Below, piece after piece: positions 1 to 64,000 of a stretch of 64,000 nt of DNA; position 1 is the first letter of the stretch, and each line of letters begins with the position of its first letter. This DNA comes from Paenibacillus sp. W2I17 (GTDB lineage: Bacteria > Bacillota > Bacilli > Paenibacillales > Paenibacillaceae), in contig NZ_JAUSXM010000001.1 of NCBI RefSeq assembly GCF_030815985.1, positions 5,456,001 to 5,520,000 on the forward strand, read 5' to 3'. The notes under the pieces are model-generated. The model did not search any database, was not told the DNA's origin, and worked only from the letters and a program-made list of their open reading frames with translations. A program made the position numbers and the translations under genes.

Positions 1-701
1 CAATCCAAGTGCTGAACCGTCCAAAACCTTCGAAATTCGAAGAATTCTATTATGATCCTGCAGATACCCGGAAGATTTTTCAGGAGAAGGGTTGGAAGAC
101 CGTAGTGGGTTTTCAGACACGTAATCCGGTCCATCGGGCTCATGAATACATTCAGAAGAGCGCTATGGAGATTGTAGACGCACTCTTCCTGAATCCGCTT
201 GTTGGAGAGACGAAGTCGGACGATGTTCCCGCAGATGTTCGGATGAAGAGTTATCTGGTATTACTGGAGAACTATTACCCGGCTGATCGTGCGTTCCTTG
301 GTGTGTTCCCCGCAGCGATGCGGTATGCCGGTCCACGTGAAGCTATTTTCCATGCAATGGTTCGCAAAAATTACGGGTGTACCCACTTTATTGTTGGTCG
401 TGACCATGCGGGTGTTGGTGATTATTATGGAACATATGAAGCACAGGAGATCTTTACTAACTTTACAGCAGAGGAACTGGGGATCACTCCGTTGTTCTTC
501 GAACATAGTTTCTTCTGTACCAAATGTGGAAACATGGCATCCAGCAAAACTTGTCCACATGATAAAGAACATCATATGGCGCTTTCTGGCACCAAAGTAC
601 GCGGGCTGCTCCGTGACGGCCAGTGCCCTCCACCTGAATTTACACGTCCTGAGGTAGCTGAGGTGCTGATTGAAGGAATGGCGGAGCAAGTCCGGTCCTA
701 G
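1..701 (+). CDS. sat: ATP sulfurylase (sulfate adenylyltransferase), 5'-truncated by the window edge
   Basis: Catalyses ATP + sulfate to APS + PPi, the first step of assimilatory sulfate reduction, in the cytoplasm. The reading frame is already open at base 3, so the N-terminal part (about 160 residues of a family near 390) lies outside the window. Seen in the remaining 230 or so residues: the nucleotide-binding motif [11 protein letters not shown], the motif [12 protein letters not shown], and a Cys-rich zinc-finger-like stretch FFCTKCGNM...TCPH typical of the bacterial Sat/ATPS family. The next gene, cwlD, is 69 bp downstream and unrelated in function. The identification is firm; only the start is unknown. 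Confidence 0.95.
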
Positions 702-770
702 CGGTATATTTGTCCATCTTGTCCCATATAGATGATTAGAATCATTTATAGGGACGAGGTGGTTTTTTTT

Positions 771-1526
771 ATGCGTAAAAATATGGGGAAACACTTTGTA
801 GTCTGGATTAGGTTAAAAACAATTAAAAGGGTCATGCTGAGTCTCTGTCTACTGGCCATGTTAGTGGCGGTAATGTCCTATGAACTGCCTTCCGCTAAGA
901 CGTCAGGTTATTGGAGTTTGCCGATGGCAGGTAAAGTCATTGCCATTGATGCAGGACACGGAGGTCCAGATGGAGGAGCGGTGAGTAAACAGGGGGTTAT
1001 TGAAAAAGATATCAATCTGTCTATCGCCCTGTATGTGAGAGATTATTTGCAACAGGCAGGGGCCTTAGTGGTTATGACACGAGAAATAGATACCGATTTG
1101 GCCGAATCGGACACCAAGGGGTACTCCAAACGTAAGACGGAAGATCTGAAACAAAGAGTACGGCGGATAGAGGATAAGCAAGCAGATCTCTTTATTAGCA
1201 TTCACATGAACAGTGTCCCATCCAACCGCTGGAGTGGAGCGCAGGTTTTCTATACAACGAACCATCCGGATAACGAAGGTTTGGCTAATCTGCTTCAACA
1301 AGAGATGGTTCGTAATCTGGAGAATACAGATCGAATCGCCAAAACGGTGAATACGGTTTATCTGTTACAGGCGCTGAAGATCCCTTCAGCGCTGGTAGAA
1401 GTGGGTTTCCTTTCTCATCCGGAAGAGGCACGTATGCTTGCCGACGAAGCTTATCAACGCAAGGTGGCTGCTTCGATCTATAATGGAATTCTCAGATATT
1501 CCTCTGGAGAACGGCCTAAAAGTTAG
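771..1526 (+). CDS. cwlD: N-acetylmuramoyl-L-alanine amidase CwlD (spore cortex muramic-delta-lactam synthesis)
   Basis: Germination-specific amidase. In Bacillus it removes the stem peptide from muramic acid so that PdaA can form the muramic-delta-lactam of the spore cortex. The Amidase_3 fold is visible: IAIDAGHGGPDGG (zinc His), EKDINLSIAL (zinc Glu), SIHMNS (zinc His) and a C-terminal VEVGFLSHPEE with the catalytic Glu. An N-terminal hydrophobic segment (about residues 17-35) serves as signal or anchor. I chose ATG 771, giving 251 aa, because AGGTGG lies 8 bp upstream; an in-frame ATG at 732 has no ribosome site. The order cwlD-mrp-gerD-kbaA-pdaB is the conserved Bacillales sporulation neighbourhood. 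Confidence 0.93.
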   Translation: MRKNMGKHFVVWIRLKTIKRVMLSLCLLAMLVAVMSYELPSAKTSGYWSLPMAGKVIAIDAGHGGPDGGAVSKQGVIEKDINLSIALYVRDYLQQAGALVVMTREIDTDLAESDTKGYSKRKTEDLKQRVRRIEDKQADLFISIHMNSVPSNRWSGAQVFYTTNHPDNEGLANLLQQEMVRNLENTDRIAKTVNTVYLLQALKIPSALVEVGFLSHPEEARMLADEAYQRKVAASIYNGILRYSSGERPKS

Positions 1527-1605
1527 TCAGAACAAGAAAGGTAATGATATAATTGGATCAGCATACCTAATTACATGCCAATAGATAAAGCTGAGGTGCT
1601 GTCTG

Positions 1606-2706
1606 ATGTTATCAAAAGAACAGATACTTGAACTATTACAGCCATTACAAGAACCACAATTGGGAGTAAGTCTGACCGAACTGGAATGGGTTCGAGATAT
1701 TATGGTGAAAGAAAATCATGTGGCTCTGACCATAGTGACACTGGAAAATCGACCTGAGGATACAACAGCCTTGAGTGATGCAGCGCGTAATCTTTTGTCC
1801 CAGCACGGACTGAAGGATGTACATATTCGTGTACGTGCAGCTTCTGAGCATGATCGTGAGAGCCTGAATATGGGACGACCCGATGATGAGCCAGATCGGG
1901 ACGAAGTGCTCGTAAAAGGTCACGCAGCGGGTCTGGATGGACATGAGCTGTTAAGTCCTGAATCGGGTGTTCGTTTTATTGCTGTGGCCAGTGGTAAAGG
2001 TGGCGTTGGTAAATCAACGGTAACCGTTAATCTGGCTGTAGCTTTGGCACGTCAAGGCAAGAAAGTGGGCTTAATTGATGCGGATATCTATGGCTTCAGT
2101 GTACCCGACATGATGGGGATTGAAGAATATCCGGTCGTTGAAGATGGCGTTATTCAACCGGTTGAACGTTTTGGCGTCAAAGTCATGTCGATGGGCTTCT
2201 TTATTCGGGAGAACAACCCGGTAATCTGGCGTGGACCCATGCTAGGTCGGATGCTGCGTCAATTCTTTACGGATGTCCAGTGGGGCGAATTGGATTATGT
2301 ATTACTGGATTTGCCACCAGGTACGGGAGATGTTGCTTTGGATGTGCATCAGATGTTGCCACAGAGTAAGGAGATCATCGTTACCACGCCGCATGCAACG
2401 GCAGCTTTTGTCGCAGCACGTGCGGGTGCGATGGCCATTCAGACCGATCATGAGTTGCTTGGTGTGGTTGAGAATATGGCTTACTATGAGTGTGGCAGTT
2501 GCGGAGAGAAGGATTATGTCTTTGGTCGTGGAGGCGGGGGGAGACTTGCGGAAAGTCTGCATACAAGCCTGCTTGCCCAGATTCCATTAGGCACGCCGGA
2601 TAATCATCCTTCCGAGCCTGATTTCTCACCTTCAGTTTACAAAGCAGATTCCCGTATAGGGGCTATCTACGATGAAGTTGCGCGGTCCATTGAATCCAAA
2701 TTCTAA
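1606..2706 (+). CDS. salA: Mrp/NBP35-family P-loop ATPase (SalA/ApbC-like iron-sulfur carrier)
   Basis: 366-aa MRP family protein. The N-terminal 90 residues form a DUF59/MIP18-like domain, and the C-terminal two thirds a deviant Walker A ATPase (SGKGGVGKSTVTVNLA). Switch and Walker B motifs are LIDADIYGFS and LLDLPPGTGD, and the family Cys pair is CGSCG near the end. Homologues carry Fe-S clusters; in B. subtilis the orthologue SalA (YbaL), located between cwlD and gerD as here, also represses scoC. Start ATG 1606 follows the weak site GAGGTG. A strong bidirectional hairpin closes the gene. The family call is firm; whether it acts as an Fe-S carrier or as a regulator cannot be told from sequence. 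Confidence 0.9.
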   Translation: MLSKEQILELLQPLQEPQLGVSLTELEWVRDIMVKENHVALTIVTLENRPEDTTALSDAARNLLSQHGLKDVHIRVRAASEHDRESLNMGRPDDEPDRDEVLVKGHAAGLDGHELLSPESGVRFIAVASGKGGVGKSTVTVNLAVALARQGKKVGLIDADIYGFSVPDMMGIEEYPVVEDGVIQPVERFGVKVMSMGFFIRENNPVIWRGPMLGRMLRQFFTDVQWGELDYVLLDLPPGTGDVALDVHQMLPQSKEIIVTTPHATAAFVAARAGAMAIQTDHELLGVVENMAYYECGSCGEKDYVFGRGGGGRLAESLHTSLLAQIPLGTPDNHPSEPDFSPSVYKADSRIGAIYDEVARSIESKF

Positions 2707-2731
2707 TGGTATGAGTGTTATAAATACAAAT

Positions 2732-2765
2732 AAAGCCTGCGTCCACCATTCGGATGCAGGCTTTT
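2732..2765. terminator. Bidirectional Rho-independent terminator between mrp and gerD
   Basis: Inverted repeat AAAGCCTGCGTCC / GGATGCAGGCTTT with a 7-nt loop and T-rich flanks on both strands. It lies between two convergent genes, so it can end both transcripts. Confidence 0.85.
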
Positions 2766-2795
2766 CAGTTTCTGTAATATACCAACATCTACTGT

Positions 2796-3554
2796 TTATG
2801 AACCTCCACCGCCGCCAGAATCTCCACTTCCACCATCTCCGCCATCACTACCACCTTCGCCCTGACCCTCTTGCTGTCCGCCTTGCTCTTCCCCCTGTTT
2901 TCCGCCACTTTCCACTTTGGGTTGCAATTCGTCCTGTACTACCTTCTTGAGCAAAGTGAGTACTTCCATGCGGAACAACGGGTTTTGCATCACTTCCTGC
3001 ATGACAGTCATCGTCTGTTTACGATAATCCGGAGTCTTCGTCATATCCATGAACATCTTGGATACCTCAGGTGACTTCATGATGTCTTCAACAGACTTTT
3101 GATATGTGGGATCTTTAATCAATTGCATATGAAGTTGTTTACTTTGTGCGTTGATCACTTTGGCAAATTCACCCGCAAACTGCGGATCGGTCATGATCTT
3201 TTCGAACTCCTTCTTATATTCGGGAGCTGTGATGGTATCTTTTACTGCAATACGTATTTGTTCCGAAGATTGCACAGGCATTAACATTTTCATACCAATG
3301 GTTCCCGAACCACCACCCGATCCGCCGCCACCTTCTTCTGAACCGCCGCCTTCACCGCTGGATGAGCTTTGACCGGTAAGAGCTTCCTCTACCGCTTTCT
3401 TGCCTTCGTCACTTTTCAAAATATCTACAACCATTGTTTTCATCTCTTTATAACTGCCCTGAGGAGGCGAAGAACTCTGATCTGAACCGCAGCCGACAAG
3501 CATGACGGATAGCCCCAGTACGACACAGCATAGCTGCCACAAAGGCCGTTTCAT
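2796..3554 (-). CDS. gerD: Spore germination lipoprotein GerD
   Basis: GerD is a lipoprotein of the spore inner membrane needed for clustering of germinant receptors and rapid nutrient germination. Start ATG 3554 (252 aa) has an AGGAGG site directly upstream; the longer open frame to 3662 lacks one. A lipoprotein signal is clear: MKRP, a hydrophobic core, then LVGC with Cys 21 as the lipidated residue. The middle is a helical region with repeated 'MTDPQF...VMQNPLF' type phrases as in Bacillus GerD. Compared with the shorter Bacillus protein (about 185 aa) it carries a Gly/Ser/Glu-rich insert (about residues 63-90) and a Gly/Gln/Ser-rich tail of about 40 residues. A SigG-type promoter lies upstream. 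Confidence 0.9.
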   Translation of the reverse strand: MKRPLWQLCCVVLGLSVMLVGCGSDQSSSPPQGSYKEMKTMVVDILKSDEGKKAVEEALTGQSSSSGEGGGSEEGGGGSGGGSGTIGMKMLMPVQSSEQIRIAVKDTITAPEYKKEFEKIMTDPQFAGEFAKVINAQSKQLHMQLIKDPTYQKSVEDIMKSPEVSKMFMDMTKTPDYRKQTMTVMQEVMQNPLFRMEVLTLLKKVVQDELQPKVESGGKQGEEQGGQQEGQGEGGSDGGDGGSGDSGGGGGS

Positions 3555-3587
3555 GTGTACAATCCCTCCTTGATTAGATACTGGATG

Positions 3588-3617
3588 TAGTATGTGATGG
3601 GAAAGGGGGAAATATGT
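3588..3617 (-). promoter_or_regulatory. Candidate SigG (forespore) promoter of gerD
   Basis: On the minus strand the sequence reads ACATA - 18 bp - CATACTA. The -10 is a perfect match to the forespore SigG/SigF consensus CATnnTA, and the -35 fits the relaxed xnATR form. It lies 34 bp upstream of the gerD start. In B. subtilis gerD is a SigG gene, which supports the reading. Confidence 0.65.
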
Positions 3618-3679
3618 TGAGCAATGATGGTTTTTTGCTGAGAAGGTTGGTAAAATAAACACTCGGGGGTGGAAAACTT

Positions 3680-4312
3680 TTGAATTTACGTAGATGGTTT
3701 TTCCTGTTTTGGACAGCCTTGCTTATTGGGGCCGCGGGAGCATTGGGTACAGGATTGATTATGATGCTGGTGAACGGGGAGAAAACAAATGGGTTGAATG
3801 ATTTTCTTCTGTATCTTTTGATACTATTCGGATCAGGGGTTATGATCAGCGTGTATTCACAAATGGGTTTCTTTGCATATCTGATATTGAATTATATGGG
3901 TAAAGGTGTATTTCCAAAGCGCGGTTGGCAGATCGTGCAGATTGTACTAACGGTGTTAGCCCTGCTTGACGTGATGTTTTTACGTCTGTTTGTTGGGGGA
4001 GACCGGGAGCGCATATCGGATATTGTGTTAGGTATCATTATTTTGGCAGCTGCAATTGTTACCGCTTACGTTAAAGTAAAGCTGACTCATATCTCCGCGC
4101 TCGTACCTACACTCTTTTTCATGATTGCCGTCACCATAGTGGAGACGATCGGCGTATTACGTATTGATGTGAATGCTGCAACCATATTTATTGTGGTTCC
4201 CTTGCTCCTATGTAATGCATACCAAATGCTGATATTGCACAGGCTGGTGGATGTATCTACGAATCGGAGTGTAAGTGGAAAGGCAGAACAGTTGAAAGAA
4301 AGCCGAGCATAG
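3680..4312 (+). CDS. kbaA: KbaA, membrane activator of KinB signalling to Spo0A
   Basis: A 210-aa integral membrane protein with about six hydrophobic segments spread over its length, starting MNLRRWFFLFWTALLIGAAG. KbaA homologues (about 198 aa) activate the sporulation kinase KinB and so the phosphorelay to Spo0A. Both sequence character and position, between gerD and pdaB as in B. subtilis, support this. The start is TTG 3680 with GGGGGTGG 7 bp upstream; no better start is seen. It diverges from gerD and converges on pdaB, with a shared terminator. Confidence 0.85.
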   Translation: MNLRRWFFLFWTALLIGAAGALGTGLIMMLVNGEKTNGLNDFLLYLLILFGSGVMISVYSQMGFFAYLILNYMGKGVFPKRGWQIVQIVLTVLALLDVMFLRLFVGGDRERISDIVLGIIILAAAIVTAYVKVKLTHISALVPTLFFMIAVTIVETIGVLRIDVNAATIFIVVPLLLCNAYQMLILHRLVDVSTNRSVSGKAEQLKESRA

Positions 4313-4339
4313 AATTCGTTTTGCATAAAAAACATACCA

Positions 4340-4366
4340 AAAAGAGCTAACCTGGTTAGCTCTTTT
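4340..4366. terminator. Bidirectional terminator between kbaA and pdaB
   Basis: Perfect inverted repeat AAAGAGCTAAC / GTTAGCTCTTT with a very short loop and A/T runs on either side, placed between two convergent genes. Confidence 0.88.
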
Positions 4367-4412
4367 CAACTTTTACACTCGTATTTGAGCTGTAGCCCAA
4401 GCAATCTACCAA

Positions 4413-5189
4413 TTATTGACCGCTGGCTTGATCACGAACTTCCTTACCTTCTACACTGGAATGGTTAAGCAACTCAGACACGGTTACGAATTCATAGCCC
4501 TGATTTTTTAATTTGTCGATAATGACAGGGAGTGCTTCATGTGTTTGTTTAGAAGAATCGCTTGCATGCAGCAGTACGATGTCCCCTGGATGTGCTTTGC
4601 TTACTACGCGATCAACTATGGTCTGTACACCAGGGTTTTTCCAATCCAAAGAGTCGGTATCCCACTGCACAACCTGATAATTCAGACTATTGGCTACCTG
4701 AAGCACACGCTTGTCAAAGTCCCCGTTGGGCAGACGCAGTAATTTCGGTTCTTTTCCCGTTAAATCGGTTAAAATGCTATGAGCTGTCGAAATTTCTTTG
4801 CGTATTTCTTCTTCGGTCAGGCTGCTGTAGTTTTCATGTCTGTGACCATGGCTGCCAATTTCATATCCTGCCTCTTTGATGGCAGTAACAATTTCAGGGT
4901 GTGTCTTGCTCCAGGGGGAGGAAAGGAAAAAGGTTGCCTTCTGCACTTTATTCTCCTGAAGAACTTTCAGAATCGGCTCTGTCCGTTTATCTCCCCAGCT
5001 AATGTCAAAGGTAAGTGCGATTACCTTCTTCTCGGTTGGAACGCTGTAGACGGCTGATGGTGCTTCCTCCGAGAATACGGAGACGTTCCCACTCTCCAGA
5101 TAAATAATACCGATCGCAAAGATGGCAGCAACGAGGACAATCAGGTACCGTTTAATCTTTTTGCCGCTAAATACATAGAACGAGTTCAT
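4413..5189 (-). CDS. pdaB: Polysaccharide deacetylase PdaB (spore cortex maintenance)
   Basis: A 258-aa protein with an N-terminal membrane anchor (about residues 14-33) followed by a NodB-homology carbohydrate esterase 4 domain. Motifs seen: IALTFDISWGD (the motif 1 position usually reads TFDDG; here the second Asp is replaced by Ile), the metal-binding SHGHRHEN, LRLPNG, and a C-terminal IVLLHAS. The TFDISWGD variant is characteristic of the PdaB/YbaN subfamily. PdaB mutants of B. subtilis lose spores late in sporulation through cortex degradation. ATG 5189 is preceded by GAGGGG at a slightly long spacing. It is the last gene of the conserved cwlD-pdaB neighbourhood. Confidence 0.9.
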   Translation of the reverse strand: MNSFYVFSGKKIKRYLIVLVAAIFAIGIIYLESGNVSVFSEEAPSAVYSVPTEKKVIALTFDISWGDKRTEPILKVLQENKVQKATFFLSSPWSKTHPEIVTAIKEAGYEIGSHGHRHENYSSLTEEEIRKEISTAHSILTDLTGKEPKLLRLPNGDFDKRVLQVANSLNYQVVQWDTDSLDWKNPGVQTIVDRVVSKAHPGDIVLLHASDSSKQTHEALPVIIDKLKNQGYEFVTVSELLNHSSVEGKEVRDQASGQ

Positions 5190-5311
5190 TTCAATAAGCG
5201 CCCCTCTCCCATAAGAAATGCTTGTTTACTCTCCAATGTATGCTCGTACTCCCCAGTTATTCGTAACGGAACCTTGTTTGTCCATCATTTTAGATTCTAC
5301 AGGAGGTTATT

Positions 5312-5929
5312 ATGTTAAAATTCAGTACATTTCTTAGAGATCTTAGTTCCATTCGCAGTGCATTAATCTGGTCCGTAGTTTTGTTTGCTGTTGGTATAGG
5401 GGCAGGATGGGTGAGTACAGGGCCACTGGAAGAACTATTGTTGAACCAAATCGGAGGACTACGTGAAGTCAGTGAACGGCTGGAGCAGGGGGGCAATGTG
5501 CAATGGAACTTCTTCCTGTTTATCTTTTTCAATAATGCCATCAAAAGTGTACTTGTCATCTATGCTGGTATATTCTTCGGAATTCTGCCTCTCATCTTCC
5601 TGCTGATCAATGGGATGGTCCTTGGATTTGTGGTGCACACCACGATGAATTATGGAGCAAGCTTCTATGATATTGTGGTTAAAGGTTTACTTCCGCATGG
5701 CATTATTGAGATTCCTGTCATTATTATTGCTTGCGCCTTCGGACTGAAGTTTGGTGGTCTGGTTATCAAAAGCCTTGCGCAACTTGGAAGTGACAAGCGA
5801 AATACGATGGGTACCCGGTGGAGAGTATTCATGAATAGGACATTAACGGCATCCTTCTGGGTTGTCATCTTGCTTCTTGTTGCAGCAATCATCGAAAGCA
5901 CACTTACGTATACTCTGGTGAGAGGATAA
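5312..5929 (+). CDS. SpoIIM-family (DUF95) integral membrane protein
   Basis: 205 aa with an excellent ribosome site, AGGAGG, upstream of ATG 5312. Five or so transmembrane segments are visible, with the family signature NN(A)xK...G...P...NG and a GLLPHGIIEIP motif typical of stage II sporulation protein M-like proteins. In Bacillus, SpoIIM works with SpoIID and SpoIIP in septal peptidoglycan thinning and engulfment. The broader DUF95 family includes members of unknown role, so assignment as the true SpoIIM is not certain. Confidence 0.75.
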   Translation: MLKFSTFLRDLSSIRSALIWSVVLFAVGIGAGWVSTGPLEELLLNQIGGLREVSERLEQGGNVQWNFFLFIFFNNAIKSVLVIYAGIFFGILPLIFLLINGMVLGFVVHTTMNYGASFYDIVVKGLLPHGIIEIPVIIIACAFGLKFGGLVIKSLAQLGSDKRNTMGTRWRVFMNRTLTASFWVVILLLVAAIIESTLTYTLVRG

Positions 5930-6084
5930 AATTTTGTGCTGGTTGGCATTCATAAATTTTCAGAAAGTTGACCATAACAATAAAACGGGTTCCAGCAGCA
6001 CCCACAAAAGCGAGAATGCACGGGGTGTTGCATGAAACTTGTGTAAGTGTGATAAAGAGGCTATGCACAAAAAGGAGAACTCTA

Positions 6085-6315
6085 ATGCTGGGTATGTTGT
6101 TTAACGAGAAGGAATGCAAGGAACTAGACTATGTGCTGCGTAAAGAATTAGATGAAATGCTGTTCGATCTGAGTGATAATCGTCTTGACCAAGAGATCAA
6201 ATATGCTATCGCGAGCCGATATAAGACTGTGTTCCGCATGTATGCACGCTTTGCCCCGCCAAAAGAGTTGTCCAAGTATGCAAGAGGTGGGAAGCTGAAA
6301 AAGTCGAAGCCATAA
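6085..6315 (+). CDS. Small conserved-looking protein of unknown function
   Basis: 76-aa ORF beginning MLGMLFNEKECKELDY with a strong AAAGGAGA ribosome site 7 bp before ATG 6085; the frame is open further upstream without a site. The protein is charged and helical (KELDYVLRKELDEMLFDLSD), without membrane segments or signal, and ends in a basic tail GGKLKKSKP. I do not recognise its function. It lies alone between the SpoIIM-like gene and the ribosomal RNA operon. Confidence 0.7.
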   Translation: MLGMLFNEKECKELDYVLRKELDEMLFDLSDNRLDQEIKYAIASRYKTVFRMYARFAPPKELSKYARGGKLKKSKP

Positions 6316-6444
6316 TGCTGAAGCTGGTCATATATTCGATTTACAGTAGTGGAATGAGGTGCGGCTCTTCATAGCGGGTGCTGTACCTCTGAACCATGAG
6401 AATGTGAAATTGTTATGGGATTCATACTTTTTGTCGAAAAAGGG

Positions 6445-6473
6445 TTGACCTTTCTAATTTCATATGGTAAATT
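6445..6473 (+). promoter_or_regulatory. Upstream promoter (P1) of the rRNA operon
   Basis: TTGACC - 17 bp - TAAATT, about 320 bp before the 16S gene, in an AT-rich stretch. Tandem promoters are normal for Firmicute rrn operons; a second one lies 110 bp downstream. Confidence 0.6.
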
Positions 6474-6554
6474 AATTTTCGTTCCTTTTTTAGGAGCGGT
6501 TCACTGAAACAAGCATGAAAATAAAGCGATTGAAAATAATCGGAAAAATAATGC

Positions 6555-6583
6555 TTGCAAAGAGAACTTCAACATGATATATT
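6555..6583 (+). promoter_or_regulatory. Downstream promoter (P2) of the rRNA operon
   Basis: TTGCAA - 17 bp - TATATT, a good SigA promoter about 210 bp upstream of the 16S gene, with an A/T-rich stretch upstream. Confidence 0.68.
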
Positions 6584-6640
6584 ATAAAAGTCGCCGCTGA
6601 AACGACGACAACATGAAAAACAGCACTAAATTGAATTTTT

Positions 6641-6658
6641 GATCTTTGAAAACTGAAC
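6641..6658 (+). promoter_or_regulatory. boxA-like antitermination element, 16S leader
   Basis: The sequence GATCTTTGAAAACTGAAC in the rrn leader matches the Bacillus boxA form (TCTTTGAAAACT). The same core recurs at 8853 in the 23S leader. Confidence 0.6.
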
Positions 6659-6793
6659 AACGAGTGAGTAAACATTCTGCTTGCAGAATGAAACGCGAAA
6701 GTTTGAGACAAGCCTTGGCTTGAATCGGCTGGAGCACAAATGAGATTTTTAATCTCGTCAGATTCAAAATGAGCTTATCGCTCTTTTCAATAC

Positions 6794-8350
<1,557 letters not shown>

Positions 8351-8504
8351 TGGAGAATCGTTTCCTGCAACGGAAACATTCAAATAAGCAGGTTCTTAGA
8401 ACCTGCGACAGCGATTCATTTCGGTCCGTCACTTCGGTGTGGATGAAATGAAGAGCAAAGCAACTCACTCGTTGTTCAGTTTTGAGAGCTCAAACTCTCA
8501 AACG

Positions 8505-8621
8505 TTTGGTGGCGATAGCGAAGGGGTTCCACACGTTCCCATCCCGAACACGACCGTTAAGCCCTTCAGCGTCAATGGTACTTGGACCGCAGGGTCCTGG
8601 GAGAGTAGAACGCCGCCAAGC
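8505..8621 (+). rRNA. rrf: 5S ribosomal RNA, extra copy inside the 16S-23S spacer
   Basis: A full 117-nt 5S gene beginning TTTGGTGGCGATAGCG and ending ACGCCGCCAAGC, so the terminal helix closes perfectly. It differs from the second 5S (12044-12160) at about eight positions. Several of these fall in helix arms (GAAGGG/CCCTTC here, GGAGGG/CCCTCT there) so that pairing is kept, which argues that both copies are functional. Its place between 16S and tRNA-Ile is unusual. Confidence 0.95.
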
Positions 8622-8657
8622 GTAACCCATTTTGGGTTCAAATAGTATATGTAATGT

Positions 8658-8734
8658 GGGCCCTTAGCTCAGTTGGTTAGAGCGCACCTCTGATAAGGGT
8701 GAGGCCGGTGGTTCGAGTCCACCAGGGCCCACCA
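8658..8734 (+). tRNA. tRNA-Ile (GAT)
   Basis: 77-nt cloverleaf with CACCT-CTGATAA-GGGTG anticodon arm, T-arm GGTTCGAGTCC, encoded CCA. Located in the 16S-23S spacer. Confidence 0.97.
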
Positions 8735-8756
8735 TCTATACCTTTAAACTTTATAT

Positions 8757-8832
8757 GGGGCCATAGCTCAGCTGGGAGAGCGCCTGCCTTGCAAGCAGGA
8801 GGTCAGCGGTTCGATCCCGCTTGGCTCCACCA
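8757..8832 (+). tRNA. tRNA-Ala (TGC)
   Basis: 76-nt cloverleaf, anticodon loop CTTGCAA, encoded CCA. Follows tRNA-Ile by 22 bp in the rRNA spacer. Confidence 0.97.
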
Positions 8833-8850
8833 AAAAAATTTTACAAGTTT

Positions 8851-8868
8851 GTTCTTTGAAAACTAGAT
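8851..8868 (+). promoter_or_regulatory. boxA-like element, 23S leader
   Basis: GTTCTTTGAAAACTAGAT repeats the core of the 16S-leader boxA, as usual for rrn spacers carrying an antitermination signal before 23S. Confidence 0.55.
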
Positions 8869-9036
8869 ATCGAAACGAAACAAACGCGAATTAGAACATT
8901 CCTTTAAGCTGATCTTGTGTAAACAAGTGAAGTGTTTTTATAAGGTAGATTGCACGTACGATGGTATCGAATGGGAGCGACTTTTGGCTTTGCGCAAGCA
9001 AAACAAGGGAAGCGAGCAGTCGAAACCGGAGCACGA

Positions 9037-11965
<2,929 letters not shown>

Positions 11966-12043
11966 TAGCAAGTGATAATTCGCATGTTTCGTTTCGAATC
12001 TAGTTTTCAGAGAACGATCTCTGAATGTAAGCTAAGCTATGCG

Positions 12044-12160
12044 TTTGGTGGCGATGGCGGAGGGGTTCCACACGTACCCATCCCGAACACGACCGTTAAG
12101 CCCTCTAGCGCCGATGGTACTTGGACCGCAGGGTCCTGGGAGAGTAGGACGCCGCCAAGC
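12044..12160 (+). rRNA. rrf: 5S ribosomal RNA, canonical position
   Basis: 117 nt, TTTGGTGGCGATGGCGG to ACGCCGCCAAGC, 78 bp after the 23S gene. Second 5S gene of the same operon. Confidence 0.96.
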
Positions 12161-12244
12161 GAACTCTTTCATCATACATAGAAAACAGGCTCTGCATGTG
12201 GACGTTGTACGATGAATTGCATTTGCCCTGCAAATGCATATTAT

Positions 12245-12320
12245 TCCCTGATAGCTCAGTTGGTAGAGCACTCGACTGTTAATCGAGTTGTCACAGGTTC
12301 GAGCCCTGTTCGGGGAGCCA
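12245..12320 (+). tRNA. tRNA-Asn (GTT)
   Basis: Cloverleaf with acceptor TCCCTGA/TCGGGGA, anticodon arm CTCGA-CTGTTAA-TCGAG, encoded CCA. First of an 11-tRNA run behind the rRNA operon. Confidence 0.96.
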
Positions 12321-12323
12321 TTT

Positions 12324-12396
12324 GCTCTCATAGCTCAGTAGGTAGAGTGCATCCATGGTAAGGATGAGGTCACCGGTTCGATCCCGGTTGAGAGCT
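12324..12396 (+). tRNA. tRNA-Thr (GGT)
   Basis: Acceptor GCTCTCA/TGAGAGC, anticodon arm CATCC-ATGGTAA-GGATG, T-arm CCGGTTCGATCCCGG. No CCA is encoded. Only 3 bp separate it from tRNA-Asn. Confidence 0.93.
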
Positions 12397-12406
12397 TTGG
12401 AAATGG

Positions 12407-12478
12407 GGCCCGTTGGTCAAGGGGTTAAGACACCTCCCTTTCACGGAGGTAACAGGGGTTCGAATCCCCTACGGGTCA
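12407..12478 (+). tRNA. tRNA-Glu (TTC)
   Basis: Acceptor GGCCCGT/ACGGGTC, anticodon arm CCTCC-CTTTCAC-GGAGG. No CCA encoded. Confidence 0.95.
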
Positions 12479-12485
12479 TAAAGTT

Positions 12486-12561
12486 GGAGGCTTAGCTCAG
12501 CTGGGAGAGCATCTGCCTTACAAGCAGAGGGTCGGGGGTTCGATCCCCTCAGCCTCCACCA
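12486..12561 (+). tRNA. tRNA-Val (TAC)
   Basis: Acceptor GGAGGCT/AGCCTCC, anticodon arm TCTGC-CTTACAA-GCAGA, encoded CCA. Confidence 0.96.
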
Positions 12562-12571
12562 TATTTTTTAT

Positions 12572-12646
12572 TGGGGATTAGCCAAGCGGTAAGGCAACGG
12601 ACTTTGACTCCGTCATGCATAGGTTCAAATCCTATATCCCCAGCCA
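12572..12646 (+). tRNA. tRNA-Gln (TTG)
   Basis: Acceptor TGGGGAT/ATCCCCA, anticodon arm ACGGA-CTTTGAC-TCCGT, encoded CCA. Confidence 0.95.
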
Positions 12647-12655
12647 TTTTAGTAT

Positions 12656-12731
12656 GAGTCATTAGCTCAGTTGGTAGAGCACCTGACTTTTAATCAGGGT
12701 GTCGAAGGTTCGAGCCCTTCATGACTCACCA
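12656..12731 (+). tRNA. tRNA-Lys (TTT)
   Basis: Acceptor GAGTCAT/ATGACTC, anticodon arm CCTGA-CTTTTAA-TCAGG, encoded CCA. Confidence 0.96.
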
Positions 12732-12737
12732 TCATAT

Positions 12738-12818
12738 GCGCGTGTGGCGGAATTGGCAGACGCACTAGACTTAGGATCTAGCGTCTTTGACGTGGGGGTT
12801 CAAGTCCCTCCACGCGCA
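12738..12818 (+). tRNA. tRNA-Leu (TAG)
   Basis: 81-nt class II tRNA with a long variable arm (CGTCTTTGACG). Acceptor GCGCGTG/CACGCGC, anticodon arm CTAGA-CTTAGGA-TCTAG. No CCA encoded. Confidence 0.95.
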
Positions 12819-12828
12819 TCCTTTATTT

Positions 12829-12903
12829 GCGGAAGTGGCTCAGCGGTAGAGCATCGCCTTGCCAAGGCGAGGGTCGCGGGTTCGATTCCCGTCTTCCGCT
12901 CCA
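12829..12903 (+). tRNA. tRNA-Gly (GCC)
   Basis: Acceptor GCGGAAG/CTTCCGC, anticodon arm TCGCC-TTGCCAA-GGCGA, encoded CCA. Confidence 0.96.
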
Positions 12904-12910
12904 ATATTTT

Positions 12911-12987
12911 GCGCCCTTAGCTCAGCTGGATAGAGCGTTTGACTACGAATCAAAAGGCCGGGAGTTCGAATCTCTCAGGGCGCGCCA
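12911..12987 (+). tRNA. tRNA-Arg (ACG)
   Basis: Acceptor GCGCCCT/AGGGCGC, anticodon arm TTTGA-CTACGAA-TCAAA, encoded CCA. A34 is expected to be deaminated to inosine. Confidence 0.96.
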
Positions 12988-13002
12988 TTATTTTTTTAGT
13001 AT

Positions 13003-13076
13003 CGGGATGTAGCTCAGCTTGGTAGAGCACCTGGTTTGGGACCAGGGGGTCGCATGTTCAAATCGTGTCATCCCGA
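13003..13076 (+). tRNA. tRNA-Pro (TGG)
   Basis: Acceptor CGGGATG/CATCCCG, anticodon arm CCTGG-TTTGGGA-CCAGG. No CCA encoded. Confidence 0.95.
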
Positions 13077-13089
13077 TTTTTTTGTTTAT

Positions 13090-13160
13090 GCGGGTGTAGT
13101 TCAATGGTAGAACTTTAGCCTTCCAAGCTAATAGCGTGGGTTCGATTCCCATCACCCGCT
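13090..13160 (+). tRNA. tRNA-Gly (TCC)
   Basis: 71-nt cloverleaf, acceptor GCGGGTG/CACCCGC, anticodon loop CTTCCAA. No CCA encoded. Last tRNA before the operon terminator. Confidence 0.95.
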
Positions 13161-13172
13161 TACAGGATATAA

Positions 13173-13206
13173 TAAAAAAGCCTTTGCAGATGCAGAGGCT
13201 TTTTTA
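13173..13206 (+). terminator. Rho-independent terminator of the rRNA/tRNA operon
   Basis: AAAAAGCCTTTGCA / TGCAGAGGCTTTTTT hairpin (one G-T pair, 2-nt loop) ending in a T run directly behind the last tRNA. Confidence 0.9.
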
Positions 13207-13263
13207 TTTTTATTAACGTAATAATTAGCAGTTATGTAAAGTACAATACAGGTTTATTTAAAA

Positions 13264-13310
13264 AAGAGCCAAGACCCCTTTACTATCCAAATAGGGAGGT
13301 CTTGGCTCTT
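13264..13310 (-). terminator. Long hairpin terminating the minus-strand gene downstream
   Basis: 13-bp perfect stem AAGAGCCAAGACC / GGTCTTGGCTCTT with extra inner pairing. The T run follows on the minus strand, so it ends the transcript of the WGxxGxxG gene. Confidence 0.82.
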
Positions 13311-13377
13311 ATGTTTATCTCTGTGGATGAGCTGCTTCTAAGACGTAGCAGCTATTGTAACGTGACGTGAGTACTAT

Positions 13378-13719
13378 TTAACGTTCGTTGTGGTCCGTCA
13401 CTCTTTTACGCATGCCAGCTAATCCAAGCAGTCCCAGCAAACCGAGCCAGCCCCAATCCATGTCGTTGTCACGGTCGTTTGTTGTGGCGTTCGCCCGAAC
13501 ATTGTTGGTACGATAGTCACCATTGTTGCGGTAGTTTCCATCCATATTCAGGTTGGTATTTGTGCGATCCATGTAGTTGGTGTCCTGATAAGACCGGACA
13601 CGTGAGCCATTGGTGTTGGTATCCATTCCTTTGGACATTTGACCATCAGCAGCAGCAGGGCCAGCCATCGCGGCTACCAGAAGCACGGAAGCAATAATTG
13701 TTGTACCTTTCTTCATCAT
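13378..13719 (-). CDS. Small exported WGxxGxxG-type protein
   Basis: 113 aa with a Sec signal peptide (MMKKGTTIIASVLLVAAMAG, likely cleavage after AAA). A highly Asn/Asp/Arg/Thr-rich low-complexity middle (repeated NTN, YRNNGDYR) is followed by a C-terminal WGWLGLLGLLGLAG then MRKR. This Trp-Gly repeat plus basic end is the sorting-like WGxxGxxG tail known in Bacillales exported proteins. AGGAGG lies 7 bp before the first of two adjacent ATGs. The function of the protein is unknown. It stands alone, in opposite orientation to its neighbours, with its own terminator. Confidence 0.8.
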   Translation of the reverse strand: MMKKGTTIIASVLLVAAMAGPAAADGQMSKGMDTNTNGSRVRSYQDTNYMDRTNTNLNMDGNYRNNGDYRTNNVRANATTNDRDNDMDWGWLGLLGLLGLAGMRKRVTDHNER

Positions 13720-14298
13720 TTGGATTCCTCCTTTTTAGTAAGAGCTATAGATTAATCTGCCCAATAAGCTAAGAACATTATGTAGAAATGGTCTGTTAAG
13801 ATATCCCTACGTTTACAGTAGGCTAGGAACATACATAAGAACCTCCCCTAATAAGCAGACTTGTAGTGGGAAGAAATTTATAATTACACCTTTAATTTAT
13901 TGCGTCACTGTGGTAAAGTATACAAAAGCTTGCTTTGCCGGTCATGTTTCTTTGTATATCATCTGTTCTCAAATAATGAAATTATGCGGTTTAACCTTAC
14001 GATCAGGTACCATGGAATCATATCTAAAGTAACTGTATATTTATAAATTTTTAAGCATAGGTATGAGACATTTGATTTATCTAAAGTACGTGAAAAAGGT
14101 ATCATGCGACAGCATATGACCATTAATTGAAGCAGAACAAGAAAATGAATAAAAAAGCGTGTTTTTGTGCTGTAAATCGGGGATAATCCCCATTTTTTCT
14201 AGTAGAAAAATAAAGATTTTCGTACCATTTTATTGTATGATGTTATGAAGGTGTCAAATTTACGTGTACGAATGGAACGATCAGATGGGAGGATAAGC
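13720..14298. other. Intergenic region between the WGxxGxxG gene and ppc
   Basis: About 580 bp, AT-rich, no convincing gene. The only structure I see is a small GC hairpin GGGGA-TAA-TCCCC followed by ATTTTTT at 14179-14197, 100 bp before the ppc start. It could be a weak terminator or a leader attenuator of ppc. A -10-like TATGAT at 14236 has no good -35. Confidence 0.4.
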
Positions 14299-17091
14299 AT
14301 GACTGAAACTATGGTAACCGCCAGCAAAAGCCAATCCAACAACCTGCTTCGGCGAGACGTGCGGTTCCTGGGCAATATACTCGGAGAAGTTCTTGTCCAT
14401 CAAGGCGGCACGGAGCTTCTAGATATCGTTGAGAAGATTCGGGAAACGAGCAAATCGTTGCGTGCAGAATTTTTGCCAGAACTCTATGCAGAGTTCAAAA
14501 CGATGATCCAGGAATTAGACTCGGACAATCGTCACCAGGTTATTCGGGCTTTCGCTATTTATTTTCAATTAGTTAATATTGCTGAACAAAACCATCGGAT
14601 CCGGCGTAAACGGGATTATGAACGTTCTGCAGGGGACGCTGTGCAGCCAGGATCGATTGAGAAAGCAGTACAGGATCTTAAGGAACGTGGACTGTCTCAT
14701 ACAGAGGTGGAAGAGATTCTCGACGATTTGTCGTTGGAACTCGTTATGACAGCTCACCCAACCGAAGCCATGCGCCGGGTTATACTGGACATCCACAAGC
14801 GGATATCCGAAGATGTCATGTCACTTGATAATCCTACGCTGACGTTGCGTGAACGTGAACAGTTGCGTGAGAAACTGCTGAATGAGGTTATTACACTCTG
14901 GCAGACAGATGAACTTCGCGACCGTAAACCGACTGTACTCGATGAAGTGCGGAACGGGATGTATTACTTTCATGAAACGTTGTTCCACGTACTTCCGGAT
15001 GTATATCAGGAGCTGGAACGCTGCCTGAACAAATTTTATCCTGACCATGACTGGCATGTGCCGACGTATTTGCGGTTCGGTTCCTGGATCGGTGGAGACC
15101 GGGATGGAAATCCTTCGGTAACTTCAGATGTAACATGGCAGACGCTGTTGATGCAACGCAAGCTTGCTTTGCGTGAATACCAACGGATTATGATTGAACT
15201 TATGGGCCATCTCAGCTTCAGCACAAACATCATTCATGTATCGGATGAGCTGGTGCAGTCGATTGAGCAGGACCGTAATTCTGTTACATTGAAAAAAGTG
15301 GATATCTGGCGGAATGAAAAAGAGCCATACCGCATCAAATTGGCCTATATGATTGCCAAGCTGAACAATGTACTGGATGAGAACAAATTAGGTCAGCCTG
15401 ACCGTTATCATAGCGCACAGGATTTAATTGATGAATTGATGATTATTGATCGAAGTCTGCGCCATCATTTTGCCGATTACGTAGCAGATACGACCATTCG
15501 CAAAATGATTCGTCAAGTCGAGTTGTTTGGTTTCCATACTGCAGCATTGGATGTGCGTCAGCACAGTAAGGAACATGAAAATGCGATGTCGGAGATTTTG
15601 GCGAAAATGAACATTGTAGAGGATTATGCGCGTCTGACTGAAGACGGTAAAATCGATCTGCTTGCTCGTTTGCTGGATGATCCACGTCCGCTTACTTCTC
15701 CTTATCACCAATACACGGAGGGAACCAAAGAGTGTCTGGATGTCTTCCGTACCATCAAGCGTGCCCAGAACGAATTTGGGAACGGCTGTATCACAAGTTA
15801 CCTGATCAGTATGACGCAGGGCGCAAGTGATTTGCTGGAGGTTATGGTATTTGCCAAGGAAGTGGGCTTATTCACCAAAGGTCACAACGGTGACGTTGTA
15901 TCTACACTTCAAGCGGTACCGCTGTTTGAAACGATTGATGATCTACATGCGGCTTCGGACATTATGCAGAAGCTGTTCAACCTTCCTGTATACCGCGCAA
16001 GCGTAAAAGGACGGAATGAACTACATGAAATCATGCTTGGTTATTCAGACAGTAACAAGGATGGCGGAGTGGTTACAGCCAACTGGGAACTGCGCGTAGC
16101 AATGAATGCCATCACGGCTGTAGGTAATGAACACGGCGTTAAGCTGAAGTTCTTCCATGGACGTGGCGGGGCTCTTGGACGTGGCGGCATGCCACTCAAC
16201 CGCAGTATTCTTGCTCAACCACCGCATACCATTGGTGGAGGCATCAAGATTACGGAGCAGGGAGAGGTTATTTCTTCCCGTTATTCCCTTCAGGGGATTG
16301 CATACCGCAGTCTAGAGCAGGCAACTTCGGCTTTGATTACAGCAGCACTCAATGGTCTTGAGCCGCAGGAGTCAGCATCCGAGCGCCATTGGGACAGCAT
16401 CATCAAAGAGATTTCGGAAGTATCTCTGACGAAATATCAGGATCTGATTTTCCGTGATCCAGACTTTTTCACCTTCTTCAAAGAATCAACGCCGCTTCCG
16501 GAGGTTGGTGAGCTGAATATTGGTTCCCGTCCATCCAAGCGTAAAAATAGCGATAAGTTTGAAGATCTGAGAGCGATCCCTTGGGTATTCGCATGGACTC
16601 AAAGTCGATATCTGCTTCCGGCATGGTATGCGGCAGGAACAGGATTGCAAAGTTACTATCAGGATAAAGAGGAAAATCTGGTTGTTCTGAAAGAAATGTA
16701 TGCAAGCTTCCCATTCTTCCGCACATTAATTGATACGGTACAGATGGCCGTAGCCAAGGCAGATCTGGTGATTGCCAAAGAATACTCAGCCATGACTTCG
16801 AACAAAGAAGCACGAGATCGCATTTACGGTCAGATCGAAGCCGAATTCAAGCTCACAAAAGAGCTGATTTTGAAAATTACCGGAGAAGCTGAAATTCTGG
16901 ATGATGTACCGGTTATTCAAGAATCCATTCGTCTTCGTAACCCTTATGTAGATCCGTTGTCCTACATGCAAGTTCAACTTCTGAGCGAGCTCAGAGATAT
17001 GCGTGAACGTGGTGAGGATGATACGGAACTGCTTAGAGAAGTATTGCTGACAATCAACGGCATCGCTGCAGGACTGCGTAACACAGGTTGA
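14299..17091 (+). CDS. ppc: Phosphoenolpyruvate carboxylase
   Basis: 930-aa PEPC converting PEP and bicarbonate to oxaloacetate to refill the TCA cycle. Catalytic motifs are all present: TAHPTEAMRR with the essential His (about residue 153), the LRFGSWIGGDRDGNP signature, EIMLGYSDSNKDGG, and the PEP-binding FHGRGGALGRGG loop. The C-terminus ends LRNTG as expected for the family. I chose ATG 14299, which has GGGAGG 6 bp upstream; an in-frame TTG/ATG further up would add 22 residues without a ribosome site. Flanked by its own terminator, so probably monocistronic. Confidence 0.96.
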   Translation: MTETMVTASKSQSNNLLRRDVRFLGNILGEVLVHQGGTELLDIVEKIRETSKSLRAEFLPELYAEFKTMIQELDSDNRHQVIRAFAIYFQLVNIAEQNHRIRRKRDYERSAGDAVQPGSIEKAVQDLKERGLSHTEVEEILDDLSLELVMTAHPTEAMRRVILDIHKRISEDVMSLDNPTLTLREREQLREKLLNEVITLWQTDELRDRKPTVLDEVRNGMYYFHETLFHVLPDVYQELERCLNKFYPDHDWHVPTYLRFGSWIGGDRDGNPSVTSDVTWQTLLMQRKLALREYQRIMIELMGHLSFSTNIIHVSDELVQSIEQDRNSVTLKKVDIWRNEKEPYRIKLAYMIAKLNNVLDENKLGQPDRYHSAQDLIDELMIIDRSLRHHFADYVADTTIRKMIRQVELFGFHTAALDVRQHSKEHENAMSEILAKMNIVEDYARLTEDGKIDLLARLLDDPRPLTSPYHQYTEGTKECLDVFRTIKRAQNEFGNGCITSYLISMTQGASDLLEVMVFAKEVGLFTKGHNGDVVSTLQAVPLFETIDDLHAASDIMQKLFNLPVYRASVKGRNELHEIMLGYSDSNKDGGVVTANWELRVAMNAITAVGNEHGVKLKFFHGRGGALGRGGMPLNRSILAQPPHTIGGGIKITEQGEVISSRYSLQGIAYRSLEQATSALITAALNGLEPQESASERHWDSIIKEISEVSLTKYQDLIFRDPDFFTFFKESTPLPEVGELNIGSRPSKRKNSDKFEDLRAIPWVFAWTQSRYLLPAWYAAGTGLQSYYQDKEENLVVLKEMYASFPFFRTLIDTVQMAVAKADLVIAKEYSAMTSNKEARDRIYGQIEAEFKLTKELILKITGEAEILDDVPVIQESIRLRNPYVDPLSYMQVQLLSELRDMRERGEDDTELLREVLLTINGIAAGLRNTG

Positions 17092-17188
17092 TGATTGAAC
17101 TGTTGCATTTGAATAATCATATGTAACAAAGTACCCATTACTTTGTTAACTAAAAAGCTCCATTCTCTGCTCTACGGAGTAAGAGATG

Positions 17189-17219
17189 AAACGGGACTCC
17201 TGCGGGAGTTCCCGTTTTT
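17189..17219 (+). terminator. Terminator of ppc
   Basis: Hairpin AACGGGACTCC-TGC-GGGAGTTCCCGTTTTTA, strong GC stem followed by T run, about 100 bp after the ppc stop. Confidence 0.85.
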
Positions 17220-17352
17220 ACTGTTTTTGGCGGATATTTGTCATACAGTCTTGATTTTTGACCAAAGTTGATTTACGATTTGATTGGTGAATTACAAGTG
17301 TGGACGGGTATCAGAAGACGGAAGACCCATCAGCATGTCTGGGGGAATAAGG

Positions 17353-17919
17353 GTGGACAATTTGGAGAACAGGCTTGTGAAACTGGTGCTCAAGGGCGAC
17401 CAGAGAGCCTTTGCAGAAATCGTTGAACTATATAAGGACAAGCTATTTCATTTGGCATATCGGATGCTGAACAATCGTCATGAAGCTGAAGACGTTGTGC
17501 AGGAGACGTTTTTGCGTGTGTTTCGTAATATGGAGAAGTACGATCCGAACCAGAAGTTCTCAACCTGGATCTACCGGATCGCGACGAATCTGTGTATTGA
17601 CCGACTGCGTAGAAAGAAACCTTCATACTCTTTGGATGCTGAACTGAATGACCAGGAAGGATCTGATGGTTATGCCATGCTCCCGAGTGATGATCGTACA
17701 CCGGAGAGTGAAGCACTTCTGTCAGAAACGCAGACACTCATTCGTGAGGCCATTGACAGTTTGCCAGCCAAGTATAAGTCCGTTATGATTCTGAGATATT
17801 TACAGGACTTGTCGCTACAGGAAATCAGTGACGTGACAGGTATGCCCGTAACAACGATCAAGACACGCGTTCATCGGGGCCGTGATTTTCTACGTAAAAA
17901 ATTGGAGTATAAGTTATAA
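17353..17919 (+). CDS. sigW: ECF sigma factor SigW
   Basis: Extracytoplasmic-function RNA polymerase sigma subunit; SigW controls the cell-envelope and antimicrobial-peptide stress regulon in Bacillales. Region 2 (DQRAFAEIVELYKDKLFHLAYRML...EDVVQETFLRVFRN...FSTWIYRIATNLCIDRLRRKKPSYSLD, given here in pieces) and region 4 (LPAKYKSVMILRYLQDLSLQEIS...TIKTRVHRGRDFLRKKL) are both complete. GTG 17353 with GGGGG upstream gives 188 aa, matching the 187 of B. subtilis SigW; the frame is open further upstream. The following rsiW-cdaA-cdaR-glmM-glmS order is the same as in Bacillus. No SigW-type promoter is seen before sigW itself. Confidence 0.92.
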   Translation: MDNLENRLVKLVLKGDQRAFAEIVELYKDKLFHLAYRMLNNRHEAEDVVQETFLRVFRNMEKYDPNQKFSTWIYRIATNLCIDRLRRKKPSYSLDAELNDQEGSDGYAMLPSDDRTPESEALLSETQTLIREAIDSLPAKYKSVMILRYLQDLSLQEISDVTGMPVTTIKTRVHRGRDFLRKKLEYKL

Positions 17920-17953
17920 ATGTTAAACGCCTTTAAATATGGGCGAAATTATT

Positions 17954-17979
17954 TGAAACATATCCGAAACGGATGCGTA
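17954..17979 (+). promoter_or_regulatory. SigW-type promoter between sigW and rsiW
   Basis: TGAAAC at 17954-17959, a 16-bp spacer, then CGTA at 17976-17979. This is an exact match to the SigW consensus TGAAAC-N16-CGTA. It lies 76 bp upstream of the rsiW start and downstream of the sigW stop. By inference SigW boosts transcription of its own anti-sigma factor and of the genes behind it. Confidence 0.75.
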
Positions 17980-18055
17980 TGTAATGTATGCAAGTCTTAT
18001 GCGTGCTTTTTAATGGCACATGGACTAAGTGATTTAAGAAAGGATTGGCTCTCAT

Positions 18056-18670
18056 ATGGATTGCAACTCGGCCGTCTCTTTAATGCATGAATGTTTGGAT
18101 GAGTCGTTGTCCCCGGCCCAGAAGGTTGAACTGAAAAGTCACCTTGTGATCTGTCCGGATTGTCGCATGCGCTTTAAAGAGTTGGAACAGACGGAAATGT
18201 TACTCTTTGCCATGAAACACTATTCACCGTCTGCCTCTGATGAGCTGACCAATCGAATTATGAATGCTCTGCCCCAGCCCAAGAGACAGCAAGCATGGCT
18301 CAAATGGGTCAAAGGACATCCCGCGCTGACGGCGGCAGCCTTCTTTTTGGTCGTGATGCTCTTTAGCGCCTTGAATTTCTGGAATCAGAATAACGAAATG
18401 GTTGTTAAGGGAAATAATCTGGACCAGATCGTGATTCAGGGTAACACGGTTATTGTTCCTGAAGGTAAGTCAATTGCTGGCGATCTTACGATAGAAAATG
18501 GAACCGCACAAGTATATGGTGATGTGAACGGCAATCTGACGGTTATCGACGGACAACTGTTTCAGGCTTCAACGGCGCATATTTCAGGTCAGGTGAAAAG
18601 TATTGATCAGGCGCTGGACTGGTTCTGGTACAAAATAACCAATATGGTAAATGAAGTGGCTTATCGCTAG
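18056..18670 (+). CDS. rsiW: Anti-sigma-W factor RsiW (zinc-binding, membrane-spanning)
   Basis: 204-aa single-pass membrane protein. The N-terminal cytoplasmic domain has the ZAS zinc motif HLVICPDC (HxxxCxxC) preceded by MDCNSAVSLMHECLDE. One transmembrane helix lies at about residues 84-100 (ALTAAAFFLVVMLFSALNF), and the outer domain contains repeats resembling a beta-helix (GNTVIVPEGKSIAGDLTIENG...). In Bacillus, RsiW holds SigW inactive until cleaved by PrsW and RasP. It is separated from sigW by 136 bp, unusually far for a sigma/anti-sigma pair, with a SigW promoter in the gap. A terminator follows. Confidence 0.9.
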   Translation: MDCNSAVSLMHECLDESLSPAQKVELKSHLVICPDCRMRFKELEQTEMLLFAMKHYSPSASDELTNRIMNALPQPKRQQAWLKWVKGHPALTAAAFFLVVMLFSALNFWNQNNEMVVKGNNLDQIVIQGNTVIVPEGKSIAGDLTIENGTAQVYGDVNGNLTVIDGQLFQASTAHISGQVKSIDQALDWFWYKITNMVNEVAYR

Positions 18671-18704
18671 AACAGGGTAAAATCTTCAATGGTATATACC
18701 AAGC

Positions 18705-18740
18705 AGGGTACCTCCAGATTGCATGGGGTACTCTTTTTTT
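18705..18740 (+). terminator. Terminator after rsiW
   Basis: Stem AGGGTACCT / GGGGTACTCT region (9 bp with G-T pairs) followed by seven T. It separates sigW-rsiW from cdaA; readthrough is possible. 18741-18984 holds no gene that I can see. Confidence 0.65.
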
Positions 18741-18984
18741 ATACGCAAACTTTGTAATTCATGGGAAATGTGATGTTTATGTGCAGTTTGAGACTGCCGT
18801 AACTTGCAACCTGAACGTTAACGTTATAACCTAGATACTAAAGAGAACATACTACTACATATAGATAAGCATTTTGCACAAATCGAATGATGCAAAAATG
18901 CGGAGACAAAGGATTATATAAAATCCTAATGGGTTAATATGAGATCAGGGTTTACTCATCAATGGGGATAGCGGGGGCTGGCTT

Positions 18985-19821
18985 ATGAATTATTTTGCTG
19001 ACTTAACGTGGACAGAGTCCATTAAGGACGTTATCGATATATTGATCGTTACCTATATTATGTACAAACTGATTTTGCTTGTGCGGGGGACACGTGCGGT
19101 TCAGCTCCTGAAAGGGATTCTGTTCCTTGTGCTGATCTGGGCATTAAGTACGTGGCTAAACCTGTATACGCTCAAATGGTTAATGAACCAGATGTTTACG
19201 TTTGGTGTCGTTGCGGTGTTCATTATCTTTCAGCCGGAACTGCGTCGTGGTCTGGAGCAATTGGGACGCGGTAAGCTGTTTGGACGTTCAGCGGCAGCGA
19301 GTGATGAAGAATTAACCGTGTTAATTGGTGAGATTATTAAGTCAGTTAATTATTTGTCACGGCGTAAAATTGGCGCTTTGGTCGTATTTGAACGTGAAAC
19401 AGGTCTGAACGATTACACGGAATCGGGCATTAAGATGCAATCTCTGGTCAGCTCGGAGCTGATGATTAATATCTTTATTCCAAATACACCGCTCCATGAT
19501 GGAGCCGTTATTATACAGGGTAAACAGATTTCGGCGGCAGCTTGTTATTTGCCATTATCAGAGAATCCTTTTATCAGTAAGGAATTGGGAACACGTCACC
19601 GTGCAGCAATCGGGATTACCGAAGTTGCAGATGCGATCTGTTTGGTTGTCTCCGAGGAGACAGGACAGGTGTCACTTGCAATGAATGGACAGGTCGTTCG
19701 TGATATTAAGGAAGAATCGCTGATTGCCAAACTGTATGAGGAGTTGCGCCCTACATCCAATCTGAAAAAGAATGGCTGGACAACCTTCTGGAAACGGAAG
19801 GGAGGACGTAACAATGGATAA
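18985..19821 (+). CDS. cdaA: Diadenylate cyclase CdaA (c-di-AMP synthase)
   Basis: 278 aa with three N-terminal transmembrane helices (about residues 15-80) and a DisA_N domain. The catalytic motifs are LHDGAVII (DGA) and GTRHRAAIG (RHR). It condenses two ATP to the second messenger c-di-AMP, which controls potassium and osmolyte uptake and cell wall integrity. In Firmicutes CdaA forms a complex with CdaR and GlmM, whose genes follow directly; cdaR overlaps by 8 bp. Start ATG 18985 follows a GGGGGCTGG region. Confidence 0.95.
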   Translation: MNYFADLTWTESIKDVIDILIVTYIMYKLILLVRGTRAVQLLKGILFLVLIWALSTWLNLYTLKWLMNQMFTFGVVAVFIIFQPELRRGLEQLGRGKLFGRSAAASDEELTVLIGEIIKSVNYLSRRKIGALVVFERETGLNDYTESGIKMQSLVSSELMINIFIPNTPLHDGAVIIQGKQISAAACYLPLSENPFISKELGTRHRAAIGITEVADAICLVVSEETGQVSLAMNGQVVRDIKEESLIAKLYEELRPTSNLKKNGWTTFWKRKGGRNNG

Positions 19822-21307
19822 GTGGTTTAACAATAATAACTTTGCCAAAATACTTGCGCTTGCGGTGAGCCTGCTGCTCTGGTTCATGATTCATCTGGAT
19901 GAAGTACCAACTACCCCTACGATTACAACAGGGACAACCAACAAGGTTGTGGAACGTACGGTGCCTGTTCAACCTTATGGATTAGACAGCAACAGCTATG
20001 TGCTTACTTCATTAAGTACCGATGAGGTCCGGCTGGAGATCAAAGGGCAGCGCTCGATGCTAACATCGATTTTTACGAATGATGACTACAAGGTACTGGT
20101 CGATCTGAGTCAGGTGAAAGATGGGTCCAATACACTGCCACTTGTACCTGATTTGCCTTCCGGGGTAGAAGTGGTCAGCATGGAACCTTCCATGGTTACG
20201 GTGAACGTAGAAAAATTGGGCACCAAATCCTTCAATGTGAATATTGTACCCGAAGGGGAACCATCCGCCGGATACAGCGCTGGAACGCCCGTAATTGAAC
20301 CTTCGACGCCGGTTAAGGTAACTCTGCCCGAAGGACAACTCGAGGCTGTAGCGAAGGTCCAGGGCAGTGTGAGCGTGAAAGATGCCAAGGAAGATGTCAT
20401 ACAGAAAAAAGTGAAACTTCAAGCATACGATGCTGAAGGCAAGGTCCTTGAAAATGCGATAATAACGCCTCAAACGGTTGAAGTCCGAGTTCCGGTCAAT
20501 CAGCCCTATACATCTGTACCCTTAAGAATCAAATATTCGGGACAGCTTCCGGAAGGCCTGGTACTCTCCACGGTAGAGCCAAACGTGAAAGAAGTCTCGG
20601 TTTATGGATCAGAGGATGCGCTTGCAGGTATACAGTCCTACGACCAAGTAACCCTTGATCTTACACAGTTTGATAAGTCGGGTACATCGACAGTTAACGT
20701 GGACTTGACGCCGCCTTCCGGTTTTGAGAAAATCGAGCCTAGTTCGATTCAGATCAAAGTAACCATATCCCCATTTGACGAGGCAGAGGAGACAACCAAA
20801 GTCTTTCCGAACGTCCCCATCACACTTACCGGTGCGGGGAATGGGCTGGAAGGTACACTCGTTACGCCTAAAAGTGGCGGTCTGAACCTTACGCTTACAG
20901 GCTCAGCAAGTATGCTTGAGGGTCTGAGTAGTGATGATCTCACGTTAACCGGGGATCTTGCTGGACTTGCGGTCGGAACGCATGAGATCAAGCTTGAAGC
21001 CGACCTGCCCCGTTATGCCAAACTGGATGAATCATCCACTGCTTTGAGTGCGACGGTTAAAATTAGTGAAAAGGCTGAAGACACCACAACTACTCCTAGC
21101 GAAGATCCGACTGACGAGGGAACGGTAGCACCTGACCCTTCACCAGCCGAGGTCGAAAATGGGGAAACGGAGCCTGTTCCTGATGAAGAAGAAACGGAAT
21201 CGAATACGGATACTCAGGATCAGGGCCAACAGGGGAGCACAAGCAGTCGAGGTAATTTAAATAATAATAACAGCGGTACTAGCAGTAAAAGTGGCGCGAA
21301 TCCGTAA
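19814..21307 (+). CDS. cdaR: CdaR (YbbR-domain regulator of CdaA)
   Basis: 497 aa. A short N-terminal segment MDKWFNNNNFAKILALAVSL is followed by one transmembrane helix and then an extracytoplasmic run of about four YbbR domains. It ends in a long acidic, Pro/Thr/Asn-rich tail (about residues 420-497) not seen in most homologues. ATG 19814 lies inside the end of cdaA (8-bp overlap) with GGAGGA upstream, indicating translational coupling. It binds and modulates CdaA at the membrane in Bacillus and Listeria. Confidence 0.92.
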   Translation: MDKWFNNNNFAKILALAVSLLLWFMIHLDEVPTTPTITTGTTNKVVERTVPVQPYGLDSNSYVLTSLSTDEVRLEIKGQRSMLTSIFTNDDYKVLVDLSQVKDGSNTLPLVPDLPSGVEVVSMEPSMVTVNVEKLGTKSFNVNIVPEGEPSAGYSAGTPVIEPSTPVKVTLPEGQLEAVAKVQGSVSVKDAKEDVIQKKVKLQAYDAEGKVLENAIITPQTVEVRVPVNQPYTSVPLRIKYSGQLPEGLVLSTVEPNVKEVSVYGSEDALAGIQSYDQVTLDLTQFDKSGTSTVNVDLTPPSGFEKIEPSSIQIKVTISPFDEAEETTKVFPNVPITLTGAGNGLEGTLVTPKSGGLNLTLTGSASMLEGLSSDDLTLTGDLAGLAVGTHEIKLEADLPRYAKLDESSTALSATVKISEKAEDTTTTPSEDPTDEGTVAPDPSPAEVENGETEPVPDEEETESNTDTQDQGQQGSTSSRGNLNNNNSGTSSKSGANP

Positions 21308-21379
21308 ACGTTCTAATTTTAAAATTCTCAAAAAATAATAATAGTGCTCGTATATGATGCGAATAGAAGGAGTTAAATC

Positions 21380-22720
21380 ATGGGGAAATATTTTGGTACA
21401 GACGGTGTAAGAGGGGTTGCCAATAAAGAGTTAACGGCAGAGCTGGCTTATAGCATTGGACGTTGTGGTGGTTACGTGCTTGCAGGTGGTGTGGAAAGAC
21501 CAAAAGTGGTTATCGGCATGGATACTCGTATCTCGGGATTGATGTTGGAATCCGCACTGGTTGCAGGTCTGTTGTCCATTGGCGCTGATGTGATCCGTCT
21601 GGGCGTAGTATCCACTCCGGGAGTGGCGTATATTGCACGTTTGTTGAAAGCTGACGCGGGCGTGATGATCTCCGCTTCCCACAATCCGGTTGAGGATAAC
21701 GGAATCAAGTTCTTTGGTGGAGATGGCTTCAAGCTGTCTGATGAAACAGAGAACCGGATTGAAGAACTGATGGATGCGGAGACAGATCAATTGCCACGGC
21801 CAGTTGGTGGCGGGCTGGGTACTGTAACGACAGATGAAGAATCCCGTTATCGTTACCTTGATTTCCTGAAAACGACTGTAAATGAATCGTTCTCTGGACT
21901 TAAAATTGTTTTGGACTGTGCAAACGGAGCAGCTTATGAGCTGGCACCGAAATTGTTCAGTGAACTAGGTGCAGAAGTCATTGCCATTGGCGCTGAGCCT
22001 AACGGCCTGAATATTAATGAGCAATGTGGATCAACTCATCCAGAGAACCTGAAACAAGAAGTGCTTAAACATAAAGCAGATCTGGGTCTTGCTTTTGACG
22101 GGGATGCAGATCGTCTGATTGCTATTGATGAGACAGGCGCTGAAGTAGATGGAGACTTCATTCTGTGTATCTGCGGTGATGCAATGAATCGTGCAGGCAA
22201 GTTGAAGGACAGTACTGTTGTATCGACCGTTATGAGTAACATCGGATTCTACAAAGCAACGGAGAAACTTGCACTGAAAACAGCTAAAACAGCAGTAGGT
22301 GACCGTTATGTGATGGAGGAAATGCGTCGCGGCGGTTACAACTTGGGTGGAGAGCAATCTGGCCATGTTATTTTCCTGGATTACAATACAACTGGAGACG
22401 GTATGCTGACTGCGATTCAACTCGTGGATACGCTCAAGGCTTCCGGTAAAAAACTGAGTGAACTAAAAGCGCTAATGACCCAGTACCCACAAGTATTGGT
22501 GAATGTGCGAGTTGAAGATAAGAGCAAATACGAGGGCAATGCTGCAATCGAGCAAGCTATTGCTACAGTAGAACAACAACTCGGCGATAATGGACGTGTA
22601 CTCGTTCGTGCTTCAGGTACTGAATCTCTGATCCGTGTTATGGCGGAAGGACCAGATAAAGACGAACTTGAACAATTTGTGTCTCAAATCGCAGATGTAG
22701 TGCAAAAAGAACTGGTATAG
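21380..22720 (+). CDS. glmM: Phosphoglucosamine mutase GlmM
   Basis: 446 aa. Interconverts glucosamine-6-P and glucosamine-1-P for UDP-GlcNAc and peptidoglycan synthesis. Motifs: TDGVRGVAN near the start, the phosphoserine loop MISASHNP, metal-binding DGDADR, and the C-terminal [12 protein letters not shown] phosphate-binding loop. AAGGAG lies 8 bp before ATG 21380. In Firmicutes GlmM also inhibits CdaA, linking wall synthesis to c-di-AMP; the gene order here supports that link. Full length. Confidence 0.97.
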
Positions 22721-22829
22721 GACTGGAAGATGTAAGAGATACCTTCTGCATACTTTTCTTAAGGGAATTGTTGTGTAGAACGAGGCTTAATATAACATGA
22801 TTTAGGACTTATGCATGGATATTCCTGCG

Positions 22830-22871
22830 TCCCGGCCTGATGAGACCATAGGTCCGTTTATCCGGTCGGGA
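22830..22871 (+). other. Stem-loop between glmM and the glmS promoter
   Basis: TCCCGGCC pairs with GGTCGGGA-side bases 22864-22871 (one G-T), enclosing an internal loop and an inner GACC-ATA-GGTC hairpin. No T run, so not a standard terminator. Possible RNA processing or 3' stabilising element of glmM; function unknown. Confidence 0.4.
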
Positions 22872-22914
22872 TTGTAGGTAAATATGCTAAAATTGTCACA
22901 GGTACTTTGCTCCA

Positions 22915-22943
22915 TTGCAAAATGGACCTGACGTGCATATAAT
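22915..22943 (+). promoter_or_regulatory. SigA promoter of glmS
   Basis: TTGCAA - 17 bp - TATAAT, near-consensus, 58 bp upstream of the first nucleotide of the glmS ribozyme. It gives glmS its own transcript with the ribozyme in its leader. Confidence 0.82.
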
Positions 22944-23000
22944 GAGTGGAGTCGTCATTCAGACACAGAAAGTGAGGAACGTAAGGTTACAGTTACACAA

Positions 23001-23215
23001 GCGCCAGAGCTTGGAGTTGCGCGGGATGATGTTGATCAGGATTTCTTCTAGGTTGAAGAACGGCTGATTAAGATCAACGGCAATCAAGCTGACGAGGTGG
23101 AGGTGTTCGGATTGTTCGGCGGGGACCTCCCGGTGAAGCACCAGAGCCGTAAACCGGATTGCGGAAAATGGATGGGTGACTGTCCACACAACGCGCCGGT
23201 GCAGGTGCAAGAGTT
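23001..23215 (+). ncRNA. glmS ribozyme-riboswitch (glucosamine-6-phosphate activated)
   Basis: Core sequence of the class is present in the long 5' leader of glmS: the cleavage-site start A/GCGCCAGAGC at 23001, then GCTGACGAGGTGGAGGTGTTC, TTCGGCGG, the pairing partner GACCTCCCGGT, and a distal hairpin ATGGATGGGTGACTGTCCAC. On binding glucosamine-6-P the RNA cleaves itself 5' of GCGCC and the downstream mRNA is degraded, giving feedback on GlmS. The 3' limit is approximate. A further 250 bp of leader separates it from the start codon. Confidence 0.9.
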
Positions 23216-23467
23216 AAACTAAAATTCAAATGAATGTGCGTGAAGAGCGTAAACAGTACGCGGACGGGAAAATGATGTACATTCATGATTGCATTCATAA
23301 CAGCTTATGATGACAGCGGGGCGACACGAGGTCGCTCTGATCATTGATAATTGAATAAGTACCAAGTATTCATGAAACGCTAGGCAATCACTCATTTTTC
23401 CGATATGCCGCCTCTGCCTGTTTCTCTTCGTGACACAGTATTCATATACAAACGGAGGAAATAAACT

Positions 23468-25300
23468 ATGTGCGGTATTGTTGGATATATTGGTAATAAG
23501 AACACTCAATCGGTATTGGTCGAAGGATTAAAGAAACTCGAGTATCGTGGTTATGATTCTGCAGGTATCGCGGTATTTACACCGGAAGGTCTGCAAATCA
23601 CGAAAGCTCTTGGTCGTCTTGCGAACCTTGAAGCCAAGCTGGATGGTGCACCACTGGTAGGTAATGCCGGAATCGGACACACACGTTGGGCAACTCATGG
23701 TAAACCATCGGATGAGAACTCTCATCCACACACGGATGGAAGCCAGAAGTTCTCTGTTGTGCATAACGGTATTATTGAGAACTACCTGGATCTGAAGGAC
23801 GAATTGATGGCTCAAGGTCACACGTTCACTTCCGAGACAGATACTGAGGTTATCTCTCACCTGATCGCACGTGAATACAATGGTGATATCGTCAAAACAG
23901 TACAAAAAGTGATCACATTGTTGCGTGGCGCATTTGCACTGGGTGTATTGACAGAGCATGAGCCTGAGAAACTCGTAGCTGTGCGTCAAGCAAGCCCATT
24001 GATTATTGGTATTGGTGAAGGCGAGAACTTCATTGGTTCCGACATCCCGGCAATTCTGGAACATACACGTAACGTGTACATTCTGAATGATGGTGAAATG
24101 GCTGTATTGACACATGATGCTGTCGAATTGATGACGATTGAAGGCAACTTTATTTCTCGGGAAATGATTCGTGTCGATTGGGATGCTGTAACCGCAGAAA
24201 AAGGCGGATTCGAGCACTTCATGCTGAAAGAAATTCATGAGCAACCAAAAGCATATCGTGATACTATGCTGGGTCGCATCGATAATGAAGGTAAAAAAGT
24301 TCAACTTCCTGAGTTGAAAATGACTGAAGAACAAATTAAAAATATCCGTAACGTTCAAATCATTGCATGTGGTACAGCGTACCATGCAGGTCTGGTTGGA
24401 CGTACAGTGATTGAGCAATTGGTACGTATTCCGGTTGAAACAGATGTGGCTTCCGAGTACCGTTACCGTTCCCCAATCGTGCACAAAGATACACTTGTAA
24501 TCGTAGTGAGCCAATCCGGTGAAACTGCCGATACGCTTGCTGCATTGCGTGAAGCACAATCCAATGGTGCGCATGTACTGGCAATCACAAACGTAGTGGG
24601 CAGCTCCATTGCACGTGATGCAGATGATGTTATCGCAACATTGGCAGGTCCTGAAATTGCAGTAGCTTCTACCAAAGCGTATACTTCGCAGTTGATTGCT
24701 TTCAACTTGCTTGGTCTGTACCTTGCACAAGTTCGTGGTACTCAATCTGCAGAAGAGATTGCACACACACTGGCAGCGATGCAAGCATTGCCTGAGCAAG
24801 TGGAATCCATGTTGGAGCAAGCGGAGGCAATCAAAGGATATGCAGAGCAAATCTCCAAACATGAACATCTCTTCTTCATTGGTCGTGGTCTTGACTATGC
24901 AGTAGCTCAAGAAGGATCTTTGAAGCTGAAAGAGATCTCTTATATTCACTCCGAGGCGTATGCTGCGGGTGAGTTGAAACACGGTACACTTGCATTGATC
25001 GAAGACGGTATCCCTGTTATTGCCCTGGCAACGCAGGAGAACGTACTTGAGAAAACAGTGAGCAACATTAAGGAAGTAAAAGCACGTGGCGCAGATGTAT
25101 TGGCAATTACGTACGAAGAGCACGTAGCACCATTGCTGAAATCCGTAGACCAAGCGTTTGCGATTCCTAAGACGCTGCCACTGCTTAGCCCTGCTTTGTC
25201 TGTAGTTGCGCTGCAATTGCTGGCATACTATGCTTCCCTGGCACTGGGTCATGATGTGGATAAACCACGTAACCTGGCGAAAAGTGTAACGGTTGAGTAA
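23468..25300 (+). CDS. glmS: Glutamine-fructose-6-phosphate aminotransferase (isomerising)
   Basis: 610 aa. Makes glucosamine-6-P from fructose-6-P and glutamine, the entry to amino-sugar and cell wall synthesis. The N-terminal class II glutaminase starts with the catalytic Cys (MCGIVGYIG, Cys after Met removal). Two SIS domains follow (SQSGETADTLAALREA; AYTSQ; the C-terminal LAKSVTVE typical of GlmS). ATG 23468 has GGAGG 9 bp upstream. Controlled by the ribozyme in its leader and ended by a strong terminator. Confidence 0.97.
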   Translation: MCGIVGYIGNKNTQSVLVEGLKKLEYRGYDSAGIAVFTPEGLQITKALGRLANLEAKLDGAPLVGNAGIGHTRWATHGKPSDENSHPHTDGSQKFSVVHNGIIENYLDLKDELMAQGHTFTSETDTEVISHLIAREYNGDIVKTVQKVITLLRGAFALGVLTEHEPEKLVAVRQASPLIIGIGEGENFIGSDIPAILEHTRNVYILNDGEMAVLTHDAVELMTIEGNFISREMIRVDWDAVTAEKGGFEHFMLKEIHEQPKAYRDTMLGRIDNEGKKVQLPELKMTEEQIKNIRNVQIIACGTAYHAGLVGRTVIEQLVRIPVETDVASEYRYRSPIVHKDTLVIVVSQSGETADTLAALREAQSNGAHVLAITNVVGSSIARDADDVIATLAGPEIAVASTKAYTSQLIAFNLLGLYLAQVRGTQSAEEIAHTLAAMQALPEQVESMLEQAEAIKGYAEQISKHEHLFFIGRGLDYAVAQEGSLKLKEISYIHSEAYAAGELKHGTLALIEDGIPVIALATQENVLEKTVSNIKEVKARGADVLAITYEEHVAPLLKSVDQAFAIPKTLPLLSPALSVVALQLLAYYASLALGHDVDKPRNLAKSVTVE

Positions 25301-25456
25301 GGTAAGGAAATCTGTACAAATTACTTTATCGTCTAGTGATAAATAAGTGTAGAACCATTAACAAAAGTATGGAACTACACGAACTGTTGTCCAATGACAT
25401 GGATAACGGGTTGTTCAATAGATTCAGTAAACTAATAAAGTATGAACAAAATAATG

Positions 25457-25489
25457 GTCCTGATGACTCTAAGTCATCAGGACTTTTTT
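25457..25489 (+). terminator. Terminator of glmS
   Basis: Perfect 12-bp stem GTCCTGATGACT / AGTCATCAGGAC with CTA loop and six T. Confidence 0.92.
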
Positions 25490-26085
25490 GATGTTCAGGA
25501 GGGGGAAAACGATATAAGCTGTTGGAGGGAGAATAAGACGCATTCGGAAACTACATAAACAAAACGAAACTGAATGCAAGAAAATCTTAGGTGTATCGCA
25601 AGGGAATTAGAGCGAATTAGAGCAAAATAAAAATAAGACGTTAATTATAAAGTGGTTACAAGAGTTAAAATAGGTGGTTCTGAATATTAGAACCACCTTA
25701 TTTGTGTTTGTGCATTGTAGATTGCGGTCATTCATTGAACGAAAATCCACCAGATTATAGAGCACCTTTTTGTAATTCTCACATTTGAAATATTCTTCGT
25801 GCACGAATGTAATCAACTTTTTAAAGAGAGTCATTAACATTCGCAACTCGTAAGTGCAAATATATCCTCAAGAAGGATGCGGATTGGGCATAAAAGATCA
25901 TTTGAACGATAAAGGAAGATGACTGAACGTGACTGGTACATCTTTCAGCAACTCAAAAAATGGTATGCCAAGAAGCAACAATGCGCTCGATGAAGGAGCT
26001 TATTACGCGAAGTGAAATCATTGTCCGTTCAATTCGGACTCAGAACGCGATTGTAATCTGTATGTAAATAAATGAAGGACATCGG
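25490..26085. other. AT-rich region without recognisable genes
   Basis: About 600 bp with many stops in all frames. A 79-aa minus-strand ORF (25607-25846) has no recognisable motif and AT-rich composition. The last 150 bp may be degraded sequence of the group II intron whose end follows. Confidence 0.35.
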
Positions 26086-26157
26086 AAAGCGTATAAGGGA
26101 AAACCTCACGTACAGTTTGATGAGGAGGAGCAGAATATATTTACCCTTTACTCTAAC
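26086..26157 (+). mobile_element. Degenerate 3' end of a group II intron (domains V and VI)
   Basis: AAGCGTATAAGG-GAAA-ACCTCACGTACAGTT reads as a group II domain V: the catalytic AGC, a GNRA loop and ACGTAC, but with a lost C in the usual AGCCGTAT and A for G in ACGTACGG. It is followed by TTTGATGAGGAGGAGCAG... and ...CCCTTTACTCTAAC, which resembles domain VI and the 3' splice end of bacterial reverse-transcriptase introns. No intact reverse transcriptase is nearby, so this is a remnant. Confidence 0.55.
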
Positions 26158-26767
26158 AGAGGCGCAGAGAAGAAGGCGTGATACAAAACTATGCCAGCTA
26201 CCATCCGTGCGGACGCTGTGGCCATTTTCCAGCCAGAAATTGGTCAGGTAATCATGTTAAGTTATTACAAAGTGCAAGGAATAGGAACACCGGCAAAGAA
26301 TATTTAAAGGGAATATATACCAAATTTACCCGTTCAATGGCTGAATGTCAACACTCGTCAAATTCCTCGATTGATGTCAAATCATTCCCAACGTTTCTTC
26401 TCCATTCACTTTTTCACATTTTTTAACGAAAAATGTTAACACATTATGTTTTATGAACCAAATTTAACAATATAATGACTATATTTAACAAAAAAATCAC
26501 TATACATTCTTGTAAATTTTGATATAATTCAACCTAGGTCTTATTCCCTATTATTCTAATAAATGGAATTGTAGGGTTTTTTATACCCATCCAAGCTGTG
26601 TGCGAGAGACCAGTATACTGGCTAACCAACAAGCCGGCATGCGGGGACCAACAATTGTGGAAAATGACAGCCTAGAATATGTTGCTCCATGACGTCAGAA
26701 GGTTCAGAAAGGAAGGTTCAGAAAGATGGAGCCAACCTTATCCCAATTCCGATGGAGGATGAAGTGA
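26158..26767 (+). other. Leader region upstream of the Dab aminotransferase
   Basis: About 600 bp. The middle (26410-26530) is very AT-rich, with -10-like TATAAT at 26471 and 26523 but no matching -35 boxes. At 26543-26585 an element can pair in two ways: ATTCC with GGAAT, or CCCTA (26546) with TAGGG (26572) followed by TTTTTT, which would resemble a terminator. An 82-aa ORF at 26178-26426 has CxxC spacing but no recognised family and is probably not real. Confidence 0.35.
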
Positions 26768-28051
26768 GTGAGCATTTTTGAAAAGCTGGAATCCAACGTA
26801 AGATCTTACTGCAGAAGCTTTCCGGTGGTATTCGACCGGGCCAAGGGAGACCTTTTATATTCTGAGGACGGAAGAGCATATATTGATTTCTTTGCAGGTG
26901 CCGGGGCACTCAATTACGGCCATAACAACGATTATATTAAAGATCGGGTTCTCGATTACTTGACCTCCGACCGGATTATGCACGGTCTGGATATGTATAC
27001 AATGGCCAAGCGTGAATTCATCCAGAGCTTCTCTGAGCGGATCTTGGAGCCGAAGAAGCTGAATTACAAGCTTCAATTCTGCGGCCCAACAGGGACGAAT
27101 GCGGTGGAAGCGGCCCTGAAGCTCGCACGCAAGGCGAAGAAGAGAAGTGGAATATTCGCATTCATGGGTGGCTTCCACGGCATGTCGCTCGGCAGTCTGT
27201 CGGCGACAAGCTCCAAGTCCATGAGAGAAGGGGCGGGGCTCCCTCTGGACGGAGTTACGTTCATGCCGCACCCGAGCGGGGCTTTCGCAGAAATGGATAC
27301 GCTCGGTTATATCGAGAATATCCTGACTGATTCGCACTCCGGAATCGATAAGCCGGCTGCAATCCTGCTTGAAACGGTACAAGCCGAAGGAGGAATTCAC
27401 GTTGTCGACGCGCAGTGGCTACGCGAGCTGCAGCAGCTTTGCCGCAGGCACGATATTCTGCTCATTACAGACGAGATTCAAGTAGGATGCGGTCGGACAG
27501 GCGAATTCTTCTCCTTCGAACGTGCAGGGATCGAGCCGGATCTCATTACCCTGTCGAAGTCGATCAGCGGGTACGGCCTGCCAATGTCCCTCCTGCTGCT
27601 GAAGCCCGAACTGGATATCTGGACGCCGGGCGAGCACAACGGCACCTTCCGCGGCAACCAGCTGGCTTTTGTGGCCGCGAAGGCTGCTCTCGAGTTCCGG
27701 GACAGAACCGAACTGGAAGCTCAGGTGAAGCAGAAGGAAGAGTATGTGCGCTCGTTCCTTGATCAAGAAATCAAGCCTCTGCATCCGTCCATCGCCATCC
27801 GCGGACTCGGCCTGATCTGGGGCATTGACGTCTCGGGGTTCATGGATGAAGCCGGGGCGAAGCGGGTGACGGATATCAGCTTCGAAAACGGGCTCATCAT
27901 TGAAAGAGCCGGCAGAGGAGATTGTGTGCTGAAGATCATGCCTCCGCTTACCGTCTCGATGGAGCATCTGACCGCCGGCTGCGCCATTATCAAGTCCAGT
28001 ATGCAGCAGGTGATCTCTCAGGAGACCAAGGATTTGTTAGTAACGACCTAA
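26768..28051 (+). CDS. ectB: Diaminobutyrate-2-oxoglutarate aminotransferase (EctB-like, Dab supply)
   Basis: 427-aa class III PLP aminotransferase of the EctB/Dat type, making L-2,4-diaminobutyrate from aspartate semialdehyde and glutamate. Seen: substrate region FFAGAGALNYGHNN, FCGPTGTNAVEAALKLAR, GGFHGMSLGSLS, the PLP-binding ITDEIQVGCGRTG, the Schiff-base Lys in TLSKSISGYGLP, and GTFRGNQLAF. GTG 26768 with GGAGG 9 bp upstream is the start. No ectA or ectC is next to it, so ectoine synthesis is unlikely. The NRPS genes that follow contain Dab-type adenylation domains, making precursor supply the obvious role. GC-richer than the genes before it. Confidence 0.9.
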   Translation: MSIFEKLESNVRSYCRSFPVVFDRAKGDLLYSEDGRAYIDFFAGAGALNYGHNNDYIKDRVLDYLTSDRIMHGLDMYTMAKREFIQSFSERILEPKKLNYKLQFCGPTGTNAVEAALKLARKAKKRSGIFAFMGGFHGMSLGSLSATSSKSMREGAGLPLDGVTFMPHPSGAFAEMDTLGYIENILTDSHSGIDKPAAILLETVQAEGGIHVVDAQWLRELQQLCRRHDILLITDEIQVGCGRTGEFFSFERAGIEPDLITLSKSISGYGLPMSLLLLKPELDIWTPGEHNGTFRGNQLAFVAAKAALEFRDRTELEAQVKQKEEYVRSFLDQEIKPLHPSIAIRGLGLIWGIDVSGFMDEAGAKRVTDISFENGLIIERAGRGDCVLKIMPPLTVSMEHLTAGCAIIKSSMQQVISQETKDLLVTT

Positions 28052-28807
28052 GCTTGGCCAAGCCGATGGCCGCCCCCGGCAAGAGGCATGAAAGTGCCTT
28101 CCGGAGGGCGTGCGGACTTGATGTTAAGGTAGCGCTTTCTCCTCATGCTACCTGCGGTAACGTCAATCAGCATGGAATTCTCCGGCAATCCAAGGGCAGT
28201 ACCGTTCGTGCCATACGGAGCATTCCTTGAGTCTCATGCAGTACCCTCGTTAAATTTAATCGTCAGGAAAAGCTCACTACCCCGCAGCCGAATCTTTACT
28301 TATCCACACCAGGGCTGTGGGGGAATAAGCAAATCGTACATAGAGTGTATCAATACCCCTTAAACATAGGCTTCGTCAAAGGCAGCTCGGGTGCCAAATC
28401 AGGAGGTACGGTCGACTTCCTGCTGGACGGCTGGAACCCTGCGGCAAGCCTTACATCGACAGGAGGAACATTCCTTGTCGTCTATCCCCAAATCCAATTC
28501 CGAATCCCATGTTAAACCAAATCCCGTCTTCGGGTGGCTCGTCCGCAACAATCTTATTGAAGCAGAGGAGTCCGAAGTAACCGCATCTCTTGCGTAGAAC
28601 GATGCTTGTTGTTGTCCTTTACGCATGGGAGCCAAGCGGGACAGCTGCTAGCAGAGGATTGCCGCATGCGATCAACCGGGCAATTGAAGCGGTGACATTG
28701 CGCAAGCCAATGATATTGTTGTCAGATGTTTGAAAAGGAGGGGAGCGTTGCTTCGGCATATGCTCCGCCGGATTGCTTTTACCGATGAAGAGAGGGGAAC
28801 GATCCAG
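28052..28807. other. Gap between the aminotransferase and the first NRPS gene, no clear gene
   Basis: About 750 bp. Short open frames (28145-28363, 28391-28597 and others) show no known motif, and none has a good ribosome site, so I regard it as non-coding or decayed sequence. A strong AAAAGGAGG at 28733-28741 faces TTG 28748, in frame with the NRPS; it could be an alternative NRPS start adding 20 residues. Confidence 0.4.
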
Positions 28808-31800
28808 ATGGCTTTTGAAAAAGAAACGTTGTTTTGGAACGAAAAATTCGGTAGTGACGATTATACCTTGACGCGGTTGCCTTACAGCAAAGCTCCAAAC
28901 TCCCTGGTGCCCAATGTGAAAACCGTTGGCGGTTCGCTTTCGGAGGAAGCGGCGCAGCGCGTCCTTCAAATGAGCAAGGGTGCTCCGCTGGCTGCTTTTA
29001 TGATTTTGCTCGCCGGTGTTCAGGCACTCTTGCATAAATATACAGGAGCTTCAGACATTCTGGTCGGCATGCCGGTTGTGCCGAAAAAGGGGGAGACGCG
29101 TCGATCCGTTAATCATACGGTCATTTTGAAAAACTCGCTTTCGGTGGGGGCAACTTTTAAAACGCTGCTGAGCGAACTGAGGACTTCCTTGCCGGAAGCC
29201 ATTCAGCATCAACATATTCCGTTCTTGAAAATGACGGAGAAGCTGGACCTGCAATATGCAGAAGGGATACCCTTCGTCCATACGCTAGTATCCCTTAAGG
29301 AGTTGCATCTGGACGAAATTGGGCAAAACGTGGTCACGGACTGTTCCTTTGAATTCAGTTTAACCGGCGGGACGATACAGCTAGCGCTGTCATATAACGA
29401 GCACTTATATGACTCCGAGTTCATGAGTCGGGTCGTCGGCCACCTGAATCGCCTGCTGTCCGTGGGGCTTTATGAGCTGGAGCTGGACATCGTGCGAGCG
29501 GACATGCTGTCGGAGGACGAAAAATTTCAATTACTGCAAAGCTTTAACGATACCGAGAAGGACTATCCTCGTGATCGGACGATTCATCAGCTTGTGGAGG
29601 AGCAAGCGAAGCGTGTGCCCGAGGCGACTGCGGTTGTCTTTGAGGGGCAGCGGCTTTCATACGCAGAGTTGAACGAACGGGCAAACCAGCTGGCGCGTAC
29701 GCTACGATCGGTCGGTGTGCTGCCCAATCAGTTGGTAGGCTTGATGGTCAGGAGATCACTGGAGACGGTCATTGGCATTTTGGCGGTTCTGAAAGCTGGC
29801 GGTGCCTACGTGCCGATCGACCCGGAGTACCCGGAAGAACGTATCCGCTACATTCTGGAGAACTCGAACGCGCAGCTGCTGCTGACTCAAAGAGAGCTGT
29901 TACAGCAAGTCCCGTTCGAAGGGACCGTATTGGCGCTCGATGACGAGCAGGCCTATAGCGACGATGGCTCGAACCTGGAGGCGGCCAGTGGTCCACACGA
30001 TCTTGCTTATGTCATTTATACGTCAGGTACAACGGGCAAACCCAAAGGGGTCATGCTGGAGCATCGTGGTTTGGTCAGCTTGAAGCTGATGTTCGCAGAC
30101 AGGCTGGGCATCACGGAGCATGACCGGATCGTACAATTTGCGAGCTTGTCCTTCGACGCATCCTGCTGGGAAGTGTTCAAAGCACTCTATTTTGGCGCGG
30201 CTTTGTACATCCCGACGGCCGAGACAATTCTTGACACTCGTCTGTTCGAGAGTTATATGAACGAGCATGAGATTACGGCGGCGATTTTGCCTCCGACGTA
30301 CAGCGCTCATTTGAACCCGGACCGTCTTCCCAGCTTAACAAAGCTTGTAACGGGAGGTTCGGCGGTATCGGCCGAATTCGTGCAGCAGTGGAAAGCGAAG
30401 GTTCACTATTTCAATGCTTACGGCCCTACCGAAGCTTCGATTGTTACGACGCTTTGGGATGCGGATGAGCAGCAGCCGGAGCGCAGAGTCATTCCGATTG
30501 GGCGCCCGCTGGCTAATCATCAGATTTTTATTTTGGATGCCCACCTGCAACTTGTGCCTCCGGGAGTGGACGGCGAGCTGTGCGTGGCAGGTGTGGGGCT
30601 TGCGAGAGGTTACCTGAACCAACCGGAGCTGACGGCAGAGAAGTTTGTGGAACATCCGTTTGCGCCGGGAGAACGCCTTTACCGGACAGGAGATCTCGCC
30701 CGCTGGCTGCCGGACGGTAATATGGAGTACTTGGGCCGAATCGACCATCAGGTGAAAATCCGTGGATTCCGAATCGAGGTCGGTGAGATTGAAGAGCAGC
30801 TTCTGAAGATCGACTCGGTGCAGGAGACGATTGTAATCGCGCGGGAAGGCAAAAGCGGGCAAGAACTGTGCGCTTACCTGGTCGCTAGTCTCCCTCTTAC
30901 GCTCGGCGAGCTGAGAAGCGCGCTAGCGCAAAAATTGCCGAATTACATGATTCCTGCGCATTTTGTTCAGCTACCGCGGATGCCGCTCACGCCGAACGAC
31001 AAAATCGATCGTAAGGCTTTGCCTGCCCCGGAAGGCAACGCACTGACCGGTGGCGCGTACGTAGCTCCCCGCAATGAAACTGAGCGAACGCTTGCTGATG
31101 TGTGGCAGGCGGTATTGAACGCCGATCGTGTTGGGGTAACGGATCATTTCTTTGAGCTGGGCGGAGACTCGATCAAGTCCATTCAAGTATCTTCGCGGCT
31201 TCATCAAGCCGGGTACAAGCTGGAAATCCGGGATTTATTCAAATATCCGACGATTTCACAGCTCAGCCTGCATGTGAAACCGATCAGACGTACCATCGAT
31301 CAAGGCGAAATAACGGGTGAAACGGCTTTGACACCGATTCAGCATTGGTTTTTCGAGAGTTCCTTTGCGGACCCGCATCATTTCAACCAGTCGGTGATGT
31401 TTTATCGGAAGGAACGCTTCAACGAAGAGACAGTGTATCAGGTGCTGCAAAAGCTGGCCGAGCATCATGATGCCTTGCGCATGGTGTTCTGCAAGACGGA
31501 ACAAGGGTTTAGTGCGTTAACCCGAGCGATTCAGGATGGTGGGCTGTTCACGCTGGACGTGTTCGACTTTAAGGATGCGGAGAATCCCACGCAGGTTGTA
31601 GAAGCGAAGGCAACGGGCATTCAAGCAGGCATCGATCTGGAGAACGGGCCCCTCATGAAGGCGGGATTGTTCCAGTGCGAGGACGGAGATCATTTGCTGC
31701 TCGCGGTTCATCATGCTGTGGTAGACGGCGTGTCTTGGCGCATTTTGATGGAGGATTTCGCTCTAGGTTACGAGCAGACTGGAAAAAGCAAGGAAATTCG

Positions 31801-34800
31801 TTTCCCGGCGAAAACAGATGCGTACCGCACTTGGTCCGAGCAGCTGGCTGCTTACGCGCAAAGTCCGGAGATAGCGAAGGAACGGGCCTATTGGCAGGCC
31901 GTGGAACAAATGGAGGTTCTGGCCGTGCCGAAGGATATGGAGGCGGACGTTACGACGCAGTATGACAGCGAATCGCTGTTTGTCCGTTTGACTCCTGAAG
32001 AAACGGAGCTGCTACTGAAGCGGGTTCACCGTGCCTACAACACCGAAATCAATGATATTTTGGTAACGGCGCTCGGAATAGCCTTACACAAATGGACGGG
32101 GCACGAACGGGTGCGGATCAATCTCGAAGGACACGGACGTGAATCGATCGGAACGGATATCGACATCACGCGTACAGTTGGCTGGTTTACGACCAAGTTT
32201 CCGGTCGTACTGGAGCCGGAAACCGACCGAGATTTGGCATATCAGATTAAACAGGTCAAGGAAAACTTGCGTCGCATTCCGAACAAGGGGCTTGGGTACG
32301 GTATATGTCGCTATCTCTCGAAATCGGAGGATGGATTGGTTTGGGGCGCAGAGCCGGAAATTAATTTTAACTACCTCGGTCAGTTCGACGATGATGTCAA
32401 CCAAGACGAGATCGGCATATCTTCTTATTCCAGCGGCAGCCCGGCTAGCGACCGGCAGGCCCGCAGCTTTGTGCTGGATATCAACGGTATGGTGCTGGAC
32501 GGCGCTTTATCGCTCGATCTCAGCTACAGCCAGAAACAGTATCGCAAGGAAACGATGGAAGCCTTCGCTCAGCAACTTGAGCACAGTCTCCGAGACCTCA
32601 TTATCCACTGTGCAGGCAAAGAAAACACTGAATTGACGCCGAGCGACGTTCAATTTAAAGGCTTGACCATTGCAGAATTGGAGCAAATCGCCCAGCGCTC
32701 GGGCCATCTCGGGGAAATCGAAAATATTTACTCACTTACGCCGATGCAGAAAGGTATGTGGTTCCACAGCGCGCTTGACCGGCAAACTGCGGCTTATTTT
32801 GAGCAGACGCGGTTTACGATGCGGGGAGAGCTCGACGTCCAGCTTTTTGAGAGGAGTTGGATGGAACTTGCGAAACGTCATCTGGTGCTGCGGGCGAATT
32901 TTGTGAAAGGACCCGCGGGCGAGCCACTGCAAATCATATACCGCGACAAACCGGTCGGTTTTGAATATGAAGAGCTGCTTCATTTGCAGATGGACGAGAA
33001 ACAAGCTTACTTGGATAAAAAGGCTGAGGAGGACAAGCTTCGCGGCTTCGACATGGAACATGACGCGCTCGTTCGGTTCACGATCCTGCGCACCGAAGAG
33101 CAAAGCTATCATGTACTGTGGAGTTTCCAACATATTTTGATGGACGGCTGGTGCCTGGCTCAGCTGACGCAGGAGCTGTTTGAGGCATACTCGGCCTTGG
33201 CATCCGGCGAGCAATCAGCGGGAGATAAGGGATCGGATTATGGGGCCTATATCGAATGGTTGGAGAAACAGGACGATCAGGCGGCATCAGCCTATTGGAT
33301 GGCATTCCTGGCAGGTTATGAAGGGCAAACCGTACTCCCTGGACAAAAGGAACTGGCGCTCAACGGCAGATTTACGGCTGATCACGTCACCGTCGAACTG
33401 GGCAAGGACTTGAGTGAGCGGATGGACCGGGTGGCGAAACAGCGCCTGGTTACGGTCAATACACTGCTGCAAGCTATTTGGGGCGTGATGCTGCAAAAAT
33501 ATAACGGAACAAACGATGCCGTATTTGGCAGCGTCGTAGCCGGAAGACCGGCGGAAATTCCGGGCATTGAGTCCATGATCGGGCTGTTCATCAATACGGT
33601 GCCGGTCCGGGTGACGAGTGAAGCGGACACCGTGTTCGCCGACCTGATGGCGAAGCTTCAAGAGCGGGCACTGGAGTCCGGGCGTTATGATTACTATCCG
33701 CTGTATGAAATTCAGGCCCGCAGCGTGCAAAAGCAGAACCTGATCAACCATATCATCGCTTTTGAGAACTATCCGGTGGACGAGCAGATGGAGCAGGCGG
33801 GGGACCAGCAGCACGGCGACCTGACGATTGCTGATGTTCAGATGGAGGAGCAGACAAACTATAACTTTAACGTCACCGTGGTGCCGGGAGACGAGATCGA
33901 AATTCGGTTCGACTTTAACGCCGAAGTGTTTGATAAAGACAGCATTGAGCGGCTCAAGGGGCATCTCGTTCATTTGCTGGAGCAGGTGACGGATAACCCG
34001 GAGATTACCGTGGGCGAGCTGGAACTTGTGACGGAGGCGGAAAAGGCTGACCTTCTCGGACGTTTTAACGACACCACAACAGAATTTCCACGCGGGAAAA
34101 CGCTCATTCAATTGTTCGAAGAGCAGGTGGAGCGCATCCCGAATGCAGCTGCCATCTCCTTGAATGGGCAAGAACTGACCTACCGCGAGTTGAACGAACG
34201 CGTTAACCGTCTTGCTCGTACCTTGCGTAGCCACGGGATATCCAAAGGTCGCCTGGTCGCTATTATGGCTGAGCGTTCCATCGAAATGGTGGTGGGTATG
34301 CTGGCGGCACACAAAGCCGGTTCGGCTTACGTACCGATTGACCCGGAATATCCCGAGGAGCGTATCCGTTTCTTGATCGAGGATTCGGGTGCGCAGGTCA
34401 TGCTGACGCAAAGTCGATTGCGCGAGCGCCAGGCGGGTTCTTACTCCGTGATTTTACTGGATGACGAGTCCTTCTATCACGAATACGGTACAAATCTAAA
34501 TCAAGGTAGCGAAGCGACAGATCTGGCTTGCATCATCTATACGTCAGGCACGACGGGCAAGCCAAAAGGCAACCTTGTTTCACACCGCAATATCGTGCGG
34601 ATCGTGCGAAATACGAATTATATCGACATCACTGAGCGGGATCATGTCCTCCAGCTTTCGAGCTATTCGTTCGACGGAGCGATTTTTGATATTTTCGGCG
34701 CTTTGACCAACGGGGCACGGCTGGTGCTTGTTCCCCACGAGACTTTACTGGAAATCGGCAAGCTGGCGGATCTCATCCAGCGCGAGCGAATTTCGGTCAT

Positions 34801-37800
34801 GCTAATTACGACGGCTTTCTTCAACGTCCTTGTAGATGTGAACGTCGACTGCCTGCAGGATGTCCGGGCGATTTTGTTCGGAGGAGAGCGCGTGTCGGTC
34901 GGCCATGTGCGTAAAGCGCTCGCTCATATCGGACCGGGCAGGCTCAATCACCTGTACGGCCCATCAGAAAGCACGGTTTATACCACGTATCTTCCAGTCG
35001 ACTTTGTCGATGAGTCCGCGGTTACGGTACCTATCGGACGGCCGATCAGCAATACGACGGTGTATATCGTCGACAGCCAGAATAAACTTCTGCCGATCGG
35101 CGTGGCTGGGGAGCTTTGCGTCGGCGGAGAAGGCTTGGTACAGGGCTACAATAACCGGCCGGAGCTAACGGCGGAGAAATTTGTGGACCATCCGTTTGTG
35201 CCGAGAGAGCGCATGTACCGGACAGGGGATTTGGCAAAATGGCTACCGGACGGCACGATTGAATACGTGGGGCGGACGGATGATCAAGTGAAAGTCCGCG
35301 GCTTCCGTATTGAGCTGGGCGAGATCGAAGCTCAGCTTCAGAAAGTGGAGGGAATTCGGAAAACGACGGTATTTGCGCGGGAAAACGCCTCCGGCGAGAA
35401 GCAGCTTTGCGCCTATTATGAAGCGGACCGTGAGCTTCCGGCGGCCGAGCTGAAGAGTGTTCTTTCCCAGGAACTGCCGGCCTATATGATCCCGGCTTAC
35501 CTGATCCAGTTGGAGAGGCTCCCGCTGACGACGAACGGCAAGGTTGACCGCCGCTCCCTCCCGGCACCTGAGGAGAGCTTGCAGCCAGGCGAAGGACATA
35601 CTCCGCCTCGGACTCCGTTGGAAGTCAGCTTGGCTGAAATATGGAAAGGTGTGCTCGGATTGGAACACATCGGGGTTCATGATAACTTCTTTGACTTGGG
35701 CGGCCATTCCCTGCGGGCAACGACACTGGTGAGCAAGGTGCATCAGGAGTTGAACGTCGAGTTGCCTCTGCGCGACGTATTCCGCTACTCAACGATCGAA
35801 GAGATGGCTCTCGCCCTCTCCCGGATTGAAGAGCAGTTGTTCTCGTCGATTCCGCTGGCAGATGAAAGAGCGTATTATCCACTTTCCTCAGCTCAGAAGC
35901 GGCTGTTTATCCTGAATCAGCTGGAAGGAGCCGATCAGAGCTATAACATGCCGGGTGTGCTGCTGCTCGAAGGATCGATTGACCACAGCCTGCTGGAGAA
36001 AGCTTTCCGCGGACTGATCGAACGTCATGAAACGTTGCGAACCGGATTTGAGATCGTGCAAGGCGAAGCGGTACAGCGTATTTACGAGAGCGTTGATTTT
36101 ACCGTCGAGTGCCGTCATGCGAACGAGGAAGAAGCGTCTGCAGTCGTGCAGGCTTTTATCCGACCTTTCGACTTGGCGAAGCCACCGTTGCTGCGTGCCG
36201 AGCTCGTAGAGCTGGCAACCGAACGTTATTTACTGATGTTTGACATGCACCATATCATCTCCGATGGGGTTTCGATGGACGTGTTCGTTGAGGAACTCGT
36301 TCGTCTGTACAGCGGCGAGTCATTAGAACCTTTGCACATTCAGTACAAGGACTATGCGGTATGGCAGCAATCGGACGAGCAAAAAGTGCAATTGAAACGC
36401 GAGGAAGCTTACTGGCTGGACCGTTACCGGGGCGAGCTGCCGGTTCTGGAAATGCCAACGGACTACCCGCGTCCTGCTGTACAGAGCTATGAGGGACATA
36501 CGCTGACGTCCTTCGTGGACGAGGCAACGAACGAAGGCTTGAAACAGCTGGCCGCTCAAAGAGGAACGACGCTATATATGGTGTTGCTTGCCGCATATAC
36601 CGTGCTTTTGCATAAATATACAGGTCAGGATGATTTGATAGTCGGAACGTCGATTGCAGGCAGAACGCACGGCGACATGCAGCCTTTGATTGGAATGTTT
36701 GTTAACACGCTGGCGATCCGCAATTACCCGGCTTCGGAGAAGACCTTTCTGTCGTATTTGGAAGAAGTGAAAGAAACGACTTTAGGCGCTTACGAGCATC
36801 AGAATTATCCGTTCGAAGAACTCGTTGATAAAGTGCAGGTTAGCCGGGATTTGAGCCGCAACCCGCTGTTTGACACGATGTTCTCCTTGCAAAACCTGGA
36901 GGAGTCAGTGTTTGAGCTGGAAGGGCTGAAATTGTCCCCGTACCCTAGCGAATATGGTATGGCCAAGTTCGACCTGAGTGTGGATGTTACGGAAGAAAAT
37001 GGCGGACTGGAGTGTAACTTTGAATTCGCAACGGCTCTTTATAAAGAAAGCACGATCCGGCGGTTATCGATTCATTTTGGACATTTGCTTGCGGCGATTG
37101 TAAGCCGTCCGGATGCAAAGATCGCTGAGCTGAACTTGTTGACGGCAGAGGAAAAAGGACAAGTTCTCGGCGCGTTCCATCCGACGCAATCGGAAGTGGC
37201 TCCTGTGTCGGCGTTCCACCGACTGTTCGAGGAACAAGCGGAGAGCACTCCGGAAGCGGAGGCCATCGTATACGAGAACGATCGGCTGACTTACACGGAG
37301 CTGAACGAGCGAGCGAACCGCTTAGCGGCCACGCTGCGCGCAAGTGGAATCGGCCGGGAGGAGATTGTTGGCATTCTCGCCGAGCGTTCGGTGGACCTGC
37401 TGGTGGCCGTGCTGGCCGTCTGGAAAGCAGGCGGGGCGTATGTACCGCTTGACCCGGATTATCCGGCAGACCGCGTGCGGTTCATGCTTGAAGACAGCGG
37501 AGCGAAGGTGCTGTTGACGCAAACGCCGCTGCGAGAGCGTGCCGAAGCCTGGCTCAGCGAAGAGGAACTGGCACTGGCGACGGTAGTGTACCTCGACGAT
37601 GAAACGTCATACAGCGAAGACCGGGAGAATGCACCGCTTGGCTCCAGCATGGTTTCCGGTAAAGTCTCCGGCGAGCTGTCGGGTGCTGTGAACGACGGAG
37701 ATGAGAGACATTCGAAGGTTGTGGGCATGGACAGCTTCCATGAAGCCCGTCCGGAGGACTTGGCGTACGTGATCTATACGTCGGGAACGACGGGCAAGCC

Positions 37801-40800
37801 GAAGGGTGTAATGATTGAGCACCGCAGCCTGGTGAACACGGCGGCGGGCTACCGGCGGGAATACCGGTTGGATCAGTTCCCGGTGCGGCTGATGCAACTC
37901 GCTAGCTTCTCATTTGACGTGTTCGTGGGCGATATCGCGCGGACGTTGTATAACGGCGGAACAATGGTGATTGTGCCGAAGGACGACCGGATTGATCCGT
38001 CTCGTCTGCAACACTGGATAGAGCGGGAGCAAGTGACGATCTTTGAATCAACGCCGGCGCTGATCGTGCCGTTTATGGAATACGTGCACGAGCAAGGGCT
38101 GGAGTTGAGCGGGATGGAGCTGTTGATCACAAGCTCGGACAGCTGTAGCGTGGCAGATTACCGTACCTTACAGGAACGGTTTGGTTCGTCGTTCCGCATT
38201 ATTAACGCCTATGGTGTGACGGAAGCGGCAATCGACTCCAGTTTCTATGATGAGGAGTTGGCGAAGCTGCCGCAGACAGGCCATGTGCCGATTGGCAAAG
38301 TGTGGTTGAATGCGAAGTTCTACATCGTGGATGCGCATCTGAATCCCGTGCCCGTCGGGGTTCTGGGCGAGCTGGTTATCGGCGGCGTTGGCGTGGCAAG
38401 AGGGTACTTGAACCGTCCAGAGCTGACGGAAGAGAAGTTTGTAGACAGCCCGTTTGTCGCGGGCGAGATGCTGTATCGCACAGGAGACTTGGCGCGTTGG
38501 ATGGAGGACGGCAACGTGGATTTCATCGGCCGAATCGACAACCAGGCAAAAATCCGGGGCTACCGGATTGAGACGGGCGAGATCGAGTCGCAGCTGCTGC
38601 GAGTGGAAGGCGTGCGCGAAGCGTTGGTGCTGGTTCGAAGTGATGCGAACGGGCAGAAGGCACTGTGTGCGTATTACACACCAGATACCGATGCGGAGCT
38701 GTCAGTGAACGATCTGCGCAGTGCGTTGGCACAGGAGCTGCCAGGTTACATGATCCCGTCGTACTTCGTGGAGCTGGAACGCATGCCTCTGACGCCGAAC
38801 GGAAAGATGGACCGGAAGGCGCTGCCGGCGCCGGAAGGAGAAGCGGGAAGCGGAACACAGTACGTCGAACCACGCAATGAGCTAGAAATGAAGCTGGTGG
38901 TTATTTGGCAGGAAGTGCTGGGGCTTGCGAAGGAGATTGGTGTTCACGACAACTTCTTCGACATCGGTGGCCACTCCCTGCGAGCGACAACGTTGGTCAG
39001 CAAGATTCATAAAGAGTTGAACGTGGATCTGCCGCTGCGCGACGTGTTCCGCCATTCCACGATCGAGAGCATGGCTGTCTCCATTTCTCGGCTGGATGAA
39101 CAGACATTCGTTTCCATTTCAGTGGCGGATGACCGAGAGGTGTACCCGCAATCTTTTGCTCAAAAACGTCTCTTTATCCTGAATCAACTGGAAGGCGCGG
39201 AGCTTAGCTACAACATGCCGGAAGCGATGCTGCTGGAGGGTGCTTTGGACCGGACAAGGTTCGAAGAAACGTTCCGTAAGCTCGTGTCGCGGCATGAAAT
39301 GTTGCGCACCGGGTTCGAAATGGTGGATGGCGAAGCATCACAGCGGGTTTACCAGGACGTGAATTTTGCGGTGGAGTTCTATCAAGCGGATGAGCAAGAG
39401 GTCGAAGCGGTGGTTCATGGTTTCGTCCGTCCGTTTGACTTGGCTAAGCCACCGCTGTTGAGGGTAGGCCTTGTTGAGCTGGCTCCGGAACGCCATATTC
39501 TGATGTACGACATGCATCATATTATTTCTGATGGCGTTTCGATGGAAATCTTTGTTGAAGAATTTGTGCGTTTGTATGGTGGGGAGCAATTGGAGCCGCT
39601 GCGCATTCAGTACAAAGACTACACCGTTTGGCAGCATTCGCAGGAGCAGCAGGAACGGCTTCAGCATCAGGGGGCGTATTGGCTGGACATGTTCCAGGGC
39701 GAGCTTCCAGTGCTGGAAATGCCGACCGACTATCCACGTCCTGCTGTACAGAGCTATGAGGGCCAAACGATGGAGTTTTTCTTCGACGCTTCAAAAACCG
39801 ACGGCCTGAAACAGTTGGCTTCGGAAACGGGCACGACGCTGTTTATGGTGCTGCTTGCGGCGTATAACGTGCTTTTGCACAAATATTCAGGTCAGGAAGA
39901 CGTGATCGTTGGTACGCCGATTGCCGGAAGGAATCATGGAGATGTGCAGCCGTTGATCGGGATTTTCCTAAACACGCTGGCGATTCGCAGTTATCCGTCT
40001 CCGGAGAAAACATTCCTGTCATATCTGAACGAAGTCAAAGAAACAACTCTGCGTGCCTTTGAGCATCAGAACTATCCGTTTGAACAATTGGTGGACAAGG
40101 TGCAAGTCACCCGTGATTTAAGCCGTAATCCGCTCTTCGATACGATGTTTACGATGCAAAATACGGAGAACGAGCAATTTGAGCTGGAAGGGCTTCGCCT
40201 GATTCCTTACCCGAGCGTACTGGATACTGCGAAGTTTGATATCAGCTTGGATGTGGGCGAGGAGAACGGCGGGTTGGATTACAGCTTCGAATATGCAACG
40301 GCTCTTTATAAAAGGGAGACGATTGAACGGCTGGCAAAACATTACGAGCAGTTGCTCGTGACAATTGTAAACCGTCCAGATGCGAAGATTGCCGATCTGA
40401 ATTTGCTGACGGCAGCGGAAAAAGAAGAAATTGTCTGCGCGTTTAATCCGGCGCAGCCGGAAGAGGCTCCTGTGGCGGCGTTCCACCGGTTGTTCGAGGA
40501 ACAGGCGGAACGCACACCGGAAGCGGAAGCCGTCGTGTATGAAAAAAACCGCCTAACGTATGTGGAGTTGAACGAGCGAGCGAACCGCTTGGCGGCTACA
40601 CTGCGCACAAGTGGCATCGGCCGGGAGTCAATCGTTGGCATTCTCGCCGAGCGTTCGGTGGACTTGCTGGTGGCCGTACTGGCCGTATGGAAAGCGGGCG
40701 GAGCCTATGTACCGCTCGACCCGGATTATCCAGCAGACCGGGTGAGATTTATGCTCGAAGACAGCGGAGCGAAGGTGCTGCTGACACAAACGCTGCTGCG

Positions 40801-43756
40801 AGAGCGTGCCGAATCCTGGCTCGGCGAAGAGGAACTAGCACTGGAGACGGTGCTGTATCTCGATGACGAAACGTCATACAGCGAAGACCGAGCGAATGCA
40901 CCAATGGACTTCGGCCAAGGCATGGTTTCAGGTCTGGTCTCCGGCGAGCTGACGGGTGCTGTGAACGACCGTAATGAGAGTCATCCAAATGATGTTGATG
41001 TTGTCGGTATGGGCAGCTTCCATGAAGCCCGTCCGGAGGACTTGGCGTACGTCATCTACACGTCGGGAACAACGGGTAAGCCAAAGGGTGTAATGATCGA
41101 ACATCGCAGCCTGGTGAACACGGCGGCGGGTTACCGATGGGAATACCGATTGGATCAGTTCCCGGTGCGGCTGCTGCAGCTCGCAAGCTTCTCGTTTGAC
41201 GTGTTTGTGGGCGATATCGCGCGGACGTTGTACAACGGAGGCAGCATGGCCATTGTACCGAAGGACGACCGGATCGATCCGTCTCGTCTGCACTACTGGA
41301 TAGAGAGGGAGCAAGTGACGATCTTTGAATCAACACCGGCACTGATCGTGCCGTTTATGGAGTACGTGCATGAGCAGGGGTTGGAGTTGAGCGGGATGGA
41401 GCTGTTGATCACTAGCTCGGACAGCTGCAGTGTGGCAGATTACCGTACCTTACAGGAACGGTTTGGCTCGTCGTTCCGCATTATTAACGCCTACGGTGTG
41501 ACGGAAGCGGCAATTGACTCCAGTTTCTATGACGAGGAGTTGTCGAGACTTCCTCAGACAGGGCATGTGCCGATTGGCAAAGCGTGGTTGAATGCGAAGT
41601 TCTACATCATGGATGCACATCTGAATCCCGTACCCGTCGGTGTGCTGGGCGAATTGGTTATCGGCGGAGTCGGTGTGGCGCGCGGGTACTTGAACCGTCC
41701 AGAGCTGACGGAAGAAAAGTTTGTAGACAGTCCTTTCACCGCTGGTGAGCGGTTGTATCGCACGGGAGATTTGGCGCGGTGGATGGAGGACGGAAACGTG
41801 GATTTCATCGGCCGGATCGACAACCAGGCAAAAATCCGGGGCTACCGGATTGAGACGGGCGAGATCGAGTCGCAGCTGCTGCGAGTGGAAGGCGTGCGCG
41901 AAGCGTTGGTGCTGGTTCGAAGTGATGCGAACGGGCAGAAGGCACTGTGTGCGTATTACACACCAGATACCGATGCGGAGCTGTTAGTGAACGATCTGCG
42001 TAGCGCGCTGGCGCAGGAGCTGCCGGGTTACATGATCCCGTCGTACTTCGTGGAGCTGGAGCGTCTACCTCTGACACCGAACGGGAAAATAGACCGGAAG
42101 GCGCTGCCGGCGCCGGAAGGGGAAGCGGGAAGTGGAACGGAGTATGTCGCACCGCGCAATGAGCTGGAAATGAAGCTGGCGGTGATTTGGCAGGAGGTGC
42201 TGGGGCTTACGAAGGAGATTGGTGTTTATGACAACTTCTTCGACATCGGCGGCCACTCTCTGCGAGCGACGACAATGGCAGGCAAGGTATTTAAGGAATT
42301 AAACGTCAACCTGCCGCTGCGCGACGTATTCCGTCACTCGACCATTGCGGCGATGGCCGATGCGATTGCCCGGATGGAACGGCGGGAGCATGAGGCCATT
42401 CCTCAAGCGGAAGAGAGAGAGTACTACCCTCTGTCCTCCGCGCAGAAACGGTTGTTTATTCAGCACACGCTGGATGGAGCGGATCAGCTTTACAACATGC
42501 CGGAACTGGTGCAGGTGGAAGGCAAGTTTGATTTAGACCGGTTGGAAGCCGCCTTGCGGAAACTGATAACACGGCATGAATCGCTGCGCACCGGTTTTGA
42601 AATGGTGAAGGGCGAAGCGGTTCAGCGGATTTACCCGCAGGTCGATTTTGCTATCGAGCATCATCAAGCGGATACAGAGGATGCAGCTCAAGTTGAGCAG
42701 ATCGTCCGCAACTTCGTTCGTCCGTTTGATCTCGGCAAGCCGCCGCTGCTGCGCGCCGGAGTCATCGAACTGGAGCCGAACCGGTATATTCTCCTTTTCG
42801 ATATGCACCATATTGTGTCGGATGGCGTATCGATGGCGATTGTGATGGATGAGTTCTCGAGTTTCTACGCCGGGGAAGAACTGCCGCCACTACGCATTCA
42901 ATATAAGGATTATGCCGTTTGGCAGCAGTCGGAGGTCCACCGAGAGCGGATCGGGCGGCAGGAAGCGTACTGGCTGCAAACCTTTGAAGGCGAGCTGCCG
43001 ACGGGGGATCTGCCGATGGACTACGAACGTTCTACAGTTCGCAACTACGAAGGCGCGCATCTGGAGTTCGATGTCGAAGCTTCTCTCTCTGCGCGGCTGC
43101 GTGAATTGGCGGCCGAGCGTGAAAGCACGCTGTACATGGTACTGCTTGCGGCATATACCGTGATGCTGTCCAAGTACAGCGGGCAGGAAGACTTAATTGT
43201 GGGCACCCCGGTGGCGGGAAGAACTAACGCCGATTTGGAGCCGGTCATCGGCATGTTTGTTAATACACTGGCGCTCCGCAATCGTCCGTCAGGAGAAAAA
43301 ACGTTCCTGTCCTACCTTGATGAAGTGAAGGAAACGGCTTTGGGGGCTTTTGAGAATCAGGATTATCCATTTGAGGAGCTCGTGGAGCGTTTGAATGTGA
43401 AGCGCGAGCCGGGCCGCTTCCCACTGTTTGATGCCGTTTTCGACTTGCAAAATATCGAAGAACGAGACGCCGAACTGGAAGGGGTCAGCCTGAAGAATTA
43501 CGAGCTTGACCAATTGGAAGAAGCGAAGTTTGATCTGACGCTGTTTATGTATGAAAACGAAGGGGCACTGAGCGGGGGCTTTTTCTATGCCACCAAACTG
43601 TTCAAAGAAACGATGATCCGCACCTTAACCGAGGATTACCTGCGGGTACTTTCTCAAATTGCGGAAAATCCACAACTTGAGCTAAGTCGGATTGAATGTC
43701 ATAAACCGGCGGCAGGCACAAAGAATGCCGTCGATACGATCGAATTTGCGTTCTAA
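28808..43756 (+). CDS. pmxA: Four-module NRPS, polymyxin synthetase subunit A-like
   Basis: 4982 aa. Domain order by motifs (residue positions approximate): half condensation domain without HHxxxDG (1-250); A1 (A3 motif ~404), T1 LGGDSIKS (~786), E (HHAVVDGVSW ~968, EGHGRE, NYLGQFD); DCL-type C (~1308-1750, QHILMDGW), A2 (~1911), T2 (~2297); C (HHIISDG ~2481), A3 (~2990), T3; C (~3571), A4 (~4085), T4; final complete C (HHIVSDG ~4668). Specificity codes aligned by eye to GrsA: A1 DAWIVGAIVK (Leu/Phe-like, epimerised to D); A2 DGFLLGLVYK (Leu/Ile-like); A3 and A4 DVGEISAIDK (Dab). This matches residues 6-9 of polymyxins and the size and layout of PmxA. ATG 28808 has GAGGGG 10 bp upstream; TTG 28748 is an alternative start. 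It should receive the chain from the subunit at 50861 and pass it to the one at 43924. Confidence 0.88.
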   Translation: MAFEKETLFWNEKFGSDDYTLTRLPYSKAPNSLVPNVKTVGGSLSEEAAQRVLQMSKGAPLAAFMILLAGVQALLHKYTGASDILVGMPVVPKKGETRRSVNHTVILKNSLSVGATFKTLLSELRTSLPEAIQHQHIPFLKMTEKLDLQYAEGIPFVHTLVSLKELHLDEIGQNVVTDCSFEFSLTGGTIQLALSYNEHLYDSEFMSRVVGHLNRLLSVGLYELELDIVRADMLSEDEKFQLLQSFNDTEKDYPRDRTIHQLVEEQAKRVPEATAVVFEGQRLSYAELNERANQLARTLRSVGVLPNQLVGLMVRRSLETVIGILAVLKAGGAYVPIDPEYPEERIRYILENSNAQLLLTQRELLQQVPFEGTVLALDDEQAYSDDGSNLEAASGPHDLAYVIYTSGTTGKPKGVMLEHRGLVSLKLMFADRLGITEHDRIVQFASLSFDASCWEVFKALYFGAALYIPTAETILDTRLFESYMNEHEITAAILPPTYSAHLNPDRLPSLTKLVTGGSAVSAEFVQQWKAKVHYFNAYGPTEASIVTTLWDADEQQPERRVIPIGRPLANHQIFILDAHLQLVPPGVDGELCVAGVGLARGYLNQPELTAEKFVEHPFAPGERLYRTGDLARWLPDGNMEYLGRIDHQVKIRGFRIEVGEIEEQLLKIDSVQETIVIAREGKSGQELCAYLVASLPLTLGELRSALAQKLPNYMIPAHFVQLPRMPLTPNDKIDRKALPAPEGNALTGGAYVAPRNETERTLADVWQAVLNADRVGVTDHFFELGGDSIKSIQVSSRLHQAGYKLEIRDLFKYPTISQLSLHVKPIRRTIDQGEITGETALTPIQHWFFESSFADPHHFNQSVMFYRKERFNEETVYQVLQKLAEHHDALRMVFCKTEQGFSALTRAIQDGGLFTLDVFDFKDAENPTQVVEAKATGIQAGIDLENGPLMKAGLFQCEDGDHLLLAVHHAVVDGVSWRILMEDFALGYEQTGKSKEIRFPAKTDAYRTWSEQLAAYAQSPEIAKERAYWQAVEQMEVLAVPKDMEADVTTQYDSESLFVRLTPEETELLLKRVHRAYNTEINDILVTALGIALHKWTGHERVRINLEGHGRESIGTDIDITRTVGWFTTKFPVVLEPETDRDLAYQIKQVKENLRRIPNKGLGYGICRYLSKSEDGLVWGAEPEINFNYLGQFDDDVNQDEIGISSYSSGSPASDRQARSFVLDINGMVLDGALSLDLSYSQKQYRKETMEAFAQQLEHSLRDLIIHCAGKENTELTPSDVQFKGLTIAELEQIAQRSGHLGEIENIYSLTPMQKGMWFHSALDRQTAAYFEQTRFTMRGELDVQLFERSWMELAKRHLVLRANFVKGPAGEPLQIIYRDKPVGFEYEELLHLQMDEKQAYLDKKAEEDKLRGFDMEHDALVRFTILRTEEQSYHVLWSFQHILMDGWCLAQLTQELFEAYSALASGEQSAGDKGSDYGAYIEWLEKQDDQAASAYWMAFLAGYEGQTVLPGQKELALNGRFTADHVTVELGKDLSERMDRVAKQRLVTVNTLLQAIWGVMLQKYNGTNDAVFGSVVAGRPAEIPGIESMIGLFINTVPVRVTSEADTVFADLMAKLQERALESGRYDYYPLYEIQARSVQKQNLINHIIAFENYPVDEQMEQAGDQQHGDLTIADVQMEEQTNYNFNVTVVPGDEIEIRFDFNAEVFDKDSIERLKGHLVHLLEQVTDNPEITVGELELVTEAEKADLLGRFNDTTTEFPRGKTLIQLFEEQVERIPNAAAISLNGQELTYRELNERVNRLARTLRSHGISKGRLVAIMAERSIEMVVGMLAAHKAGSAYVPIDPEYPEERIRFLIEDSGAQVMLTQSRLRERQAGSYSVILLDDESFYHEYGTNLNQGSEATDLACIIYTSGTTGKPKGNLVSHRNIVRIVRNTNYIDITERDHVLQLSSYSFDGAIFDIFGALTNGARLVLVPHETLLEIGKLADLIQRERISVMLITTAFFNVLVDVNVDCLQDVRAILFGGERVSVGHVRKALAHIGPGRLNHLYGPSESTVYTTYLPVDFVDESAVTVPIGRPISNTTVYIVDSQNKLLPIGVAGELCVGGEGLVQGYNNRPELTAEKFVDHPFVPRERMYRTGDLAKWLPDGTIEYVGRTDDQVKVRGFRIELGEIEAQLQKVEGIRKTTVFARENASGEKQLCAYYEADRELPAAELKSVLSQELPAYMIPAYLIQLERLPLTTNGKVDRRSLPAPEESLQPGEGHTPPRTPLEVSLAEIWKGVLGLEHIGVHDNFFDLGGHSLRATTLVSKVHQELNVELPLRDVFRYSTIEEMALALSRIEEQLFSSIPLADERAYYPLSSAQKRLFILNQLEGADQSYNMPGVLLLEGSIDHSLLEKAFRGLIERHETLRTGFEIVQGEAVQRIYESVDFTVECRHANEEEASAVVQAFIRPFDLAKPPLLRAELVELATERYLLMFDMHHIISDGVSMDVFVEELVRLYSGESLEPLHIQYKDYAVWQQSDEQKVQLKREEAYWLDRYRGELPVLEMPTDYPRPAVQSYEGHTLTSFVDEATNEGLKQLAAQRGTTLYMVLLAAYTVLLHKYTGQDDLIVGTSIAGRTHGDMQPLIGMFVNTLAIRNYPASEKTFLSYLEEVKETTLGAYEHQNYPFEELVDKVQVSRDLSRNPLFDTMFSLQNLEESVFELEGLKLSPYPSEYGMAKFDLSVDVTEENGGLECNFEFATALYKESTIRRLSIHFGHLLAAIVSRPDAKIAELNLLTAEEKGQVLGAFHPTQSEVAPVSAFHRLFEEQAESTPEAEAIVYENDRLTYTELNERANRLAATLRASGIGREEIVGILAERSVDLLVAVLAVWKAGGAYVPLDPDYPADRVRFMLEDSGAKVLLTQTPLRERAEAWLSEEELALATVVYLDDETSYSEDRENAPLGSSMVSGKVSGELSGAVNDGDERHSKVVGMDSFHEARPEDLAYVIYTSGTTGKPKGVMIEHRSLVNTAAGYRREYRLDQFPVRLMQLASFSFDVFVGDIARTLYNGGTMVIVPKDDRIDPSRLQHWIEREQVTIFESTPALIVPFMEYVHEQGLELSGMELLITSSDSCSVADYRTLQERFGSSFRIINAYGVTEAAIDSSFYDEELAKLPQTGHVPIGKVWLNAKFYIVDAHLNPVPVGVLGELVIGGVGVARGYLNRPELTEEKFVDSPFVAGEMLYRTGDLARWMEDGNVDFIGRIDNQAKIRGYRIETGEIESQLLRVEGVREALVLVRSDANGQKALCAYYTPDTDAELSVNDLRSALAQELPGYMIPSYFVELERMPLTPNGKMDRKALPAPEGEAGSGTQYVEPRNELEMKLVVIWQEVLGLAKEIGVHDNFFDIGGHSLRATTLVSKIHKELNVDLPLRDVFRHSTIESMAVSISRLDEQTFVSISVADDREVYPQSFAQKRLFILNQLEGAELSYNMPEAMLLEGALDRTRFEETFRKLVSRHEMLRTGFEMVDGEASQRVYQDVNFAVEFYQADEQEVEAVVHGFVRPFDLAKPPLLRVGLVELAPERHILMYDMHHIISDGVSMEIFVEEFVRLYGGEQLEPLRIQYKDYTVWQHSQEQQERLQHQGAYWLDMFQGELPVLEMPTDYPRPAVQSYEGQTMEFFFDASKTDGLKQLASETGTTLFMVLLAAYNVLLHKYSGQEDVIVGTPIAGRNHGDVQPLIGIFLNTLAIRSYPSPEKTFLSYLNEVKETTLRAFEHQNYPFEQLVDKVQVTRDLSRNPLFDTMFTMQNTENEQFELEGLRLIPYPSVLDTAKFDISLDVGEENGGLDYSFEYATALYKRETIERLAKHYEQLLVTIVNRPDAKIADLNLLTAAEKEEIVCAFNPAQPEEAPVAAFHRLFEEQAERTPEAEAVVYEKNRLTYVELNERANRLAATLRTSGIGRESIVGILAERSVDLLVAVLAVWKAGGAYVPLDPDYPADRVRFMLEDSGAKVLLTQTLLRERAESWLGEEELALETVLYLDDETSYSEDRANAPMDFGQGMVSGLVSGELTGAVNDRNESHPNDVDVVGMGSFHEARPEDLAYVIYTSGTTGKPKGVMIEHRSLVNTAAGYRWEYRLDQFPVRLLQLASFSFDVFVGDIARTLYNGGSMAIVPKDDRIDPSRLHYWIEREQVTIFESTPALIVPFMEYVHEQGLELSGMELLITSSDSCSVADYRTLQERFGSSFRIINAYGVTEAAIDSSFYDEELSRLPQTGHVPIGKAWLNAKFYIMDAHLNPVPVGVLGELVIGGVGVARGYLNRPELTEEKFVDSPFTAGERLYRTGDLARWMEDGNVDFIGRIDNQAKIRGYRIETGEIESQLLRVEGVREALVLVRSDANGQKALCAYYTPDTDAELLVNDLRSALAQELPGYMIPSYFVELERLPLTPNGKIDRKALPAPEGEAGSGTEYVAPRNELEMKLAVIWQEVLGLTKEIGVYDNFFDIGGHSLRATTMAGKVFKELNVNLPLRDVFRHSTIAAMADAIARMERREHEAIPQAEEREYYPLSSAQKRLFIQHTLDGADQLYNMPELVQVEGKFDLDRLEAALRKLITRHESLRTGFEMVKGEAVQRIYPQVDFAIEHHQADTEDAAQVEQIVRNFVRPFDLGKPPLLRAGVIELEPNRYILLFDMHHIVSDGVSMAIVMDEFSSFYAGEELPPLRIQYKDYAVWQQSEVHRERIGRQEAYWLQTFEGELPTGDLPMDYERSTVRNYEGAHLEFDVEASLSARLRELAAERESTLYMVLLAAYTVMLSKYSGQEDLIVGTPVAGRTNADLEPVIGMFVNTLALRNRPSGEKTFLSYLDEVKETALGAFENQDYPFEELVERLNVKREPGRFPLFDAVFDLQNIEERDAELEGVSLKNYELDQLEEAKFDLTLFMYENEGALSGGFFYATKLFKETMIRTLTEDYLRVLSQIAENPQLELSRIECHKPAAGTKNAVDTIEFAF
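38534..38702 (+). repeat. 169-bp block identical to 41816-41984
   Basis: Falls in the C-terminal subdomain of the third A domain. I see no difference from the copy in the fourth A domain over 169 bp, while flanking sequence differs at many silent sites. Confidence 0.88.
40793..41040 (+). repeat. Block shared with 63635-63888 (Dab adenylation domains)
   Basis: This 248-bp stretch of the fourth A domain of the first NRPS matches 63635-63888 in the last A domain of the window, with only one 6-bp insertion and one substitution by eye. It covers the fast-evolving linker before the A3 motif, where other Dab domains here differ. Confidence 0.9.
41816..41984 (+). repeat. 169-bp block identical to 38534-38702
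   Basis: Partner copy in the fourth A domain of the first NRPS. Together the pair indicates recent exchange between adjacent Dab modules. Confidence 0.88.
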
Positions 43757-43923
43757 TATTACAAGCGCGCCTCCGCCGTCAAGCGAAAGTGGTGCGCATC
43801 CCATGGAAGACGGCGAACAACTTGCAAGTCCGTAAATCAAGCCCGTAAACGCGCAGGCCGAAAGTAAGTTTTTTCGGATCTGCGCCGGGGCATGCGGTCA
43901 CTTCATTTTTAGGGGAGGTACGA

Positions 43924-46900
43924 ATGAAATCTTTATTTGAAAAGGAAGAACGGTACTGGAGCAGCAAGTTTGACGACGATGACAGCCTGAGCTTCCTTCC
44001 CTACAGTCAATCCTCCAAATTATCTGTGGGTGGCGAAGCTGCGGCAGAGCCGGCCTTGCTTCACCGTACCCTGCCGAGTGAACTCTCGGAGAGAATTATT
44101 CGCCTCGCCAATGGTTCGGATCTGGCTTTGTACATGATTGTTTTGGCAGGAGTAAAAGGCCTGCTGTTCAAATATACCGGGCAGGATCAAGTACTGGTCG
44201 GCATGCCTTCTTATAGCGGTGACCCGGACGTGACTCAGCCGCCGCATGACATCCTGGTGATCAAAACATCCGTAAGCAGCCAGACGACGCTGAAAACGCT
44301 GCTCGGGGGCATCAAAGCTTCCATCGGTGAGGCGCTGGAGCATCAGCATCTGCCTTTTCGGAAAATGGTGGAGCCGCTCCATCTGGACTATACAGGGGAA
44401 GGCCTTCCGGTCATCACCACCGTTGCATCCTTCACTCCGATTCATCCTGAACCGCTGGGTAACCGGGTGGCGGCCGATACGGTTTTTCGATTCGACCGCC
44501 AAAACGACTCTATCGAGCTGGAAATAAGCTTTGACGGGCATCGGTACGAGCGGGCATTTGTGGAACAGACGGCCGACCATCTTGTTCGGCTTCTGTCCGT
44601 GCTTGTATTTCAGCCAGATCTGGAGCTTGGACAAGCCGATGTGCTTTCCCCGGACGAGAGGGAGACGTTGCTGAATCGATTTAATGACAACGAAACCGGG
44701 TTTGAGCGGGGGAAAACGATTCACGGTTTGTTTGAAGAACAGGCGGAGCTTTATCCGGACAATGTGGCTGTTGTCATGAACGAACGGCAGCTGACCTACC
44801 GCGAGTTGAACGAGCGATCCAACCGTCTTGCGCGCAAGCTGAGGGAGACGGGAGTTGAAGCGGACCAGCTGGTAGCGATTCTGGCCGAACGCTCACTCGA
44901 TATGGTCGTCGGCATACTGGCGATTCTCAAAGCGGGCGGGGCCTACGTGCCTGTCGATCCCGACTACCCGGAGGAGCGCATTCGCTTCATGATCGAAGAT
45001 TCGGGTGTACCGTTATTGCTGATTCAAAAGCATCTGCACGGTAAGACCGACTTCGCAGGAACGCGCCTTGAAATAGATGATTTCGTTTGGGGCGACAGCG
45101 GGGCGGACTCGGAAGGTGCGCTGGACGCTTCGAATCTGGAGCCAATTTCCGGGCCGGAGAACCTGGCATATGTCATCTACACTTCGGGAACGACCGGCAA
45201 ACCAAAAGGCACATTGATCGAGCATAAAAACGTTGTGCGTCTTTTGTTCAACGACAAGAACTTGTTCGACTTCGGGCGGTTCGACACGTGGACGCTGTTC
45301 CACTCGTTCTGCTTTGATTTCTCCGTCTGGGAAATGTACGGAGCGCTGCTGTATGGAGGCAAGCTGGTCATTGTACCGCCGCTCACGGCTAAAAATCCGA
45401 CCGATTTCCTGGCGCTACTAGGCCGTGAACAGGTCACGATTTTGAACCAGACGCCAACGTACTTCTATCAGCTGCTGCGTAAGGTCTTGGCGGATCATCC
45501 ATATGATCTGCGGATTCGCAACGTCATTTTTGGCGGCGAAGCGCTCAGTCCGCTTTTGCTCAAGGGCTTCAAGACGAAGTACCCGGAGACAAAGCTGATC
45601 AATATGTACGGCATTACCGAAACGACGGTTCACGTGACGTATAAGGAAATTACGTGGGTCGAAATGGAGGCGGCAAAGAGCAATATTGGCAAGCCAATCC
45701 CAACGCTGAGGGTGTATGTTCTGGATGAAAACCGCCGCCCAGTGCCGATCGGCGTAGCAGGCGAAATGTACGTAGCTGGTGAAGGCCTGGCAAGAGGATA
45801 CCTGAATCGACCGGATCTGACGGCGGAAAAGTTCATTGATTCCCCATTTGCGGAGGGGGAGAAACTGTATCGCTCAGGCGACTTAGCGACCTGGCTGCCG
45901 GACGGCAACATTGAATACCTCGGCCGAATCGACCATCAGGTCAAAGTCCGCGGGTACCGGATCGAGCTGGACGAAATCGAGACGCAGCTTCTGAACGCCC
46001 GGGGCGTGGAAGAAACGGTGGTACTCGCCCGAGACGACGCGAATGGCCATAAGCAACTTGTTGCTTATTACGTCGCGGAAACAAAGCTGGCGGCGAATGA
46101 ACTCAAAGAGCAGCTCGCCAAGCAGCTTCCGGGGTATATGATTCCTGCGCATCTTGTGCAGCTTTCGCAGATGCCGCTGACCGCGAACGGAAAAATCGAC
46201 CGCAAAGCGCTGCCAGTGCCGGAGGAAGCAGCGGCCAGAGGAGCGGAATATGTTGCGCCGAGAACACTGCTCGAGATGAAGATCGCCCGTGTCTGGCAGG
46301 ATACACTTGGCATTCCACAGGTTGGCGTAAAGGATAACTTTTTTGAACTGGGCGGCAATTCGTTAAGTCTGATGAGGCTCGTTCAAGCCGTTTACGATGA
46401 AACGGGCATCGAGATACCGCTGAATCGCCAATTCCATAGTGTAACCGTTGAAGCCATGGCTTTTGGAGAGGAGGATCTTGGTCTGGATAAAGGGGGAGAC
46501 TCCTTCATTAAGCTGAATAAAACAGGGGATCTGAACGTGTTCTGCTTCCCTCCAGGCAGCGGCTTTGGCATCGGTTACCGAGAGCTTGCAAGCAGGTTAG
46601 ACGGCCGGTTCATGCTTTACGGTATTGATTTTATCGACGATGCCACCGATTACGATGCCATGCTGAACCGTTATGTGGATGAGATTGTTCGCATCCAGCC
46701 GGAAGGACCTTACGTGCTGCTCGGTTACTGCTTCGGAGGCAACCTGACGTTCGAAGTAGCCAAAACGATGGAAAGAAGAGGGCATTCCGTAACGGACGTG
46801 CTCATGGTGGACTCGTGGATTAAGGACACACTCACGCCTTACGAAACATCTGAGAAAGAGCTTGAAGAAATGCTTGCGGATTTCGACGAAGAAGAAAAGG

Positions 46901-47232
46901 AATTAATGAGCAATCCGCTCGTGCGGGAGCGTGTTCATCGGAAGATCAAAGCCACCTTGACGTACGAAGCGCAGCTTATTAATTCAGGCACGATAACTGC
47001 CCGGATTTACGAACTGATTGCGAAGGACAGCGAAGCGTTCCGCCTGGAGCACCAGTTGCCGTCCTGGCAGAGGGCAACGACGCAAGCTTACGCCGATTAC
47101 CGGCTGGAGGGCGCACACGAAGAATTACTGGAACTCGCGCGCGTGGACGAAACGGCCGTTGTCATCCGTGATATCTTAGTGCAAATCAAGCAGCAGATCG
47201 AAGCGGAGGCCGGGGTCCTGCATGGGAGCTGA
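43924..47232 (+). CDS. pmxB: One-module NRPS with thioesterase, polymyxin synthetase subunit B-like
   Basis: 1102 aa: N-terminal half condensation domain lacking HHxxxDG (about 1-250, MKSLFEKEERYW...), A (about 260-760), T with LGGNSLSL (~812), thioesterase (about 870-1102). The code DFWNIGMVHK read by eye is the standard Thr code, matching Thr10 of polymyxins. The thioesterase nucleophile elbow reads GYCFGG, so Cys 936 replaces the usual Ser; an Asp follows in VLMVDSW and a late His in GAHEE. The domain should release and cyclise the peptide. ATG 43924 has GGGAGG 5 bp upstream, 167 bp after the previous stop. The next gene overlaps it by 11 bp. Confidence 0.9.
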   Translation: MKSLFEKEERYWSSKFDDDDSLSFLPYSQSSKLSVGGEAAAEPALLHRTLPSELSERIIRLANGSDLALYMIVLAGVKGLLFKYTGQDQVLVGMPSYSGDPDVTQPPHDILVIKTSVSSQTTLKTLLGGIKASIGEALEHQHLPFRKMVEPLHLDYTGEGLPVITTVASFTPIHPEPLGNRVAADTVFRFDRQNDSIELEISFDGHRYERAFVEQTADHLVRLLSVLVFQPDLELGQADVLSPDERETLLNRFNDNETGFERGKTIHGLFEEQAELYPDNVAVVMNERQLTYRELNERSNRLARKLRETGVEADQLVAILAERSLDMVVGILAILKAGGAYVPVDPDYPEERIRFMIEDSGVPLLLIQKHLHGKTDFAGTRLEIDDFVWGDSGADSEGALDASNLEPISGPENLAYVIYTSGTTGKPKGTLIEHKNVVRLLFNDKNLFDFGRFDTWTLFHSFCFDFSVWEMYGALLYGGKLVIVPPLTAKNPTDFLALLGREQVTILNQTPTYFYQLLRKVLADHPYDLRIRNVIFGGEALSPLLLKGFKTKYPETKLINMYGITETTVHVTYKEITWVEMEAAKSNIGKPIPTLRVYVLDENRRPVPIGVAGEMYVAGEGLARGYLNRPDLTAEKFIDSPFAEGEKLYRSGDLATWLPDGNIEYLGRIDHQVKVRGYRIELDEIETQLLNARGVEETVVLARDDANGHKQLVAYYVAETKLAANELKEQLAKQLPGYMIPAHLVQLSQMPLTANGKIDRKALPVPEEAAARGAEYVAPRTLLEMKIARVWQDTLGIPQVGVKDNFFELGGNSLSLMRLVQAVYDETGIEIPLNRQFHSVTVEAMAFGEEDLGLDKGGDSFIKLNKTGDLNVFCFPPGSGFGIGYRELASRLDGRFMLYGIDFIDDATDYDAMLNRYVDEIVRIQPEGPYVLLGYCFGGNLTFEVAKTMERRGHSVTDVLMVDSWIKDTLTPYETSEKELEEMLADFDEEEKELMSNPLVRERVHRKIKATLTYEAQLINSGTITARIYELIAKDSEAFRLEHQLPSWQRATTQAYADYRLEGAHEELLELARVDETAVVIRDILVQIKQQIEAEAGVLHGS

Positions 47233-49048
47233 CCGGCAGACGTCTGTTCAAGAACAAGGCACAGCGGCGCCTTCCAAGCGCCGAACCGCTTATGCCACCT
47301 GGAAAGCGTTTCGCTGGCTGATGTCCTATGTAAGCCGTCACAAAGGCTGGATGATCGTCGGTATCCTGTCCGCAATAGCCGCCGCGGTTATTGAGATATG
47401 GACGGGACGTTTGGTCGAGCAGCTGACCACACAGGCCGAGAATGGGGCGGGGCCAATCGTTCTGCAGATCGTGTACACGGTCTTTGTGGTCATCTTGATC
47501 GGTGTACCGGCGAAGTTTTTCATGAGCTTTGGTGTGGAGCGAAGCAGTGCCTCTGCGGTGCAGGATATCCGCAACCATGTCATGCGTCATATCGGCAAAC
47601 TCCCGGTCCCCTATTTGGAAAAGCAGCACTCCGGCGACGTGTTGTCGCGGATCAACAACGATCTGCAGCTCATCCAGCAATTTATGATTCGGGACCTCGC
47701 CCAGTGGTTTTATCATCCGCTATTGTTTATCGGCTGTTTCGCTTATTTGATCTACCTCCAATGGGAGCTGATGCTGTACAGCCTGCTATTATTTCCCGTA
47801 GCACTGCTGGTTTCCCAATGGATCGGCAAGCAGTTGGAACAGTTGACGGAGGAAGCCCAGGCGAACATGGGCCGAATGAACGTCAACCTCCAGGATACGC
47901 TTGGAGGGATGCCTATTGTAAAAAGCTATCTGCTATCTGGTATGTTATCTCGCTCCTACCAAGTGTTGCTGCAATTGACGGCTCAAAAAAAGCTGGCCGT
48001 GAAAAAGCGGGAAGCCTGGGTCAACCCGCTGCTTTCTACGCTGATGATCAGCCCGATCATTTTCGCCGTCAGTTACGGAAGCTATTTGATCTACAACGGG
48101 CAGCTAGGCGCGGGAGAACTGATTGCCTTCCTGTACTTGCTTAATCTGTGTCTGGAGCCGCTGGAGCATATTCCCGAACTCATCACGCGCACGTTCGAAA
48201 TGACCGGTGCCCTGAGAAGGGTCTCCGAAATCGTCGAGCAGCCGACCGAAACGGAAAATGGCCGTTTGCTTCCAACAGCGAGCGCCGCCCCCATCCAGTT
48301 TCAGAACGTAACCTTCGGGTATGAAGAGAGTTCCACGATTCTGCGGAATGTTAGCTTCTCGGTGCCGGAAGGCAAGACGATTGCGCTTGTCGGAGCGAGT
48401 GGCGGAGGGAAGAGCACGGTGTTTAAGCTGGTATGCGGCTTTTATCCGCTTCCGGAGGATCAGGGCGAGATCCGCGTGTTCGGAAGCCTGATCCACGGTG
48501 CAGATCCAGAGCAGCTTCGGTCACATTTTTCCGTGGTAACCCAAGATTCATATTTGTTTAGCGGTACAATCGCCGAAAATATCGGCTATGGGCGGGAAGA
48601 AGCGTCGATGGACGAGATTATCGAAGCCGCCAAATCCGCTCAGGCTCATTCTTTCATTATTCAGCTTGAGGACGGTTACCAGACGTATGTCGGAGAGCGC
48701 GGCGGGTTTTTGTCCGGTGGGCAACGCCAGCGCATTGCAATGGCCCGGGCGTTTCTGAAGGATGCTCCCGTTCTGCTGTTGGACGAGCCCACATCGGCAC
48801 TTGATCCGGAGTCGGAAAGCGCGGTTCAGGAAGCGTTGGGCGTATTGATGAAGCAGAGAACGACCATGGTTATTGCCCATCGGCTTTCTACGGTACAAAA
48901 CGCCGATGAAATTTGGGTTTTGGAACAAGGAAGTATTGTCGAAAAGGGCACTCATGAACAATTGCTCGAGAGGAAGGGACTGTACGCCCAGTCGTACTAC
49001 CAGGAATTTACCGAGTCTGCCGAACGCAGGGAGGTGTCGTATACATGA
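47222..49048 (+). CDS. pmxC: ABC half-transporter (permease plus ATPase), lipopeptide export
   Basis: 608 aa. N-terminal six-helix transmembrane domain (about 35-330) and a C-terminal ATPase: Walker A GASGGGKST, signature LSGGQRQR, Walker B VLLLDEPTSALD, switch His in AHRLST. Its start codon lies inside the end of the thioesterase NRPS gene (11-bp overlap), so translation is probably coupled. It forms a pair with the next gene and matches PmxC of polymyxin clusters by place and size. Likely role: export of, and perhaps self-protection against, the lipopeptide. Confidence 0.88.
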   Translation: MGADRQTSVQEQGTAAPSKRRTAYATWKAFRWLMSYVSRHKGWMIVGILSAIAAAVIEIWTGRLVEQLTTQAENGAGPIVLQIVYTVFVVILIGVPAKFFMSFGVERSSASAVQDIRNHVMRHIGKLPVPYLEKQHSGDVLSRINNDLQLIQQFMIRDLAQWFYHPLLFIGCFAYLIYLQWELMLYSLLLFPVALLVSQWIGKQLEQLTEEAQANMGRMNVNLQDTLGGMPIVKSYLLSGMLSRSYQVLLQLTAQKKLAVKKREAWVNPLLSTLMISPIIFAVSYGSYLIYNGQLGAGELIAFLYLLNLCLEPLEHIPELITRTFEMTGALRRVSEIVEQPTETENGRLLPTASAAPIQFQNVTFGYEESSTILRNVSFSVPEGKTIALVGASGGGKSTVFKLVCGFYPLPEDQGEIRVFGSLIHGADPEQLRSHFSVVTQDSYLFSGTIAENIGYGREEASMDEIIEAAKSAQAHSFIIQLEDGYQTYVGERGGFLSGGQRQRIAMARAFLKDAPVLLLDEPTSALDPESESAVQEALGVLMKQRTTMVIAHRLSTVQNADEIWVLEQGSIVEKGTHEQLLERKGLYAQSYYQEFTESAERREVSYT

Positions 49049-50778
49049 AAAAGGGCGGAAGGCTATCGCAAGTGAAAGAACTTGGCTACTTGCTGACGTT
49101 TATGAACCGCAAGCGCAAAACCCAGTACGCGATTGGCCTTGCTGTAACGGCGCTCACCCAGACACTGTTTCTGATCGCCTTCAGCTTGGTCGTACATAAC
49201 TTGGTTGATTTCGCCGTGTCCCGAGATACGTCCCTGATGGTGGAAGCCTTTATTATTTTGGGCGTGGCCCTGTTTCTGGAAAATATAATTTCTCCCTGGT
49301 TCATTTACTTATACCAGCGCAGTGTCGAGCTGACCGTGCTGAATATCCGCAAACGTCTTTATGATAAGCTGTGCCGGGTGCGGCCGAGATTCCTGGAGCA
49401 GACGCACCATGGGGACTTGCTGTCGCGAGTGAACAACGACGTAACGACCGTTGAGTTTACATTCTCGCAGGTTTACTTCGTTTTGCTGCTTCAAGTTGTC
49501 TTTTGCATCGGCTCCATTGTCTCCATGGTGGTGATCGATTGGCGGTTTGCTGGCGTATCCTTCGTGATTCTGCTGCTGTCCTCTCTGGTCAGCCTGAAAT
49601 TTGCACGGGATATCCGTGCCTTGTCCGAACAAGGCTTGCAAACGCTCGGTAAAATGACCGAAAAATTTAAAGATTTTATGGGCGGCATTCAAATTGTGAA
49701 GCTGTTCCGCATCCGCACGATTTACGGCCAGTACGAGGCGTTGAACGAACAAATGACGCAAACGCTTCGGCAAACGGCGAAAAAGAACGGTATGCAGGCT
49801 GCGGTGAACCATTTTATCAGCTACGTCACGTTTTGCGGCATCATCGTCATCGGCAGTCTTCTTTATGCCTACGGATTGATGGGAATGGGAAGTGTCGCCG
49901 CTCTGGCAGTTTTGCAAGTGAATCTGACGCACGCCTTGTTGAACTTGGGGATGGTTCTGTCGATGACCCAGAATTCGCTCGCGGGCGCTCACCGGATTCA
50001 AGAGGTACTAAGCGAGGAAGAGGAACCGGAGCGTCTGGGATCTTCTCGTAGCGAGCTTGTATCGGAGGCTGCGGTGGAGTTTCGCGATGTGGAATTTTCC
50101 TATCAGGCAGATAAAAAGGTACTTGTCGACATGTCGATGCAAGTGTTTCCTGGCCAGGTCGCTGCGATCGTGGGAGCCAGCGGCAGCGGCAAAAGTACGC
50201 TGATCAAGCTGCTGCTCGGTTTTTATCCTGTGGACAGCGGAGATATCCTGCTCCAGGGCAAACCGTTCGGACATTACACGCTGGACGAAATCCGCAGGCA
50301 GATTGCATACGTTCCGCAGGAGCCGTTTTTGTTTACCGGCACGATTGAGGAAAACATCCGTTATGGAAACCCGGATGCAACGGATGAAGAAGTGGTTGAA
50401 GCGGCCAAAGCGGCGTACGCTCACCATTTTATTCAGGAACTTCCTGAACAGTATAAAACGCCGGTGGGAGAGAGAGGAGCGTCGTTGTCAGGCGGACAAA
50501 GGCAGCGAATTGCGATCGCCCGGGCGATTCTCAAAAACGCCCCGATTCTCCTGCTGGACGAAGCGACTTCTGCATTGGATAACGAATCCCAGCATTGGGT
50601 ACAGCAAGCTCTGAACGTATTGATGAAGGGGCGCACCACCATTCTGATTGCGCATCGTCTCAGCACTGTGGAACATGCGGATTTGATTACGGTCATGAAC
50701 CAAGGAACGGTCGTGGAACGGGGCCGCCATCAGGACCTGCTGGCGCTCGGAGGTTATTACGCGCGGCTGTATGGCTAG
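49045..50778 (+). CDS. pmxD: ABC half-transporter, partner of the preceding gene
   Basis: 577 aa with an N-terminal transmembrane domain (about 25-310) and a C-terminal ATPase: Walker A GASGSGKST, Q-loop YVPQEPFLF, signature LSGGQRQR, Walker B ILLLDEATSALD. It overlaps the previous gene by the 4 bp ATGA and has GGGAGGTG 8 bp upstream, so the two half-transporters are made together and probably form a heterodimer. Position equals PmxD of polymyxin clusters. Confidence 0.88.
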   Translation: MKKGGRLSQVKELGYLLTFMNRKRKTQYAIGLAVTALTQTLFLIAFSLVVHNLVDFAVSRDTSLMVEAFIILGVALFLENIISPWFIYLYQRSVELTVLNIRKRLYDKLCRVRPRFLEQTHHGDLLSRVNNDVTTVEFTFSQVYFVLLLQVVFCIGSIVSMVVIDWRFAGVSFVILLLSSLVSLKFARDIRALSEQGLQTLGKMTEKFKDFMGGIQIVKLFRIRTIYGQYEALNEQMTQTLRQTAKKNGMQAAVNHFISYVTFCGIIVIGSLLYAYGLMGMGSVAALAVLQVNLTHALLNLGMVLSMTQNSLAGAHRIQEVLSEEEEPERLGSSRSELVSEAAVEFRDVEFSYQADKKVLVDMSMQVFPGQVAAIVGASGSGKSTLIKLLLGFYPVDSGDILLQGKPFGHYTLDEIRRQIAYVPQEPFLFTGTIEENIRYGNPDATDEEVVEAAKAAYAHHFIQELPEQYKTPVGERGASLSGGQRQRIAIARAILKNAPILLLDEATSALDNESQHWVQQALNVLMKGRTTILIAHRLSTVEHADLITVMNQGTVVERGRHQDLLALGGYYARLYG

Positions 50779-50860
50779 ACCATTACGACGAGCGGCTTCC
50801 TGCTGATATCTAGATAAAAAGCCTATCTACAAACAATCTCTAATACGGGAGTGTGTCGAT

Positions 50861-53800
50861 GTGAGAGAGAATACGAACAAGCAATATGGATTAACGCAAG
50901 CCCAGCGCCGGATATGGTTCATGGAAATTATGAATCCGGGCACATCCATCACGATGCTTTCCGCGACCTACCAGATTACGGGCGAGATCGACACCAAGCT
51001 GCTGGAGCAAGCGGCCGCAGAGATTGTCAAAACCTATGACGCTTTCCGAATCCGTATTAGCGGGGATTTGCAAAATCCAACGCAGTGGTTCGAAGAGCCG
51101 GAGAATGTCCAAGCCCAGATAAGCCACCTCGAAATAGGTACAACCGAACAATTCTATGCCTGGGTGAAAGAAGTAACCGAAAAACCAGCCAGTGTGTTCG
51201 ACGAACACCTCTATCAATTTACGATGATCCATTTTGCGAACGGCCAAGTATGGCTTAATTTGACTGTAAATCATATCATTGCCGATGGCTTGTCCGTCAC
51301 TGCTCTGCTGCATGCGGTGATGGAAAAATACCTGGAACTGCGCAAAGGCATCTTCAGCAGTTACCAGGCCCCTTCCTACCTGGATTATATTTCAACTGAG
51401 CATGAATATGAGCAATCGCAGCGTTATCAAAAAGGCAAGGAATATTGGCTGACCAAGTACAACACTTTGCCTGAAACGAGCGGCATTAAATCGGTTCCGC
51501 CATTCTCAATTGGCAGCGAATCGAATAAACGTTCCATCACGTTGGATGGTTCCCGGTATGACCGCATTCTGGCTTTTAGCGAACAATATCAGGTCAGTTT
51601 ATATACGTTATTTTTGTCCGCCATGTACGCCTTATTGTATAAGCTGACCGACAGCACCGATGTGCCGGTCGGCACGGTTTTTGCCAATCGCACCAGCAAG
51701 AAGGAAAAAGAAACGATTGGTATGTTCGTCAGCACCGTGGCTACGCGGATTAGTCTGAATCCAGATGGGTCCGTGCTTTCCTTGATCCAAACGGTTTCCA
51801 AGGAAAATACGGCGGATCTGCGGCATCAGAAATATCCTTATAACCAATTGATCCAGGATTTACGTGAACAACACGGCCGTAACGATCTTTCGGAGCTGTT
51901 CCGCACGTCTCTGGAATATCTGCCTTTGAAAATCGTGGAATACGAAGAAATCAAGGTACGTCTGGAGGCTCACTTTGCCAGGCACGAGATGGGCGATCTA
52001 CTGCTTCGCTTCGACCATATGCTGAATGAAGGCCATGTCATTCTCCATGCTTCCTATCGTACCGGCCTGTTCGAGATGGCCGAGATTGATCGCATTATGG
52101 AACAGTATGTAACTGTTTTGGACCAGTTTCTTGAGACTCCCGAACTGCGGGTACGCGAGATTTCTCTACTGAGCGATGAGGAGAGACACCGCATTCTGGG
52201 CGTGTTTAACCCGCCGGTGGCAGCACTGAGCGAGGGAATTCCGTTTCATCGGTATGTCGAAAAGTTTGCCCGAGACATTCCGGATCACCCGGCAGTTGTT
52301 TACATGGACAAAAAGCTGACTTACGGCGAATTGAACGAACGCGCCGATCGGCTGGCTTCGCTCCTTCGTGAACAGGGCGTGGGAAGGGAGACGATTACGG
52401 GGATCTGGGCGGAGCGCTCGGTGGAACTGCTGGTCGGTGTGCTCGCCGTATGGAAAGCCGGCGGAGCTTATGTACCGCTGGACCCCGATTATCCGGCGGA
52501 GCGGATTGAGTACATGCTCAGCGATAGCGAAGCATCGGTGCTGCTTACGCAGCGTCATCTGTTGGAGGGGGCCGGAGGTTGGTTGGCCGATGACCGGCTG
52601 AAGCTTCAAGCTGTCTATGCGATGGATGATGAACAGATGTATAACGGGGATACCTCAGCCGTGGAATTTGAATCTGCTGACAGTGCCCCGCAAGACTTGG
52701 CTTATGTGATTTACACCTCGGGTACGACGGGACGCCCAAAAGGCGTCATGATCGAGCATGGTAGTCTCGTGAATACGGCGGATGCGTACCGCCGTGAGTA
52801 CCGGTTGGATCAGTTCCCGGTGCGGCTGCTGCAACTGGCGAGCTTTTCGTTTGACGTGTTCGTTGGAGACATCGCGCGGACGCTGTATAACGGAGGAACG
52901 ATGGTAATTGTGCCAAAGGATGACCGGATTGATCCGAACCGCTTATACGGCTGGATTCGGCAGCAAAACATTACGGTATTTGAATCGACACCTGCGCTCA
53001 TCCTGCCATTCATGCAGCATATTTATGAAGAAGGGCTGGACGTCAGCTCCATGCAGTTGCTGATTACCAGCTCGGATGCTTGCAGTGTCACCGATTACCA
53101 ATTGCTGCAGGAAAGATTCGGCGGACAATTCCGCATCATCAACAGCTACGGCGTTACCGAAGCGGCCATTGACAGCAGCTTTTACGATGAGCCGCTGGAC
53201 AAGCTGCCATCGTTGGGTCATGTGCCGATCGGCAAAGCCTGGCTGAACGCTCGGTTTTACATTGTAGATGCCGGGTTAAAGCCGGTTCCTGTAGGGGTTC
53301 CGGGTGAGCTTGTCATCGGCGGCGCCGGGGTGGCGCGCGGGTATTGGAACCGTCCGGACCTAACCACCGAGAAGTTTGCAGACAGCCCGTTTGTGCCTGG
53401 CGAACGTCTGTATCGGACAGGAGATTTGGCCCGCTGGCTGGAAGACGGCAACGTTGACTTCATCGGCCGGATTGACTATCAGGTGAAAATTCGCGGGTTC
53501 CGGATCGAACTCGGCGAAATTGAAACGGCCCTGTTGCGTTTCCCGGGTGTCAAGCAGGCTGTGGTGACAGACCGTACGGATGAGCAGGGGCAAAAGTATT
53601 TGTGCGGATACGTGGCGGGGGATGATTCCTTGCAGATGAGCGATCTGCTGTCCCAATTGAAACAAGAGCTGCCTGCACATATGGTTCCGGCCCGGCTGGT
53701 GTCTCTTGATCAGCTTCCGCTCACACCGAATGGCAAGATTGACCGTAAAGCGCTGCCTGAACCGACCGGAGAGGTAGAAGCGGGCCGTGAGTATGTGGCT

Positions 53801-56800
53801 CCTCGCACAACGCTGGAAACCAGACTTGCGCTTATTTGGCAGCAGGTGCTGGGTATTGCGCGAGTTGGAGTCCAAGACGATTTCTTTGACCTGGGTGGTC
53901 ATTCCTTGCGGGCCTCCGCCCTTGTTTCCAAGATTCGAAAAGAGCTGCAAGTCGAGGTTCCGCTGCGGGACGTTTTCCGCTACACCATGATCGAACAGCT
54001 GGCCCAAAGAATCGGCGGTTTAAAGCAGCAGGAGACGTATGAGATTACAAAAGCGGCAGAGGCCGAGTACTATCCGGTTTCATCCGAGCAAAAACGTCTG
54101 TACGTCCTGCGCCAGCTTGACGCGGCCGAGCGTAGCTACAATATGTCGGCGGCGCTTCTTCTCGAAGGCAAGCTGGACCGCCCGCGCGTAGAGTACGCGT
54201 TCCGGGCGCTGATTCAGCGCCATGAGACGCTGCGTACCGGGATTGAGCAGGTTCAAGGCGAGCTTGTGCAGCGCATCTATGACGAGGTGGAGTTTGCTGT
54301 AGACTATTTCCAGGCGAGCGAGCGAGAAGTGGACCAAGTGGTGGAAGCATACTATCACCCGTTTGATCTGACCAAGCCGCCACTTCTTCGCATCGGCCTG
54401 ATCGAAGTCGCCGAGGATCGCCACATCCTGTTGTTCGATATGCACCATATCATCTCGGATGGCATCTCGACAGCGCTGCTTTTCGACGAGTTCAGCCGTC
54501 TGTATCGGGGTGAGGAGCTGGCTCCGTTGCGTATTCAATACAAAGATTATGCCGTTTGGCAGCATTCCGAAGCCTACGGGCAATTGATCCAGCCGCAGAA
54601 GGAGTACTGGCTGGAACAGCTGTCGGGCGAGCTGCCTGTATTGGAACTTCCAACGGACTTCCCGCGGTCTGCGGTGCAAAGTTTTGACGGCCGGACCGTG
54701 AAGTTTGATATTGGGAAAGAGCGGACGGAGAAGCTGAAAGAACTGGCCGCACGGACGGGCACGACCCTGTACATGGTGCTGTTGTCTGCTTACTCGATCC
54801 TTATGCATAAATATTCGGGTCAGGAAGATCTGATCGTGGGAACGCCGATTGCCGGAAGAACGCAGGAAGAAGTGCAGCCAATCGTAGGTATGTTTATCAA
54901 CACACTTGCCATTCGCAGCCAGCCAGAGCGTTCCAAGCCGTACCTTAAGTACCTGGAAGAAATGAAGGAAATCACACTTGGGGCTTTTGAACACCAAAAT
55001 TATTTGTTCGAAGATTTGGTGGAAAGTCTTCACATTCCGCGCGCGACCGGCCGGAATCCGCTCTTTGATACGTTCTTCTCCCTGCAAAATACGGAGAATG
55101 AGCAAATTGTCATCGAGGGGCTGGAGCAATCGTTTTATCCGTTGGAAAACCGAACGTCCAAGTTCGAGCTGCTTCTGGACATTTCGGAGCTGGACGGTCA
55201 GCTCGAATGCCGGTTGGAATACGCTACGGCTTTGTATAAACAGGAGACCGCGGAGCGGTTCGCCAGACATTATGACAAGCTACTCGAAACTATCGCAACA
55301 GCACCCGAAGGGGATATTGCTTCGCTGGAAATGCTAACGGAGCAGGAAATCCGTGAACTGGTGCGAGGTTTCAATGATTCGGAGGCAGACTACCCGCGGC
55401 AGCAGACGATTCATGGCTTGTTTGAAGAGCAGGCAAAGCTTTACCCGGATAACGTGGCCGCCGTCATGAATGAGCGGCAGTTGACCTACTGCGAGCTGAA
55501 CGAGCGATCCAACTGGCTTGCGCGCCAGCTGCGGGAGACGGGAGTCGAAGCGGATCAGTTGGTAGCGATTCTGGCCGAACGTTCGCTTGATATGGTCGTC
55601 GGCATTCTGGCGATTCTCAAAGCGGGTGGAGCCTACGTGCCTGTCGATCCCGACTACCCGGAGGAACGCATCCGCTTCATGATTGAGGATTCGGGCGCAC
55701 CGTTATTGCTGATTCAAAAGCATTTGCATGAGAAGACCGACTTCGCAGGAACGCGCCTTGAATTGGACGATTTCGTTTGGGGCGACAAAGGGGCGGACTC
55801 CGTTGGTGAGCTGGACGCTTCGAATCTAGAGCCGATTTCCGGGCCGGGTAACTTGGCTTATGTCATCTACACGTCGGGAACGACCGGCAAACCCAAAGGC
55901 ACGTTGATTGAGCATAAAAACGTCGTGCGCCTTTTGTTCAACGACAAGAACCTGTTCGACTTTGGGCCGTCCGACACTTGGACGTTATTCCACTCGTTCT
56001 GCTTCGATTTCTCCGTCTGGGAGATGTACGGAGCGTTGCTGAATGGAGGAAAGCTGGTTATCGTACCGCCGCTTACGGCGAAAAATCCGGCCGAGTTCCT
56101 GGCACTGCTGAGCCGCGAACGGGTCACGATTTTGAACCAGACGCCAACATATTTCTACCAACTGCTGCGTGAGGTTTTAGCGGACCATCCGTACAATCTG
56201 CGGATTCGCAACGTCATCTTCGGCGGCGAAGCGCTCAGCCCGCTGTTGCTCAAGGGTTTCAAGACGAAGTACTCGGAGACAAAGCTGATCAATATGTACG
56301 GTATTACCGAGACGACGGTTCACGTGACGTATAAGGAAATCACATGGATCGAGATGGAAGCGGCGAAGAGTAATATCGGCAAGCCGATCCCAACGCTGAG
56401 CGTGTACGTTCTGGATGAAAATCGTCGTCCTGTTCCGATCGGCGTAGCAGGCGAAATGTACGTGGCCGGGGAAGGCTTGGCGAGAGGATACCTGAATCGC
56501 CCGGATCTGACGGCGGAAAAGTTCGTTGATTCGCCGTTTGCGGAGGGGGAGAAACTGTACCGTTCGGGTGACTTGGCGGCCTGGCTACCGGACGGCAACA
56601 TTGAATACCTCGGCCGGATCGACCATCAGGTCAAAATCCGCGGGTACCGGATCGAGCTGGACGAAATCGAGACGCAACTTCTGAACGTGGAGGGCGTGGA
56701 AGAAGCGGTAGTGCTCGCCCGTCAGGACAACGGGGGCGAGAAGGCGCTTGTTGCCTACTTTGTGGCGGACCGGACGCTGACGGTTAGCGAAATGAGAACC

Positions 56801-59800
56801 TCGCTGGCCCAGGGAATGCCGGGATACATGATCCCGTCGTACTTCGTGCAGCTGGAATGCATGCCGCTGACGTCCAACGGGAAAGTGGACCGCAAAGCAC
56901 TGCCGGAGCCGCAAGGCGGCTTGCAAACGGGCGTTGAATACGTAGCGCCGCGTAACCTTACGGAGTCCCAGCTTGTGAAAATCTGGGAGGAAGTGCTGGG
57001 TTACTCCGGCATTGGGGTCCTGGACAATTTCTTCGAGCTCGGAGGGCATTCCTTGCGGGCGACAAACCTTGTCAGCAAGATTCGGAAGGAAATGAACGTT
57101 GAACTTCCGCTGCGCGATGTGTTCCGCTATATGACGATAGAAGCGATGGCTGGGGCTATTGCCAGCTTGGAAGAATCAGAGCACAGCACGATTCCAGTAG
57201 CGGAAGAGAAAGCATACTATCCGGTTTCCTCTGCACAAAAAAGGCTGTACGTCCTGCACCAGCTGGATAGCTTGGAGCTGAATTATAACCTCCCAAGCGC
57301 CTTGCAATTGGAAGGGACTTTGAACGAGGCCAAAGTAGAAGATGCGCTGACTACTTTGATGACCCGGCACGATATGCTGCGCACCGGTTTTGAAATCGTG
57401 AATGGGGAGCCGATTCAGCGTATTCATCCGCTCGTCGCTTTCAAGGTCGAGAAGATTCAAGCAAGCGAAGATCAGGTTGCAGCCATTTTTGAAGGCTTCA
57501 TTCAGCCTTTTGATTTGACCCAGCCGCCTTTGTTGCGCACCCTGCTGATCGAATTGGAGAAAGAAAAATTCCTGCTCGCGCTGGATATGCATCACATTGC
57601 TTCAGACGGCCTTTCCATGGATGTGCTGCTGCGTGAATTCGTGCGGCTTTACAATGGGGAAGAATTGCCGGAGCTGCGGATTCAATACAAGGATTACGCC
57701 GTTTGGCAGCAATCCAAGGAACAGCGTCAACGCATCAAACGACAGGAGGAATACTGGCAAGGGGTATTCAGCTCCGAGCTTCCGGTTCTTGAGTTACCTC
57801 TTGACTACTCCCGTCCAGCCGTTCAGCAGTTTGACGGTCAAACGCTCACGTTTAGGCTCGATGCGGAGAAAGGAGAAGCTCTTAAACAGCTTGCCAGCGA
57901 TTCGGGGGCGACGCTGTACATGCTTCTGCTGGCTGCGTACTCCGTATTGCTTCATAAATACGCGGGACAGGAAGATATAGTAGTCGGCACTCCGATTGCC
58001 GCTCGTTCTCACGCCGACTTGCAGCCGATTATCGGCATGTTTGTCAATACGCTGGCCCTTCGCTTGGGTCCGACGACAGAGCGGACGTTTATGGATTACT
58101 TGCAGGAAGTGAAGGAAACGACGCTTGGAGCCTACGAGCACCAGGACTATCCGTTTGAGGAGCTGGTAGAAGCTCTTCAGGTGAGCCGGGATTTAAGCCG
58201 GAATCCGCTGTTTGACACCATGTTTTCTTTGCAAAAGCACGAAAGCCTGGATTTAACCCTGGAAGGCTTGCAATGGTCGCTGTTTGACATCGAGGAAAAG
58301 ACGGCGAAGTTTGATCTTAGCTTGGATATCGTTGAAGAGGGTAACGAGTTAGTTTGCAAGATCGAGTACGCTACCTCGTTGTTTAAACAGGAAACGATGG
58401 TACGGCTTGCGGGTCATTACGAGCAGCTTTTGGCGTCGATCCTGGCTCAGCCGGGTGCGCGGATTTCGGATTTGGATATATTGACGGACAGCGAAAAGGA
58501 TAATTTATTGGTCGGGTTTGACGTGTCGTCTTCGGCTCTTGTGAAGCAACCCGCTACAGAGGGTACAGGTCTGGAAGCGGATGAGTCGTGGAGAGAGAGA
58601 ACGTTCCACGAGCTGTTCGAGGAGCAGGCGGAGCGCACTCCGGGAGCGCTGGCGGTTGTCTACGAAGACAGCAAGCTGACGTATGCGGAGCTGAACGCCA
58701 AAGCGAATCGTTTGGCGTATGTACTGCGGGCACGTGGGGTGAAGCCGGAACAGGTGGTCGGCATTCTGGCCGGCCGTTCGGCCGAGCTGTTGATCGGGGT
58801 ACTCGCCGTATGGAAAGCTGGCGGCGCTTATGTACCGCTTGACCCCGATTATCCAGCGGAGCGGATCGAATATATGCTCGCGGACAGCGAGGCATCAGTG
58901 CTGCTTACGCAGACTTGCCTGTTGGAGCAGGCGGAAGCTTGGCGCAGCAACGGAGCTTTAACGCTGCAAACGGTGCTTGCACTTGATGACGCCGCGGCGT
59001 ACAGCCTCGGAGCGGCGGAAACAGATGTAGCCTTACAAGCTTTAGGCGAAGCGGGCGCGGAGGCTTTGGTGCAAGTGGCAATGGCTGCTGTCGAAACATC
59101 TGCCACGGCAGAAGCTGAGCAGAACATACAAGCGGAGGATCTCGCATCAAATCCGGCAAATGTGAACAAGCCAGGCGATCTGGCTTACGTCATCTACACC
59201 TCCGGTACGACGGGCCGTCCGAAGGGCGTGGCAGTGGAACACCGCAGCTTGGTGAACACGGCGGCGGGCTACCGGCGGGACTACCGCCTGGATCAGTTCC
59301 CGATCCGGCTGCTGCAACTTGCCAGTTTCTCGTTTGATGTGTTCGTTGGTGACATTGCACGGACGCTGTACAACGGTGGAACTATGGTCATCGTGCCGAA
59401 AGAAGACCGGATTGATCCAACCCGCCTCTATGGCTGGATTCGTGATTACGCCGTGACGGTGTTCGAATCAACTCCGGCGCTGGTCGTGCCGTTCATGGAG
59501 CATGTGTATGCCGAGGGTCTGGACCTCAGCTCGATGCAGCTGCTGATCACAAGCTCGGATGCGTGCAGTGTAGCGGATTACCGCACATTGCAGGAGCGCT
59601 TTGGCTCGCAGTTCCGTATTATTAACAGCTACGGCGTAACGGAAGCAGCGATTGACTCCAGCTTCTATGACGAGCCGCTGGAGAAGCTGCCGAACACGGG
59701 CAGCGTGCCAATCGGGAAAGCGTGGCTTAACGCCAGATTCTACATCGTGGATACAAATCTGAAGCCAGTGCCGATCGGGGTGCTCGGCGAGCTGGTTATC

Positions 59801-62800
59801 GGTGGAGTGGGTGTGGCCCGCGGTTACTTGAACCGCCCGGATTTAACGTTGGAGAAATTCGTAGATAGCCCGTTCACCGCTGGGGAGCGGTTGTACCGGA
59901 CGGGTGATCTGGCACGCTGGATGCCTGACGGCAACGTAGATTTCATCGGCCGAATCGACAATCAGGTGAAAATTCGTGGTTATCGGATCGAGCTTGGTGA
60001 GATTGAAGCGGCCATGAAAAATGTTGCCGAGGTGCGGCAAGCGCTTGTCATCGACCGGACGGACGAGCGGGGGCAGAAATATCTGTGCGGATATGTCGTA
60101 GTGGATTCCAGCTTCGATCTGGAAGGGCTTGTGGCCCATCTGGACGCCGTACTGCCTTCTCATATGGTGCCTTCGCGCATCATGCTTCTCGATCAATTGC
60201 CGCTTACACCGAACGGCAAGATCGACCGTAAAGCGTTGCCTGTGCCGGAAGGAAGCATTCGTGCCGAGGCTGCATACACGGCGCCGCGTACTCCTGCCGA
60301 GAAAGCACTCGCGTTGGTCTGGCAGTCAGTGTTAGGCGTGGATCAGGTTGGCACCATGGATAATTTCTTTGCGCTTGGTGGCGATTCAATTAAAGCTTTA
60401 CAGGTATCTTCTCGTCTTTTGCAAACGGGGTACAAGCTGGTCATGAAAGATTTGTTCCATTACCCGACGATCTCCGCCCTTAGTTTGCGGTTGCAAACAG
60501 CCGAGAGAACGGCAAGCCAGGCCGAAGTGACGGGAGAGGTTATCCTGACCCCGATTCAGCGGTGGTTCTTTGAACAAAATCAGGCCGACGTTCATCACAG
60601 CAACCAGGCATTTATGCAGTTCTCCAAGCAAGGCTTTGATGAAAAAGCTTTACGCCAAGCGGTGCGTCAGCTTATCGTGCATCACGATGCTCTTCGTACG
60701 GTTTATCGTCAAACCGAGAATGGTTATACCGTCTGGAACCGCGGCGCTGGGGAGAACGAAGTGCTGTTCGATCTGGAAGTTGTCGATTTCAAGGGAGCCC
60801 GGGACGTGAAAGAAGCGGTAGAGGCGAAGGCAAATGACATTCAAGCAAGCATCGATCTGGAAAACGGTCCGCTGGTGAAGCTTGGTTTGTTCCGCTGCGA
60901 CGATGGCGACCATCTGCTCATCGCAATCCATCACTTGGTCGTAGACGGCGTATCCTGGCGGATTCTGCTTGAGGATTTTGCTGCCGCCTATGAGCGGGCG
61001 CTGCAAGGGCAGCCGATCCGCCTGCCGCTCAAAACGGATTCATTCCAAACGTGGGCGAAACAGCTCGCTGATTATGCGAACGGGCCGGCGATGGAAAGCG
61101 AGAGAGCGTATTGGCAGTTTATCGAGCAATTGGCCTATGAGCCGCTTCCGAAAGATTTTGAACAAGGCAGATCCAAGCTGAAGGACAGCGGGCTCGTAAC
61201 CGTGCGATGGACAGCGGACGAAACCGAACAGTTGCTGAAGCAGGCTCACCGTGCTTACCATACGGAAATGAATGATTTGCTGCTTGCTGCGCTGGGCCTC
61301 TCAGTACAAGCTTGGAGCGGTCAGGAACGCGTGCTGGTGAATCTCGAAGGCCACGGCCGGGAAGAACTTTTGCCAGATGTAGACATTACGCGCACGGTAG
61401 GCTGGTTTACAAGCCAATTCCCTGTCGTTCTGGAGCCGGGTCACGCTCAGACGCTCGGTCATCAGGTGAAACAGGTCAAAGAAAGCTTGCGCCGCATTCC
61501 GAACAAAGGGATCGGCTATGGCATCCTGCGTTATTTGTCGGCGCCGCGTGAAGGTGAGTACTTCGTTTTGGAGCCGGAGATCAGTTTTAACTATTTGGGT
61601 CAGTTCGACCAGGATTACGAAAGCAGTAGCTCGCAGCCGTCTCCGTTCAGCCCGGGCTCCGATTCAAGCCCAAATGCTGTGATGGATTATGTCCTCGATA
61701 TCAACGGTATGGTGTCGGAAGGCGTGTTGGAACTCACGATCCGTTATGGGGAAACCCAGTATCAACGGGAGACGGTTGAGCGCCTGGGCACCCTGCTTCA
61801 ATCGAGATTGCGTGAAGTCATCAGCCATTGCGTATCGAAAGAGCGGCCTGAGCTTACGCCTAGTGACGTACTTCTTCAAGATGTGACGGTGGAGGAACTG
61901 GAGCGGCTGTCCGAACATACGGCGGCACTCGGCGAACTGGAGAATGTATACACCCTGACTCCACTGCAAAAAGGGATGTTGTTCCACAGCCTGCTGGATG
62001 CCGATTCGGGAGCTTACTTCGAACAGGTGACCTTCGATCTGTACGGAAGCCTGAATGTGGAAGCCTTCACCCGAGGATTGGATACGCTGGTGCAGCGGAA
62101 TGAGGCGCTGCGGACCAACTTTATTACCGGCTGGAGAGACGAGCCGATTCAAGTGGTATTCCGCGAGCGGAAGTGCGAAGTGCACTTTGAAGATATTCGC
62201 TCGGCAAGAGATGAACAAGCGGAGAAGACGATAGCTGAGTTTGTCAGCGCGGATAAAGCGAACAAGTTCGATTTGGCCCAAGACTCTCTTATGCGTGTGA
62301 CCGTTTTGCGCACAGGCGACGAGTCCTACCATGTGATCTGGAGTCATCATCACATTTTGATGGACGGCTGGTGCATGTCCTTCATGATCAAGGAAGTGTT
62401 CGACACTTACTTTGCGTTTCAGGAGAAGCGAGCGCTAGAGCTTCCTCCGGTTACTTCGTACTCCCGGTATATCGAATGGCTGGAAGCTCAAGATGTAGCG
62501 AAAGCTTCGGGTTACTGGTCAGAGTATTTGGCGGGTTACGATCAGCAGACCAAGCTGCCGCAGGAGACAACGCAGCTGAAACAGCATGCTTTTGAAATGG
62601 CTGAAATCGATGTGGAACTCAGCAAAGGACTGACCGGGCAAATTGAGCGTGTGGCGCGCCAGCAGCAGGTGACACTCAACACGTTTATGCAGACTGTATG
62701 GGGACTGGTCCTACAGATATACAACAACAGCGAGGATGTCGTGTTCGGCTCCGTTGTATCCGGGCGTCCGGCGGAAATTCCGGGCATCGAAAGCATGATT

Positions 62801-64000
62801 GGCCTGTTTATTAATACGATCCCGGTCCGTATTCAAGGTAAAGCCGAGGAGACGGTAGCCGATATTTTGAGAAAAACCCAGGATCAAGCGCTGGCATCGG
62901 GAGCTTACGAAACGTTCCCGCTGTTCGAAATTCAGTCGCTGAGCGAGCAAAAGCGTGACTTGATCAACCATATCATGGTCTTTGAAAATTATCCGATGGA
63001 AGAACAGATTGAGCAAGTTGTCGGCGGAGGCCAAGAAGCGCTGAAAATCGCTAATATCCAATCGCCGGAACAAACGAACTATGACCTGGACATTACCGTC
63101 ATTCCTGAAGAGCATATTTTGCTGCGGTTTACGTACAATGCACTGACGTTCAGAGAGCAAGACATCAGGCAGATCCACGGTCATTTTGCCCGTGCATTGG
63201 AGCAGGTTGCGGCTAATCCGAATGTTTGTGTAAATGAGTTAGAGCTTTTGACAGCGGCGGAAAAAGAAGAAATTGTCGGCGTGTTTAATCCGGTGCAGCC
63301 GGAAGTGGCTCCTGTGGCCGCCTTCCATCGCCTGTTCGAGGAACAGGTGGAACGCACGCCAGAAGCGGAGGCCATCGTATTCGAGAACGATCGGCTGACG
63401 TACGCGGAGCTGAACGAGCGGGCGAATCGCTTGGGGGCAACGCTGCGTGCAAGCGGCATCGGCCGGGAGACCATCGTTGGCATTCTCGCCGAGCGTTCGG
63501 TCGATTTGCTGGTGGCCGTGATGGCCGTCTGGAAAGCGGGAGGGGCGTATGTACCGCTTGACCCGGATTATCCTGCGGACCGCGTGCGGTTCATGCTGGA
63601 AGACAGCGGAGCGAAGGTGCTTCTGACACAAAACCTGCTGCGAGAGCGTGCCGAATCCTGGCTCGGCGAAGAGGAACTAGCACTGGAGACGGTGCTGTAT
63701 CTCGATGACGAAACGTCATACAGCGAAGACCGAGCGAATGCACCAATGGACTTCGGCCAAGGCTCCAGCATGGTTTCAGGTTTGGTCTCCGGCGAGCTGA
63801 CGGGTGCTGTGAACGACCGTAATGAGAGTCATCCAAATGATGTTGATGTTGTCGGTATGGGCAGCTTCCATGAAGCCCGTCCGGAGGATCTGGCGTACGT
63901 CATCTACACGTCGGGAACGACGGGCAAGCCAAAAGGCGTGATGATCGAGCACCGCAGCCTGGTGAACACGGCGGCGGGTTACCGACGGGAATACCGGTTG
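50861..64000 (+). CDS. pmxE: Large lipo-initiating NRPS, polymyxin synthetase subunit E-like (cut by window end)
   Basis: Open from GTG 50861 (GGGAG 9 bp upstream) to the last base, 4380 residues in frame; the 3' end is missing. Order: starter C (about 1-430; active site NHIIADG), A1, T1 LGGHSLRA (~1011); C (HHIISDG ~1195), A2, T2 (~2060); C (HHIASDG ~2244), A3, T3 LGGDSIKA (~3171), E (HHLVVDGVSW ~3357); DCL-type C (LTPLQKGM ~3699, HHHILMDGW), A4 cut before its pocket. Codes by eye: A1 DVGEISSIDK (Dab), A2 DFWNIGMVHK (Thr), A3 Dab-type (DVGEISSIDK), so D-Dab after epimerisation. A4 is nearly identical to the Dab domain at 40490-42100 as far as it goes, so Dab is likely. This gives acyl-Dab-Thr-D-Dab-Dab, the start of a polymyxin. 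Confidence 0.88.
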   Translation, partial: MRENTNKQYGLTQAQRRIWFMEIMNPGTSITMLSATYQITGEIDTKLLEQAAAEIVKTYDAFRIRISGDLQNPTQWFEEPENVQAQISHLEIGTTEQFYAWVKEVTEKPASVFDEHLYQFTMIHFANGQVWLNLTVNHIIADGLSVTALLHAVMEKYLELRKGIFSSYQAPSYLDYISTEHEYEQSQRYQKGKEYWLTKYNTLPETSGIKSVPPFSIGSESNKRSITLDGSRYDRILAFSEQYQVSLYTLFLSAMYALLYKLTDSTDVPVGTVFANRTSKKEKETIGMFVSTVATRISLNPDGSVLSLIQTVSKENTADLRHQKYPYNQLIQDLREQHGRNDLSELFRTSLEYLPLKIVEYEEIKVRLEAHFARHEMGDLLLRFDHMLNEGHVILHASYRTGLFEMAEIDRIMEQYVTVLDQFLETPELRVREISLLSDEERHRILGVFNPPVAALSEGIPFHRYVEKFARDIPDHPAVVYMDKKLTYGELNERADRLASLLREQGVGRETITGIWAERSVELLVGVLAVWKAGGAYVPLDPDYPAERIEYMLSDSEASVLLTQRHLLEGAGGWLADDRLKLQAVYAMDDEQMYNGDTSAVEFESADSAPQDLAYVIYTSGTTGRPKGVMIEHGSLVNTADAYRREYRLDQFPVRLLQLASFSFDVFVGDIARTLYNGGTMVIVPKDDRIDPNRLYGWIRQQNITVFESTPALILPFMQHIYEEGLDVSSMQLLITSSDACSVTDYQLLQERFGGQFRIINSYGVTEAAIDSSFYDEPLDKLPSLGHVPIGKAWLNARFYIVDAGLKPVPVGVPGELVIGGAGVARGYWNRPDLTTEKFADSPFVPGERLYRTGDLARWLEDGNVDFIGRIDYQVKIRGFRIELGEIETALLRFPGVKQAVVTDRTDEQGQKYLCGYVAGDDSLQMSDLLSQLKQELPAHMVPARLVSLDQLPLTPNGKIDRKALPEPTGEVEAGREYVAPRTTLETRLALIWQQVLGIARVGVQDDFFDLGGHSLRASALVSKIRKELQVEVPLRDVFRYTMIEQLAQRIGGLKQQETYEITKAAEAEYYPVSSEQKRLYVLRQLDAAERSYNMSAALLLEGKLDRPRVEYAFRALIQRHETLRTGIEQVQGELVQRIYDEVEFAVDYFQASEREVDQVVEAYYHPFDLTKPPLLRIGLIEVAEDRHILLFDMHHIISDGISTALLFDEFSRLYRGEELAPLRIQYKDYAVWQHSEAYGQLIQPQKEYWLEQLSGELPVLELPTDFPRSAVQSFDGRTVKFDIGKERTEKLKELAARTGTTLYMVLLSAYSILMHKYSGQEDLIVGTPIAGRTQEEVQPIVGMFINTLAIRSQPERSKPYLKYLEEMKEITLGAFEHQNYLFEDLVESLHIPRATGRNPLFDTFFSLQNTENEQIVIEGLEQSFYPLENRTSKFELLLDISELDGQLECRLEYATALYKQETAERFARHYDKLLETIATAPEGDIASLEMLTEQEIRELVRGFNDSEADYPRQQTIHGLFEEQAKLYPDNVAAVMNERQLTYCELNERSNWLARQLRETGVEADQLVAILAERSLDMVVGILAILKAGGAYVPVDPDYPEERIRFMIEDSGAPLLLIQKHLHEKTDFAGTRLELDDFVWGDKGADSVGELDASNLEPISGPGNLAYVIYTSGTTGKPKGTLIEHKNVVRLLFNDKNLFDFGPSDTWTLFHSFCFDFSVWEMYGALLNGGKLVIVPPLTAKNPAEFLALLSRERVTILNQTPTYFYQLLREVLADHPYNLRIRNVIFGGEALSPLLLKGFKTKYSETKLINMYGITETTVHVTYKEITWIEMEAAKSNIGKPIPTLSVYVLDENRRPVPIGVAGEMYVAGEGLARGYLNRPDLTAEKFVDSPFAEGEKLYRSGDLAAWLPDGNIEYLGRIDHQVKIRGYRIELDEIETQLLNVEGVEEAVVLARQDNGGEKALVAYFVADRTLTVSEMRTSLAQGMPGYMIPSYFVQLECMPLTSNGKVDRKALPEPQGGLQTGVEYVAPRNLTESQLVKIWEEVLGYSGIGVLDNFFELGGHSLRATNLVSKIRKEMNVELPLRDVFRYMTIEAMAGAIASLEESEHSTIPVAEEKAYYPVSSAQKRLYVLHQLDSLELNYNLPSALQLEGTLNEAKVEDALTTLMTRHDMLRTGFEIVNGEPIQRIHPLVAFKVEKIQASEDQVAAIFEGFIQPFDLTQPPLLRTLLIELEKEKFLLALDMHHIASDGLSMDVLLREFVRLYNGEELPELRIQYKDYAVWQQSKEQRQRIKRQEEYWQGVFSSELPVLELPLDYSRPAVQQFDGQTLTFRLDAEKGEALKQLASDSGATLYMLLLAAYSVLLHKYAGQEDIVVGTPIAARSHADLQPIIGMFVNTLALRLGPTTERTFMDYLQEVKETTLGAYEHQDYPFEELVEALQVSRDLSRNPLFDTMFSLQKHESLDLTLEGLQWSLFDIEEKTAKFDLSLDIVEEGNELVCKIEYATSLFKQETMVRLAGHYEQLLASILAQPGARISDLDILTDSEKDNLLVGFDVSSSALVKQPATEGTGLEADESWRERTFHELFEEQAERTPGALAVVYEDSKLTYAELNAKANRLAYVLRARGVKPEQVVGILAGRSAELLIGVLAVWKAGGAYVPLDPDYPAERIEYMLADSEASVLLTQTCLLEQAEAWRSNGALTLQTVLALDDAAAYSLGAAETDVALQALGEAGAEALVQVAMAAVETSATAEAEQNIQAEDLASNPANVNKPGDLAYVIYTSGTTGRPKGVAVEHRSLVNTAAGYRRDYRLDQFPIRLLQLASFSFDVFVGDIARTLYNGGTMVIVPKEDRIDPTRLYGWIRDYAVTVFESTPALVVPFMEHVYAEGLDLSSMQLLITSSDACSVADYRTLQERFGSQFRIINSYGVTEAAIDSSFYDEPLEKLPNTGSVPIGKAWLNARFYIVDTNLKPVPIGVLGELVIGGVGVARGYLNRPDLTLEKFVDSPFTAGERLYRTGDLARWMPDGNVDFIGRIDNQVKIRGYRIELGEIEAAMKNVAEVRQALVIDRTDERGQKYLCGYVVVDSSFDLEGLVAHLDAVLPSHMVPSRIMLLDQLPLTPNGKIDRKALPVPEGSIRAEAAYTAPRTPAEKALALVWQSVLGVDQVGTMDNFFALGGDSIKALQVSSRLLQTGYKLVMKDLFHYPTISALSLRLQTAERTASQAEVTGEVILTPIQRWFFEQNQADVHHSNQAFMQFSKQGFDEKALRQAVRQLIVHHDALRTVYRQTENGYTVWNRGAGENEVLFDLEVVDFKGARDVKEAVEAKANDIQASIDLENGPLVKLGLFRCDDGDHLLIAIHHLVVDGVSWRILLEDFAAAYERALQGQPIRLPLKTDSFQTWAKQLADYANGPAMESERAYWQFIEQLAYEPLPKDFEQGRSKLKDSGLVTVRWTADETEQLLKQAHRAYHTEMNDLLLAALGLSVQAWSGQERVLVNLEGHGREELLPDVDITRTVGWFTSQFPVVLEPGHAQTLGHQVKQVKESLRRIPNKGIGYGILRYLSAPREGEYFVLEPEISFNYLGQFDQDYESSSSQPSPFSPGSDSSPNAVMDYVLDINGMVSEGVLELTIRYGETQYQRETVERLGTLLQSRLREVISHCVSKERPELTPSDVLLQDVTVEELERLSEHTAALGELENVYTLTPLQKGMLFHSLLDADSGAYFEQVTFDLYGSLNVEAFTRGLDTLVQRNEALRTNFITGWRDEPIQVVFRERKCEVHFEDIRSARDEQAEKTIAEFVSADKANKFDLAQDSLMRVTVLRTGDESYHVIWSHHHILMDGWCMSFMIKEVFDTYFAFQEKRALELPPVTSYSRYIEWLEAQDVAKASGYWSEYLAGYDQQTKLPQETTQLKQHAFEMAEIDVELSKGLTGQIERVARQQQVTLNTFMQTVWGLVLQIYNNSEDVVFGSVVSGRPAEIPGIESMIGLFINTIPVRIQGKAEETVADILRKTQDQALASGAYETFPLFEIQSLSEQKRDLINHIMVFENYPMEEQIEQVVGGGQEALKIANIQSPEQTNYDLDITVIPEEHILLRFTYNALTFREQDIRQIHGHFARALEQVAANPNVCVNELELLTAAEKEEIVGVFNPVQPEVAPVAAFHRLFEEQVERTPEAEAIVFENDRLTYAELNERANRLGATLRASGIGRETIVGILAERSVDLLVAVMAVWKAGGAYVPLDPDYPADRVRFMLEDSGAKVLLTQNLLRERAESWLGEEELALETVLYLDDETSYSEDRANAPMDFGQGSSMVSGLVSGELTGAVNDRNESHPNDVDVVGMGSFHEARPEDLAYVIYTSGTTGKPKGVMIEHRSLVNTAAGYRREYRL
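63635..63888 (+). repeat. Block shared with 40793-41040 (Dab adenylation domains)
   Basis: Partner copy of the block at 40793, 254 bp because of a 6-bp insertion (TCCAGC) after GGCCAAGGC. Confidence 0.9.

Follow-up and report, generated by a model that had tools for sequence, protein, structure and literature searches.

Polymyxins are last-resort drugs, and the locus described here has the layout of the pmxA-B-C-D-E polymyxin synthetase cluster of P. polymyxa. The A-domain codes of pmx are read as Dab-Thr-Dab-Dab-Dab-Leu-Leu-Dab-Dab-Thr, and macolacin-type clusters specify Ser3, Ile7 and Leu10. pmx clusters are scattered over Paenibacillus species, and no vehicle for them is known to us. A hallmark of Tn7 is its attachment site, attTn7, which lies behind glmS. 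In Paenibacillus sp. W2I17, a colistin-type pmx cluster and a Dab gene are very probably the cargo of a Tn7-like unit, about 44.5 kb long, that inserted behind glmS and has since become immobile in this lineage.

Gene content and predicted product

The stretch of DNA analyzed (the window) comprises 64,000 nucleotides, positions 5456001-5520000 of the single contig (C1) of the 7.0 Mb host genome (G000). The pmx cluster was found to be complete, with its last 5.9 kb extending past the window. All of its genes are on the forward strand. pmxA (28730-43756) encodes a four-module NRPS with modules 6-9 (D-Leu, Leu, Dab, Dab) and pmxB (43924-47232) a one-module NRPS with module 10 (Thr) and a thioesterase (PF00501, PF00550, PF00975 and a partial PF00668). 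They are followed by two ABC exporter genes, pmxC (47222-49048) and pmxD (49045-50778), both matching PF00664 and PF00005, and by pmxE (50861-64000, continuing to genome position 5525865), an open frame of 6352 aa with a starter C domain and modules 1-5 (Dab, Thr, D-Dab, Dab, Dab). The following features of a pmx cluster were present: gene order, ten modules, starter C, epimerase at module 6, thioesterase and two ABC exporters, together with codes that predict Dab1, Thr2, Dab3-5, hydrophobic residues at 6 and 7, Dab8-9 and Thr10.

An ectB-like diaminobutyrate transaminase gene (26768-28051, forward strand) scored 585.1 bits against TIGR02407, with a cut-off of 552.2, and is presumably the Dab supplier of the cluster. 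An ectB of at least 91% identity adjoins glmS in 18 of the 75 genus genomes, and all 18 carry pmx. pmxA and pmxB begin with the C-terminal half of a condensation domain only (window 28730-29500 and 43924-44700), and pmxA and pmxE finish with a nearly full one (genome positions 5498419-5499702 and 5524537-5525832), followed by acidic-hydrophobic tails (...VDTIEFAF and ...EAIDIIF). The half and full domains and the tails could perhaps serve docking between subunits.

The A-domain codes, which combine two extractions with residues 299 and 301 checked by eye, were DVGEISSIDK, DFWNIGMVHK, DVGEISSIDK, DVGEISAIDK and DVGEISAIDK for modules 1-5 in pmxE, DAWIVGAIVK, DGFLLGLVYK and twice DVGEISAIDK in pmxA, and DFWNIGMVHK in pmxB. 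Epimerase motifs after modules 3 and 6 indicate D-Dab3 and D-Leu6. The predicted product is acyl-Dab-Thr-D-Dab-Dab-Dab-D-Leu-Leu-Dab-Dab-Thr, which would be colistin-like with D-Dab3. Leu rather than Phe at position 6 is suggested by contrast with G026, G027 and G028, which have the Phe-like code DAWTIAAIAK at this position. Judging by codes and domain order, EctB would make Dab, PmxE would acylate Dab1 and add residues 1-5, PmxA would add residues 6-9, PmxB would add Thr10 and cyclize the chain, and PmxC and PmxD would export the product. Coordinates and domains confirmed the original prediction of a four-module NRPS, a one-module NRPS with thioesterase, two ABC proteins and a large NRPS with starter C, and the polymyxin-type codes that it had listed, with epimerases after modules 3 and 6, were also borne out.

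Sister genomes G033, G067 and G068, which have pmx at the same place as the window, carry a Ser code at position 3 (DVWHFSLVDK, completed by eye), one of Ile/Val type at 7 and, at 10, DAWIVGAIVK. Strain ISL-58 likewise has the Ser code in module 3, together with Thr at position 10. For G033, G067 and G068, identity to the window fell to 65% over the bin holding module 3 and to 83% over that of the pmxB A domain; the module 7 bin, at 88%, was hardly under the other bins (mostly 87-98%). The variation in product is read as A-domain exchange, plain at positions 3 and 10 but more doubtful at 7. Macolacin-type and colistin-type clusters occupy one locus in sister species, and A-domain exchange should be directly traceable there. 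In Paenibacillus sp. OVF10 (G054) the pmx reading frames are split into many pieces, perhaps by sequencing error or by decay.

Insertion site and Tn7-like ends of the window copy

The 3' end of glmS (23468-25300, forward strand; Pfam SIS and glutamine amidotransferase) was identified as the insertion site. A glmS ribozyme (22989-23208, forward strand; Rfam RF00234, 58.7 bits) lies upstream of the gene, and glmS gave a single match in each of the 75 genus genomes. Further upstream, a complete rRNA operon with two 5S genes and 13 tRNA genes occupies window positions 6795-13160.

ectB and pmxA-E are bracketed by a left end and its inverted copy, and the whole block is missing in pmx-free sisters. 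From the left end behind glmS to the inverted copy behind pmxE, the block measures 44,666 bp. The sequence following the glmS stop reads CGTCTAGTGATAAATAAGTGTAGAACCATTAACAAAAGTATGGAAC. The Tn7-like left end, CGTCTAGTGATAAATAAGT (25330-25348, forward strand), is separated from the glmS stop by 29 nt and is followed by a second similar site. It begins with C, not T, and has three mismatches to the consensus TGTCTGGTGATAAAAAAGT, a score equalled by none of 1000 shuffles; the consensus was drawn up with several of the tested sequences in view. Over 50 bp, the left end had an identity of 0.78 to the left end of a tns-bearing element in G013 and of 0.84 to unit B of P. woosongensis, compared with at most 0.62 for shuffles. 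Behind pmxE, from 112 nt past its stop, the inverse of the left-end motif was found, ACTTTTTTATCACCTGACA, and the right end of the unit was placed outside the window at genome positions 5525977-5525995. Only the terminal 19-30 bp of the right end fit, the right 110 bp being at shuffle level (0.50).

Of the 18 pmx-free genomes examined, 10 have the DNA found downstream of the window's block no more than 2.3 kb from the glmS stop. In three of these ten (G001, G015 and G041) homology starts 22 nt past the glmS stop, corresponding in the window to a position about 5 nt past the right end. The other eight of the 18 have different DNA behind glmS.

The window copy thus shows insertion at the glmS 3' end with an empty site in relatives, and inverted ends with repeated sites. 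A 5-bp target duplication was not seen (TTTAT against AAAGT), and tnsABC and tnsD/tniQ were absent from the copy; the host genome lacks TniQ and a TnsB of matching type, and an HTH relic is all that is left. Since tnsABC and tnsD are missing, the window copy is classed as a defective derivative, a relic, and not as a transposon proper. The HTH gene relic (25488-25637, forward strand) matched the HTH gene of P. woosongensis unit B with 57% over 51 aa in tblastn (E 7e-10), and related elements carry an HTH gene at the same place, at their left end.

A group II intron remnant (26085-26157, forward strand) matched RF00029 with 36.2 bits and E 1e-4, below the Rfam cut-off of 40. The position behind glmS, given in the original prediction, was confirmed, with glmS directly upstream; of the intron remnant said to adjoin the cluster, a match was found, at this sub-threshold score. 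The original prediction had missed ectB and the transposon ends, and gave no mechanism. A terminator-like hairpin (25456-25484, forward strand) lies inside the element by the left end, in a region with five terminator-like sites compared with a shuffle mean of 3.3. A glmS-type terminator is now found beyond the right end, at about genome position 5526040. Related elements seem to bring a hairpin near their left end too, and such hairpins perhaps restore termination of glmS.

Distribution of pmx and of Tn7-like elements behind glmS

PmxD of at least 93% identity was found in 37 of 394 family genomes, including 23 of the 75 genus genomes; the next match in this sample was at most 67%. Further pmx loci at 76-77% were found in a named collection (P. 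oleatilyticus, P. tianmuensis and others). Based on the coordinates of PmxD, glmS and ectB, pmx lies behind glmS in 31 of the 37 positive genomes and elsewhere in two, P. agilis (G270) and P. arenosi (G274), while G018, G275, G284 and G298 could not be decided. pmx and glmS share one contig in 17 genus genomes and nine others; the five additional genomes counted as glmS-linked (G004, G006, G029, G044 and G046) have contig breaks in pmx and the linked ectB beside glmS. The distance from glmS to pmxA is about 3-17 kb, and 29 kb in P. woosongensis. Four genomes of the presumed polymyxa group (G025-G028) also have pmx behind glmS. Finding a polymyxin-type cluster in species other than P. polymyxa is nothing unusual, and an unusual locus was rejected, with pmx behind glmS in 31 of the 33 genomes that could be decided. 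Plasmid carriage was also rejected: 225 of 72,556 plasmid records matched pmxC-D, none over more than 80% of the query, and those listed were at the level of ABC transporters.

Left ends were scored as matching with six or fewer mismatches, a shuffle fraction of at most 0.05 and a position 23-29 nt past the glmS stop. By this criterion 20 of 31 pmx loci have a left end and 11 have none; of the 20, those of G028 and P. aquistagni probably belong to a different family of ends. Four of the 18 pmx-free genomes (G013, G060, G061 and G063) also passed, with what look like other Tn7-like insertions, and G010 passed the score at a position of 19 nt. A right end after pmxE was found at 12 of 29 loci; at the other 17, none was found in the 5-12 kb read behind pmxE. 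With up to four mismatches allowed, the end pattern gave 53 matches in 1.69 Mb, some stretches entering the count more than once, and a single shuffle of this sequence still gave 15, so that isolated weak matches are meaningless.

Both ends were present at 11 loci: the window, G003, G036 (left end weak, with six mismatches), G051, G054, G026, G028, P. woosongensis, P. agilis, sp. 2.1 and G288. The window, G003, G036, G051 and G054 represent one lineage, not five events. The first nine units in this list are 44.2-44.7 kb long, those of sp. 2.1 and G288 50.4 kb and 49.0 kb. One of the 11 units has a plain 5-bp duplication and nine have none; sp. 2.1 would show the duplication TGCAC only with a left end beginning a few nucleotides earlier than at other loci, and it was therefore not counted. 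The unit of P. agilis has both ends and lies away from glmS. In P. agilis and P. arenosi, pmx follows a left end in an identical 12-nt flank, and the glmS site of both is taken by a different Tn7-like element (TnsB 38%).

Relatives with tns genes were found at the same site. P. woosongensis 12CR55 (G161, also G079) has two elements with matching ends in tandem behind glmS. Element A (26,079 bp) carries an HTH gene, intact tnsA, tnsB-like and tnsC-like genes and two tnsD/tniQ genes; Pfam supported TnsA and both TnsD, while the TnsB-like protein matched only Mu-transpos_C and the TnsC-like protein AAA_22 and TniB. Unit B (44,704 bp) carries an HTH gene, ectB and pmx, and is bordered by AATAT on either side, a 5-bp target duplication. 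Identity between the 110-bp right end of element A and the right ends of five pmx units (P. woosongensis B, P. agilis, G028, sp. 2.1 and G288) was 80-90%, and no shuffle exceeded 58%. In G013, which lacks pmx, an intact element of 30,073 bp with a like end type lies behind glmS; it has intact tnsA/B/C-like genes, two tnsD genes and TTAAA on both sides. Two right ends are possible in this element, and only the outer one yields the duplication. In front of pmx, G025, G026, G027, G028 and BJ-4, all of the presumed polymyxa group, retain a left end, HTH sequence and a tnsA that is broken or truncated, and G026 has an ectB relic beside pmx. Read by eye, the pmx unit of G027, G028 and G288 seems to lie behind the end of another Tn7-like family.

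Several Tn7-like families with differing ends and cargo fill the glmS 3' site in Paenibacillaceae (P. woosongensis element A, the P. agilis glmS region and G013), at times stacked in tandem. The cargo at this site includes what look like defense-type genes.

Origin of the locus and comparison with known systems

The rpoB tree covered 40 of the 75 genus genomes. The nearest rpoB matches of the host were G003 (99.1%), Paenibacillus sp. OVF10 (98.7%) and P. xylanexedens DSM 21292 (98.5%), compared with about 83% for a ten-genome clade with P. maysiensis and BJ-4, which we take to be the P. polymyxa group, no member being named P. polymyxa. By rpoB, ISL-58 belongs to the clade of the window (98.5% identity), and the name P. 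polymyxa under which it was deposited is probably wrong. GC was 0.540 for pmx and 0.543 for ectB, compared with 0.446-0.458 for the flanks. A mere NRPS bias as the cause of the high GC was ruled out by four other NRPS regions of the host genome, at 0.419-0.468. A host outside P. polymyxa and an island richer in GC than its flanks, both claimed in the original prediction, were thereby upheld, and so was its overall reading of an acquired polymyxin-type cluster, acquisition being supported by the foreign GC and by the low divergence of pmx from the presumed polymyxa group. The idea that locus or host is special was not supported.

The pmxC+D tree was calculated from 36 of 57 loci, after 21 duplicate or distant loci had been dropped. 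In it, all 17 amylolyticus-like rows group together (support 94, not starred); the presumed polymyxa group, P. alvei and other genera are attached through short branches. The conflict between pmx and species lies in the amounts of divergence, the amylolyticus-like rows already being a clade in the best pmx tree. The trees and identities are read as recent spread of pmx between genera, probably with mostly vertical descent within the amylolyticus-like group. Six sampled pmx-free genomes are nested in the rpoB clade of the window, which implies losses or repeated gains of pmx.

That pmx was ancestral to the genus at the glmS site and lost many times, making transfer unnecessary, would agree with the site and intergenic DNA common to the amylolyticus-like and presumed polymyxa groups, with the ectB relic in G026 and with the single amylolyticus-like clade. 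This origin is contradicted by the divergence values and is very improbable: between the window and the presumed polymyxa group, rpoB identity is 83% but that of PmxC 95-96% and of PmxD 96-97%; towards G026, bins of pmx DNA reach 83-94% while glmS is at 79%; towards G069, rpoB (92%) and glmS (90%) are closer than pmx DNA (78-87%). PmxD of other genera is at 94-97%, and the GC of pmx is out of line with the host genome. Somewhat less improbable, and still unlikely, is a spread of pmx by homologous recombination via the conserved glmS flank, the Tn7-like ends belonging to unrelated elements of a hot spot. Recombination could explain spread within a species group, and the glmS 3' end is indeed crowded, with other Tn7-like ends in pmx-free G013, G060, G061 and G063 and stacked elements in G027, G028, G288 and P. 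woosongensis; a plain 5-bp duplication is seen in one pmx unit only. The tight bracketing of ectB-pmx by both ends at 11 loci, with near constant length in nine, the bracketed P. agilis unit away from glmS and the target duplication of P. woosongensis unit B argue against it.

Tn7-like transposition is favored because of the ends, the site, the duplications and the tns-bearing relatives. In its common form, represented by the window copy, P. woosongensis unit B and the P. agilis unit, the element would lack a transposase and be moved in trans: TnsABC and TnsD of a relative with matching ends would move it, and TnsD would pick glmS. In a wider model, a discrete unit of about 44.5 kb, made up of left end, ectB, pmxABCDE and right end and devoid of a transposase, would travel between Paenibacillaceae with help in trans from TnsABC and TnsD of Tn7-like elements resident in the same host, line up in tandem with these at glmS and later alter its synthetase by swapping A domains, chiefly in modules 3 and 10; this model has in our judgment an even chance of being right. 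A transposon unit would explain the spread of polymyxin production between distantly related species, and natural polymyxin diversity would, if the model holds, come from a mobile unit whose parts can be exchanged. With its defined ends, a Tn7-like unit would provide a mechanism, a search pattern (behind glmS, between the ends) and a testable need for a helper.

The window agrees with the P. polymyxa pmx cluster in the order of its genes, in having ten modules and a starter C, in the placement of the thioesterase on the subunit with one module, in its pair of ABC exporters and in its codes. It differs from G025-G028 by its linked ectB, which is absent or a relic beside pmx in those genomes. 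Its code at position 6 is of the D-Leu6 type, and its module 3 has an epimerase that is missing from G025 and G026. With the macolacin-type clusters of sister genomes G033, G067 and G068 it shares the locus, but it has Dab3, Leu7 and Thr10. Tn7 and Tn7-like elements are matched by the site about 25 nt past the glmS stop, by TGT...ACA ends with repeated AT-rich sites and, in relatives of the window unit, by 5-bp duplications and TnsA/B/C/D-like genes. Unlike them, the unit of the window lacks tns genes and shows no visible duplication, and its cargo is a 41-kb NRPS cluster together with a precursor gene.
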